The notes: generated by a model from the letters alone, not told the origin. DNA of 40,220 nucleotides from a virus (IMGVR_UViG_3300047168_000262:1-40220); one strand, 5' to 3'. Numbered from the stretch's first letter, positions 1-40,220 are shown. Numbers and translations are program-made.

Positions 1-342
1 ATGAGCGAAACCCTTGATCAATTCCGCCTGACCCCATCGGCCGCCCGGCAGGTGGCGCAGATTCTGCAATCCGACCCCGAAGCCCGCGCGCTGCGAGTCG
101 AAGTGCTGGCCGGCGGCTGCTCCGGGTTCCAGTATAAATTCGACCTGACGGCGGCGCAGAACCCGGACGACCTGGTCATCGCGCATGACGGTGCAACCGT
201 GTTCGTCGACCCGACCAGCCTGGACCTGCTGGCCGGGGCCGAGCTGGACTACAAGGACACGCTGATGGGCGCCCATTTCGCGGTACAGAACCCGAACGCC
301 ACCTCCTCCTGCGGCTGCGGCACCTCGTTCTCAATTGACTAA
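1..342 (+). CDS. erpA: A-type iron-sulfur cluster insertion protein (ErpA/IscA/HesB family)
   Basis: This 113-residue protein belongs to the HesB/IscA/ErpA family of A-type carriers, which deliver Fe-S clusters to apoproteins in the cytoplasm. The three cluster-ligand cysteines are in their usual places: C40 in GGCSGFQY, and C104 and C106 in the SCGCG motif near the C-terminus. Length and the NPNA-x3-CGCG ending match the family. It lies on the + strand, opposite to the phage operon that runs towards it, and is followed by a strong + strand terminator, so it is probably a host gene flanking a prophage. ErpA is preferred over IscA or SufA only by general look. Some phages carry hesB genes, so phage origin is not excluded. 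Confidence 0.88.
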   Translation: MSETLDQFRLTPSAARQVAQILQSDPEARALRVEVLAGGCSGFQYKFDLTAAQNPDDLVIAHDGATVFVDPTSLDLLAGAELDYKDTLMGAHFAVQNPNATSSCGCGTSFSID

Positions 343-401
343 AATCACCACCTGTCCTATTAATAGATTGATTTTATTAGATAATTTCTACCACGTGCGG
401 T

Positions 402-929
402 CTATTTGCGGGTCTGAACAGCGGTGGAATTCGAAAGTGAGAAACTTTCCAAGCCGCCGAGCGCAACTTCGGCGGCTTTTTTCGTCAGCACCGGCGACAG
501 CCCGGCGAGCGCCTCGGCCCTGGCCACCAGGCTGATCGCGTACTTCGCCTCGAACGTTTTCCAGCCGTGGTCGTGGCCTTCCCGGTGATGGTCCGAGCAC
601 AAGGGAGTTGTTCGGTCGTCCCGCGGCTTGATCCCAGTCCCGCCCGCGCCGCCAGCCCGCACATGATGCGCCTGGACATTTCTGTCTCCGCATAGGTGGA
701 CCGAGCAGGGGAGCGTCCGGATCCAGGCGAGGTATTCCGGGTTCTTGCCAGATTGGTCACGCGGCCTGTCTTTTGTGCCACGTCGCACATTGGTCCGCGT
801 ACGGACCCTTTCGGCCTTACGCCCTGATTTGCACTCGCGGCATTCTTTGCTGCTGAGGGGATCGAACCGCCCAGGCTTCGTGGTGCCGCAGCCGCGGCAT
901 TTTTTGGGCGTCGCGGCGAGGCTGGTCAT
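402..929 (-). CDS. Zinc-ribbon / HNH-type endonuclease (DUF968-like)
   Basis: A 175-residue protein with two metal-binding parts. The N-terminus has a C-x2-C-x15-C-x2-C ribbon (C11, C14, C30, C33). The middle carries an HNH/DUF968-like core: PCSVHLCG, then AHHVRAGG, then KPRDD and the CSDHHREGH motif. Such proteins in phages are small nucleases or recombination-associated nucleases. The start overlaps the end of the DUF6527-like gene by 4 bases (ATGA), and this is the last gene of the leftward operon. Its final ~28 residues lie over the erpA terminator and do not resemble the core family, so the reading frame may have been extended into host DNA. Nuclease activity is inferred from motifs. Confidence 0.7.
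   Translation of the reverse strand: MTSLAATPKKCRGCGTTKPGRFDPLSSKECRECKSGRKAERVRTRTNVRRGTKDRPRDQSGKNPEYLAWIRTLPCSVHLCGDRNVQAHHVRAGGAGGTGIKPRDDRTTPLCSDHHREGHDHGWKTFEAKYAISLVARAEALAGLSPVLTKKAAEVALGGLESFSLSNSTAVQTRK
451..482 (+). terminator. Intrinsic terminator downstream of the erpA-like gene
   Basis: A 10-bp perfect stem (AAGCCGCCGA at 451-460 with TCGGCGGCTT at 469-478) has an 8-base loop and runs into a six-T tract at 477-482. The T tract is on the + strand side, so it serves the erpA-like gene. It overlaps the 3' end of the - strand nuclease gene. Confidence 0.75.
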
Positions 930-1246
930 GGGAGTTCGGGCAGAGGGACGGTTTGCCCCGCAAGGTTATGAGTGCAATCGCCGAGAAACTGGATCATCCC
1001 GTTGGCCAGGAAATAGTGACAGCGCTCCTCCGGCAGTGCGACGGTGCCATCGTCATCAACCACAGCGCCGTGTGAGACGATCATGCTCGGCATGAACGTG
1101 GGCTTGTCGACTCTGCCGTCCCACCGCCAGTTGGCGCCGGTGCCGGCGGACCGGCGGGTATAGAATACGTGCATCTCCTGGCAGCCGGGGCACCAATGCG
1201 CCGGCCCATTTTCCGTCATCCGGAGATACGGGCTGAGCTGGCTCAT
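926..1246 (-). CDS. DUF6527-like cysteine-rich phage protein
   Basis: A 106-residue protein with CPGC near residue 20, a W-rWDG stretch, a PTFMPS motif, and a C-terminal half with CHYFLANGMIQFLGDCTH. Paired Cys/His groups at both ends suggest a single zinc site. This pattern matches the DUF6527 family, which is common in phages and of unknown function. The start codon overlaps the previous stop (TGATG) and the end overlaps the nuclease start, so all three are translationally coupled. Confidence 0.6.
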   Translation of the reverse strand: MSQLSPYLRMTENGPAHWCPGCQEMHVFYTRRSAGTGANWRWDGRVDKPTFMPSMIVSHGAVVDDDGTVALPEERCHYFLANGMIQFLGDCTHNLAGQTVPLPELP

Positions 1247-1551
1247 CAGTACGTATCTCCGGCGGCCGGCGTCGTCAGATCCGGCTGGGAGAAATTATTT
1301 GACCAGGCCCAGATTTCCGTCGCGGCGGAGCCTGGCTCCAGCGCATACTGGCAGTGATCATGGCCGAGAACGAATGAGAGCGCTTTGCAAGCTTTCTGCG
1401 CCCATTTCTCTCCGGCCGCGGCGGCTCGGGCGGTGCGCCGGCTGATTGTCTCATTGGGGTTGCCGAGCAGGAAGGTGTTTCCCGTTTTGTCGAGCCATAG
1501 CAGCCAGTTCATTCCGAATTGGCGAATGACGGGGCAGATTTTGCAGGACAT
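1246..1551 (-). CDS. Conserved phage hypothetical protein
   Basis: A 101-residue protein of unknown function. A C-x2-C pair lies at the N-terminus (MSCKICP), followed by a hydrophobic WLLWLD stretch, a GNPNETISRR motif and a DHC motif. The ETIS...A...G..W..K.C order recalls small conserved phage proteins seen near lysis or replication genes. The start at 1551 has a GGAG site seven bases upstream; an internal Met at 1512 is an alternative. A near-match of the GGCGACCA octamer lies in the short gap upstream, at the stop of the previous gene. Confidence 0.6.
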   Translation of the reverse strand: MSCKICPVIRQFGMNWLLWLDKTGNTFLLGNPNETISRRTARAAAAGEKWAQKACKALSFVLGHDHCQYALEPGSAATEIWAWSNNFSQPDLTTPAAGDTY

Positions 1552-1590
1552 GACGGGCTCCAGAAAGTCTGGAAACAGATTCGCAGCCGC

Positions 1591-1598
1591 TGGTCGCT
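1591..1598 (-). promoter_or_regulatory. Intergenic octamer, variant copy (AGCGACCA)
   Basis: Seven of eight bases match GGCGACCA. It overlaps the TAG stop of the 1597-2268 gene and precedes the 1551 start, the same placement as the exact copies. Confidence 0.3.
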
Positions 1599-2268
1599 AA
1601 TTCACCGTAACGCCGGGCGGCGGGCTGACTTCCTTTTGCTGGTCGGCCGCCACGCTCTTGATCGCCTGCTCCGGTGTCATTCCACCTGTCTTCAGGCCGC
1701 TGATAAAAGTCAGGATGCGCGCGAGGGTTTCCTTTTGAGCGGTGAGCCGGATTTTGTTCTTCTCGCTGGCCTCGGTCTTTGCGGCGTCGGGGCGGCTAAG
1801 GATTTCCAAGACGCGATTTGCCTGAAACAGGTCGCCGTTGGCGATGAGCTCCATCGTGTAATATGCTTCCAGACGGCCTTTCGACATGATCGTCGGGATC
1901 ATGGCCAAAGTCGCAGCCTGAAAAGCTTCGAAGCGCGTTTGCTGAACGGATTTTTCGGTTCGGTGCAGTCCTTCGCGCACCTGAGCGCTCATCTGGGCGA
2001 ACGCTGCTTGGCAAGTATCGACCATCGAGTGGTCCATAGGGGGCGGAATCCGCTCGGCGCGCAGCAGCGTGATCTCTTTCAGCAAGCCCTGGATGAGCTG
2101 CTCGCCGGGCTGCATTTGGACCCAGCCGGCCTGAACCAAACGCTGGATCTGGTCGATCTGCGGGGCAATGATGGCATAGAATTCCCGCAGTTCTTTGAGT
2201 TCCTGTTCGGGGGTTTTCTTGGGCGGAAGAGGTGGCGCGGCGGTTTCGGCGGTTTTTTGGTCAAGCAT
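1597..2268 (-). CDS. Hypothetical phage protein, proline-rich N-terminus and helical body
   Basis: A 223-residue soluble protein with a Pro/Lys-rich start (PPLPPKKTPEQE), long predicted helices through the middle and a short Pro-rich tail. No catalytic motif or membrane segment is visible and no family is recognised. A GAGGAA ribosome site sits just before the start. It follows the DUF4406-like gene by 15 bases in the same operon. The helical, Gln- and Glu-rich composition suggests a protein-binding or oligomeric role, but this is only inference. Confidence 0.65.
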   Translation of the reverse strand: MLDQKTAETAAPPLPPKKTPEQELKELREFYAIIAPQIDQIQRLVQAGWVQMQPGEQLIQGLLKEITLLRAERIPPPMDHSMVDTCQAAFAQMSAQVREGLHRTEKSVQQTRFEAFQAATLAMIPTIMSKGRLEAYYTMELIANGDLFQANRVLEILSRPDAAKTEASEKNKIRLTAQKETLARILTFISGLKTGGMTPEQAIKSVAADQQKEVSPPPGVTVN

Positions 2269-2283
2269 GGGATTCCTCGGGGT

Positions 2284-2634
2284 TTAGAGAACGATCAATT
2301 CCAGGCCCAACGCGACGGCCGCTGCGCGCTCGGCGTTGGCGCCCTTGCTCTTTTCCCAACCTGGCAGAAGCGCGACAGCATCGGCGTGGCGGCAAATGAA
2401 TTCGAGGTCTTCTGCTAGCGCGACACGAAGGTCAAAGCCGTGCTGCTGAGCTGCAATCGTTTCATCGCCGGTCGCGTTACCCTTCGAAATATCCGTGCCG
2501 TGACGCTCGTTATCCCGCTCGGCCGGGTTGAAGACGAAATGGCCTTTGGCGCGAAGTTCCGCGGCAGCTGCGTTGAAGGCTGGGAAATTGAATTCGCGAA
2601 TAGATCGCATCGGCCCCGCGATGTAAATTTTCAT
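2284..2634 (-). CDS. DUF4406 / nucleoside 2-deoxyribosyltransferase-like protein
   Basis: A 116-residue Rossmann-like protein starting MKIYIAGPM, the typical opening of the DUF4406 and nucleoside 2-deoxyribosyltransferase-like group. FPAFNAAAAELRAKGH, the FNPAERD segment and DAVALLPGWEKSKGA (E near residue 94 with following GA-x-AE) also fit. These proteins are predicted to act on nucleotides or nucleosides; the exact substrate is unknown. It overlaps the upstream diphosphohydrolase-like gene by ATGA, which supports a shared role in nucleotide metabolism during infection. Confidence 0.78.
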   Translation of the reverse strand: MKIYIAGPMRSIREFNFPAFNAAAAELRAKGHFVFNPAERDNERHGTDISKGNATGDETIAAQQHGFDLRVALAEDLEFICRHADAVALLPGWEKSKGANAERAAAVALGLELIVL

Positions 2635-3086
2635 GGTGCATCCTGGATTGTGTAATGTTTGGGATTGCGGTCGCCATACTCCCGCGTGAGACGCCCAACC
2701 TGGAGCGCGAGCTTCTTCATCAGATGGCGCGAGCCACCCGGATAATTGCGGTCGTCGACCAGCTTTCCGGCTTCACGAGAGTCCACAAGGATTGCGAGGC
2801 TAGCGAGCGCGGCGCCGATGTTGTCGACGCCGTCCTCGTCGTCGTCATAGCCTTCGATATAATCCTGGATGTGGCGTAGCGCAGCGTTTGCGTAGACCGT
2901 GGCGCGCGCGCCATCATGCCGCCAGTTATTGCGGCCATATTTGAGCGCCCCGAAGAAAAGACTCATCGCGCCGAGGGCGATCGCGGTCACCGGGAACATT
3001 CCCAGCGGGATCTTCGTCATTGTCGCAAGCGCATCCTTGGGATTCGTCGGCTTGCTCGCCACATCGATCGGTGTCAGCTTTTTCAT
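2631..3086 (-). CDS. dATP/dGTP diphosphohydrolase-like protein (DUF5664 / MazG-like)
   Basis: A 151-residue all-helical protein with the signature NPKDALAT-mTKIPL, GA-x-KYG-x-NWR, YANAALRHI, the acidic run YDDDEDG, and a late DSREAGKLVDDR. This order matches the phage dATP/dGTP diphosphohydrolase N-terminal family, a relative of MazG-type nucleotide pyrophosphohydrolases. The acidic residues would bind the catalytic metals. It likely acts on the dNTP pool. The start lacks a strong ribosome site, and a CACAT-N4-GTGTG dyad lies just upstream. Substrate specificity cannot be read from sequence. Confidence 0.78.
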   Translation of the reverse strand: MKKLTPIDVASKPTNPKDALATMTKIPLGMFPVTAIALGAMSLFFGALKYGRNNWRHDGARATVYANAALRHIQDYIEGYDDDEDGVDNIGAALASLAILVDSREAGKLVDDRNYPGGSRHLMKKLALQVGRLTREYGDRNPKHYTIQDAP

Positions 3087-3103
3087 GGTCTACCACTGCA
3101 AAG

Positions 3104-3117
3104 CACATTTCCGTGTG
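3104..3117. promoter_or_regulatory. CACAT-N4-RTGTG dyad, copy 1
   Basis: CACATTTCCGTGTG lies in the 47-base gap before the diphosphohydrolase-like gene. It shares arms and spacing with the copies at 28437, 28576 and 37380. Confidence 0.4.
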
Positions 3118-3133
3118 TTTCGCAATCAAAAGG

Positions 3134-3349
3134 TCAGTAAGAATTGAACCCCATCTGCACCATGATCCGCATCAGTAGCCCGTGGATCATGCCCCGGGTA
3201 TGCGGGTGCGCCAGGCACTTCGCGTCCTTCTCGGTCTCGAAGCAGAGAACATAGGTTTTGGCTCCGGCCTCGATCGCCGCTTCGCAGTCCTGCCGCAGCT
3301 TGGTGGCGAGCATGATGTCGTGCTCGGCCAGGCGGGCGGCGCGCGTCAC
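3134..3349 (-). CDS. Small hypothetical protein
   Basis: A 71-residue protein with a helical N-terminal half (AARLAEHDIMLATKLRQ) and a C-terminal half containing C-x8-C and an HPHTRGM segment. No family is recognised. The GTG start overlaps the TAG stop of the metallophosphoesterase gene (TAGTG), so translation is coupled; that overlap is the main argument that it is real. Confidence 0.6.
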   Translation of the reverse strand: MTRAARLAEHDIMLATKLRQDCEAAIEAGAKTYVLCFETEKDAKCLAHPHTRGMIHGLLMRIMVQMGFNSY

Positions 3350-4494
3350 TAGACGCCGTTCAAGCTGCGATCAGGAAGCGTCACGTCGCCTGAATGTGAC
3401 CAGCGGCCATTGTAGAAGCCGCGATTGTAGAAGCGCAGGTAGTCGGCCGAACAGCGGATGATCGCGCCGGTGGGCTCATGTTGGACGGCGCGCATAATCA
3501 GGCCGCCAACATGAGCATCGATCTTTTTCTTGCGCATGAAGGGTGTCTGATCCTGCGTACAGCCGGTCTGCGCGGCCCAGACGTTCCGAACATTGCCGAA
3601 CATCATTTTGTGATAGTGGCCGTAGAGCCCGATCGACGGCTTTTCGCCTCCGTCCAGGCCTTCGATGATCTTCTGGATCGTATAGCTGACGGCGTAGCTC
3701 GATCCGCCGCCTGGGTGAACGACCGAAATGGTGGCATCCTTGCCTGAATTGCGATTTCGGAGCAAAACGGCCGCTTCCATATAGCCGAGGTTCACCCAGT
3801 CAGTGCGGCCAGCTTCGCGGAATTTCTGCTCAGCATAAGCGCCGATGTCGACGCCTTCGCGCTGTGCGTACCAACCCTCGTGATCGTCGCCCGCGACTGC
3901 ATAAGTCGTGATCCCAGGACGCCGCGGATAAACCTTCGCCAGATAACGACACTGTGCGTCCATGCCTCGCGTGTGCAGGTCATAGACATTGAAGCGGGCT
4001 TCTCCGTCAATCCAGTTGCCGGTATGGAAGACAGTCGTGATGCCGGCTGCTTCGTAGGCGTCATATAGCGCTTCGAGGACGTCTAGCCGCTCATACTTGC
4101 TGCCGAGGTGTGTGTCGCCCATTGCGCCAAAGGTGAAACTGCCGTCGGCGTCTGTGAGAAAAACGTGCTTTGGCCCATGGATGATTGCAGGGAGTTCCAT
4201 GGGGCGCTTGAAAAGCGGCTTTTGCTCTTCGGGCTGCTGTGCCGCTTGGGTGGGCGCGTCTCCAACGACCGGATAACGGGGCTTGTGGCCAGGATGATAG
4301 CCGACACCGATGCGTGGTCGCATCTTGTAGTGCTTGGCGATGTTCTTCAGACTGTACTGAAGCGATGATCGGCTGATCCCGATAATCCCTGCCGCGCCCC
4401 GAATGCCGTGCGTCGTCACCAACGAAACGCGGCGGTAAGCCTCTTCTCTGGAGATTTTGGAAATGCCGAGGATCTCTGGATTTGATCTCGACAC
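3349..4494 (-). CDS. Phage metallophosphoesterase with N-terminal HTH-like segment
   Basis: A 381-residue protein. Residues ~10-60 resemble a small helix-turn-helix (GAAGIIGISRSSLQYSL), and ~115-340 form a calcineurin-like phosphoesterase domain. The metal-binding blocks appear in order: GDTHLG, GNWIDGE, GDDHEG, VVHPGGG and GHYH. The substrate could be nucleic acid, a nucleotide or phosphoprotein; the HTH-like part favours DNA or RNA. Start is GTG with an AGGAA site overlapping the stop of the endolysin gene. It connects the lysis pair to the accessory block. Confidence 0.82.
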   Translation of the reverse strand: MSRSNPEILGISKISREEAYRRVSLVTTHGIRGAAGIIGISRSSLQYSLKNIAKHYKMRPRIGVGYHPGHKPRYPVVGDAPTQAAQQPEEQKPLFKRPMELPAIIHGPKHVFLTDADGSFTFGAMGDTHLGSKYERLDVLEALYDAYEAAGITTVFHTGNWIDGEARFNVYDLHTRGMDAQCRYLAKVYPRRPGITTYAVAGDDHEGWYAQREGVDIGAYAEQKFREAGRTDWVNLGYMEAAVLLRNRNSGKDATISVVHPGGGSSYAVSYTIQKIIEGLDGGEKPSIGLYGHYHKMMFGNVRNVWAAQTGCTQDQTPFMRKKKIDAHVGGLIMRAVQHEPTGAIIRCSADYLRFYNRGFYNGRWSHSGDVTLPDRSLNGV

Positions 4495-4499
4495 GTCGG

Positions 4500-5012
4500 T
4501 TATTCCTGCGGCTCGGATGGGAGAGGAATTGGGATCGGAGCCTCAATCTCCACGGCCGGCGTCGGAGCAGCAGGGACGGTAGCGGCGGCCGGCTCCTCAT
4601 GGCGGCGGGTGATGTAGAATCGTTGGGCGCCGATCTGTTTTGTGAAAGTGACGCCTTCCGCTTTGGCCCATTCAGGCTCGGGAATGGTCTCGGCATAGTA
4701 GCTGTCAGCCCCGGCGGTGATGTCGGGCAGCACGCCGGCAACCGCCATTTTCGCGAGGAGAAGTGCCTGCTGGTACACCGGATCATTGACCGGCGTGTCT
4801 AGCATCCGGGTATTGTCTGGCCCAGGCAGCCAGCAGTCGTATTGATCTTTCGCAAGGCAGACGCTTAGGATATCGTCACCCCACCAACAGGGGTTCTTGG
4901 CCCGGTTCACGACGGTATTGGCCACCGCCTGCATGCCGTTATAGCCCTGGTCGCTGGCCTCCCCAAAAACAGTCAGAGCCAGCGCCCGAACGGGATCGGT
5001 GATTTCAGTCAT
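4500..5012 (-). CDS. Endolysin, SleB-type cell wall hydrolase
   Basis: A 170-residue protein with a Hydrolase_2/SleB-type domain over residues ~8-135: VFGEAS with the likely catalytic glutamate E18, MQAVANTVVNRA, a cysteine-containing VCLAKDQYDCW, and a Y-rich SYYAETI segment. SleB-type enzymes cleave peptidoglycan glycan strands. No signal peptide is visible, so release would rely on the adjacent holin. The last 35 residues are Pro/Ala/Glu-rich and probably disordered. The start overlaps the holin gene by 8 bases with an AAGG site. Confidence 0.87.
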   Translation of the reverse strand: MTEITDPVRALALTVFGEASDQGYNGMQAVANTVVNRAKNPCWWGDDILSVCLAKDQYDCWLPGPDNTRMLDTPVNDPVYQQALLLAKMAVAGVLPDITAGADSYYAETIPEPEWAKAEGVTFTKQIGAQRFYITRRHEEPAAATVPAAPTPAVEIEAPIPIPLPSEPQE

Positions 5013-5376
5013 CTTTTCGGCCTTTGGTAAGAAGTGCGTTTTTTAGCCAACTGAGGTCTTCCCGGATGGGCAGCATGAGGTCCGAAAAAACGCCTTTCAA
5101 CCGATCGATGTTCTCGGTCATCTCCTGGCGCGTGGGCCGCGTGCTGGCGATTTCGATCTGGAAGGCGATATTTTGCTGGGTCAACGTCCCCAGGGCAGCC
5201 GTGGTTTCGGTGCGCATTTTTTCCATTTCCGCTCTGATTTGATCAAGGCCGTCGATAGCGTCTGTCCTGTTGGTGACCACCGCCTGGTAGATAAAATAAC
5301 AACAGATCAAGGCAATCACGGCGATCCCGACAGGGCCAAGCTGCGTCAGAAAGTTCGCCTCTAGAATCCCATCCAT
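5005..5376 (-). CDS. Holin-like protein, single membrane segment plus coiled coil
   Basis: A 123-residue protein with one membrane segment at residues ~12-33 (VGIAVIALICCYFIYQAVV) followed by a long charged coiled-coil-prone region and a basic tail. Position directly before the endolysin, with 8-base overlap, makes a holin or lysis regulator the best call. The topology is a single span, not the classical two- or three-span lambda type. A GGCGACCA octamer lies upstream. No spanin gene was recognised next to it. Confidence 0.65.
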   Translation of the reverse strand: MDGILEANFLTQLGPVGIAVIALICCYFIYQAVVTNRTDAIDGLDQIRAEMEKMRTETTAALGTLTQQNIAFQIEIASTRPTRQEMTENIDRLKGVFSDLMLPIREDLSWLKNALLTKGRKDD

Positions 5377-5419
5377 TGCGTCGCATCCACGTAAGTTCGC
5401 TCCCGCGCTTTACGCTTCC

Positions 5420-5427
5420 TGGTCGCC
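5420..5427 (-). promoter_or_regulatory. Intergenic octamer GGCGACCA
   Basis: Exact copy in the gap before the holin-like gene, inside a small hairpin (CCTGG-CGA-CCAGG on the - strand). Confidence 0.45.
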
Positions 5428-5434
5428 AGGGCAA

Positions 5435-5731
5435 CTAACCGGAGATGTTCTTCGTGAAAACGGTCACGATATCGGCGACACCGGCGCCGTGCGGGGCAAG
5501 TTGGATCTGTCGGATCGCCCGCTGGCGGCACTCTTCCAAGTGCAGGTGGAAGTCGTAGGACGCTCGGGACGCGAGTGTCCCCTCCCCTTGCATTTGCAGG
5601 TGCTGAGCGTGCTGGTGGGTGTAGCCGCCGGCGTTTTCATGCGCTTCATGGGCCGCGCGCGTCATGGCCGTGACACGCTTCACCGCGGCTGCGCGCTGCT
5701 GTTCGATGTCGGCTCCAAGGTCAAGACGCAT
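5435..5731 (-). CDS. Hypothetical phage protein, His/Gln-rich
   Basis: A 98-residue protein starting MRLDLGADIEQQRAAAVKR. The start at 5731 is chosen for its GGAG site; a longer frame extends upstream but overlaps the neighbouring gene by over 100 bases. The middle is rich in His and Gln (AHEAHENAGG, THQHAQHLQMQ). Mostly helical, no membrane segment, no recognised family. It lies between the tail-tip genes and the lysis pair and overlaps the upstream gene by 11 bases. Confidence 0.6.
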   Translation of the reverse strand: MRLDLGADIEQQRAAAVKRVTAMTRAAHEAHENAGGYTHQHAQHLQMQGEGTLASRASYDFHLHLEECRQRAIRQIQLAPHGAGVADIVTVFTKNISG

Positions 5732-6143
5732 AAAGAACCACTCCAAAATCAATAAATCCGGCGTGCAGGATCGCAATCCAGATCTGGCCTGGCTTGTTGG
5801 TGGTGATGACGAGCTCGCCGTCTGTGATCTCATGCGGACCGGAAGTTGTTGCCCCGGATGTCCAGGCCATGGCGCCGTGCGGAATGCCCGTAATGGCGGC
5901 CTCGTCGACGCCGTCGGCTTTCAGGTCGATCTTGCCGACCTTGATCGGCATGGCCTTACGTGGCTGGATGCTTCCGTCTGGCACCCAATAATTCTGCGAG
6001 TGCGCCATGACGTCGGCCGGCATTTCATCGAGCATGAGCGCGCCGCCACCTTCAGGGACACCTTGAATATCCAGTTCATGTTCCAGGCATTGGATATATT
6101 GCATGATCGAGCCGTCGGCCCGGTAGGTGAGCATTGCTTTCAT
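5721..6143 (-). CDS. Hypothetical protein, probable tail-tip accessory
   Basis: A 140-residue, mostly beta-type protein starting MKAMLTYRADGSIM. The frame overlaps the stop of the host-specificity gene by ATGA. The C-terminal half (ITGIPHGAMAW ... GQIWIAILHAGF) looks like a small beta-sandwich. Proteins of this kind immediately downstream of a J-type gene are often tail-fibre or decoration accessories. No family is assigned. Confidence 0.6.
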   Translation of the reverse strand: MKAMLTYRADGSIMQYIQCLEHELDIQGVPEGGGALMLDEMPADVMAHSQNYWVPDGSIQPRKAMPIKVGKIDLKADGVDEAAITGIPHGAMAWTSGATTSGPHEITDGELVITTNKPGQIWIAILHAGFIDFGVVLYAS

Positions 6144-9100
6144 CTTTGGATCACGATGGCGGTGAGGGTTGCGTTGTACGTTCCGCCGGCGGCAACGCCG
6201 CCGCCGTTAAAATAGGCTGTGAAGCTGTATGTAAAAGTTCCTGTCCCGGGGCCGTCATAAGCAGCGACAGTCGCCGAACAGGTACCGCCGGTCGGAGTCT
6301 GAACCGATCCAAGGTTGCTCCCCGAGCGCGAGAAAACGCCGGAAATAAAGTTGCCACTTCCGCCGTAGTCATTGCCGCCATCGCCCCCGGAACTGCCTCC
6401 GGACGCGCCGTTCATGCTGAAGCCGTTCACTGTGAGAAACATCAGCACGTATGAGTTTGTGGGCACAGTGACGGAAAGCGACCCTGTCGCTGAAGCCGTG
6501 GCTGAGCTTTGCGAGCCTAAAGACGCGTTCGATGGCGACGTGATGGCGTTGTACGCCATGTTGCTCGTCCCGACGGTCAGATTTGCGATCTGCGCGTTGG
6601 TGATCTGCACCGACCCGAAATTGGCCAGAGACCCGATGACGACGCCCGAATTAAGCACGCCGGATGTAATGTTCGATGCGTTGAGCGTGCCGGCCGCCAG
6701 GTTCGAAACCTGGATCGTGCCGGCACCGATGTTGCCGGCAAGGATCGTCGCGGACTCGATCATGTTGCCGCTGATCGTATTGGCGGCGATGTTGTAGCCG
6801 ACGATCGTGGCCGCCGCGATGTTGCTGGCGGTGACCGTGTTGCCGGAGATCTGTGCGCCGGTGATCGTCCCGGACTGGATCTGGGTTGCGGTGATGGTGC
6901 CGGAGGCAATCGTCGCCGCCGTGACCGCGCCGGCCGCGAGAGCGCCGGTGGTGACAGCGTTGGCGGCGATTTCGTTGGCGGTCACAGCATTCGCGGCGAT
7001 GGCCCCGGCGGTGACCGAGTTAGCGGCCAGGGACGCGGCGACGATGCTGCCCGCCGCGATGGCGTTCGCGGTCACCGCATTGGCGGCGATCTGGGAAGAC
7101 GTGATCGCGTTCGCGCCAATCTGGGTCGAAGTAATCGTGCCTTGGATCACCGCGGCGTTGATCGAAGCGATCTGAGCGGCGGTAATGGCGTTTGGGACGA
7201 CCAGGGCAGTCGAGACGGCCACGCGGCAGGTGATCTGCGACCAGTAAACCGGAGGAAGTGGTGCGGTTGCGCTGCCGAGCGACAAGGTGATCTGTGCGTT
7301 GGCCGGGACCGAGGACGTGCCGATCGTGGCCGGGACTTCCACCTGTCCGCTCATCAGATCCCAGGTCGAAGAAGGCGTCGTGCTGGCGGCGGAGACGAAT
7401 GTCGGGTGATTGCCGTTTGCGTCGGTGAATGTCAGGCCAATCGAGGCCGCATTCGCGCTGCTGCCGCCGGCCCAGCCGGACAGGTAATAGGCGCCCCCGG
7501 CGCTGACAGTAAACGGGGACCCGAAGGTGACCGTATCGACTGTCTGAGCGCCAAGATTCGCCGTCGGCGGATTGGATGGAACACCGGATGTTGTCGACGG
7601 AAGCGCCGCGATCCCCGAAGACCAGCCAGCCGATGACGCGCTGCCGCTGACGGTAAACACGGGATTCAAGCAGATGTTCGATGGGTCGGTGAAGGAAAGC
7701 TGGGCAGGCGTAATGGCGCCGGTGAGTTGACCCGTTGAGAGGTTTGCGTTCGTCAGCGCGCCTGCGACCTGTGACGCGATAATGGTGCCGGTGAGCTGGC
7801 TGCCGGGAATCGTTATGTTCGGATTAAGCTGCCCGGGCGCGAGTGTCGCTGGCGTCGGAGTCGCGGCGATGAACTGCTCAAGGGTCTCGTTCCAGCTATA
7901 AAGCTGACCATTCACCGCCCAATAGATCGTGGTGGCGCCGTCTGCCGCCGCTGGGTTCGCCGGAAGCGACGCGCCGTCCCAGGTTCCGACGGGCTGAATA
8001 GAAGTGACCCAGCCCGGAAGGATGCTTGTCGTGAAATATCCCGGCGAGATGTATGAGATCTCGCAGGATGCCGGAGCGGAAAGCCCACCCACGACACCGG
8101 TTGTCGTGACAGGCTCGACCCAATAATTCCAGGTCGTGCCTGGCTGAAGAATGCCGCTGTCAACGTCGGCGAATGCGGTCCCAGACGTCGTGCCGATCAG
8201 CGCGGCCAAAGACACCGGCTGGTGCGGGGCAATGATCGTGTCGGACCGCCAGACATTGTAGTAGAGCACGTCCTGTTGGGCAGAGGCGACCCATCGAAGC
8301 TGTACGGAATTGAAGCCGGCGGAAGCCGTCAGGTCAGTCGGCGATGGCGGGATGTTGTTCGATGTGCCGGAGACGACGAGCGGGCTCGAATATGCCCAGG
8401 ACGATGTCGACCCGTTGGTTCCCAGAGACCTGACCGCAAAATAATATGTGCTGGGCGGCAGGTTATCGATCGACGCCGACGAGCCGGTGGCGACCAGCAC
8501 GTCGACCGTGGTACCTTCGGCGTTGACCACTGAAATCTGATATTGAACGACCCTGGCGTCGACCGGGCATTGCCACGAGACCGTCGTCATCGTGATGGTG
8601 GTCAGACCCTGCCCGGCCAGCGTCGTGATCGCGCTGACGTTGCTGGGCGGCTGAAGGGCCGACGCAAGCTGTGAAGGAACGGTGCTGAAAACTGGGATTT
8701 CCAGCGTCGGGACGTCCTCCACCAGTTCGAATTTGTCCGGGTTGTACTGGGCCGCGATGATCTCAAAGATGCCCCTGCCCGTCTCGGTGATGCCGACGAC
8801 CTGCCATTCGGTCGCGGGGCTGTTTGCGTCCTGCAGAATGAACATCGCCTGCGGGAGAGGCGGGAGCGGCAGAGGCGATGCTAGCGTCGCGATCGTATAG
8901 GTCGTGCCCGTCACAACATCGGTGGATGTGCTAAAGCCGGCAACCTCGATCGTTTCCGCCAGCGAGCCGTCCTGCAGAATGCACGATGCGGAGTAGATTT
9001 GGCCGTCGACCGGCGAGAATTCCATGTCGAGCGCAAGCTGGTTGATGCTTGATCCGCCCCGCAGCCGGCCGCCCATGCGGATTCCGAGGATGTTCGGATC

Positions 9101-11350
9101 GGCTACCTGAATCAGTTGCCCCGGCATCACGCCGGCGGAATCCCAAGACACGGAGAATGTCACAGTTTCGGTCTGGAAATTCTCGGTGTAGAGCAGCCAG
9201 TTTCCGAGGCGGTGCGCGAGACCCCTGGACGTGACGCCAAAGCCAAGAATGTCGGTGCATACTATGCCGCGGTTGGCGATCTGATCCGGCAGTTCTGTCG
9301 GCTCGACGCCCGGCAGATACTGGTTCGAGGGATCGGTGAAGTGCGAATTCACCATCGTATGGCGCGTCTTCAGAGAAGAGCCCTGATAGACGAAATTGCC
9401 GCCGATAACGTTGGCGGCCGAATAGATTTTGACCGGCGCCTGCGGCATGTCGCAGGTGACGCAAACCTGGCCGCCCGCCCAGTATACCTGGCCGCGGAAC
9501 GTCGCGGCGATGGCTTGCATGATCTGGAAAGCGGTGGCCCGTTGGTTCAGGCAGCCGTTGAGCGTGTAGCGGGGTTCGGCACCGCCATTGCCGTCTGGCA
9601 CGAGTCCGTCGCAATATTGCGCGATCTCGTAAAGCTGGACCGCCAAAGTCTCCAGGTTCTGCGTCGAGACGCCGAGGCCATAGCGGTTGTTGCTGACGAA
9701 GTCGTAGAGAATCCAAGCCGGGTTCGACGTCGTTTCCGGCTGGAAACTCGCATAATCCCACGAGCCGCCCGATGTGCCGGGCCCGCTGGTCGCATAGACG
9801 CGCGTGGTGACATTGTAGTTGAGCGGCACCTGGACGGTGATGCCCTCGACCAGATAGGTTCGCGCCGGCAGCGTCGAGCCGAAGGCTTCGGAATCGATCT
9901 GCAGCAGAACGCAGGCCGAGTCTTCATAGCCGATCAAATTGTCCGTGATCAGATCGTAGGAATACCAGAAAAGCTGGTTGATCGTGGTCGAGACCGCGCT
10001 TTCCTGGGTCAGCTTGGTAAGGCGAATATTCCAGGCCGTTACAGGACTTGTGCCGCCCGCGCCGGGCAGCGCGAAAACATAACTCTTCTGATAGGGGCTT
10101 GTGCATTTGCCGTTGATGACATCGGAAATGACCTGGCTGTAGGAACCGACATCAGTGCCGATGACTTCGGCGACCTCGATCATCAGGCTGACGGCAGATG
10201 GGTTGATATCGCCGTTTTGGGTGTTGGTGGCGTAGAGCGCGGGAAGTTCGACCGTGACCCTCGCCGATGTCGCGGTGGTGGACTGAAGCTGCTGAATCAG
10301 CGGGTTGCCATAGAAGCATTGCTGGTCGATCGCGACGTCTTCGGTCGCGGACGGAAACCCGGGAACCGCCTGCTGATCGGGCGTGCCAAACAGATAGGTG
10401 AAGGTGACGCCGCGGAAATTCCAGGATCCGTCGGCGTTGGCCAGAGGCGTGTTGTTGAAGAAGATACCCTGTGGACCGCCGACGAGCCCTGTGATCGGCC
10501 CTTCGGAAATCACATCGACGAGCGAGACGATCGCTTTGGATTCGAGCGTGTTGGGCGCTTCGATACCACCGCTGCCGCCTGCCTTGCCGCCGCCGCCCTT
10601 GCCGGACGCACCGGATGGAAGCGGATTCCCCGTGTCGAAGGCGTCGAGATAGCCCGAGAAGCCGCCGCTGGCGTTGACGTAGGAGCCGGCACCTTCGTAA
10701 TCGGAGCTGCCGGTGGTATAGTCTTCAGCCGAATAGGCTGAGGCCACGACAATCGAGCCGACGCGCGAGACGCCATAGCAGAGCGGGACGGGAATTCCCT
10801 GTTGTGCCGTGTTGAGGTTGCCGTTGAGCAGGTAGGACGCGCCAAGGCCCGGCTGAGGCGAAATTAATCGTGAAATGCCCTGCAGGATTAGTGCGGCGCC
10901 AAAAAGGCCGATGGTGCCTGCCAGCTGAAAGGCTGTGCTGGAGGAGAGACCGAAAATGCCGGCTTCACCCGCCGCCGCGGCGCCCCCGGTAACCACGGCC
11001 GCGGCCACCAGCACAACGCCCAGAACGATTTTGAGAACGCCGCCGTGGTTGCCGCCAGCTCCGCGCGCATGCGGGAACAGGTGAATTTGCCGCGCCGGCC
11101 CCACCCGCATTTGAAGCTGGGTTTCGTCGAGATCGATGCCGCCATTGAGGTTGCCGCGGTGCACGCGGTACTCGCCGTGCTCCAGCGCCTGCACCATGCG
11201 CGGCTTTTTGAGCAACATGTTGCGCACCGCGACGGAGACGGTCGAGCCAGGCACGGTAATGGACTCGCCGAAATTCTCCCGCAGAAAGCCGTGCAAGTGG
11301 ATCGTGCAAAGGGTCGTCGCCGACTCTGAAATAGGCGCGATGGCGTTCAT
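6140..11350 (-). CDS. Fused tail assembly I / host-specificity J protein
   Basis: A 1,736-residue tail-tip protein. Residues ~14-230 resemble lambda gpI: a ubiquitin-like start (TIHLHGFLRENFG), a Gly/Ala-rich hydrophobic stretch at ~104-160, and NTAQQGIPVPLCYG. After a Gly-rich linker at ~245-265, the lambda gpJ part begins (LESKAIVSLVDVISEGPITG) and covers the tail hub. Two fibronectin-III-like domains lie near ~900-995 and ~1000-1100. Residues ~1390-1580 form a repetitive fibre shaft, and ~1600-1736 a Ser/Gly-rich tip that probably touches the host. The start overlaps the stop of the K-like gene (ATGA). In lambda I and J are separate genes, so the fusion is unusual. Order L-K-IJ matches lambda. 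Confidence 0.9.
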   Translation of the reverse strand: MNAIAPISESATTLCTIHLHGFLRENFGESITVPGSTVSVAVRNMLLKKPRMVQALEHGEYRVHRGNLNGGIDLDETQLQMRVGPARQIHLFPHARGAGGNHGGVLKIVLGVVLVAAAVVTGGAAAAGEAGIFGLSSSTAFQLAGTIGLFGAALILQGISRLISPQPGLGASYLLNGNLNTAQQGIPVPLCYGVSRVGSIVVASAYSAEDYTTGSSDYEGAGSYVNASGGFSGYLDAFDTGNPLPSGASGKGGGGKAGGSGGIEAPNTLESKAIVSLVDVISEGPITGLVGGPQGIFFNNTPLANADGSWNFRGVTFTYLFGTPDQQAVPGFPSATEDVAIDQQCFYGNPLIQQLQSTTATSARVTVELPALYATNTQNGDINPSAVSLMIEVAEVIGTDVGSYSQVISDVINGKCTSPYQKSYVFALPGAGGTSPVTAWNIRLTKLTQESAVSTTINQLFWYSYDLITDNLIGYEDSACVLLQIDSEAFGSTLPARTYLVEGITVQVPLNYNVTTRVYATSGPGTSGGSWDYASFQPETTSNPAWILYDFVSNNRYGLGVSTQNLETLAVQLYEIAQYCDGLVPDGNGGAEPRYTLNGCLNQRATAFQIMQAIAATFRGQVYWAGGQVCVTCDMPQAPVKIYSAANVIGGNFVYQGSSLKTRHTMVNSHFTDPSNQYLPGVEPTELPDQIANRGIVCTDILGFGVTSRGLAHRLGNWLLYTENFQTETVTFSVSWDSAGVMPGQLIQVADPNILGIRMGGRLRGGSSINQLALDMEFSPVDGQIYSASCILQDGSLAETIEVAGFSTSTDVVTGTTYTIATLASPLPLPPLPQAMFILQDANSPATEWQVVGITETGRGIFEIIAAQYNPDKFELVEDVPTLEIPVFSTVPSQLASALQPPSNVSAITTLAGQGLTTITMTTVSWQCPVDARVVQYQISVVNAEGTTVDVLVATGSSASIDNLPPSTYYFAVRSLGTNGSTSSWAYSSPLVVSGTSNNIPPSPTDLTASAGFNSVQLRWVASAQQDVLYYNVWRSDTIIAPHQPVSLAALIGTTSGTAFADVDSGILQPGTTWNYWVEPVTTTGVVGGLSAPASCEISYISPGYFTTSILPGWVTSIQPVGTWDGASLPANPAAADGATTIYWAVNGQLYSWNETLEQFIAATPTPATLAPGQLNPNITIPGSQLTGTIIASQVAGALTNANLSTGQLTGAITPAQLSFTDPSNICLNPVFTVSGSASSAGWSSGIAALPSTTSGVPSNPPTANLGAQTVDTVTFGSPFTVSAGGAYYLSGWAGGSSANAASIGLTFTDANGNHPTFVSAASTTPSSTWDLMSGQVEVPATIGTSSVPANAQITLSLGSATAPLPPVYWSQITCRVAVSTALVVPNAITAAQIASINAAVIQGTITSTQIGANAITSSQIAANAVTANAIAAGSIVAASLAANSVTAGAIAANAVTANEIAANAVTTGALAAGAVTAATIASGTITATQIQSGTITGAQISGNTVTASNIAAATIVGYNIAANTISGNMIESATILAGNIGAGTIQVSNLAAGTLNASNITSGVLNSGVVIGSLANFGSVQITNAQIANLTVGTSNMAYNAITSPSNASLGSQSSATASATGSLSVTVPTNSYVLMFLTVNGFSMNGASGGSSGGDGGNDYGGSGNFISGVFSRSGSNLGSVQTPTGGTCSATVAAYDGPGTGTFTYSFTAYFNGGGVAAGGTYNATLTAIVIQR
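6620..7190 (-). repeat. Degenerate repeats encoding the J fibre shaft
   Basis: The coding DNA repeats imperfectly with a period of about 30 bases, giving the protein pattern A-x-A-[IL]-A-A-x-[AS]-[VI]-T-A (for example ANAVTANEIAANAVTTGALA). Such alternating I/V-A-A repeats form beta-type fibre shafts. The copies are diverged. Confidence 0.7.
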
Positions 11351-12096
11351 TCAGGACGGCGGAGCCAGTGCGTCACCAGCTTGATCCACTGGCCGAGCGG
11401 CTTACGAATCGAGAGCGTGTCGCCGAGGTGATGCAGGATGAAGCCGTTGCCGACATACACGCCCCCGTGGTTCGGGACCGGCGAACGGACGCGCATCAGG
11501 CAGACGTCGCCGGGTTTCGGATCGCGAAGCCCTTCGTTGCGGCCGATATCGACGAACCCGGCCTGGCCGAACCCGGTCAGGTACAGGTTGTCTCCGCCGT
11601 TCGCGCCGGCCCACCAGGCGTCGTCGCGCGGAAATTCAGGCAGAACGATCTGGCGCTCCACGCGATACCAATCCCGGATCAGTGCGTAGCAGTCGCCTTT
11701 GCCGTCGGTGCCGGACGGCCCGTGGCGGAATTGCCGGCCTTCCAGTTTCGGAACGTCGAGGGAATCGCCCCAGAAAAACGGCCGCGAGACGCGAGGGCCA
11801 TCCGTGACAACAAGCCCCCAGGGAATGTTCATCGCGATCTGCTGGCGCATGTCGTGCTTCGAAGGGCCCATCCGCCCGTTGGTATGGCTGTGGACCACGG
11901 CCAGGAGACGGCCTTCGGCGGAGAGGATGTTGCAGGCCCGCGAGCAATCGAAGGCCAGCACCGGATCGCCGGCCATGTTTTCGAGTGGCAGAAACCCTTC
12001 CGGGGTGATGGCGCCGCACGCCTCTCGGGGGAATTGCTCTTTGGCGTATTCCTGGATCTGCACCATCGCCTGCGGCGACACGTTGAGCGTCGCCAT
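11347..12096 (-). CDS. Tail assembly protein K: JAB/MPN peptidase fused to NlpC/P60
   Basis: A 249-residue protein with two peptidase domains, as in lambda gpK. The N-terminal JAB/MPN+ domain has the full metal motif: E25 and H69-x-H71-x7-S79-x2-D82 (HSHTNGRMGPSKHD). The C-terminal NlpC/P60 domain has the likely nucleophile C136 in GDCYALIRDWYR and H210 in NHGGVYVGN. Such proteins act in tail-tip assembly and may cut peptidoglycan stem peptides at entry. The start at 12096 overlaps the L-like stop by one base (TGATG); a longer upstream frame is rejected. It overlaps the I-J gene by ATGA. Confidence 0.9.
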   Translation of the reverse strand: MATLNVSPQAMVQIQEYAKEQFPREACGAITPEGFLPLENMAGDPVLAFDCSRACNILSAEGRLLAVVHSHTNGRMGPSKHDMRQQIAMNIPWGLVVTDGPRVSRPFFWGDSLDVPKLEGRQFRHGPSGTDGKGDCYALIRDWYRVERQIVLPEFPRDDAWWAGANGGDNLYLTGFGQAGFVDIGRNEGLRDPKPGDVCLMRVRSPVPNHGGVYVGNGFILHHLGDTLSIRKPLGQWIKLVTHWLRRPE

Positions 12097-12842
12097 CAGC
12101 CCATCCCCGTCAGAGACGCGCCGGGAAATGCGTAGGTCGGCAGCGTGGCCATATTCCCGAACCGCATCAGGCATCCGGTCGCTAGTTTTTTCGAGCAGAA
12201 GTCGAGCGCGGGGTCGGCGACCGCATTGCCCGAGGTGTCGAAATAGGACGAGCCGCCGTATGGGCATGTGCCGTAGACAAACTCTTCGCCGTTCCAGTAC
12301 CGATAAGTCCGCTGACAGGCATCTGCGATGATCTGCCGAGCCGGGAAGGTGCGGCCCTGGGCGTCGTATGAGACCGCCAGGGTGAACTCGGCGTAGGTTT
12401 TGTCCTGATGGCTCTTCTGGTCGATGTAGAAGATGTCCGGGCCGATGAAGGCCGACGGATCGGCGTTGACCTGGCCGTCGAGACAATCCTGAAAGGTGCG
12501 GATGCGCGTCACCTTCGCGCCGACAAGGTCGTTGAACGAGGAGATCAGCGAGCCGATCATGCCGCCGAGCGAGGAAATCCTGATGATCGGCGCTGGCGTG
12601 GTGCCGCCGCCGGTGGTTTTCATGTCGACGAACTCGATCGGCATCGGCGTGTAGGCGACGCCGCCGAAATAGGCCGGCGCATCGCCAAGTGTGCCAGGCA
12701 TCCAGTTGTAGGTGGCGCCCGCGCCGGTGACGCCGTTCACTGCGGTCAGCGGGGTCGTGTCCAGCTCAAAAAGCTCGACAGCCGGCGCCGGATTTAGCGA
12801 CTGGACGTCAGCCTGCAGGGTTAGGTTGTTGGATTCGCTCAT
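12096..12842 (-). CDS. Minor tail protein L-like, cysteine cluster at C-terminus
   Basis: A 248-residue protein resembling lambda gpL. Features are a start typical of L (LQADVQSLNPAPAVELFELD), a beta-rich body, and four cysteines in the C-terminal third (DACQRTYRYW, GTCPYGG, DFCSKK, TGCLMRFG). In lambda gpL, four C-terminal cysteines bind an Fe-S cluster, so a metal site is expected. The start has an AAAGGA site that also forms the 3' arm of a hairpin, and a GGCGACCA octamer lies ~35 bases upstream. Confidence 0.87.
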   Translation of the reverse strand: MSESNNLTLQADVQSLNPAPAVELFELDTTPLTAVNGVTGAGATYNWMPGTLGDAPAYFGGVAYTPMPIEFVDMKTTGGGTTPAPIIRISSLGGMIGSLISSFNDLVGAKVTRIRTFQDCLDGQVNADPSAFIGPDIFYIDQKSHQDKTYAEFTLAVSYDAQGRTFPARQIIADACQRTYRYWNGEEFVYGTCPYGGSSYFDTSGNAVADPALDFCSKKLATGCLMRFGNMATLPTYAFPGASLTGMG

Positions 12843-12846
12843 GCTC

Positions 12847-12864
12847 GGTCCTTTGGACAGGACC
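12847..12864 (-). promoter_or_regulatory. Leader hairpin covering the ribosome site of the L-like gene
   Basis: GGTCCT and AGGACC pair around a six-base loop. On the - strand the 3' arm contains the AAAGGA ribosome site of the L-like gene, so folding could hide it. Confidence 0.4.
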
Positions 12865-12875
12865 GTGCAAAGCGC

Positions 12876-12883
12876 TGGTCGCC
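12876..12883 (-). promoter_or_regulatory. Intergenic octamer GGCGACCA
   Basis: Exact copy upstream of the L-like gene, flanked by AGCGC and GCGCT arms that could form a hairpin with the octamer in the loop. Confidence 0.45.
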
Positions 12884-12902
12884 TGCGCTGGGGTTGAGCT
12901 TA

Positions 12903-12928
12903 GACGCACAAGGGAACGTGCTTGCGTC
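12903..12928 (+). promoter_or_regulatory. Inverted repeat upstream of the + strand coiled-coil gene
   Basis: GACGCACAAG and CTTGCGTC form an imperfect dyad with a two-base bulge, between the diverging L-like and coiled-coil genes. It contains CACAAGGGAACGTG, a degenerate match to the CACAT-N4-RTGTG dyad. A regulator site for the + strand genes is possible. Confidence 0.25.
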
Positions 12929-12970
12929 GAAATGGGTTTTGGGCAAATGTGCCGGAAAACGGGGGACCAG

Positions 12971-13234
12971 ATGGCAGACGACTTTGACGAGGATGGGCGG
13001 CCGGTAAGCTCGCTTGGCGAACGCCTGGTGGCCGGGGTCAGGAACTTATGGGATCAGGTGAACGCGCTCGGAAAGATCCAGAATCACCAAGGACAAGAAA
13101 TCGAGGCCTTGAGGGCAGAGATGAATAAGCTAAAATTCCAAGTCCACGGTCTGAAGGTTTCTCGCGGGATGGCGGTTGCAGCGAAAAGGAGGCTCGAAAC
13201 AAAGTTGGACGACATCTCTGATATTTTACATTAA
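12971..13234 (+). CDS. Small coiled-coil protein (moron candidate)
   Basis: An 87-residue protein starting MADDFDEDGRPVSSLG. The start is chosen because a GGGGGA site lies just upstream; a longer frame adds 13 residues. After an acidic start, residues ~18-75 form a heptad-rich helix (LWDQVNALGKIQNHQGQEI, LRAEMNKLKFQV), so it should dimerise or form a higher coil. No membrane segment. It lies on the + strand inside a long - strand tail operon, the usual placement of a moron. Function unknown. Confidence 0.65.
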   Translation: MADDFDEDGRPVSSLGERLVAGVRNLWDQVNALGKIQNHQGQEIEALRAEMNKLKFQVHGLKVSRGMAVAAKRRLETKLDDISDILH

Positions 13235-13238
13235 CATG

Positions 13239-13277
13239 CGGCACGCGGTTGGCGCTTTTCTGTTGTGCGGCGTGCCG
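13239..13277 (+). terminator. Possible hairpin terminator after the coiled-coil gene
   Basis: CGGCACGC at 13239-13246 pairs with GCGTGCCG at 13270-13277. The 23-base loop is large and no T tract follows, so this is a weak candidate. Confidence 0.25.
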
Positions 13278-13319
13278 ACCGCCTTTGCGCAGCAGGTCTT
13301 CCAAAAGGTTCTTGGGCGC

Positions 13320-13347
13320 TTGAAGATAATGGGCCGCCAAATACGAT
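13320..13347 (+). promoter_or_regulatory. Candidate promoter for the lipoprotein gene
   Basis: TTGAAG (-35) and TACGAT (-10) are separated by 16 bases, about 90 bases before the lipoprotein start. Both boxes match the sigma-70 consensus only partly. An own promoter is expected for a gene opposed to the surrounding operon. Confidence 0.3.
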
Positions 13348-13434
13348 ATGGGGCGATTATCCGACATCCGTTCAAAGGACTGCCGCTCTACAGAGCGCAA
13401 GTTGTGTGCGGCAATGAAAGAGAAAGTCTATAGA

Positions 13435-13803
13435 ATGAAGAACAATATTCTCCTGGCATCTGCGTTGTGTTTATTGTCTTCTTGTGTCCAGCCGTCAGCC
13501 TCACCTGCGAACGCATCGTTCGCATGCGACAGTTCGAAAGACTGCGATCAGGAATGGTCAAAGGCCATCGAATGGATCGTTCAGAACTCAGCTTATAGAA
13601 TTCAGATTCAGACAGACAATATCATCCAAACCTACGGACCTGATCAGTACGTTTTACTTTCTGGATTTTTGATAAATCGCGTGAATAACGCCGATGGCTC
13701 TGGGACTATAACATTCAATGCTCGGTGCGGGAATCAATTTAGATGCTCGCCCGCGCCAGACGATCTGGGGGCCGATTTCGGCAACTTTATTACCCAAAAA
13801 TAA
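13435..13803 (+). CDS. Phage-encoded lipoprotein (moron candidate)
   Basis: A 122-residue lipoprotein. The first 17 residues (MKNNILLASALCLLSSC) are a signal with lipobox LSSC, cysteine 17 being the lipid anchor. The mature part has CDSSKDCDQEW, then a WI-x-QNSAYRIQIQTDNIIQTYGP block and two more cysteines (ARCGNQFRC). This resembles a small lipoprotein family found in phages and Proteobacteria with the pattern AYKIQT-x-TD-x-IETYNP. It lies in the + strand pocket between tail genes. A role on the lysogen surface, such as exclusion or conversion, is plausible but unproven. The start is set by the signal peptide; upstream in-frame codons are ignored. Confidence 0.8.
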   Translation: MKNNILLASALCLLSSCVQPSASPANASFACDSSKDCDQEWSKAIEWIVQNSAYRIQIQTDNIIQTYGPDQYVLLSGFLINRVNNADGSGTITFNARCGNQFRCSPAPDDLGADFGNFITQK

Positions 13804-13817
13804 TCCAGTCGCGGATT

Positions 13818-14717
13818 TCAGTTCGACCCGAGCGCGACATTCTCCCTCAGCATGATCTCATACTGCCAGGTTGTCGCCATCTGCCGGCGCGTGCGCCCCA
13901 CCACAGTCCAAAGCCGCGGCACCGACTCATCTGGCAGGAGATAATAAATCGGCGCTGTCAGATTTGCCGCGATGAATGCATCGATCGAGTTGAAATCAGC
14001 CTGGCTCAGCGCGATAAATTTCAGCGTGGTTTGCTTCAGCACCGCGTTGACGCCGTCGGGCCGGTATTGCGGGTCTCCCAGGCCGAACTGGGGTGAGATA
14101 ATGCGTGGCTTGTTGTCGATGTCCAGCGGAAATTGCGGGTTGCGCGGCGGCGTGAACAGATTACCGAAAAAGGTCGAGCCTGACACGACCAAAATCGGGG
14201 GTAGCGTGATGTAGCTGGCGATGGTGCCGTCAAATCCGAGGTAGCAAGACGCTTTCAGTTTCTTGATCTTGATCGCGGCTGAAAGGTTGAGAACGTTCTG
14301 GGCGGCCGCGATTGCGTCCAGCGCGAAACTGGCGCCACCCGACAGATTGTTGACGTTCTCAAGCTGGCCCGATGCTGCCAGGCCAAAATTCAGGCCGATC
14401 GTCGCGAAAACGCCCTCAAAGACAATCGAGTACCCTGTAATGGGTGGCATCTGCGCGGTGCCGGTTGCCTGCAGCGTCACAGCAACCGAGGACACGACGG
14501 TTAGCGGCGGTGTGACAATCGCGGCTGAGAGCGCCGATCCTGCGTAGATCAGCGCCGCCGGCCTTAGCGCGAAGGTGACAGTGGCCGAGGCAGAGTTTTG
14601 CGACGAGATTGACGCGCTGGCGACAGGCGACGCAATCGTGAGTGCGCTGGCCGCAAAATTCGGTGCTAGTTTGCCGCCAATCGGCGCTCCGCCAATGGGA
14701 TAGGCGCCGATTGGCAT
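13818..14717 (-). CDS. Tail protein: beta-rich N-terminus with gpM-like C-terminal domain
   Basis: A 299-residue protein. The start (MPIGAYPIGGAPIGG) and residues to ~180 are Ala/Ser/Thr-rich beta-type sequence typical of fibre or Ig-like modules. Residues ~195-299 match the 118-residue gpM-like protein of this window: QFG...Q...DG-x-NA, L-x-F-x2-L, ID-x-F-x-A, Y-x-LP, W, and a TRxxxT ending. It therefore combines a fibre-like part and a tail-tip joining domain. GAGG precedes the start. It converges with the lipoprotein gene, with a 14-base gap. Confidence 0.65.
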   Translation of the reverse strand: MPIGAYPIGGAPIGGKLAPNFAASALTIASPVASASISSQNSASATVTFALRPAALIYAGSALSAAIVTPPLTVVSSVAVTLQATGTAQMPPITGYSIVFEGVFATIGLNFGLAASGQLENVNNLSGGASFALDAIAAAQNVLNLSAAIKIKKLKASCYLGFDGTIASYITLPPILVVSGSTFFGNLFTPPRNPQFPLDIDNKPRIISPQFGLGDPQYRPDGVNAVLKQTTLKFIALSQADFNSIDAFIAANLTAPIYYLLPDESVPRLWTVVGRTRRQMATTWQYEIMLRENVALGSN

Positions 14718-14725
14718 TGCTTACC

Positions 14726-15256
14726 TCACGCGGTCGGCCAGACGATCGCCTGGATGGCAGCGACCGTCGTGGCGGCCAGCACCTGGGCTTTCAGTGTCTG
14801 GAGCTGCTGAAAAGCGGCATTCCCTTGGGTTCCAAGCGCAGCCGCGAGACCCTGCAGGTCAGCATAAGTAAATGGCACCTGCGTATTGGCGCCGCACACC
14901 CAGTAGAAGCCGCTCGGCACTGTCTGCGTGCGGCTGAAAGCGAGAAGCATTTGCGTCAGGTTGGCGACGGAATTGAGATCGGCCTGATAGGAAGCCGTCA
15001 CGCCGCCGACTGACGTGTACGAGACTGGTTGCACGATGGCCGCTTGATAGGCCGCGGTAAGGAGTGCGATCTGCGCAGCCTGCGCCGCAGGAATGCTCTC
15101 GACCAGTTCGCCGGCGACAAAGCTCCAGGCGGACGGATTGGCGGCTTGCGCGGCCGTGCAGGCGACCTCGTTCGAGGGATAGGTCGAAGGCTGCTCGACG
15201 TAGGCGTGGGGGCCTAGCACATTGCCGTCGCTGTCCAGGATCAAAGCATAAAACAT
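14726..15256 (-). CDS. DUF4376-type tail fibre accessory protein
   Basis: A 176-residue protein. Residues ~1-60 begin MFYALILDSDGNVLGP. Residues ~70-176 match DUF4376: AQIALLTAAYQAAI, a SVGGV-x-ASYQADLNSV segment, FYWVCGANTQVPFTYADL, and LKAQVLAATTVAAI ending in WPTA. These domains are found in tail-fibre assembly or fibre-tip proteins. It sits directly downstream of a fibre-like gene, which fits. The start has a GGTGAT site. Confidence 0.75.
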   Translation of the reverse strand: MFYALILDSDGNVLGPHAYVEQPSTYPSNEVACTAAQAANPSAWSFVAGELVESIPAAQAAQIALLTAAYQAAIVQPVSYTSVGGVTASYQADLNSVANLTQMLLAFSRTQTVPSGFYWVCGANTQVPFTYADLQGLAAALGTQGNAAFQQLQTLKAQVLAATTVAAIQAIVWPTA

Positions 15257-15260
15257 ACCA

Positions 15261-16391
15261 TCACCCGAGCGGAAGGAAAAATGCGACGACAGTCACGTTG
15301 CAGACCGAATTGCCCGAAAGCGATACCGACCCCGTGAAGGTTGTTGATTGGCCCGCGGTCATGGGCAGATAGCCAAAGACAGGCCAGAGATAGGCCGAAT
15401 GATTTTTGCTGATCGGCGACAATGTCTGAAGTCCGCTGAGCGACGCGCTCAATCCGGTGCCCGAAAGGCTTAGTGACTCGTTGGAGAAACCAAACAACAT
15501 GACCGCGAACGCTATACCGTTCGAAGGCGCAGTAAGCGTTCCAGTTGTAGCGGACATCGACGAGGCGCTGAGCGAGTCCGACGAGGCGCTGACGGGCGCG
15601 CAGTTTTGCACCTGGCCGAGCTGCACCGCCTGGTTGGCGTTCGTGGCCGGTGCGACGACAGGCTGCGCCACCGTGAAAATTCGCCAATTCGACCCATCGG
15701 CGACAATTTGGATGAATTCGCCCACATCCGAGAACACGGTGTATGGGCTGGCGATCGTTGCCCCGTCGGGGCCGATGAAATGGCCGCCGCTGGCCGCAGC
15801 AATCGAGATCGTGCCCGTGCTGCTGTTTTGGAAGAATGAATATTCAAGCCCCAACGTGGCGCCTGGGAGCGTGACAGTGTAATTGGCTGTGCCGGCCAAA
15901 AGAAACGTGAGACCGGACTGAGACGCTGTCAGCGTCGTGGCCGCGGTCAGCGTGACAACGTTTGAGCCGTCGGCACCATTCTTTTTGACCTGCGTCAGCG
16001 CGGTGTTGTCGATCAGGCCGCTGGCGTTGAGCGCCAGGAGCTTACCCGCCGAGCCACTTCCGGCACTCGCGAGGATCGGTGGGGGAATTTCGCAGGTGAC
16101 GTTACACGTGTTGCCGGCAAAGCTGACCAGAGCATTGCTGTTCGAGCTGGCGATGACCGTCGAGCGCGTCAGCGTGCCGGCGGGCGACGTGCCGACAGTC
16201 CAGGTGCCGATGCCCATTTCCCAGGCGCCAGCTGTCTGATCTTCAATGCCGTAGAAGGTCTGATTGCCGCTTGTAAGGCCCGACGCGAAATTCTGGTAGA
16301 TCGGCGCCGGCGTGGCGCCGGTGAGACTCACATTACCCGTACCTGTGACGGTCGCCCGCTCCCAGATCTTGGCGGCATATTGAATGGCCAT
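15261..16391 (-). CDS. Tail fibre-like structural protein
   Basis: A 376-residue Ser/Thr/Gly/Ala-rich, beta-type protein. Residues ~1-100 start MAIQYAAKIWERATVTGTG and include a GTWTVGTSPAGTLTRSTV block seen in phage tail fibre N-termini. The middle has LTASQSGLTFLLAGTANYTV, typical of capsule- or fibre-associated domains. The tail ends with a small beta-sandwich (CNVTVVAFFLPLG). Adjacent DUF4376 and tail-tip genes support a fibre or appendage role. The receptor is unknown. Confidence 0.65.
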   Translation of the reverse strand: MAIQYAAKIWERATVTGTGNVSLTGATPAPIYQNFASGLTSGNQTFYGIEDQTAGAWEMGIGTWTVGTSPAGTLTRSTVIASSNSNALVSFAGNTCNVTCEIPPPILASAGSGSAGKLLALNASGLIDNTALTQVKKNGADGSNVVTLTAATTLTASQSGLTFLLAGTANYTVTLPGATLGLEYSFFQNSSTGTISIAAASGGHFIGPDGATIASPYTVFSDVGEFIQIVADGSNWRIFTVAQPVVAPATNANQAVQLGQVQNCAPVSASSDSLSASSMSATTGTLTAPSNGIAFAVMLFGFSNESLSLSGTGLSASLSGLQTLSPISKNHSAYLWPVFGYLPMTAGQSTTFTGSVSLSGNSVCNVTVVAFFLPLG

Positions 16392-16413
16392 CGCGTGCCG
16401 CTCTCAGGCCCGC

Positions 16414-16821
16414 TTAGACAGCGGCCTGGGCGAAGGTCAGGCTGAGGATGTTGACGTTCGTGCCGGTAACGATCGAGGTCGAGCCGACGACGACGTCGGT
16501 GCTGCCGGTGCCAACGGTCAGATCCATGACGACCGTCGTGCCGTCGCTTTTCAGGATGCGCGCGAAAGTCGCGGTCCCGGTCGCCAAGGGTGCCACGTTG
16601 CTGGACACGAATGACGCGCCGACCGACTCATTGCCGCTGGCGTACGAGGCAGAGCCGAAGGCCGGGGAGCTGAAGGTGAACCGTACCAGGGCTGTGTTGC
16701 CCGAGAGCGCCGTTTCCGGCGATGCCGGCATCGTGCCGCTGTAGATCGTGAGCGTGCCACCGTTGCACAGCGCAGCGACGGCAGCGAGCATGGCGGCGGC
16801 GGAGGCTTGGGCAAGATTCAT
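16414..16821 (-). CDS. Small beta-type structural protein
   Basis: A 135-residue protein: Ala-rich helix (MNLAQASAAAMLAAVAALCNGG) followed by a beta-rich body with many Thr, Ser and Val, e.g. LTIYSGTMPASPETA and ATFARILKSDGTTVVMD. Similar small proteins occur near tail-tip and fibre genes in phages and are likely structural. AGGAG precedes the start and is partly inside a hairpin. A GGCGACCA octamer lies in the gap upstream. Confidence 0.6.
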   Translation of the reverse strand: MNLAQASAAAMLAAVAALCNGGTLTIYSGTMPASPETALSGNTALVRFTFSSPAFGSASYASGNESVGASFVSSNVAPLATGTATFARILKSDGTTVVMDLTVGTGSTDVVVGSTSIVTGTNVNILSLTFAQAAV

Positions 16822-16829
16822 GGTAAGCT

Positions 16830-16844
16830 CCTGATTGCATCAGG
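16830..16844 (-). promoter_or_regulatory. Leader hairpin at the ribosome site of the 16414-16821 gene
   Basis: CCTGAT and ATCAGG pair around three bases. On the - strand the 3' arm runs into the AGGAG ribosome site, so folding could limit translation. Confidence 0.35.
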
Positions 16845-16857
16845 GGCTCTGCCGTCT

Positions 16858-16865
16858 TGGTCGCC
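16858..16865 (-). promoter_or_regulatory. Intergenic octamer GGCGACCA
   Basis: Exact copy a few bases after the stop of the gpM-like gene and 37 bases before the start of the 135-residue structural gene. Confidence 0.45.
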
Positions 16866-16868
16866 GCC

Positions 16869-17225
16869 TCAATCGCCGGGCGGGAAGACCTGGACGATGT
16901 TGATTTGCAGCGAATAATACGTGGCCTGGCGCGTCGGCGTCCAAGACTGCGGCCACCAATATTTCGTCACGCCGTCAATCGGGAGCGCATAGGAAAATGG
17001 ATTTCCCGACGCCACGCAGCCGGCGAGGAAGCTGTCGATCGCCTGGTATTGCGCATAAGTCAGCGGCTCAAAGGTGAGCTGAATGTTGCTCGCCTCGGCA
17101 TTAAGGCCATCGAGCGCCGACTGGATGTAATTGTCGCCGAACTGAGCATCGATGCGCCGCGCCTGCAGCGAATCCTCCAGTGGCTCCATCGGGTTGAAGG
17201 GTGGAACGAAGGCCGAATAGCTCAT
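16869..17225 (-). CDS. Minor tail protein M-like
   Basis: A 118-residue protein resembling lambda gpM, which links the tape measure region to the tail tip. Signature parts: FNPMEPLED, QFGDNYIQSALDGLNA, LTFEPLTYAQYQAIDSFLAG, YALPIDGVTKYW, and TRQATYYSLQINI. Position directly after the tape measure (three bases apart) matches lambda order H-M. A paralogous domain lies at 13818-14717. Confidence 0.72.
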   Translation of the reverse strand: MSYSAFVPPFNPMEPLEDSLQARRIDAQFGDNYIQSALDGLNAEASNIQLTFEPLTYAQYQAIDSFLAGCVASGNPFSYALPIDGVTKYWWPQSWTPTRQATYYSLQINIVQVFPPGD

Positions 17226-17228
17226 CGA

Positions 17229-20200
17229 TCAAGCCTGGGGTTGGACCATGCCGCCAGGGCGCGTCTGATTGGCGATTTCGGTTTGCACCGAGCGCCGGAC
17301 CGCCGTGCCGAGTTGGCGCTGCAGGTCGACGATCTGTTTCTGGGACATTTGGCCGTTATTCTGCAGGGCGTTCTGGCCGACGCTGATCGGCGCGTTAACG
17401 ACGATTTGTGGACCGCCATTGCCGCCTCCCGAGGTCGCAATGCCGAGACGGCCGTCAGCGCCGCGCCGCAGCGGCATCACCGCTTCCGGTCCAGCCTCGC
17501 CGATTGTGGCCATGGGCATCGTCGTGGGGTCGGTGAAAACGTCGCCGGACGCGAAGCCCCAGCGCGGGCCGGCGCCGAAAACGCCGCCTGTAGCGAAGGG
17601 ATAGCGCTGGCCGCGGTCAATGAGGGCGCCGGTGGCAAACAGGCTTCCAATGCCGCTGAAAAAGCTGCCGATGCCACTGCCGAGCGAACTGAACAAGCCA
17701 GGATTGGTGGTCGCGCCCAATTCGTCGGCGATTGCGCCAGGTGCAGACGTAAAGGCCGACGCGGCAGAACCGGCGCCTCCAATGCCGAGCAGGCTACCAA
17801 TTCCCTTGAACGCACTCGACAGCAACTGGTTGCCGCCGACGTTCTGGAGAATGCCGCCCAGACCGCCAAGGGTCTGCGAAGCCGCCGTACCCGTTCCGTT
17901 GCCGCCGCTGTTGCTGCCGGAACCGTTCGCGCTGCCGGGCGTAATGCCGAGGATCGTATCCACCAAGCCAGAGAGATTGCCCGACACGAAATTCGAAATC
18001 GGATCTCCGACGACTGTATTGAACAAAGAGCGCGACGCGGTGTTGAACAATCCGCTGAGCTGCTGACGATCGTAGACGCCGGCGCCTGGTCCGTGCTGAT
18101 AGGAGAAGGCGACATTTTGCAAGGTGCTGCCGACGGCGTCGCCGATCTGGCCCATTCCTTGTGCGACGACCTGCTGTTTCTGTACGATGACGTCAAGAGC
18201 GGCCGATTGCTGCGAAAGCGCGTCATTCTGCGCGATCTGCTGCGGAGAGACGCCATTTGCGGTGTCGATCTTGTCTTGCTGCGCCTGCTGTGCCGCCGCA
18301 TCATTGAGCGTGCGCTGATAAGGGCCTGCGAACAGGTTCATCCCGTTTTCGGTCTGCTGCAGGCTGAGTTGCTGCGCCCGTTGGTAGTATTGCGCCGCGG
18401 CCGCTTTGCCGAATTCTGCGGCGCTGACGTTCATGTTCTCGTTGGTCTCATTCTGCAGATAAGCTGGGTTATCCTGCTGGCCGAACTGCAGCGCGCTGCC
18501 GTAGGCTGAAATTTGCGCGTTGGCGAGGCGCACCGCGCCAGGACCCTGCAAATTGGCCCTGGTAAGCGTGGCGTCATTCAGGATCTGACGATTGTTTTCC
18601 GCTTCCAAGGCGGCCGCGCCTCTCGCAAGGCTGTCAGACGCTTGGGCAAGCTGTGCAGACTGAGTCTCGGGTTTTTCGAGGTCCGGGACGAGCGGATTGA
18701 CCACGCGCGCGGCTGCGAGCGAGGCGCTGCCGGTCGCGCCATTGCGCAGATATGGTAATTGAGCCGCCAGTGTGGCGCTAGCTGTTTGGGTACCAAGACC
18801 GATATTCCGCGCCTGCAGCAACTGATTTTCGTTGACGTTGTAGATAGCCCCGCTGGCCGCCAAGTCACCGGTTCCCAAACCATCCGTTGTCATGCCCTGT
18901 GGGATTGTTCCGTAAGAGCCAGCGGCAGCAAGGATCGTGTTCGGGTCATTCCAGTTGCCGCCATGCCGCTGCACAAGCTGGCCCCAATATTTCACCATCG
19001 CCGCAATCGACCTCTGAGGATTGGTGCGATTGTCGAAGCCATTTCCCGCGAGCCCGAACGAACGAGCGGTCTGCAAATCGAACTGGCCGAGACCGACTGC
19101 TTTGCCGTCAGCGCTATAGGGATCAGCGCCAACTATTCCAGGAATCCCGCTGCTCTCATAACCCATATCGGCGCCGATGATGGATGTCGCTTGTGGAGGC
19201 AACCCATTTGCAGAAACCGCCGCCTGAATTTGTGGCAGCCAAGGGCTCAGCGCCGCCCGCGCCGCCGGCGAAAGCATTGACAGGGGGTCGTTCGAACCGA
19301 GGACAGCGGCTTTCGCCGTGAATCCTGCCTGTACTGCGGCCTGTTGCCCGGGCGGTGCTGCAAGCGCCGCTGCGGCGCCGCTCCCCTGTGTGTATCCTGA
19401 AATTGCGCCTTGCAGATCGCTCAGCCTTTGGTTGAGGCCGTCCAGATTGTCCTTCGCGGAAACGATGCTGTCGATCATCTGATCGAGTGCCGTTTTCGTA
19501 TCGCCTGTCGCGCTCTGAAGTTGCGAGGCGAATTCAAGCTCGGTCTGCGCCCGATTGCGGGCGTCGCTGTTTCCAAAGCCGCTGAGCGTGGCGCTTTGAG
19601 CAAACGCCTGATTTTGAAGGCCGGAGAGCGTGTCCTGCGCGCCGCCGATGATGCCGTTCTGCTGCTGCCTGCGAATCTGCGCTTCATAGGAAGCCAGTCC
19701 TGCTGTTCCGTTTGCAGTCTTGTATGCCTGTAGTTGCGCCTGGATATCATTTTCCGCGGACGCCGCGCCATACGCTCCAGGCTGCCCGGTGCCTAGCGCC
19801 AAGCCCAGCCGCTGGATGGCCTTGTCCTGCACATCGTTGAGGTTGCGCAGCGTGGTCGTTGCCTCGGCGCCGGCGATCGCCTGCTGCTTGAAAGCCAGCG
19901 TCACAGCGTCCTGAAACGCCTTCAGATTTTGCAGGCTGTCGTTTGTTTTTTTGACAGACTCGTCATAGGCTTCCAGGCCAGCAACATTCGCTTGGTAATC
20001 GCCGCCGCTCAAGCTCCCCGCCAGCCCAAGCTGCGTGGTCGCCGCGGCATTCGCCGGCCCGAACTGGGCTTGCTGCGAAGTCAGTCCATTATTGTTGAGT
20101 TGTCCGATGATTTGCTGGAAAGCCTGGACTTGGCCGGGCGTGAGCGCCGCGCCGGCCGCGCCTTGGCCACCCATGATCTGATCCAAAGACAGTCCGCTAC

Positions 20201-21926
20201 CGAGCCAGCGCCCCGTCTGCACGCCCTGCCCTTGTGCAAAACTGACGAGCGCGCTGGCGATGTCCTGGCCGCCCATTTGCCGCCCAAGGAACCCTGCCGT
20301 GTTGAGCTGCTGGAGCTGATCGAAGCCGGGCCGCGCGGCATTTGCAGCCGTATAAGATGCGGCGCCGATCTGCTGTCCGATAATGGCGCTGCCTTCGGGA
20401 TTTCCAAACAACTGTTGAAGGCGCGAAAGGTCGCTTCCTGGACCTGTCGATTGAAGCTGTGCCAGCGCGTCGATCGCGCCAGCGACATCGTTGAAGCCGC
20501 CATAACCGAACTGCGCGGCGGTGTTCGCGTCTTGCCGATAAAGTGCTGCGTTTTCCACGGCGCCGATTGGCTTCGGCCCAGCGCCGCCCGGCAGACCAGG
20601 GGCTCCGAAAAGCCTGCTGAAAAAGCCCGCGCTCTGCGTGCCTGAGCCGCTTGGACCGGTATAAAGACCGAGACGATTGGCAATCGAGGCTGTGGTCTCA
20701 TCGGTGTTAAGCGCAGTGTCACGCAAAAAGCCGGGAATTCCGAGAAAGCCGGGCCCGACGTTCGCGCGCGCATCATCGTAGGCGGCGCCGATATAATTGC
20801 GGTTGTTCGCCTGATAAGAACTGTCCGTGAAACGGTCATACCAGCTCGGTTGGCCACTCAAAGGATTGCTGAGCAGCTCTCTACGGCCGTACGATGTCAA
20901 AGCAGAGCGCGCGAGCGGATTGTTCGGATTCATGATCGCGAACTGGCTCTCGGCGGAGATCGCGTTCTGCGATCCGGCCTGCGCCGCCTGCAGTGTCGCC
21001 AGCATCTGCTGTTCCTGCGAGACGTTGCCGGGGTTGCTTTTTTGATCCGCGGCGATTTGCCTTGTGATCGCTTGGATAAAGGCGTTACGGCCCGACCCAT
21101 CGAGATCGGTCTGGGCGCGATAGCTCAGATATTGGCTGCCGTCGTTGTAGGCGTCGCGGTTGTAACGATTGCGGTACTCGATGTCGGAGGCAACCTGCCC
21201 CGTCTGCGCGCCCTGCTGATCGAGCGTCTGCGCGATGAATTCCTGCCGGCGCGATGCGATCGTCCGATAGCCCTGATAACGTAGAGCCGTTGCTGTCGCC
21301 GGATCCTGCGGGCCCAGCAAAAGTTGCAGCGTATCGTAGGCCTGCTGCGATTGCGCGTGGCCCGCATAATAGGACTGGGCTTGCTGAATGATCTGCGAGG
21401 CGTCCTGATTGGTGCTGATGCCTTCCTGATTCAGCGCCTGGCGAATGGCGGCGCCCGCCGGCGTCATGTTTTGCTGCGCCTGAGTGATGCGCTGCAACGC
21501 CGCCGTCACCTGGTAGCTGTTCATTCCCAGGTATTCGGCCTGTTTGTTGAAGGCTTCGAGCTGGGCAGCACTCGTCCCGAACAGCGTCGCCATCGTCGCG
21601 AATTGCTGCTGGAATGTCGTCAGCGCCGCCGACATGTTGCTGCCGCCCAAGGTTCCGATCGTATCCGCCGCCGCCTGCCGCATGGCGCCCAAGCGCGCGG
21701 TTATGCCGTCCAGATCCTGCGAGATCGCGACGAAGGATGCCAAACTCGCCCGCCCGCTGGTGGCGAGCTGCTGCAGCGCGTCGTTGGTGTTGGAGAAATC
21801 CGAGACCAGGAACCTTGTGCTGGCCCGAACCTTCTCCGCAGAATCCGAAAGCCGGTCGAGATCGTTCGTCGCCGGCGGGACGTTCGAGGTGTCGATGTTG
21901 AATGAAAGCGACGCAATGTCCGTCAC
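17229..21926 (-). CDS. Tape measure protein with lytic transglycosylase domain
   Basis: A 1,565-residue tape measure. Length is compatible with a tail of very roughly 230 nm by the usual 0.15 nm per residue rule. It begins with SLSFNIDTSNVPPATNDLDRL, followed by long helical and Gln/Ala-rich stretches. Residues ~880-1010 form an SLT-type lytic transglycosylase domain: GADMGYESSG with probable catalytic E924, GLGQFDLQTARSFG, and WNDPNTILAAAGSYG. The C-terminal part (~1300-1480) is Gly-rich and hydrophobic, suited to membrane insertion. Start is GTG with GGAG overlapping the preceding TAG. It follows the chaperone pair. Confidence 0.93.
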   Translation of the reverse strand: MTDIASLSFNIDTSNVPPATNDLDRLSDSAEKVRASTRFLVSDFSNTNDALQQLATSGRASLASFVAISQDLDGITARLGAMRQAAADTIGTLGGSNMSAALTTFQQQFATMATLFGTSAAQLEAFNKQAEYLGMNSYQVTAALQRITQAQQNMTPAGAAIRQALNQEGISTNQDASQIIQQAQSYYAGHAQSQQAYDTLQLLLGPQDPATATALRYQGYRTIASRRQEFIAQTLDQQGAQTGQVASDIEYRNRYNRDAYNDGSQYLSYRAQTDLDGSGRNAFIQAITRQIAADQKSNPGNVSQEQQMLATLQAAQAGSQNAISAESQFAIMNPNNPLARSALTSYGRRELLSNPLSGQPSWYDRFTDSSYQANNRNYIGAAYDDARANVGPGFLGIPGFLRDTALNTDETTASIANRLGLYTGPSGSGTQSAGFFSRLFGAPGLPGGAGPKPIGAVENAALYRQDANTAAQFGYGGFNDVAGAIDALAQLQSTGPGSDLSRLQQLFGNPEGSAIIGQQIGAASYTAANAARPGFDQLQQLNTAGFLGRQMGGQDIASALVSFAQGQGVQTGRWLGSGLSLDQIMGGQGAAGAALTPGQVQAFQQIIGQLNNNGLTSQQAQFGPANAAATTQLGLAGSLSGGDYQANVAGLEAYDESVKKTNDSLQNLKAFQDAVTLAFKQQAIAGAEATTTLRNLNDVQDKAIQRLGLALGTGQPGAYGAASAENDIQAQLQAYKTANGTAGLASYEAQIRRQQQNGIIGGAQDTLSGLQNQAFAQSATLSGFGNSDARNRAQTELEFASQLQSATGDTKTALDQMIDSIVSAKDNLDGLNQRLSDLQGAISGYTQGSGAAAALAAPPGQQAAVQAGFTAKAAVLGSNDPLSMLSPAARAALSPWLPQIQAAVSANGLPPQATSIIGADMGYESSGIPGIVGADPYSADGKAVGLGQFDLQTARSFGLAGNGFDNRTNPQRSIAAMVKYWGQLVQRHGGNWNDPNTILAAAGSYGTIPQGMTTDGLGTGDLAASGAIYNVNENQLLQARNIGLGTQTASATLAAQLPYLRNGATGSASLAAARVVNPLVPDLEKPETQSAQLAQASDSLARGAAALEAENNRQILNDATLTRANLQGPGAVRLANAQISAYGSALQFGQQDNPAYLQNETNENMNVSAAEFGKAAAAQYYQRAQQLSLQQTENGMNLFAGPYQRTLNDAAAQQAQQDKIDTANGVSPQQIAQNDALSQQSAALDVIVQKQQVVAQGMGQIGDAVGSTLQNVAFSYQHGPGAGVYDRQQLSGLFNTASRSLFNTVVGDPISNFVSGNLSGLVDTILGITPGSANGSGSNSGGNGTGTAASQTLGGLGGILQNVGGNQLLSSAFKGIGSLLGIGGAGSAASAFTSAPGAIADELGATTNPGLFSSLGSGIGSFFSGIGSLFATGALIDRGQRYPFATGGVFGAGPRWGFASGDVFTDPTTMPMATIGEAGPEAVMPLRRGADGRLGIATSGGGNGGPQIVVNAPISVGQNALQNNGQMSQKQIVDLQRQLGTAVRRSVQTEIANQTRPGGMVQPQA

Positions 21927-21930
21927 AGCG

Positions 21931-22284
21931 CTACTCCTGCGTCATTGTTTTAAGGAAAAGAGCATCGAGCTGGCGGATCGCGCCCAATTCCCAAGGGTCC
22001 AGCTTGATTTCGTTGATCTGCTCCCAGGCGTAAATCTCGGTGGCTGGAAGCGGACGGAAGCCGCCCTGCCACACAGGACGGCCGGCATTGAGGTCCCAAA
22101 AATACACCCAAATGTGCCGGAGGCAGTCCGGCAACGGGCAGTCCGAGACGTTGTCCGGATGCCGTTTTCCGGTCATACGCTCGAATGCGAGAAGGTGATC
22201 GCGCAGCGTCCCGCCGCCCTTCTGCTGTTTGCCAAGACGAAATTCGTTCTCGGCAAACCACAGAAGCCGCGCGATCAGATCGCC
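21931..22284 (-). CDS. Tail assembly chaperone, frameshift-made C-terminal part (gpGT-like)
   Basis: This 117-residue frame has no credible start of its own. It joins the 22275-22691 gene by a -1 shift at TTTTTTG (22290-22284), giving a 253-residue fusion. The frame is open from a stop just upstream of the slip site, and its first part reads GDLIARLLWFAENEFRLGKQ before an internal Met at 22176 that lacks a ribosome site. The second part (RPVWQGGFRPLPATEIYAW, LDPWELGAIRQLDALF) resembles the T part of siphovirus chaperones. It acts with the G-like protein on the tape measure during tail assembly. The stop overlaps the ribosome site of the tape measure. Confidence 0.82.
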   Translation of the reverse strand, partial: GDLIARLLWFAENEFRLGKQQKGGGTLRDHLLAFERMTGKRHPDNVSDCPLPDCLRHIWVYFWDLNAGRPVWQGGFRPLPATEIYAWEQINEIKLDPWELGAIRQLDALFLKTMTQE

Positions 22285-22691
22285 AAAAAATTGCCGTCAT
22301 TCGCGGCAAAGCGCGTGGCCTGCTCAAACACCCAGGCGAAGCGCTCATCCGACCAAAGCACGCGGGCATTCTCGGGCGTGAAGGGAAACGGCACGCCGCC
22401 GAGCTGATCGAAGGTCCAGCCGACCGTGACAGCCGTGAGAATGTCGACTTCCTCGCGCTTGTTTTCTTCCGGGGTGATTTGCACGCCGCGGGCGGCGCGG
22501 TCCCGGGCGCGGTCGCTGACGACGCGCATCGCGGCCTTGTATTCGTCGGAATATTTGCCCTTGAGCGTGATCGTGACTTCCTGGCCGGCGTCATCGACGA
22601 TGGGCTGGGCCGAGCGCGGATGAAAAATCTTCATCGGTTTGCCGGTCATCGAAAGGGTTTTGGCGTCGAGCTTGATGAGGTCAAAAGACAT
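22275..22691 (-). CDS. Tail assembly chaperone (gpG-like)
   Basis: A 138-residue protein starting MSFDLIKLDAKTLSMTG. It has a beta-rich N-terminal half (GQEVTITLKGKYSDEY) and a helical second half (ILTAVTVGWTFDQLGGVPFPF, ARVLWSDERFAWVFEQATRF), the typical composition of phage tail chaperones. Start at 22691 is chosen by its GAAGGA site; a longer frame reaches 22817 but has no site. The last codons hold the slip site. Together with the frameshift product it should coat the tape measure. Confidence 0.85.
   Translation of the reverse strand: MSFDLIKLDAKTLSMTGKPMKIFHPRSAQPIVDDAGQEVTITLKGKYSDEYKAAMRVVSDRARDRAARGVQITPEENKREEVDILTAVTVGWTFDQLGGVPFPFTPENARVLWSDERFAWVFEQATRFAANDGNFLAI
22284..22290 (-). 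other. Programmed -1 frameshift slip site TTTTTTG
   Basis: In the zero frame the codons are T-TTT-TTG, a canonical X-XXY-YYZ heptamer. The zero frame stops three codons later (GCG ATC TGA), and the -1 frame continues open for 117 residues. A small GCGA...TCGC hairpin lies directly downstream and includes the zero-frame TGA. Tail chaperone genes upstream of the tape measure usually use such a shift. Confidence 0.85.
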
Positions 22692-22733
22692 GGTGCGGTC
22701 CTTCAGGAGATGGGGCCCTAGAAGCCGACGGCG

Positions 22734-22741
22734 TGGTCGCC
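22734..22741 (-). promoter_or_regulatory. Intergenic octamer GGCGACCA
   Basis: Exact copy in the 164-base leader of the chaperone gene. It lies in a bulged hairpin with CGAC-GGCG and CGCC-GTCG arms. Confidence 0.45.
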
Positions 22742-22758
22742 CGGTCGACACGCGAAGA

Positions 22759-22783
22759 CGCCGCCGGGGACCGGCCGGCGGCG
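22759..22783 (-). terminator. GC-rich hairpin after the tail tube gene
   Basis: CGCCGCCGG and CCGGCGGCG form a perfect 9-bp stem with a 7-base loop in the chaperone leader. No T tract follows, so it may be an RNA stabiliser, pause site or weak terminator. A second hairpin (CCCGG...CCGGG, near 22789-22807) lies just before it in transcription order. The rest of the 22692-22855 gap holds no gene. Confidence 0.35.
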
Positions 22784-22855
22784 CCATACCCGGGAAGTAG
22801 AACCGGGCTTCGCTCAAACCGGCGGCATTGCGGGCGCCGGCGAGGACATTCAGGA

Positions 22856-24103
22856 TTAGACCGCGAGGCTGTCCTGGATCGTGATCGTGGTGTCGTCGTA
22901 TGCCAGGCCAGTGCCGCCCAGAATGCTTTGCTCCAGCGCCCGGAAATTCACCGAACGGGTGATTTCCTTGTCGGAGTCGTTCTTGTTGTCCGAGAAGATT
23001 TTCACGCGCGGCAGGAAGATGTTGATGAAGTTCGGGCTGCCGGAGGCGGGATTGTCGGTCAGATAGACCTGCATCTGGAACTCGGTTTCGTTGTTGAAGT
23101 CCGCCGAGGTCACGTCTGCCGCGAACAGCATCGTGAAGCTGCCGTTGACCGTCAGATTACCCATGAAGATGTTCGGCGTGTAGGGCGACCCGACGACCGG
23201 CGGCGCGTCGGCCGAGGCCGACATCTGGATGTTCATCTGCGTCAGGTAGGCGACCGGCGCGCCGTAAAGCAGCAGCGTGCCGCCGGTCGCCGTCAGCGGC
23301 GTGGTGGTCGTGGGGTTGTTCGGGCTGGTAAATTGCTGGGTCGAGTTATAGACGAGCTGGCGCCCGGTGAACCCGGCATTCATCGTAACCATTCCGGACG
23401 GTGGGACCGACAGGCCGATCGATGTCATGCGGCAGCCCAACGCCAGTTCGGACTGCGCGATGTCAGCGTACCAGTGCTCGAATGCGAGCGAACCAGACGC
23501 CATACCGGCGATCGTGTTCGGGATGATCAGCTTCTTGCCGACCACGGCGATGCCCAGCGCGGACTGGCCGGTGGTGTAGCCGGTAATCGTCGCATTGTTC
23601 ACGGGCAGATTGCAGGTCATAACAGTCGCGGTGAGCGCGGTGATCTGCAGGTAGACACCGTTGTCGGCGGCCACCGGCGCGATCAGACCCGAGAGCGTGA
23701 CCACGTCGCCGATCTTGAAGCCGGAGGTGAGGAAATTGGCCGAGGACGCGGTGATGACGACGACCTGGCCGGTCACGACGATTGTGCTCGACGCAAGACC
23801 GGTGACTGAGACGCCGGCGTTAAAAGTGTTGCGCAGGAGATTGGCGAAAAGGCCTTCGTAGGTCAGGCAGGAAAGCTGTGCCATGAGCTGGCCACTGACG
23901 GTCCGCGAACCCTGGCGCGCGTCGCGCATCTGCTGGCTGGGCAGGATTTCCTGCGAGTCGATTTCCTGGACCTGCATATTAACCATCGACTGGTTGCGGC
24001 GCAGAATCTGCGCGGTGCCGGTCGGCTGCACGCCAAAGGAGGTTTCCGCGAGGAAGGCGAGGGTTTTTTCTACGCCACGCGCGATAGTGGGAATGGTGGT
24101 CAT
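22856..24103 (-). CDS. Major tail tube protein
   Basis: A 415-residue beta-rich protein. The start (MTTIPTIARGVEKTLAFLAE) and the R-x-Q-x-V-x-M-Q-V-Q-E-I pattern with QDARQGSRTVSG-like block match phage tail tube proteins. Residues ~95-180 carry an added Thr/Val-rich insert, and the body continues with YADIAQSELALGCRM and FNNETEFQMQVYLTD. Length is above the usual ~250 residues, so an inserted domain is likely. It lies between the tail terminator and the chaperones, as expected. AAAGG precedes the start, 11 bases away, and an octamer lies in the gap upstream. Confidence 0.82.
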   Translation of the reverse strand: MTTIPTIARGVEKTLAFLAETSFGVQPTGTAQILRRNQSMVNMQVQEIDSQEILPSQQMRDARQGSRTVSGQLMAQLSCLTYEGLFANLLRNTFNAGVSVTGLASSTIVVTGQVVVITASSANFLTSGFKIGDVVTLSGLIAPVAADNGVYLQITALTATVMTCNLPVNNATITGYTTGQSALGIAVVGKKLIIPNTIAGMASGSLAFEHWYADIAQSELALGCRMTSIGLSVPPSGMVTMNAGFTGRQLVYNSTQQFTSPNNPTTTTPLTATGGTLLLYGAPVAYLTQMNIQMSASADAPPVVGSPYTPNIFMGNLTVNGSFTMLFAADVTSADFNNETEFQMQVYLTDNPASGSPNFINIFLPRVKIFSDNKNDSDKEITRSVNFRALEQSILGGTGLAYDDTTITIQDSLAV

Positions 24104-24157
24104 CGAGGGTTCAACCTTTTGCTCGCGTTAAAAACGTGGCAGAGGGTTCGCAGCACT

Positions 24158-24165
24158 TGGTCGCC
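24158..24165 (-). promoter_or_regulatory. Intergenic octamer GGCGACCA
   Basis: Exact copy in the leader of the tail tube gene, between GCAGC and GCTGC arms that could pair. Confidence 0.45.
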
Positions 24166-24170
24166 GCTGC

Positions 24171-24590
24171 TTAAGGTCCGAACTCCGAGGTCGACCAGTA
24201 AATGTTGACTGGCACGCGCAGCCAGCTACCATCGCTGATCGCCGGTGAAACAACACTGCTTTGATCGATGATCAGCGGCGCTTGGCCGGCGAGCGCAATC
24301 GTCAACCCGCGCGGGAACAGCGCGTGGATTTTATCGGCTTCGCCCAACGCAGCCGCTTTTCCAGCGCCGGCGGGCCAGACGACCGTGATCGTGTGCGATC
24401 CGCGCTCGACAAAAACCGTTTGGGGACCTGGTCCGGTATTGGTCCGCGTGTAGCCCGAAAGCTGCATGTCGAGATAGGGCTGGCCGGTCTGCGGATCAAA
24501 CGCGACGTCTTCCCATGCAACCTGCATCGTATTGCCGGTCAGCGCGTTTTGGATGAACGTGTCCATCGCATCGGAAATGACCGAGAGCAT
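24171..24590 (-). CDS. Tail terminator-like protein
   Basis: A 139-residue protein with helix (MLSVISDAMDTFIQNALTG), then a beta-sheet body (YLDMQLSGYTRTNTGPG, SHTITVVWPAG, IHALFPRGLTIAL) and WLRVPVNIYW at the end. This layout matches phage tail terminators (lambda gpU class and DUF4128 type), which cap the tube before head joining. Its start overlaps the previous stop by one base (TGATG). Neighbours, a gp10-like protein upstream and the tube protein downstream, agree. Confidence 0.75.
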   Translation of the reverse strand: MLSVISDAMDTFIQNALTGNTMQVAWEDVAFDPQTGQPYLDMQLSGYTRTNTGPGPQTVFVERGSHTITVVWPAGAGKAAALGEADKIHALFPRGLTIALAGQAPLIIDQSSVVSPAISDGSWLRVPVNIYWSTSEFGP

Positions 24591-25042
24591 CAGACGTCTC
24601 CCACCAGCGTCATTGGATTTCCGCCGCCGAGAACGAATTTCACGGCCTGCTCTGCAAGCTGCGGCATTTCCGCCAGGGTCTGCTCGACCATGTGGCGGCC
24701 CTTCTGGTTGTAGTGCCGGCCACGGCTATCCTCGCCCACGAACCCGAAATTGATACGCATCGCGTAGGGCGCGGGATTCACCAGCGCGATCGTATCGCCT
24801 GCCTTGAGATTGGCGATGACACCGAGCGCGCCGGCCTCGCCGCCCGTCGCACTTCCACTATCGCCCGAAACAACCGTCCAAGACGCCCGAAGAAACCCGG
24901 TTTTGACCGGCGTAAGTTGCTTGACGCGGGCGAGGGCCAGCATGGCGGTCGCCTGGTAGGCTTCATCGACGTTGCCTTTGGCCTTCTCGACCCAGGCGCG
25001 CACGTCGGCCACGAACTGATCGGGATCGCCGGTCTGGGCCAT
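24590..25042 (-). CDS. HK97 gp10-like / minor tail (Z-like) protein
   Basis: A 150-residue protein starting MAQTGDPDQFVADVRAW. Typical parts are the helix ATAMLALARVKQL, the TPVKTGFLRASW motif that marks this family, and a beta-end (ALVNPAPYAMRINFGFVGE, HYNQKGRHMV). Such proteins sit between the head-closure and terminator genes. The start at 25042 overlaps the previous stop (TAATG); the longer frame is not used. The family is clear, the molecular function less so. Confidence 0.82.
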   Translation of the reverse strand: MAQTGDPDQFVADVRAWVEKAKGNVDEAYQATAMLALARVKQLTPVKTGFLRASWTVVSGDSGSATGGEAGALGVIANLKAGDTIALVNPAPYAMRINFGFVGEDSRGRHYNQKGRHMVEQTLAEMPQLAEQAVKFVLGGGNPMTLVGDV

Positions 25043-25662
25043 TATGCCCTGGCCTGAATGGCGTATTTGACAACGGTGCCGAGCGCATAGACGGGATTGG
25101 TCGAGACGATGCCGAACTGCGTGCCGGCGAAAATGATCTGATCGGATTGGTTTGGCGCCGAGAGGGGCGCGCCGGCCACCAGATCCCATGCAGCGAGCGT
25201 GAACATCAGATCCGAGGATTGGATCAGCGTGCCATCAATCAGCTCCTGGGCATAGCTATTCACGGTTGCGTAGATCGTCTGGTCAAGCGAAAAATCGAAC
25301 GCGATCGGGGTGCCGGCAGCGATCGCAGACGCAACGGCGGGCGTGACCGGCACCCCGACGAAGCCGGGCGACGCGGCGCTTGCGCCGGTGGAAAGAACTT
25401 CGGCGCCGACTGTGTATGTCACGCCGTTAATGATCATTTCGTCGCCCTGTACCAGCGCGCCGTTCGCCGCGGCGGCCGAGATCGAAATCGATGTCGCGCC
25501 AACAGGCGTCAGGGATGCCACCACAGGGTTTTCGCAGACCGGAGGCATCGGGAGGGGGTTCGGACCGCCCGTGCTATTGGCGCGGCGCAGCGTCATCGTC
25601 GTGCCGCGCATCTTCACGGCCTGCGCGACCTGCGTCAGCATTCCGTTCATGGTCCCGCTCAT
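25042..25662 (-). CDS. Head closure / stopper-like protein
   Basis: A 206-residue protein. It starts MSGTMNGMLTQVAQAVKMRG, followed by a beta-rich insert with Ala/Ser/Thr (residues ~45-120), and ends in a classic stopper-type block: SSDLMFTLAAWDLV, PNQSDQIIFAGTQFGIVST, and YALGTVVKYAIQARA. Head-tail stopper proteins commonly have such a final G-x-x-x-xI-V pattern. Start overlaps the connector stop by ATGA. The assignment rests on position as well as sequence, so it is moderate. Confidence 0.62.
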   Translation of the reverse strand: MSGTMNGMLTQVAQAVKMRGTTMTLRRANSTGGPNPLPMPPVCENPVVASLTPVGATSISISAAAANGALVQGDEMIINGVTYTVGAEVLSTGASAASPGFVGVPVTPAVASAIAAGTPIAFDFSLDQTIYATVNSYAQELIDGTLIQSSDLMFTLAAWDLVAGAPLSAPNQSDQIIFAGTQFGIVSTNPVYALGTVVKYAIQARA

Positions 25663-26306
25663 CCGGGTGATACCCACTTGATCTGATAGCGATTCAGCAA
25701 CTGCTGAGCTGCCATCGGCAGCGCGCCGGGCCCATTCGGCCCGAAGCCTTGGCTGAGCACGCCGGAATAGCTTTCCGACGTGGCATTCAACTCCTTGCCC
25801 ATTGCAGTGAAGAACGCCTTCGTGGTGTAGAGCACCGCCTGGACGATTGAATTGGGCAGCGTCTGTAGGCCAGCGGTCGTCGTGAGTGCATAGCCCGACG
25901 TGTAGACGAGCGTGATGTTCTTGTTGCCGCGCGGAAATTTTTGACCATTGGCCAGGAAAATCTCGCCGTCGGTGAACTGCACATAGGCGACGTTGATGAT
26001 CGTCGGCGTGGGCGGCGCGATGCCGAGTCCCCAATACTGGTTGCCAGGCGCGCTCAGTGCCGGATTGACTGTGATGCTGGTCACGCCGCTGATCGGCGAT
26101 GCAAGGCCGCTCGCGTGAGGCATCAGCATATTCGTGTTCGCGCCCGACATGGTCACGGTGCGGGTCTGAGTGGTGGGATCGCAGCCGATGAAATCCATTA
26201 CCGCCTGGCTGGCCGCATCGAGACACGCCTGTACCCATGGCTGGCTTGCGCTGGTCGAGTCCTGCACGAAGGCCTGGGCTTGCGCCAATGTGACGAGGTC
26301 GGTCAC
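25659..26306 (-). CDS. Head-tail connector (gp6-like adaptor)
   Basis: A 215-residue protein matching HK97 gp6-type adaptors: helical start (LVTLAQAQAFVQ, WVQACLDAASQAVMDFIG), beta insert with YV-x-FTDGEIFLANGQKFPRG and NITLVYTSGY, and a helical end (NSIVQAVLYTTKAFFTAMG). The adaptor joins the portal to the tail. GTG start, in the usual place between capsid and stopper genes, two bases after the stop of a 45-residue gene. Confidence 0.8.
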   Translation of the reverse strand: MTDLVTLAQAQAFVQDSTSASQPWVQACLDAASQAVMDFIGCDPTTQTRTVTMSGANTNMLMPHASGLASPISGVTSITVNPALSAPGNQYWGLGIAPPTPTIINVAYVQFTDGEIFLANGQKFPRGNKNITLVYTSGYALTTTAGLQTLPNSIVQAVLYTTKAFFTAMGKELNATSESYSGVLSQGFGPNGPGALPMAAQQLLNRYQIKWVSPG

Positions 26307-26307
26307 G

Positions 26308-26445
26308 TCACGTCTCCCACCAGAATTTGAAAGTCAGCCGCTTCGGATATTCGATGAACGGTGGCGTATGAATAGAAACGGGGGCGGCGATCTTAAGGAC
26401 CGGGCGCACCCCGCAAAGTCGAAGGCAGGCAAACCAGACGCGCAT
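26308..26445 (-). CDS. 45-residue phage protein, translationally coupled
   Basis: A very small gene. ATG overlaps the stop of the previous gene (TAATG), and its stop lies two bases before the connector start. The protein begins MRVWFACLRLCG and ends in an aromatic, basic block with PPFIEYPKRLTFKFWWET. The tight joins on both sides support it. No function assigned. Without this gene the interval would be an unexplained 138-base gap. Confidence 0.6.
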   Translation of the reverse strand: MRVWFACLRLCGVRPVLKIAAPVSIHTPPFIEYPKRLTFKFWWET

Positions 26446-26870
26446 TACGCCTCCGGTTCGTCGTCCTCTTTGGCTTCCGGCTGCTCGTCAGCCTCGTCGT
26501 TTTTGGCTTCCGGCGGTTCGGCGCCCGGTTTGATCGCGCCCGATTCGACAGCCTCGCTGTAGCGCTCACGCACCCAGGCGAGATTCTTGCGGCCGTCGAC
26601 GTGAATGCCCCAGGCTTTCATTTCGGCGATCAGATCCTTGCGCTCGTCGGTCGAGCGCTTGGTCGCATCGTCGATTTCGAGGCTGGCAATCGTGGTATCG
26701 ACTTCGGCGTCGGTCGCCAGCGTGAAGCCCATGTGCTTCGTCAGGGTCGTTTCGATCTCGGGCGTGATATCCGCGTCGTCGATCTCGACGAAGCCGTTGA
26801 CGACATCGAATTCCTTGCCGTGAAGGGCAACGGAACTCACGTCCGGCAAATTCGATTTGTAGAAAGGCAT
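26445..26870 (-). CDS. Small acidic head-region protein
   Basis: A 141-residue acidic protein. The N-terminal half (YKSNLPDVSSVALHGKEFDV, IDDADITPEIETTLTKHMGF) is mixed alpha/beta, and the C-terminal third is Glu/Asp/Ala-rich and disordered (PEAKNDEADEQPEAKEDDEP). Position after the capsid gene suggests a head decoration, stabilising or joining role, but no family is recognised. AGGAGG ribosome site, and a terminator-like hairpin lies between it and the capsid gene. Confidence 0.6.
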   Translation of the reverse strand: MPFYKSNLPDVSSVALHGKEFDVVNGFVEIDDADITPEIETTLTKHMGFTLATDAEVDTTIASLEIDDATKRSTDERKDLIAEMKAWGIHVDGRKNLAWVRERYSEAVESGAIKPGAEPPEAKNDEADEQPEAKEDDEPEA

Positions 26871-26892
26871 AGCAACCTCCTGGTTGGGATTG

Positions 26893-26920
26893 AAAAGGGG
26901 CGCTCCCGAAGAAGCGCCCC
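26893..26920 (-). terminator. Terminator after the major capsid gene
   Basis: On the - strand GGGGCGCT pairs with AGCGCCCC (8 bp, 8-base loop) and is followed by TTTT. It lies ten bases after the capsid stop and before the acidic small gene. A partial terminator here would raise capsid expression relative to the genes downstream. Confidence 0.65.
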
Positions 26921-26930
26921 GCTTCAGCTA

Positions 26931-28433
26931 TTAGGCGGCCGAGAGGTTGGTGATGATGCCCATCGACTGGATGAAGTAGTGCTGCAGCACCTGGGACGAA
27001 TACACGCCATACTGGTACTGACGATTCAGCCGCGGCCATTCGATTTGGTAGTTATCGCGCCGGCAGCGGACGTTTATCAGATTGGCGATGTTCGCCAGCG
27101 GGTATGGCAGCTTGTGCGTCACGAACAGCACGGTGCCCGGGGGCATGTTCGGGTGCAGCGTCAGATTGATTTCCGGCGACATGCCGTTCATCACGTACGG
27201 GTTGAGGTAGCCGCGGGCGCGGCCGCCACCGACGATCTGACCGGGCTGCACGTCGAAGACGAAGCGGGTGCTGTTGGCCGAGGTCTGGCCCGCAAGGATC
27301 TTCTTGCGGATATAGGTCAGTTCCTGGCTGTTCAGGTAGACTTCGTCGGGCGAGAGGCGCAGCACGTCCCAGAAATATTTCAGGGCGTTGTCGAACTCCA
27401 CGATGCCGCCGGTGCCGTCGCCGGTCAGACCGGAGCCGTTGGCGGCCGCATAGTAGTAGGCGCTGTTGCCGGGATTGCCGCACATGCCGAGCAGGCCGTC
27501 ATGCACCAGGGCGTTCTGCGAGTAGTCGGAGCTGAACGAGGTGCCCATCGCCTGACCGCTGGTGGGAATCGCGGTGATCGTGATCGTCGCGACCGTGGTC
27601 ACGCCGGCCAGATACATCGCAGCGGCCGAGCCGGAGGCGCCGACGAACCAGCCGTAGGCGTAGGCGCCCTGCTTCGGCACGACCGACGCCGTGACGGAGT
27701 TGGTCGCCGTGCCGCCGCCGGTGGACAGGTTGACCGTCGCCGAGGCGGCGGCGGAGCCGGCGTTGTACTGCGTGGTCGTCCCGTCGGCGTTGGTCTGGGT
27801 GACCTGGCCGGGCACGGTGCCAGCGTTGTTGCCGCCGACGAAGGCCATATAGGCATCGAAGGTCAGCGCCACGCAGGCGACGTAGACAGCGGTGGAAGCG
27901 GCGATCGTGCCGCCGGTGGTAATGGCCGCCAGGGTCGGCGTCGGCGACGTGCCGAGCGCGTAGCTGGTATTGGAACCGAGCAGAACGGCTTCTTCACCCA
28001 GCATCTTCGATTGCAGAAGCACGTGCACCGCACGCGCCTTCAGGTCGTCGAAGCCTTCGGCGGCTTCCTCGGCTTCGAACGTCAGGCTGGATTCCTTGCC
28101 GAGCGTGCGATACGCGGCAAAGTAATCGCCGGTCGAAACCTGGGTCAGCGCGCCACGCATACCTTCGCCGACGCCCAGGTTGTTCCCGACGCCGGAGATG
28201 GATTTGATGGTCTTCCAGTTGGCCTGAATGCCGCCATGGCCGGAGACGCGCGGAACGCGCTTCAGAAGCGGGGTCAGGACCGGATAGAGTTCTTTCGCGA
28301 CCGGCTCGAGGTCGTATTCGGTAAGGCCCGTGGTGGCGGTCGTCGACTGAATGAAGGTCGCGGCCTTGTTCAGATCCTGGACAGAAGCGCCTTTCGCCAG
28401 GGCAGCGCAGAGCGCGGCAAGGGTGTCAGACAT
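26931..28433 (-). CDS. Major capsid protein
   Basis: A 500-residue protein. N-terminal helix (MSDTLAALCAALAKGASVQ), then YDLEPVAKELYPVLTPL and RVPRVSG, which mark this capsid type; a beta/Ala-rich middle with a large insert (~200-320); and an HK97-like ending with IVEFDNALKYFWDVLRLSPDEVYLN and NVRCRRDNYQIEWPRL. Start at 28433 is set by a CAGGAA site eight bases upstream; a longer frame adds 45 unlikely residues. A structured leader of 175 bases precedes it. N-terminal residues are partly duplicated upstream of the scaffold gene. The call rests on composition, size and position. Confidence 0.87.
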   Translation of the reverse strand: MSDTLAALCAALAKGASVQDLNKAATFIQSTTATTGLTEYDLEPVAKELYPVLTPLLKRVPRVSGHGGIQANWKTIKSISGVGNNLGVGEGMRGALTQVSTGDYFAAYRTLGKESSLTFEAEEAAEGFDDLKARAVHVLLQSKMLGEEAVLLGSNTSYALGTSPTPTLAAITTGGTIAASTAVYVACVALTFDAYMAFVGGNNAGTVPGQVTQTNADGTTTQYNAGSAAASATVNLSTGGGTATNSVTASVVPKQGAYAYGWFVGASGSAAAMYLAGVTTVATITITAIPTSGQAMGTSFSSDYSQNALVHDGLLGMCGNPGNSAYYYAAANGSGLTGDGTGGIVEFDNALKYFWDVLRLSPDEVYLNSQELTYIRKKILAGQTSANSTRFVFDVQPGQIVGGGRARGYLNPYVMNGMSPEINLTLHPNMPPGTVLFVTHKLPYPLANIANLINVRCRRDNYQIEWPRLNRQYQYGVYSSQVLQHYFIQSMGIITNLSAA

Positions 28434-28436
28434 GAT

Positions 28437-28450
28437 CACATTCCTGTGTG
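28437..28450. promoter_or_regulatory. CACAT-N4-RTGTG dyad, copy 2
   Basis: CACATTCCTGTGTG just upstream of the capsid start. On the - strand the loop bases AGGA are the ribosome site, so a hairpin would display the site in its loop. Confidence 0.4.
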
Positions 28451-28452
28451 TT

Positions 28453-28497
28453 GAGCAGCCGCGCCCCAGCGGCTTAAACGGGGCATTCCTGCTGCTC
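28453..28497 (-). promoter_or_regulatory. Two-part hairpin in the capsid leader
   Basis: An outer 7-bp stem (GAGCAGC with GCTGCTC) encloses an inner 5-bp stem (GCCCC with GGGGC). It ends about 20 bases before the capsid start on the transcript. A possible RNA control or stability element. Confidence 0.45.
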
Positions 28498-28536
28498 AGA
28501 CAGGGGTGACGAGCTTGCCCGCGAAGGGCTGACACG

Positions 28537-28565
28537 AAGACGGGGCAACCTCGTGGTCGCCCCGT
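28537..28565 (-). promoter_or_regulatory. Hairpin with the GGCGACCA octamer, capsid leader
   Basis: GACGGGGC and GCCCCGTC form an 8-bp stem, extendable by ACC/GGT after one mismatch. The octamer (28554-28561) spans the stem and loop. No T tract follows on the - strand. The rest of the 28434-28608 interval holds no gene. Confidence 0.5.
28554..28561 (-). promoter_or_regulatory. Intergenic octamer GGCGACCA
   Basis: Exact copy about 120 bases upstream of the capsid start, inside the hairpin at 28537-28565. Confidence 0.45.
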
Positions 28566-28575
28566 CAAGAAATTT

Positions 28576-28589
28576 CACATCGAAATGTG
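28576..28589. promoter_or_regulatory. CACAT-N4-RTGTG dyad, copy 3
   Basis: CACATCGAAATGTG, perfect arms, 20 bases after the scaffold stop and 14 bases before the octamer in transcription order. Confidence 0.4.
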
Positions 28590-28608
28590 CTGCGAGACCA
28601 AAAAATTT

Positions 28609-29886
28609 TCAGCCCTTGTAGGGTTTGCCCGCCGTCTGGTGCTGGCGTTTCATCAGCCGCATCGCGCGGTCTTGCGGCGAGAGTTTCGACAGATCCTCTT
28701 CCGGCTGCTGATTGATCTTGGCGAGATCGTTCTCTTCGCCCTTTTCGATGGCAGCGGTGATGAGCGGCGCCTTGGGCGCTTCGGGCTGGCTCAGCAGGGC
28801 CTTGGACAGCGCCTCGTATTCCGCGACCTGGCCGCGCAGCGCTGCATTCTCCTCGGCGACCTTCGTCAGCGCACCGACATCGATGCCGCGATCGGAGAGC
28901 AGCTTTTTCAGTGCTTCGTCGGTGATGTCGAGTTTGGCCAGGTCGGTTGCGCCCGGGGCGCTTTTACCGACGGGGTTGTCATCGTCGGGGTTCGGGCCGC
29001 CGGCTGCCGCGCCGGAGGTGGGCGGGTTGTCGTTGCCGGACGCTGCCGCCGTGGCCGCGGACGGATCGGCCGGCATCGTGCCGTTATCCTCGCCGCTCGG
29101 ATCGGTCGGCTCGTTCGTGCCGTTCACCTGCTGGTTGATGTGATCGACCGTGATCAGGATCAGCGCGGCCAGGCGGGAGACCGTATCGAGCGGATTGCCG
29201 TCGTCCATGCCGATATCGGCGCCCGACCCGTCGTCCGGGGTTTCCTGCGACATGCCCATCATCCCGGCGTCCTTGCGCAGCTCGCCGCCTTCCAGCGCTT
29301 TGCTGAGCACTTCCGGATCGACGCCCGCCTGAGCCATGACGCCGAAGCCGACCTGGGCGAAGAGGTTGTCGATGTCGTTCGGATCGGCCGCGAACTTCGC
29401 CAGTTCCACCGGCAGATGGGTTTTGACCTGGACATCGGTGCCGTCGGCACATTTGACCATAACAACGTGCATGTCGTCATCGCCCTCGTCGCCGGGGACG
29501 CAATGCTCGTTCACCGCCATGTGCAGAATGCCTTGCGCGTGCATCAGAAGGCCGTCGAGCGCGTCGAGCATGTCTTCGGAGGCCGGGTCTTTCGAGCCAT
29601 CGGATTTCCAGGATGGCCCGCCATTGGCGATGTCTTGGATCTTGTCGGCGATCATGGAGACCATGCTGGCGACCGCGCCGACGCAGCCATAGCCCTTGAA
29701 CAGCAGATCCTCGGTCGCCGGAGCGCGCTTGGCGAGCTCACCGTCGACTTCGGCTTTCAGAACGGCCTGGAATTCGCCGAAGGATTTCGCCAGAAGCTCG
29801 TCATGCTGATCGGCCGGCGCTTTGGCGATGGACGCCACACTCTTCCGGAGCGTGTCGACCATCGCTTCGATGGTGTGGTGAGACAT
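28609..29886 (-). CDS. Scaffold-like protein
   Basis: A 425-residue protein. The N-terminal half has helices (MSHHTIEAMVDTLRKSV, ELLAKSFGEFQAVLKAEV), a His/Asp segment (GILHMAVNEHCVPGDEGDDD) and a beta stretch. Residues ~230-320 are Pro/Gly/Asp-rich and disordered. Residues ~325-380 hold a coiled-coil (VAEENAALRGQVAEYEALSK), and the end is basic (RAMRLMKRQHQTAGKPYKG), the usual capsid-binding tail of scaffolds. The start at 29886 has AAAGGAAA ten bases upstream. A longer frame from 30066 overlaps the upstream stop by ATGA, but its first 50 residues are a capsid remnant. Position before the capsid gene fits. Confidence 0.7.
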   Translation of the reverse strand: MSHHTIEAMVDTLRKSVASIAKAPADQHDELLAKSFGEFQAVLKAEVDGELAKRAPATEDLLFKGYGCVGAVASMVSMIADKIQDIANGGPSWKSDGSKDPASEDMLDALDGLLMHAQGILHMAVNEHCVPGDEGDDDMHVVMVKCADGTDVQVKTHLPVELAKFAADPNDIDNLFAQVGFGVMAQAGVDPEVLSKALEGGELRKDAGMMGMSQETPDDGSGADIGMDDGNPLDTVSRLAALILITVDHINQQVNGTNEPTDPSGEDNGTMPADPSAATAAASGNDNPPTSGAAAGGPNPDDDNPVGKSAPGATDLAKLDITDEALKKLLSDRGIDVGALTKVAEENAALRGQVAEYEALSKALLSQPEAPKAPLITAAIEKGEENDLAKINQQPEEDLSKLSPQDRAMRLMKRQHQTAGKPYKG

Positions 29887-29906
29887 CGTCAGATTTCCTT
29901 TGTTCA

Positions 29907-30066
29907 TAGAGCCGCGGGAGAGAAAGCGCTTGCGCCATGCGGCATGACGGTTGCGACGACGCCCAGGGGTGGGGGCCGGGTAGACTTCCTTCGGCACAGG
30001 CTCCAGGTCGTAAGGTTGGAGCCCGCTGGTCGGCGAAGAGGGTTGCGAGAACGTCGATTCACTCAT
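29907..30066 (-). pseudogene. Remnant of a second major capsid N-terminus
   Basis: The peptide read from ATG 30066 contains GLQPYDLEPVPKEVYP, which matches GLTEYDLEPVAKELYP of the capsid gene. Over ~34 codons about half of the residues are identical and the DNA also aligns. After TP the match fades: the next codons read GRRRNR, and another frame keeps TPLGVVATVMPHG before a stop. The remnant is in frame with the scaffold gene, so an N-terminally extended scaffold could be made. Confidence 0.6.
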
Positions 30067-33000
30067 GGGACCGAGGCGTTCTGTTGTTTCGGTCGCCCTG
30101 GCAAAGCAGATTTCACGTCGTTGACAACGCGAGTGCCGGCCGCACTGGCGATTCCGGCCGCGGAACCGATGGCGCCACCCAGCCCTTCGCCGGCAGCCCC
30201 GCCCAGCGCATTACCAATCACGCCGCCGCCGACTTCGCCCGCGGCCGCGCGCTGCTCCTGCATGGGCGACGGTGCGACTTTGGTGCCAAGCACGCGCTGT
30301 ACGGCTTTGGGGTTGTACCCGGAGAAGTGCTGAATCGCGGCGTGCATCAGAAATTCGCCCAGCGCGCCGCCGATCGCGGCGCCGCCAATTTCGCCGGCAA
30401 CAGTGCCGACCGGACCGAGAGCGGAGCCGAGCACCGCGCCGGCGGCTTCGCCGACGCCAGCGCCCGCTACGCGGCCCGCGATGGCTTTGCCGGCGATTTC
30501 ACCGGCAAATGAACCGCCAAAATTGCCTCCGCCCATCGCGAGATTTTCGCCGGCGCTCGTATTGCGCCGATACGAACTGCCGCCGGTTGCCGCCTGGACG
30601 CCACTGTAAAGCGCAGCGCCCAAACCACCCGCCACCAGACCTTTCGCGCCGAGTATGCCGAGCGTCTTTGCGCCGGTTCCGACCGCTCTTATTGCGTTGC
30701 CAGCGCCGCCAGAGACCGCCCCTGTGACAGCGCCCGCTGCAGCTTTTGCGGACTGCACAGGATTCATCACGGCGTTGCGGACTTGCTTGAATCCGATGTC
30801 CGGCGTTTTCAGCGACGGATATTTCTGTGGAACGACGTGGTTGAGGACGTGGTTGGCTAAGCCAGCGCCAGCCAGGTCCGCTGCCGCCGCGACGGAGTCC
30901 TTGACCGGATGATAGGTCGGCGCCGCTTCGCCGCCGCCGCTCTGTGCCTGGTTGGCCGCACCGGAGAACGCCGCCGGCAGCCGTTTGGCCAGCCACTCGA
31001 AATCCTCCAGGTCTTCGCCATCCATGACGAAATCGGCCTTTTGCATCTGCTCGCCCTTCATTTGGCGGCGAACCGAGCGGTTGAGCGCCCGCATCAAATC
31101 CTGGTCATTGAACGTCGTGAGCGCGTGGCCGAAGGCGGCTTTGGTGTGGCGATCAGTGCCGGCCATATCGAGAACGGCGGTTTTGGCCATGGCCACCGCC
31201 TTGTCGTCCGAGACGTTGTGGCTTTCTTTGATGTTCTGCGCGCAAAGCGCGATGAAATCGCCGAGCGTGCTGATGTGGTTGTCGAGGCCAACCTGAGACG
31301 CGATGCTTTGCGCGGCACGGTCCGAGCCGCTGAAAATAGACTCGCTCGGGACGCCGGCGACGTCTTCCGGCATGTCCGGGATATCGACGGGCGCGGTGGC
31401 GTGCTTGACCGGGATTTCCGGTTGGCTGGCCGCGGGCGAGTGAACAGTCTCGCGCACCGCCGTCCCGCCGATCTTGTCGTAGATCGGCGTAAGTTTGTCG
31501 GGCGCGATGTCTTTCGCTTTGCCGATGATCGCCACGGCGCGGCGCAGCGCGTCCTTTTGGCCTTCGTCTCGCGGCGGCATATCGCGCAGCGCGCGCGTGA
31601 TTTCGGCATCGAGTGCTGCCTGGGATTCCTGCGCACCGGCGCCGAAGCCAGCGTTGTCCTTCAGGATGCCGTCGCCTTTCTTCCCGTCGCCCGGCTTGTA
31701 GCCTGTCAGCGCCTGGAACATCTGGGTCGGTTTCAGGATATCGCTCTGCTTTGCGGTCAGCCCGTCGAGCGCGCTGTAGAACGCGCCGGCATTGCTGTGC
31801 GTGGTCGGACTGATGAATTTCTTGCGAAACTCGTTGATGTAGGCGCCGGCCGCGTTGTTACCGCCGGAATCCGCCTGGTCGCGCGCCGGAATGCTGACGC
31901 CGCCGCCGGTGATCGTGGTTTTGGCCATGCTGCCACGGGCGGCGTCCACATCCGTCTTGACCTTTTCGGGCAACCAATCGGCATCCTTGGCCGGCGCGTT
32001 GCCGCGCGAAGGTTGGTTGTTCGTGCGCGCCTGCTGTTTCTGCTCCTCGTGCACGCGCATCACGTCCGCAAGCCTGGCGCCGGGGTTGAGGTCGATCGGA
32101 TCGGGGCGGCCGTCGACATACCGGTGGCCGAACAGGATAATGCGGTCGCCCTTTTTGTTCGGATCGGCGGCATGCACCGCGAAAAGCCCTTCATCCTTCG
32201 TAGGGTGGCGCTGCAATTCGACCTGCAGGTTGGTGGGCGCCTTGGCGTCCTTGTCGCCTGTCAGCAGGCCGTGCGCATAGGATACGGACTTGCCGCCGAA
32301 CTCGTAGAGAGCAGCCGCCGGTGCCGCGACATATGCCAGTTTGATTGGGTCTGGCACCCAGACGCGCTTGCCGTTGATCGTGCGCTCGCGCCCGAACATT
32401 GCTTTGCCGCGGTCCATCGTGCCGCTGGCGATTGCATCGGCATGCGGCCCAACATAGCCCATGACCGCTTTCAGGTGCTTGGCGCTCGGCTCGATCGCAT
32501 AGCGCGAGATCGGGTCATAGCCGTCCTTCGCCGCCTTGGTAATTCCGGCCATCAGCTCGGTCACAACCGCCGGCGGAATGAAACCTCGGTCCTTAGAAGA
32601 AGCTGCTTCTGCCTTGAATTTATTGTATTTTCCGATAAATACGCCCGCTTCCTTGTCGAAGGCTGACTTCATCGCCTCGGTTTTGGCCACCGCGGCGCCG
32701 TGCTCGGTGTCGGCCTTCTTCACCGCCGCTTTGCCGTCACGGATCTGCGCATCAAGGTCGGCGCGGATCGCCTTGTCTTCGGGCGTCCGCGCGCTGGGCA
32801 GTCCTTTGCGGCGGGATTCCAGGGTGGCGAGGCGCCCGGCGTGCTCGTTGAGCGCCTGGGCTTTCAGGTCCTCTTCGTGCTCGGCCTCGTTCAGATTGAC
32901 ATGCGCTTTAAACAACGGGTCGGCTTCTTTGCCGAGGATGTGGCGCAGGCCGGCGGATTTTTTGGCCAGACCCACCCATGTCGCGAGCTGACGCGCGTGG

Positions 33001-35363
33001 TCGTTTTTGAGCTGCGAGAAGTAGTGGGCTTTCGCGGCTGCGACCGCGCGCTCGACCTTCTGCTTGCCCTTTTTCGCTTTGGCTTCGTAGTCGGCAATGG
33101 CAAGTGGGCGCAGCTTCAGCTTAATTTTTTCAAGCGCGCCGGCCATGTCCAATTTGTTTGGAGCCGGGATTTCTTTGCCGTCTACTTCGACCTTCGGGGA
33201 TGCCTCGATGAGACGCTTGTGCTTCGCAATCGCTGCCGCGACGGCTTTGCCCTTGTCTTTCATCTGGGCTTCGACGGCATCACGAGCCTTGACCGCCGCG
33301 TCGTGTTCCGGCGTGCCCTCTTTGTGAAGCTGGATCTCGGCGTCGGCATTGCGCAGCGGCGTGGCCAGCGCGTCCTGCGCTTCTTTTGCGGCTTCGGACT
33401 CGGCCTTGGCGTCATCGATCGCTTTGGTGCGCGCGGCTAGCGCCGTATCAACCTTGGCGTCGACGCCCTCGCGGGCCTCGAAATGGTGGAGAGCCGCTTC
33501 TTTTTCCTTCGGCAGCAGATTGGCGATGGACTTGCCGAACGCTTCGAGGTCCATACCCTCGATGGCGAGGCGCGCGTGGCGAACCGCATTGTCGCCCTTC
33601 AAGGTTTTGCGAAGATCTTTCATCGAGATCAGAGCCGCGTCCTTTTCCGGCGACGGGACCATGAAGTCATCGTTGTGGGCCAGCATCGTCGTCAGCTTGT
33701 CGTTGGCGATCCCCTTGGCCTGGTCTTTGTAGAACAGCGGGCTGTTGTTTTTGTACTTATCGAACTGCGCCTTCGCCGCCACCATGTCCGGATGGCCGTT
33801 GATGAAGTCGTCGAGGTGCTGTTGATAATTTGCGTACAGTCCGGCGGGCCCGTCGGGCGCGCGGTGCGTTGCCTCGTAAGCGCGGCGGATGGAATCGACG
33901 CTGCTATTCGCACCAGCGGCGTTTCCACGGCTGGTCTGTTCGGCGACATGCGCGTCCAGGTGATCCATCGCCAGCCTGAAGGCAGCGCGGTTCGCCTGAC
34001 GGATCTGGAAATATTTCGCGCCGCCGGCTGCCAAGCCGCCGATGCCCGCACCGATCGCCGCGGCCTCAGCAATGCCGTTGCCAACCTCGGCGTCGCCCTT
34101 CGACGTGAAGCGGCCCTTGGAATCGTGGTAAGGGTTCCCTTCCGGCTTATTCAGGGCGTTGCCCACAGCCTGGACGGCCGCCCCGGTTCCGGCGCCGGCA
34201 AGAGACCCGGCAACGCTCGCGGCGGCGCTGGCGCCCACCGTGGCAATCTTGGACGTCAGCTTACCTGCCAGGTCGTCGGTGAAGTCCGCGAGCGGGGAGG
34301 CTTTCTCCAGCGGCTGGTTCTTGCGCAGATCCGCCACGATCGTCTTTGTCAGAGTTTCCAGCTCCGGCATCGCCAGCATTTTCTGCACAGTGCGATAGTG
34401 CGTCTCGTCATAGGCGCGGCCGAGATTTGCCGGGTCCAGAAAACTGCCGTGGATCAGCTTGTAGATCGGGTAAGCCGCCATCCCGGCGACGAACACCTTG
34501 CCAGCCGCGCGGCCGCCCGCGGCGCGACCGTTGATCCGGGCGATGTCCATGGCGACCTTTCCGACCTTGAAGGCGTTTTTTCTGTTGAGGCGCTCGCCAG
34601 GCTTCAGGACGCTCTCGATCGTCGGCGGCGTCTTGGGGCGGCCTTCCATAGTGCTGAGGAACGCCTGGGTCGGGACGCGCGCGAGATCGATCGCACGATT
34701 CGTTACCCAAGAGGCGGAACGGATCGTTGAGGCGGAGGCTTTGTCGGACGCACGGCCAGCGAAGTTTTTGATGCCCTTGGCGTTCATCTTCACGCCGAGC
34801 TTGTCCTCGACGAGCTTTGCCGCGGCTGCGGTCAGATGGAGCGGCACGCCGACTGCCAAGCGGGAGATGATCGCGGGTTTGATCGCGGTCGATTTGACCA
34901 CAAAGCGCCGCGACCAGGATTCGGGGTTGTCGCTTGTCAGCGTGTGGCCGAGGATCGCGCCGTTCGCCCCGGCGATCGCGAGCGTGGCTGCATTCCCATA
35001 GAACTCGCCGCGTTGCTCGGGAATCACGTCGCTGGTGAGCGCGGCATAGCCTGCGCTTCCGGCCTGCGCCTGTTTGTGTTCCTTCTGGGAGGACGGCAGT
35101 GCGCCAACGGCTTCGGCCTTCCCGGCAAACTTGCCGTCGCCGGCGCGCGGGTGCTTCGACGGATCGAAGGCTTTGGCAAGACCATCCAGGTGATCGTCCA
35201 CCTTCCGCAGCGCACGCTCGCCGGGTGCGTCGCCCTTATAGGCCCGCTCGTACAGCTTTTTGAGCTGGTTGAGCGTGACCTTGTCCTGGCAGGACTCGTT
35301 ATGGGCGATCACGCGGTTTCGGAGATCCGCGATCAGGCTGGCGGAGAAAGTCGGGCGGGTCAT
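30063..35363 (-). CDS. Giant internal-virion / ejection protein candidate
   Basis: A 1,766-residue protein between protease and scaffold genes. Residues 66-80 carry AFDPSKHPRAGDGKFAG, a motif also present in the 377-residue neighbour; a second, shorter copy (YHDSKGRFTSK) lies near residue 425. The middle (~670-980) is Ala/Lys/Glu-rich coiled coil. The C-terminal ~250 residues are packed with glycine zippers (GGSFAGEIAGKAIAGRV, GAAIGGALGEFL), able to enter membranes. No catalytic motif is recognised. Size, site and zippers suggest an ejection or core protein, by inference. Start at 35363 overlaps the protease stop (ATGA), in preference to a Met 12 residues earlier. Confidence 0.6.
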   Translation of the reverse strand: MTRPTFSASLIADLRNRVIAHNESCQDKVTLNQLKKLYERAYKGDAPGERALRKVDDHLDGLAKAFDPSKHPRAGDGKFAGKAEAVGALPSSQKEHKQAQAGSAGYAALTSDVIPEQRGEFYGNAATLAIAGANGAILGHTLTSDNPESWSRRFVVKSTAIKPAIISRLAVGVPLHLTAAAAKLVEDKLGVKMNAKGIKNFAGRASDKASASTIRSASWVTNRAIDLARVPTQAFLSTMEGRPKTPPTIESVLKPGERLNRKNAFKVGKVAMDIARINGRAAGGRAAGKVFVAGMAAYPIYKLIHGSFLDPANLGRAYDETHYRTVQKMLAMPELETLTKTIVADLRKNQPLEKASPLADFTDDLAGKLTSKIATVGASAAASVAGSLAGAGTGAAVQAVGNALNKPEGNPYHDSKGRFTSKGDAEVGNGIAEAAAIGAGIGGLAAGGAKYFQIRQANRAAFRLAMDHLDAHVAEQTSRGNAAGANSSVDSIRRAYEATHRAPDGPAGLYANYQQHLDDFINGHPDMVAAKAQFDKYKNNSPLFYKDQAKGIANDKLTTMLAHNDDFMVPSPEKDAALISMKDLRKTLKGDNAVRHARLAIEGMDLEAFGKSIANLLPKEKEAALHHFEAREGVDAKVDTALAARTKAIDDAKAESEAAKEAQDALATPLRNADAEIQLHKEGTPEHDAAVKARDAVEAQMKDKGKAVAAAIAKHKRLIEASPKVEVDGKEIPAPNKLDMAGALEKIKLKLRPLAIADYEAKAKKGKQKVERAVAAAKAHYFSQLKNDHARQLATWVGLAKKSAGLRHILGKEADPLFKAHVNLNEAEHEEDLKAQALNEHAGRLATLESRRKGLPSARTPEDKAIRADLDAQIRDGKAAVKKADTEHGAAVAKTEAMKSAFDKEAGVFIGKYNKFKAEAASSKDRGFIPPAVVTELMAGITKAAKDGYDPISRYAIEPSAKHLKAVMGYVGPHADAIASGTMDRGKAMFGRERTINGKRVWVPDPIKLAYVAAPAAALYEFGGKSVSYAHGLLTGDKDAKAPTNLQVELQRHPTKDEGLFAVHAADPNKKGDRIILFGHRYVDGRPDPIDLNPGARLADVMRVHEEQKQQARTNNQPSRGNAPAKDADWLPEKVKTDVDAARGSMAKTTITGGGVSIPARDQADSGGNNAAGAYINEFRKKFISPTTHSNAGAFYSALDGLTAKQSDILKPTQMFQALTGYKPGDGKKGDGILKDNAGFGAGAQESQAALDAEITRALRDMPPRDEGQKDALRRAVAIIGKAKDIAPDKLTPIYDKIGGTAVRETVHSPAASQPEIPVKHATAPVDIPDMPEDVAGVPSESIFSGSDRAAQSIASQVGLDNHISTLGDFIALCAQNIKESHNVSDDKAVAMAKTAVLDMAGTDRHTKAAFGHALTTFNDQDLMRALNRSVRRQMKGEQMQKADFVMDGEDLEDFEWLAKRLPAAFSGAANQAQSGGGEAAPTYHPVKDSVAAAADLAGAGLANHVLNHVVPQKYPSLKTPDIGFKQVRNAVMNPVQSAKAAAGAVTGAVSGGAGNAIRAVGTGAKTLGILGAKGLVAGGLGAALYSGVQAATGGSSYRRNTSAGENLAMGGGNFGGSFAGEIAGKAIAGRVAGAGVGEAAGAVLGSALGPVGTVAGEIGGAAIGGALGEFLMHAAIQHFSGYNPKAVQRVLGTKVAPSPMQEQRAAAGEVGGGVIGNALGGAAGEGLGGAIGSAAGIASAAGTRVVNDVKSALPGRPKQQNASVP

Positions 35364-36157
35364 TTTTGCTTGGGCAGCGCCTGGCCGCAGGTCGGGCACA
35401 GCCTCGCGGATGCGAACGGACTCTTGATCGCATTATAGACCGATGCCGGCATTTTGCTCGGCATCGCCGAATCTTTTGAGCGATTGCTCGGAAGCATAGA
35501 AGGCGGAATCATAAGAGGTGTAGCCTTAGTCAGCTCACCGAACGTCATCGGCCGCTTCGCCCAGGCATCTGCAAAGGTCGGAACGGTTTCGGGACGGCGC
35601 TTCCACAGCGCGCCAAAGCTTTCCGGCTCTTCCTCGCGGCCGCGCAGCTCGATCTGCTCCACCATACCGTCGGCCTTCAGGAGTTCGGCGAAGCGGGCGC
35701 CGGGCATGCATGGGCTGTCGACCAGGGATAGTTCGGCGACGCGGGGGGTGTAGCGGGTGAGATCGCCATCTTTCCACTTTTTGGCGTAGCCGCCGCCTAC
35801 CGAGAATCCGGTGTAGACGCCGTCAAGGCATTTCCGCCATTCGTTGTCGTCGACGACCTTGGCGCAGACCTCAATCTGCTTGGCCTCATCGTTGAAGGCG
35901 ATCTGGTCGAGACGGCCGACCGCCGTCTTCTGGTGCATGACGCGCAGATTGCCTTTCGACAGGCCGCCGGTCGCGGTCTCAAAAGATTTCGACCACGTCT
36001 CGAACGCCGGCTTGGCGGTAGCATAGTCCATGATCTCTTTGGTCAGGTCGGGCTGCTCGATCGCGGCCACGCCGATCACCATACGGCGCTCGACGTCGAT
36101 TTTCGTCAGCGGGATGATGATCTGTTCGGAAACGGAGGTGCTTGGGAACAAGGACAT
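35360..36157 (-). CDS. Prohead protease (HK97 / XkdF-like)
   Basis: A 265-residue protein with a serine protease core of the phage prohead type: residue H75 in RVMHQKTAVGRL, S119 in TGFSVGGGY, and the AELSLVDSPCMPGA block near 140-154. The first ~25 residues (IIIPLTKIDVERRMVIGVA) start the typical beta-fold. The C-terminal ~90 residues are extra, with a Cys pair (LCPTCGQ) at the end. It should cut scaffold and head proteins during maturation. It is flanked by the giant protein and the 377-residue gene, both plausible substrates. Confidence 0.82.
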   Translation of the reverse strand: MSLFPSTSVSEQIIIPLTKIDVERRMVIGVAAIEQPDLTKEIMDYATAKPAFETWSKSFETATGGLSKGNLRVMHQKTAVGRLDQIAFNDEAKQIEVCAKVVDDNEWRKCLDGVYTGFSVGGGYAKKWKDGDLTRYTPRVAELSLVDSPCMPGARFAELLKADGMVEQIELRGREEEPESFGALWKRRPETVPTFADAWAKRPMTFGELTKATPLMIPPSMLPSNRSKDSAMPSKMPASVYNAIKSPFASARLCPTCGQALPKQK

Positions 36158-36159
36158 GA

Positions 36160-37293
36160 TTATGCTCCCACGGAAGGGGCAGCAATCGCGGCCTTAAGCT
36201 GCTTGGCTTTTGCGGCCGCCATCGCACGCTTTTTGCGCCCGTGCTCATCAACCATACGGCCAGCCGCACCGCCCGCGTGATTACCGACTGTGACACCGAG
36301 AGACGTGCTGGCGAACCTGCTGGCCCCCGCATTGGGATTCGCCTCGTATTCCGTGGCCACACCATGCGCAATGGTATGAGCGCCATGCTGAATCATGCCG
36401 CGGCGAAACAATGCATTAGAACCGGCCCGGATTCCGCGCGCCATACCGCGTGAGAAATGCGGCGTCAGCGCGTAGCCGGCGGCACCCAGCGCCAGAGCAC
36501 CTGCGACGCGCCCGCGCGTTTCCCAAGTTTTCGATGAGAATTTTCCGTCATGCTCGCGCGGGTGCTTTGTCGTGTCGTAGGCTTTCGCCAGGCGTGTCGC
36601 GAGATCGGCCTTCCCCATACCCATATCCGGCGAAGTCACATTCGCCTGCTGGTTCACAGACAGCGCGTTCGAGACCTTGTGCGCCGCTACGGCCTCGCCC
36701 ATCCGGCGCCCGGCATCGGTGCCCAGCGCGAAGGTGTGGCGAGCCGTCATTGCGGCAACGCGATGCGTCGTGTTGGCGTGTCGCCGCGTGGCATCCCGAA
36801 CGCCGGCTTCATACGCGGCAGCCGCAGCATCCGATCCGGCGTGCGCGGCCGGCGCGATCCGCTGGCCTTTCATGGCGCGTAGCCGGGAGATCAGGTCCTT
36901 CTTGACTTTCTTGCCGTCCGTGGGATTGGGCGCATGCTTCGTTTCCGGCTTGGCGTCGTTCGCCGCCTCGCCGGCGCCGGCCGCACGCGGTCCACTGTCG
37001 GGAGCATCAATGCCGTTCGACAAGTCGTTCGGGGTGGGCTGCTGAGCGCTCGGGTCTTCCTGATCGCCCACAGGAATGCGTTTTTCCTTGGCCCATGCGG
37101 CGGCGGCTGCCTTGCGCAGTGGCGTGCCGTTTTCGACCCAATCGGTGGCCAGCAGATACGCGGCGTCGCGCGTACCCTCGTCCTCATACATCTTTTCGAG
37201 GACCTGGAACTGGCTGGCGAGATGACTCGCTTTGATGCGGCCCTCGCCAGTCTCGCTGGCTTTTTCGAGTAGCTGCAAAAACGTCTCGGACAT
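36160..37293 (-). CDS. Head-region protein with KHPR-x2-DGKF motif
   Basis: A 377-residue protein. Helical start (MSETFLQLLEKASETGEGRI), a Pro/Asp-rich linker (~78-130), an Ala/His-rich helical part (~150-215), then residues ~236-255 with AYDTTKHPREHDGKFSSK, and a Gly/Ala-rich end (GRVAGALALGAAGYAL, HAGGAAGRMVDEHGRKK). The motif is shared with the giant protein. No enzyme motif is visible. First gene of the leftward late block here; start with GGAG, after a dyad and an octamer. An internal virion or capsid-assembly role is possible. Confidence 0.6.
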   Translation of the reverse strand: MSETFLQLLEKASETGEGRIKASHLASQFQVLEKMYEDEGTRDAAYLLATDWVENGTPLRKAAAAAWAKEKRIPVGDQEDPSAQQPTPNDLSNGIDAPDSGPRAAGAGEAANDAKPETKHAPNPTDGKKVKKDLISRLRAMKGQRIAPAAHAGSDAAAAAYEAGVRDATRRHANTTHRVAAMTARHTFALGTDAGRRMGEAVAAHKVSNALSVNQQANVTSPDMGMGKADLATRLAKAYDTTKHPREHDGKFSSKTWETRGRVAGALALGAAGYALTPHFSRGMARGIRAGSNALFRRGMIQHGAHTIAHGVATEYEANPNAGASRFASTSLGVTVGNHAGGAAGRMVDEHGRKKRAMAAAKAKQLKAAIAAPSVGA

Positions 37294-37305
37294 TCGGCGC
37301 TCCGT

Positions 37306-37324
37306 TGATCCTTAAGGTGGATCA
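37306..37324. promoter_or_regulatory. Inverted repeat before the first late gene
   Basis: TGATCC and GGATCA are separated by seven bases, 13 bases upstream of the start of the 377-residue gene. Could be an operator or leader hairpin. Confidence 0.3.
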
Positions 37325-37338
37325 GACGTCGGATTTTT

Positions 37339-37346
37339 TGGTCGCC
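37339..37346 (-). promoter_or_regulatory. Intergenic octamer GGCGACCA
   Basis: Exact copy 46 bases upstream of the 377-residue gene, in the divergent region shared with the DUF5131 gene. Confidence 0.45.
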
Positions 37347-37361
37347 GGTGCATTTTGGGGG

Positions 37362-37390
37362 TTTTCAGTTGGTCGAGATCACATTACTAT
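37362..37390 (+). promoter_or_regulatory. Candidate promoter for the DUF5131 gene
   Basis: TTTTCA and TACTAT are 17 bases apart, about 20 bases before the DUF5131 start. The -10 box falls inside the CACAT-N4-ATGTG dyad, so the dyad could be its operator. Confidence 0.35.
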
Positions 37391-37393
37391 GTG
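37380..37393. promoter_or_regulatory. CACAT-N4-RTGTG dyad, copy 4
   Basis: CACATTACTATGTG, perfect arms, in the divergent region between the late block and the DUF5131 gene. Confidence 0.45.
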
Positions 37394-37409
37394 TTTTTTA
37401 GGCGCGAGA

Positions 37410-38192
37410 ATGGTAGAAAATTCTGCAATTTCCTGGACGGACAACAGCTTCAACCCATGGATCGGTTGCCAAAAGGTCAGCCCTGCGTGCGATAACTGCT
37501 ATGCAGCGACGCTCGTAAACGGTCGAATGAAGGGTAATTTCTACGGCGAGCGCCGGCGCACCGGCGAGGCGAATTGGCAAAATCCTGTGAAGTGGAACCG
37601 CAAAGCCGCCGAGGCCGGCGTGCGCGTAAAAGTCTTCTGCTCCTCGCTGGCCGACGTGTTCGACAACCAAGTTCCGGAAGAGTGGCGTGCGGATCTCTGG
37701 GGTATGATCAGGCGCACACCTCACCTGGATTGGCAGCTTCTCACGAAGCGTCCGCAGAACATCCGCAAGATGCTTCCTCCACATTGGAGTGATGGCTGGC
37801 CGAATGTCTGGCTGGGAACCACCGTTGAAAATCAGGAAGAGGCGAACCGCCGTATCCCGCATTTGCTGGCCGTTCCCGCGCGGATTCACTTTCTTTCATG
37901 CGAGCCGTTGCTTGGGCCGGTATCGCTGCGCGCCTGGATGGATCTGCCTTGTGACGACGGCGGGACGGCGTGGCAAAAAGGTGGCATTGATTGGGTGATC
38001 GCGGGCGCCGAAAGCGGCGCCTATGCACGCCCCATGCTAACCGCGGATGCGGAGAGTCTGTTACGGCAGTGCCAAGCCTCCGGCACGCCATTTTGGATGA
38101 AACAGTTCACCGGCAAAAATAGCCGCCCAATTACTGACATGGCGCTTTTTCCTGAGCATTTGCGTGTTCAACAATTCCCGGAGATGGCGTGA
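37410..38192 (+). CDS. DUF5131 / phage Gp37-Gp68 family protein
   Basis: A 260-residue protein. It begins MVENSAISWTDNSFNPW and then has a cysteine group C20-x6-C27-x2-C30 (GCQKVSPACDNCYA), FCSSLADVFDN, LTKRPQN, VWLGTTVENQEEANRRI, FLSCEPLLGP and DWVIAGAESG. This order matches DUF5131 (Gp37/Gp68), a radical-SAM-like cysteine family found in phages; the reaction is unknown. The start at 37410 is preferred to upstream codons because the family begins W-T-D near the N-terminus. It ends in a GTGA overlap with the next gene. Confidence 0.85.
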   Translation: MVENSAISWTDNSFNPWIGCQKVSPACDNCYAATLVNGRMKGNFYGERRRTGEANWQNPVKWNRKAAEAGVRVKVFCSSLADVFDNQVPEEWRADLWGMIRRTPHLDWQLLTKRPQNIRKMLPPHWSDGWPNVWLGTTVENQEEANRRIPHLLAVPARIHFLSCEPLLGPVSLRAWMDLPCDDGGTAWQKGGIDWVIAGAESGAYARPMLTADAESLLRQCQASGTPFWMKQFTGKNSRPITDMALFPEHLRVQQFPEMA

Positions 38193-38599
38193 AGAACTCC
38201 TACGACGACATCCGCGCCGCCGCCGGCGAGCCGCTTTGGTGGGATGAGAACGGCGTCCCGCGCTACGCCGAATTCTCAACGGATCACCTGGCCAACATCT
38301 ACGCCCACGAGGCGGCGCTGGCCGAGATCACCTGCCAGGGCTGCGGCAAGCCGTTCCAAGTCGCATTTTCCCGCTCGTCGCTCGATCGCAAAAGAAGCCT
38401 TCGGGAGGAAATCGAGACTAAAGAACTGCATTACGGCGATCCGCCGAACGAAGGCTGCTGCCTGGCCGGCCCGACGATGAACAGCGAACCGCGGCGCGTG
38501 ATCCAATACTGGTGGCGCGCGTTCTTCGGCCACGACCTGCGCTGGCAGCGCGATGAAAGGCTGGAGATCGATATCAAGCCAGATTGGGTGGGCGAGTGA
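38189..38599 (+). CDS. Hypothetical phage protein with Cys-Cys site
   Basis: A 136-residue protein starting with GTG; GGAG lies upstream. Parts: DIRAAAGEPLWWDENGVPRY, a C-x2-C pair (CQGCGKPFQVAF), a GDPPNEGCC segment and W-rich end (WWRAFFGHDLRW). The four cysteines could bind zinc. It overlaps the DUF5131 stop and the next small gene, so it belongs to one transcript. Conserved in phages by general look, function unknown. Confidence 0.65.
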   Translation: MKNSYDDIRAAAGEPLWWDENGVPRYAEFSTDHLANIYAHEAALAEITCQGCGKPFQVAFSRSSLDRKRSLREEIETKELHYGDPPNEGCCLAGPTMNSEPRRVIQYWWRAFFGHDLRWQRDERLEIDIKPDWVGE

Positions 38600-38724
38600 C
38601 CGCGAAGCCCAAGCCCGACGTGCGGCCGCCGGCGATAACGTGGCGCTGCGCGTGCGGCAAGATCAATCTGACGCATCACGAGTTTTGCTCGGCGTGCTCG
38701 CGACATGTGAGGGAGACAAAATGA
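38596..38724 (+). CDS. 42-residue zinc-ribbon-like protein
   Basis: A very small GTG-started gene whose start overlaps the previous stop (GTGA) and whose stop overlaps the next start (ATGA). The protein has a C-x-C and a C-x2-C pair (WRCACGKINLTHHEFCSACS) plus a basic tail; four cysteines and two histidines suggest one zinc site. The double overlap and the cysteine pattern support it. Confidence 0.65.
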   Translation: MTAKPKPDVRPPAITWRCACGKINLTHHEFCSACSRHVRETK

Positions 38725-38924
38725 ACCAACGCGAGTTCCATAACCTTCTGCGGGTAATGATCAGCATCGACCGGGATGAGCTGGTGACGTTTGGTGTGAT
38801 GCAAGCCAACGACACTGACGGATGGCGCGCTTTCAGCGACGGTCCGTACCGCTGGTTCATCAAGGCGCCGGACGCGCAGGCAGATAACCTTTGGCGGCTT
38901 TTGGAAAGCAGGACCACTCGATGA
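38721..38924 (+). CDS. Small hypothetical protein
   Basis: A 67-residue protein (MNQREFHNLLRVMISIDRDE ... FIKAPDAQADNLWRLLESR). GGGAG precedes the start. Helical ends and a central YRWFI-x-APDAQAD-x-LW block. No family. Overlaps its neighbours by ATGA on both sides. Confidence 0.6.
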   Translation: MNQREFHNLLRVMISIDRDELVTFGVMQANDTDGWRAFSDGPYRWFIKAPDAQADNLWRLLESRTTR

Positions 38925-39067
38925 GATATGTTTGTTTCTTGGTTGTTCTTTTCGTCTTTGCGTTCGGCGCGATTAGCCTGACGGCCGCAATGCCGTGGTA
39001 TGAGTTCTTTCCGATAGACGGCTTATTTTGGCTTTCATGGTTTGCTTATGACGGTAGGTGGTTTTGA
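38921..39067 (+). CDS. 48-residue membrane peptide
   Basis: A short gene overlapping the previous stop by ATGA. The product (MRYVCFLVVLFVFAFGAISL then MPWYEFFPIDGLFWLSW) has one clear membrane span at residues ~4-24 and an aromatic tail. It ends the small-gene chain. Function unknown. Confidence 0.55.
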   Translation: MRYVCFLVVLFVFAFGAISLTAAMPWYEFFPIDGLFWLSWFAYDGRWF

Positions 39068-39286
39068 TTATTGTCCGCGTCGAGTTGCTTTCGGCCAACA
39101 TGGGATACACGAAATGACCGCACAATCATTCGGCCGCGGCCGCAAACTTCCGGTATTATGTAGCACCCGCCACCAGACGGCGGCGACCAAAACCATCTAG
39201 GGACACGCCCATGACCGGTCTCAAAGTTTGTAAATTCCCTCAATCTGTAGGTATCTCCCAAAAAGCAATTTTTAGGGAGTTGGATT
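39068..39286. other. Intergenic leader region with an octamer
   Basis: This 219-base gap holds no convincing gene. It contains TATTAT at 39154-39159, a possible -10 box without a good -35, and a GGCGACCA octamer at 39182-39189, 97 bases before the next start. A - strand frame of ~95 codons crosses it but lacks support and overlaps the next gene. Confidence 0.4.
39182..39189 (+). promoter_or_regulatory. Intergenic octamer GGCGACCA, + strand copy
   Basis: The only gap copy on the + strand. It precedes a + strand gene, so orientation still follows the downstream gene. CCGCC and GGCGG arms lie next to it. Confidence 0.45.
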
Positions 39287-39577
39287 ATGGCGTCCGAAAA
39301 AGAAGCCAACGCAGACGTTTCAGAAGACTTCATTTTGCGTGCAGCCGTTCTGCCAGCGACTTATGTGAACCAGTTTCACATTTCGATTGCTTTTGGCGCT
39401 GTCAGGTTGGCCTTTTCAGAAATGATCTATGGAATTCCAGAGGGTCAACCGCGTCTTGCCGTTGCCATGTCTGCAGAAAGCGCTTTGCAATTGGCTGCCT
39501 TGATCTATCAAGTTTACGGCCAAGTGATGGTTCCTCCAGTTACGATGGAAAAGGACCTGAAAAAAGATGGGGGCTAG
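39287..39577 (+). CDS. Hypothetical protein, possibly DUF3467-like
   Basis: A 96-residue protein with ATYVNQFHISIAFGAVRLAF in the middle and AVAMSAESALQLAALI near the end, a beta-then-helix pattern that loosely recalls DUF3467. GGGAG lies upstream. It overlaps the next gene by 11 bases. The region is less GC-rich than its neighbours. The family link is weak. Confidence 0.55.
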   Translation: MASEKEANADVSEDFILRAAVLPATYVNQFHISIAFGAVRLAFSEMIYGIPEGQPRLAVAMSAESALQLAALIYQVYGQVMVPPVTMEKDLKKDGG

Positions 39578-39983
39578 GCGATCTGCGGGAGCCGAACTAC
39601 CGGAAAAGGGCGCATCTGCTCGTTCGGCAACCTCTAACGCCAGCACCAAAGGGGGTTTGGGTGCCGTGCATACTGCAGTCTACCTTCCAAGCACAGCCGA
39701 GTATGTTCTCGTGAGAGAAAATGATCTTGAAGAAATTGCGGAATTCGGCGTTTTGGAGCAAGGCGCTGGAGCGGCCGGAATGTTTTTTATTTCGGGGGCC
39801 TTCTGGACCGGCGTCACGCTCGCCTTTGAACATAGCAATGAATTAAAAGCGTATTTGATGCAGTTTATCATTTGTGTTTTAGCCTGCATTTTTGGCGGGG
39901 TTTTGCTTTGGATTTCCCGCAAACATTTCAAGATGCGAGATGAAAAGATAAGAAGTTACTTCAAGAAATCCGCAAGTTCATAG
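39567..39983 (+). CDS. Membrane protein with two spans
   Basis: A 138-residue protein with a disordered N-terminus (residues 1-40), a soluble linker with STAEYVLVRENDLEEI, and two membrane spans at ~65-85 and ~96-115 (AYLMQFIICVLACIFGGVLL), then a basic tail. Coupled to the 96-residue gene. No known family; pairing of a small soluble protein with a membrane partner is a feature of several defence or signalling modules, but nothing specific supports that here. Confidence 0.55.
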   Translation: MGARRSAGAELPEKGASARSATSNASTKGGLGAVHTAVYLPSTAEYVLVRENDLEEIAEFGVLEQGAGAAGMFFISGAFWTGVTLAFEHSNELKAYLMQFIICVLACIFGGVLLWISRKHFKMRDEKIRSYFKKSASS

Positions 39984-40220
39984 GTTTTGTAATTGCACGC
40001 CTTCTAATTCCAAAACAGCTAAAACCGCTAAAAAGAATGTCACCGCAAAGGTTCCTCGAACCAGTTTGCTATTCACAGACGCCTCCGTTTCCCCTTCGAA
40101 CCCGTGCTCGTTTAGCCGTCGAGCTAACTCGGCATAGGTCACGTCCGCCTTTTTTAGTTCCACCTTGATAAATTTCCGGGCCTTGTCGGCCCATTCCTTT
40201 TCTTTTGCCGAGATTGTCAT
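39978..40220 (-). CDS. DUF6471 protein
   Basis: An 80-residue protein starting MTISAKEKEWADKARKFIKV, with VTYAELARRLNEHGFEGETEAS and NSKLVRGTFAVTFFLAVLAV. This matches DUF6471, small proteins with a helix-turn-helix-like centre, so a DNA-binding role is likely. Its stop region overlaps the end of the + strand membrane gene by six bases. The start lies at the window edge. Confidence 0.75.
   Translation of the reverse strand: MTISAKEKEWADKARKFIKVELKKADVTYAELARRLNEHGFEGETEASVNSKLVRGTFAVTFFLAVLAVLELEGVQLQNL

Follow-up and report, generated by a model that had tools for sequence, protein, structure and literature searches.

The octamer GGCGACCA recurs in the intergenic gaps of a siphophage genome, oriented with the gene that follows and embedded in a promoter-shaped footprint that is conserved in related phages. 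As judged from sequence, its copies probably constitute activator boxes of late promoters, one before each late (structural or lysis) unit. The window, i.e., the whole 40,220-base IMG/VR record, carries J, L, tail tube, capsid, and lysis genes. For an uncultivated phage group, the array would provide a readable code of late-gene control: the box, a rule for the spacing, and a start predicted for each late unit. The class of control is already known (P1 Lpa, Mu C); the box, its position, and a possible GcrA-type activator are new.

The window contains 11 exact copies of GGCGACCA, compared with a mean of 2.43 and a maximum of 7 in dinucleotide shuffles (0 of 100 reach 11). Eight of the 11 lie in gaps, which total 1,976 of 40,220 nt (4.9% of the window), against a chance expectation of about 0.12, and GGCGACCA ranks first when all 8-mers in the window gaps are counted. 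Seven gap copies are on the minus strand and one is on the plus strand, each in the orientation of the downstream gene (8/8). A recount thus bears out the coordinates, strands, and fixed orientation given in a preliminary description of this DNA, as well as its view that the array is far from chance. The description mentioned a single further exact copy, at 8489(+), whereas two more are found inside genes, at 20036(-) and 27701(-). An additional conserved site at 30090(-) differs by one mismatch (GGCGACCG) and has an ortholog in the relative G002. In the likely host genome, an Acidocella metagenome-assembled genome (MAG), the octamer is not enriched (201 copies in 2.5 Mb versus 265 of the reversed control).

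Alignment of the gap copies reveals a 29-bp footprint: a -35-like WWGM, 3 nt, GGCGACCA, 8 nt, and a -10-like nAnnnT. With the first G of the box numbered 0, the element reads W W G M n n n GGCGACCA n8 n A n n n T. An alignment of 20 gap sites first brought out the A at +17 and the T at +21, along with WWGM three bases ahead of the octamer. The two hexamer positions (-7 to -2 and +16 to +21) are separated by exactly 17 bp, the standard sigma70 spacer, which makes the element promoter-shaped. The predicted sites in the window are as follows.

1577..1605, minus strand: predicted late promoter with the one-mismatch box AGCGACCA (1591-1598), before gene 1246-1551; it has G at -5, A at +17, and T at +21 (GAATCT), and was left out of the alignment that defined the motif.
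5406..5434, minus strand: predicted late promoter with an exact box (5420-5427) and TTGCCC, before gene 5005-5376; the box is orthologous to G002 17780, both 43 nt from the start codon.
12862..12890, minus strand: predicted late promoter with box 12876-12883 and -10 CACGGT, before the minor tail L gene 12096-12842; the box is orthologous to G002 10343, both 33 nt from the start codon.
16844..16872, minus strand: predicted late promoter with an exact box (16858-16865) and TTGAGG, before the structural gene 16414-16821; it has the top motif score in the window.
22720..22748, minus strand: predicted late promoter with box 22734-22741, before gene 22275-22691 in the position of the tail assembly chaperone; ortholog, G002 3249.
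24144..24172, minus strand: predicted late promoter with box 24158-24165, before the tail tube gene 22856-24103; orthologs, G002 1845 and G001 4743.
28540..28568, minus strand: predicted late promoter with box 28554-28561, before the capsid gene 26931-28433, with a conserved leader of about 120 nt; TTTCTTGACGSGGCGACCA is identical across four relatives.
30076..30104, minus strand: predicted late promoter with the one-mismatch box GGCGACCG (30090-30097), before gene 28609-30066; the element overlaps the 3' end of gene 30063-35399, and the orthologous G002 86623 has the same GGCGACCG variant with TTGC upstream.
37325..37353, minus strand: predicted late promoter with box 37339-37346, before the head gene 36160-37293 in a divergent gap; ortholog, G002 79737.
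39175..39203, plus strand: possible promoter, the weakest site, with an exact box (39182-39189), before ORF 39211-39714.

Of 25 sites, 16 have A at +17 and 13 have T at +21, and of 81 offsets tested with a -10 matrix, exactly this one has the highest mean score. Since orthologous sites are not fully independent, counts with one site per ortholog group were added (A at +17 in 11 of 16, binomial p 1.4e-4). The -10 letters were described and first counted on the same sites; the independent tests are the copies inside genes and the phage L060. Among exact copies, those within genes lack the flanking pattern of the gap copies: A at +17 is present in 0 of 10 in-gene versus 16 of 24 gap copies (Fisher p 4e-4), and T at +21 in 1 of 10 versus 14 of 24 (p 0.02). 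L060 (TerL 66%) came to light only once the model was fixed; its four late-gap sites show the A in 4/4 and the T in 3/4. The TerL sites of L060 and G002 have the same variant, GGCGACCT, and the start codon at +29 in both.

The TTG-like letters at -7 to -5 would represent a weak -35 and nAnnnT at +16 to +21 a weak -10; the box would span -28 to -21 relative to the transcription start, which should fall near +28. No start codon lies earlier than +29 among the sites (39182 and G002 52572 at +29, 30090 at +31, G002 86623 at +34, and the rest from +41 onward), as expected if transcription begins near +28. Counting against this, a purine is not enriched at the predicted start. In a consensus sigma70 scan no canonical promoter passes at the sites, and the hexamers are poor. 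We infer that the sites are promoters and that host sigma70 polymerase would be unable to use such hexamers unless a phage activator bound the box; the combination of weak hexamers with a nearly invariant octamer suggests that the octamer is what the activator would bind. The -10 T is missing from several sites and the A from the capsid sites (CCCCGT), which counts against the promoter model, as does an SD-like AGGGA upstream of the predicted start at 39182. This last site has A at +17 and lacks G at -5 and T at +21, and no ortholog was found for it in the relatives; its status as a promoter site is doubtful.

Closely related to the window phage are G002 (95.5 kb), G001 (7.6 kb), and a contig assigned to the Acidocella MAG, with capsid proteins 71-79% identical; the MAG contig indicates that the host probably belongs to Acetobacteraceae. 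G002 encodes an integrase, RecT, DnaB, and a CI-like repressor, which implies that the phage group is temperate. It has 12 exact octamer copies, all on the plus (late) strand, with none on the minus strand (integrase, RecT) and none in early operons; GGCGACCA again ranks near the top of its 8-mers, together with words of ribosome-binding sites. The octamer is kept at orthologous gaps: six G002 copies share gaps with window copies, and the GGCGACCG sites make up a seventh pair of orthologs. Over the seven pairs the octamer is identical at 56 of 56 positions and the flanks at 33-34%, while positions -7 to -4 are 79% identical and +17 and +21 each match in 5 of 7. The head-gene gap is divergent in both phages, which indicates that the element belongs to the start of an operon and not to the end of the upstream gene.

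Farther away, the Brevundimonas phages Polewnik and Strzyga, as well as G425, G427, G095, and G288, have no GGCGACCA array in their gaps, and searches with the L-like and tail tube proteins added no relatives beyond distant contigs and further copies of the G002 phage. G228, a prophage of Acetobacteraceae that is distant though syntenic, has a repeated late-gap element of its own, TTGCG-N14-nCGACCATGmCGGAG (at 18203, 30566, 39110, 47437, and 51559; L045-L047 joined), with a CGACCA core in common with the window octamer; possibly it is another late-promoter box. Two G002 boxes (42934 and 55427), a further point against the promoter model, are each followed at once by a strong intrinsic terminator and by no gene; they might yield very short RNAs or be non-functional.

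A second repeated element is the palindrome CACAY-N4-RTGTG, which occurs 15 times in G002 (0.1 expected; L008-L012, including 27791, 46301, 54193, 79689, and 88147), 5 times in L060 (3568, 8522, 11038, 16678, and 19810), and 4 times in the window (0.15 expected). It is absent from the distant relatives. Most palindromes lie before genes, a number of them close to the CI-like repressor region and others immediately ahead of late boxes. The four in the window, none assigned to a strand, are listed below.

28576..28589, unstranded: palindrome CACATCGAAATGTG, candidate operator for a repressor; the capsid promoter box follows 14 bp downstream.
37380..37393, unstranded: palindrome CACATTACTATGTG, candidate operator for a repressor; the head promoter box follows 33 bp downstream, and G002 has the palindrome at the corresponding position (79689).
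28437..28450, unstranded: palindrome directly before the capsid start codon, reading CACACAGGAATGTG on the mRNA strand with AGGA in the loop.
3104..3117, unstranded: palindrome CACATTTCCGTGTG in the gap 3087-3133.

CACAY-N4-RTGTG is a better candidate than the octamer for a genome-wide repressor operator. The capsid leader itself (28434-28561, minus strand; 120-135 nt) is strongly conserved in four relatives (orthologs L012, L002, and L017), with a stable hairpin and a stem-loop before the start codon in which the CACAY..RTGTG arms enclose the SD sequence.

The preliminary description compared the copies with the stoperators of mycobacteriophage L5, asymmetric 13-mers to which the repressor binds (PMC9283540, PMC6550527). 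In that case, or if the copies were operators overlapping ordinary promoters, a repressor on the octamer would block late transcription in the prophage. The octamer is likewise asymmetric, sits in short gaps, and is oriented with transcription, and G002 is a temperate phage with a copy (42934) about 500 bp from its CI-like repressor gene. However, L5 and cluster A sites are distributed genome-wide, including the early lytic region, and mostly outside promoters, whereas the sites here are promoter-shaped and confined to late genes, with zero octamers on the early strand of G002. The promoter shape with weak hexamers fits activation better than repression, and the immunity region, like other gaps throughout the genome, is marked by the other palindrome. 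What the preliminary description said of non-random, gap-located, oriented, and conserved sites therefore stands, while the assignment to L5-type stoperators finds no support, and repression through the octamer is an unlikely explanation. Slightly less probable still is direct reading of the octamer as an extended -35 by an alternative or phage-encoded sigma factor with no separate activator. The fixed 17-bp geometry and the invariant block beside the -35 letters would suit such a factor, but the G002 proteins that were scanned included neither a sigma factor nor a phage RNA polymerase, and the lack of enrichment in the likely host genome speaks against it as well.

An RNA element in the 5' leaders, acting in processing, stability, translation control, or antitermination, would account for the constant position of the octamer on the mRNA strand, as a rule 20-130 nt ahead of start codons, for the strong conserved hairpin of the capsid leader, and for the two G002 copies that precede terminators. 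Several copies had been described as sitting in hairpins; on folding of 23 sites, however, only the capsid-gene sites reach z < -3, most z values are near 0, and no common structure emerges, nor does an Rfam search give a match. Judged by the alignments, the pattern of conservation fits a promoter and not a stem-loop. An RNA element is thus improbable, and for want of a shared fold RNA processing, raised earlier as an alternative, has no support. The other earlier alternative, a boundary sequence for module exchange by recombination, agrees with the location of the copies between modules; it would not predict an exact octamer with -35 and -10 letters at fixed offsets, the immediate flanks are not conserved between phages, and eight bases are short for homologous exchange. 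It is extremely improbable.

For activation through the box, the proteins common to G002 and L060 were compared, and a candidate activator was found directly after TerL in both (G002 54400-55086 and L060 11150-11920, 49% identical). The candidate has a winged-helix-like segment and a Cys-rich C-terminus patterned like the sigma-interacting domain of GcrA. In GcrA, an N-terminal domain binds DNA, and the C-terminal domain binds sigma2 and promotes open complexes (PMC7403470). The candidate appears similarly arranged, with an N-terminal DNA-binding domain, a linker, and a C-terminal domain resembling the sigma2-interacting one. When a profile of this domain is built with six GcrA homologs taken from related bacterial genomes, the G002 and L060 orthologs come first and second of 1,742 ORFs, with marginal E values (0.012 and 0.052). 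The Pfam GcrA family (PF07750) matches only C-terminal positions 110-154, at 14.8 bits, below the cut-off of 26.9. The structure model has a mean pLDDT of 43 and is reliable in the winged-helix segment only. The candidate differs from GcrA in that the GcrA-type N-terminal DNA-binding domain is absent, with the winged-helix-like segment in its place, and no GANTC occurs in the octamer box. The window is without the terminase region, and hence no activator gene is seen in it and the candidate is known from relatives alone.

In both G002 and L060, a CACAY-N4-RTGTG palindrome lies upstream of the candidate gene. The activator might tentatively be this winged-helix/GcrA-like protein, touching sigma region 2 in the manner of GcrA and held off in the prophage by a repressor at the palindrome. 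Control would then run as a cascade from repressor to activator to late promoters, each binding step of it predicted. Slightly more speculative is the broader suggestion that a temperate phage family of acidophilic Alphaproteobacteria may control its late genes by a rewired GcrA, with the sigma2-interacting domain of this host protein fused to a phage winged helix that reads GGCGACCA within the spacer, in a methylation-independent cascade of repressor, activator, and late promoter. A GcrA-type activator would mean that a co-activator domain of the host cell cycle had been turned into a phage late-gene switch, and would offer a simple system for testing activation through sigma region 2. An OmpR-type winged-helix protein of G002 (51847-52581), the initial candidate, was set aside because L060 has boxes yet no homolog of it. 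A related prophage shares its contig with a gene for a GcrA homolog (L066; G095:C44:143525-144025), located about 7 kb ahead of the portal gene of the prophage. G228 encodes a 422-aa protein (L065; G228:C11:613903-614316) that appears to join winged-helix-like repeats and GcrA domains.

As in the class represented by P1 Lpa and Mu C, several promoter-shaped sites with one common non-sigma box stand before late units. In P1, Lpa reads a 9-bp inverted repeat at 11 late promoters and is encoded next to the packaging (terminase) genes (PMC10695390). The present array is likewise one of scattered, predicted late promoters with a common putative activator site, and in the relatives the candidate is encoded beside TerL; the box differs in being an asymmetric octamer at -28 to -21 with no conserved inverted partner. 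In Mu, several late promoters need one phage activator, the C protein (PMC4461284); activator and site are unrelated to those proposed here as far as known. The MotA box of T4, located 12 ± 1 bp from a strong -10 (PMC2988021), is similarly a short asymmetric phage box (8-10 bp) that takes the place of a good -35 upstream of a sigma70 -10. In contrast, 8 bp separate the octamer from a -10 that is weak, which departs from the MotA spacing, and -35-like letters are retained. By analogy, the sites would most resemble the P1 class in mode of action, with no detailed match to P1, T4 MotA, or L5.

Some other proteins were noted in these genomes. The products of two minus-strand genes, at 45125-45925 in G002 and 5599-6492 in L060, weakly resemble the DNA polymerase III beta clamp and RusA-like families; the G002 proteins that were scanned included no DNA polymerase. 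Among the head genes of the window, the region 30063-35399 (minus strand) encodes a 1,778-aa protein that has no PHROG match and a counterpart of about 40% identity in G002.
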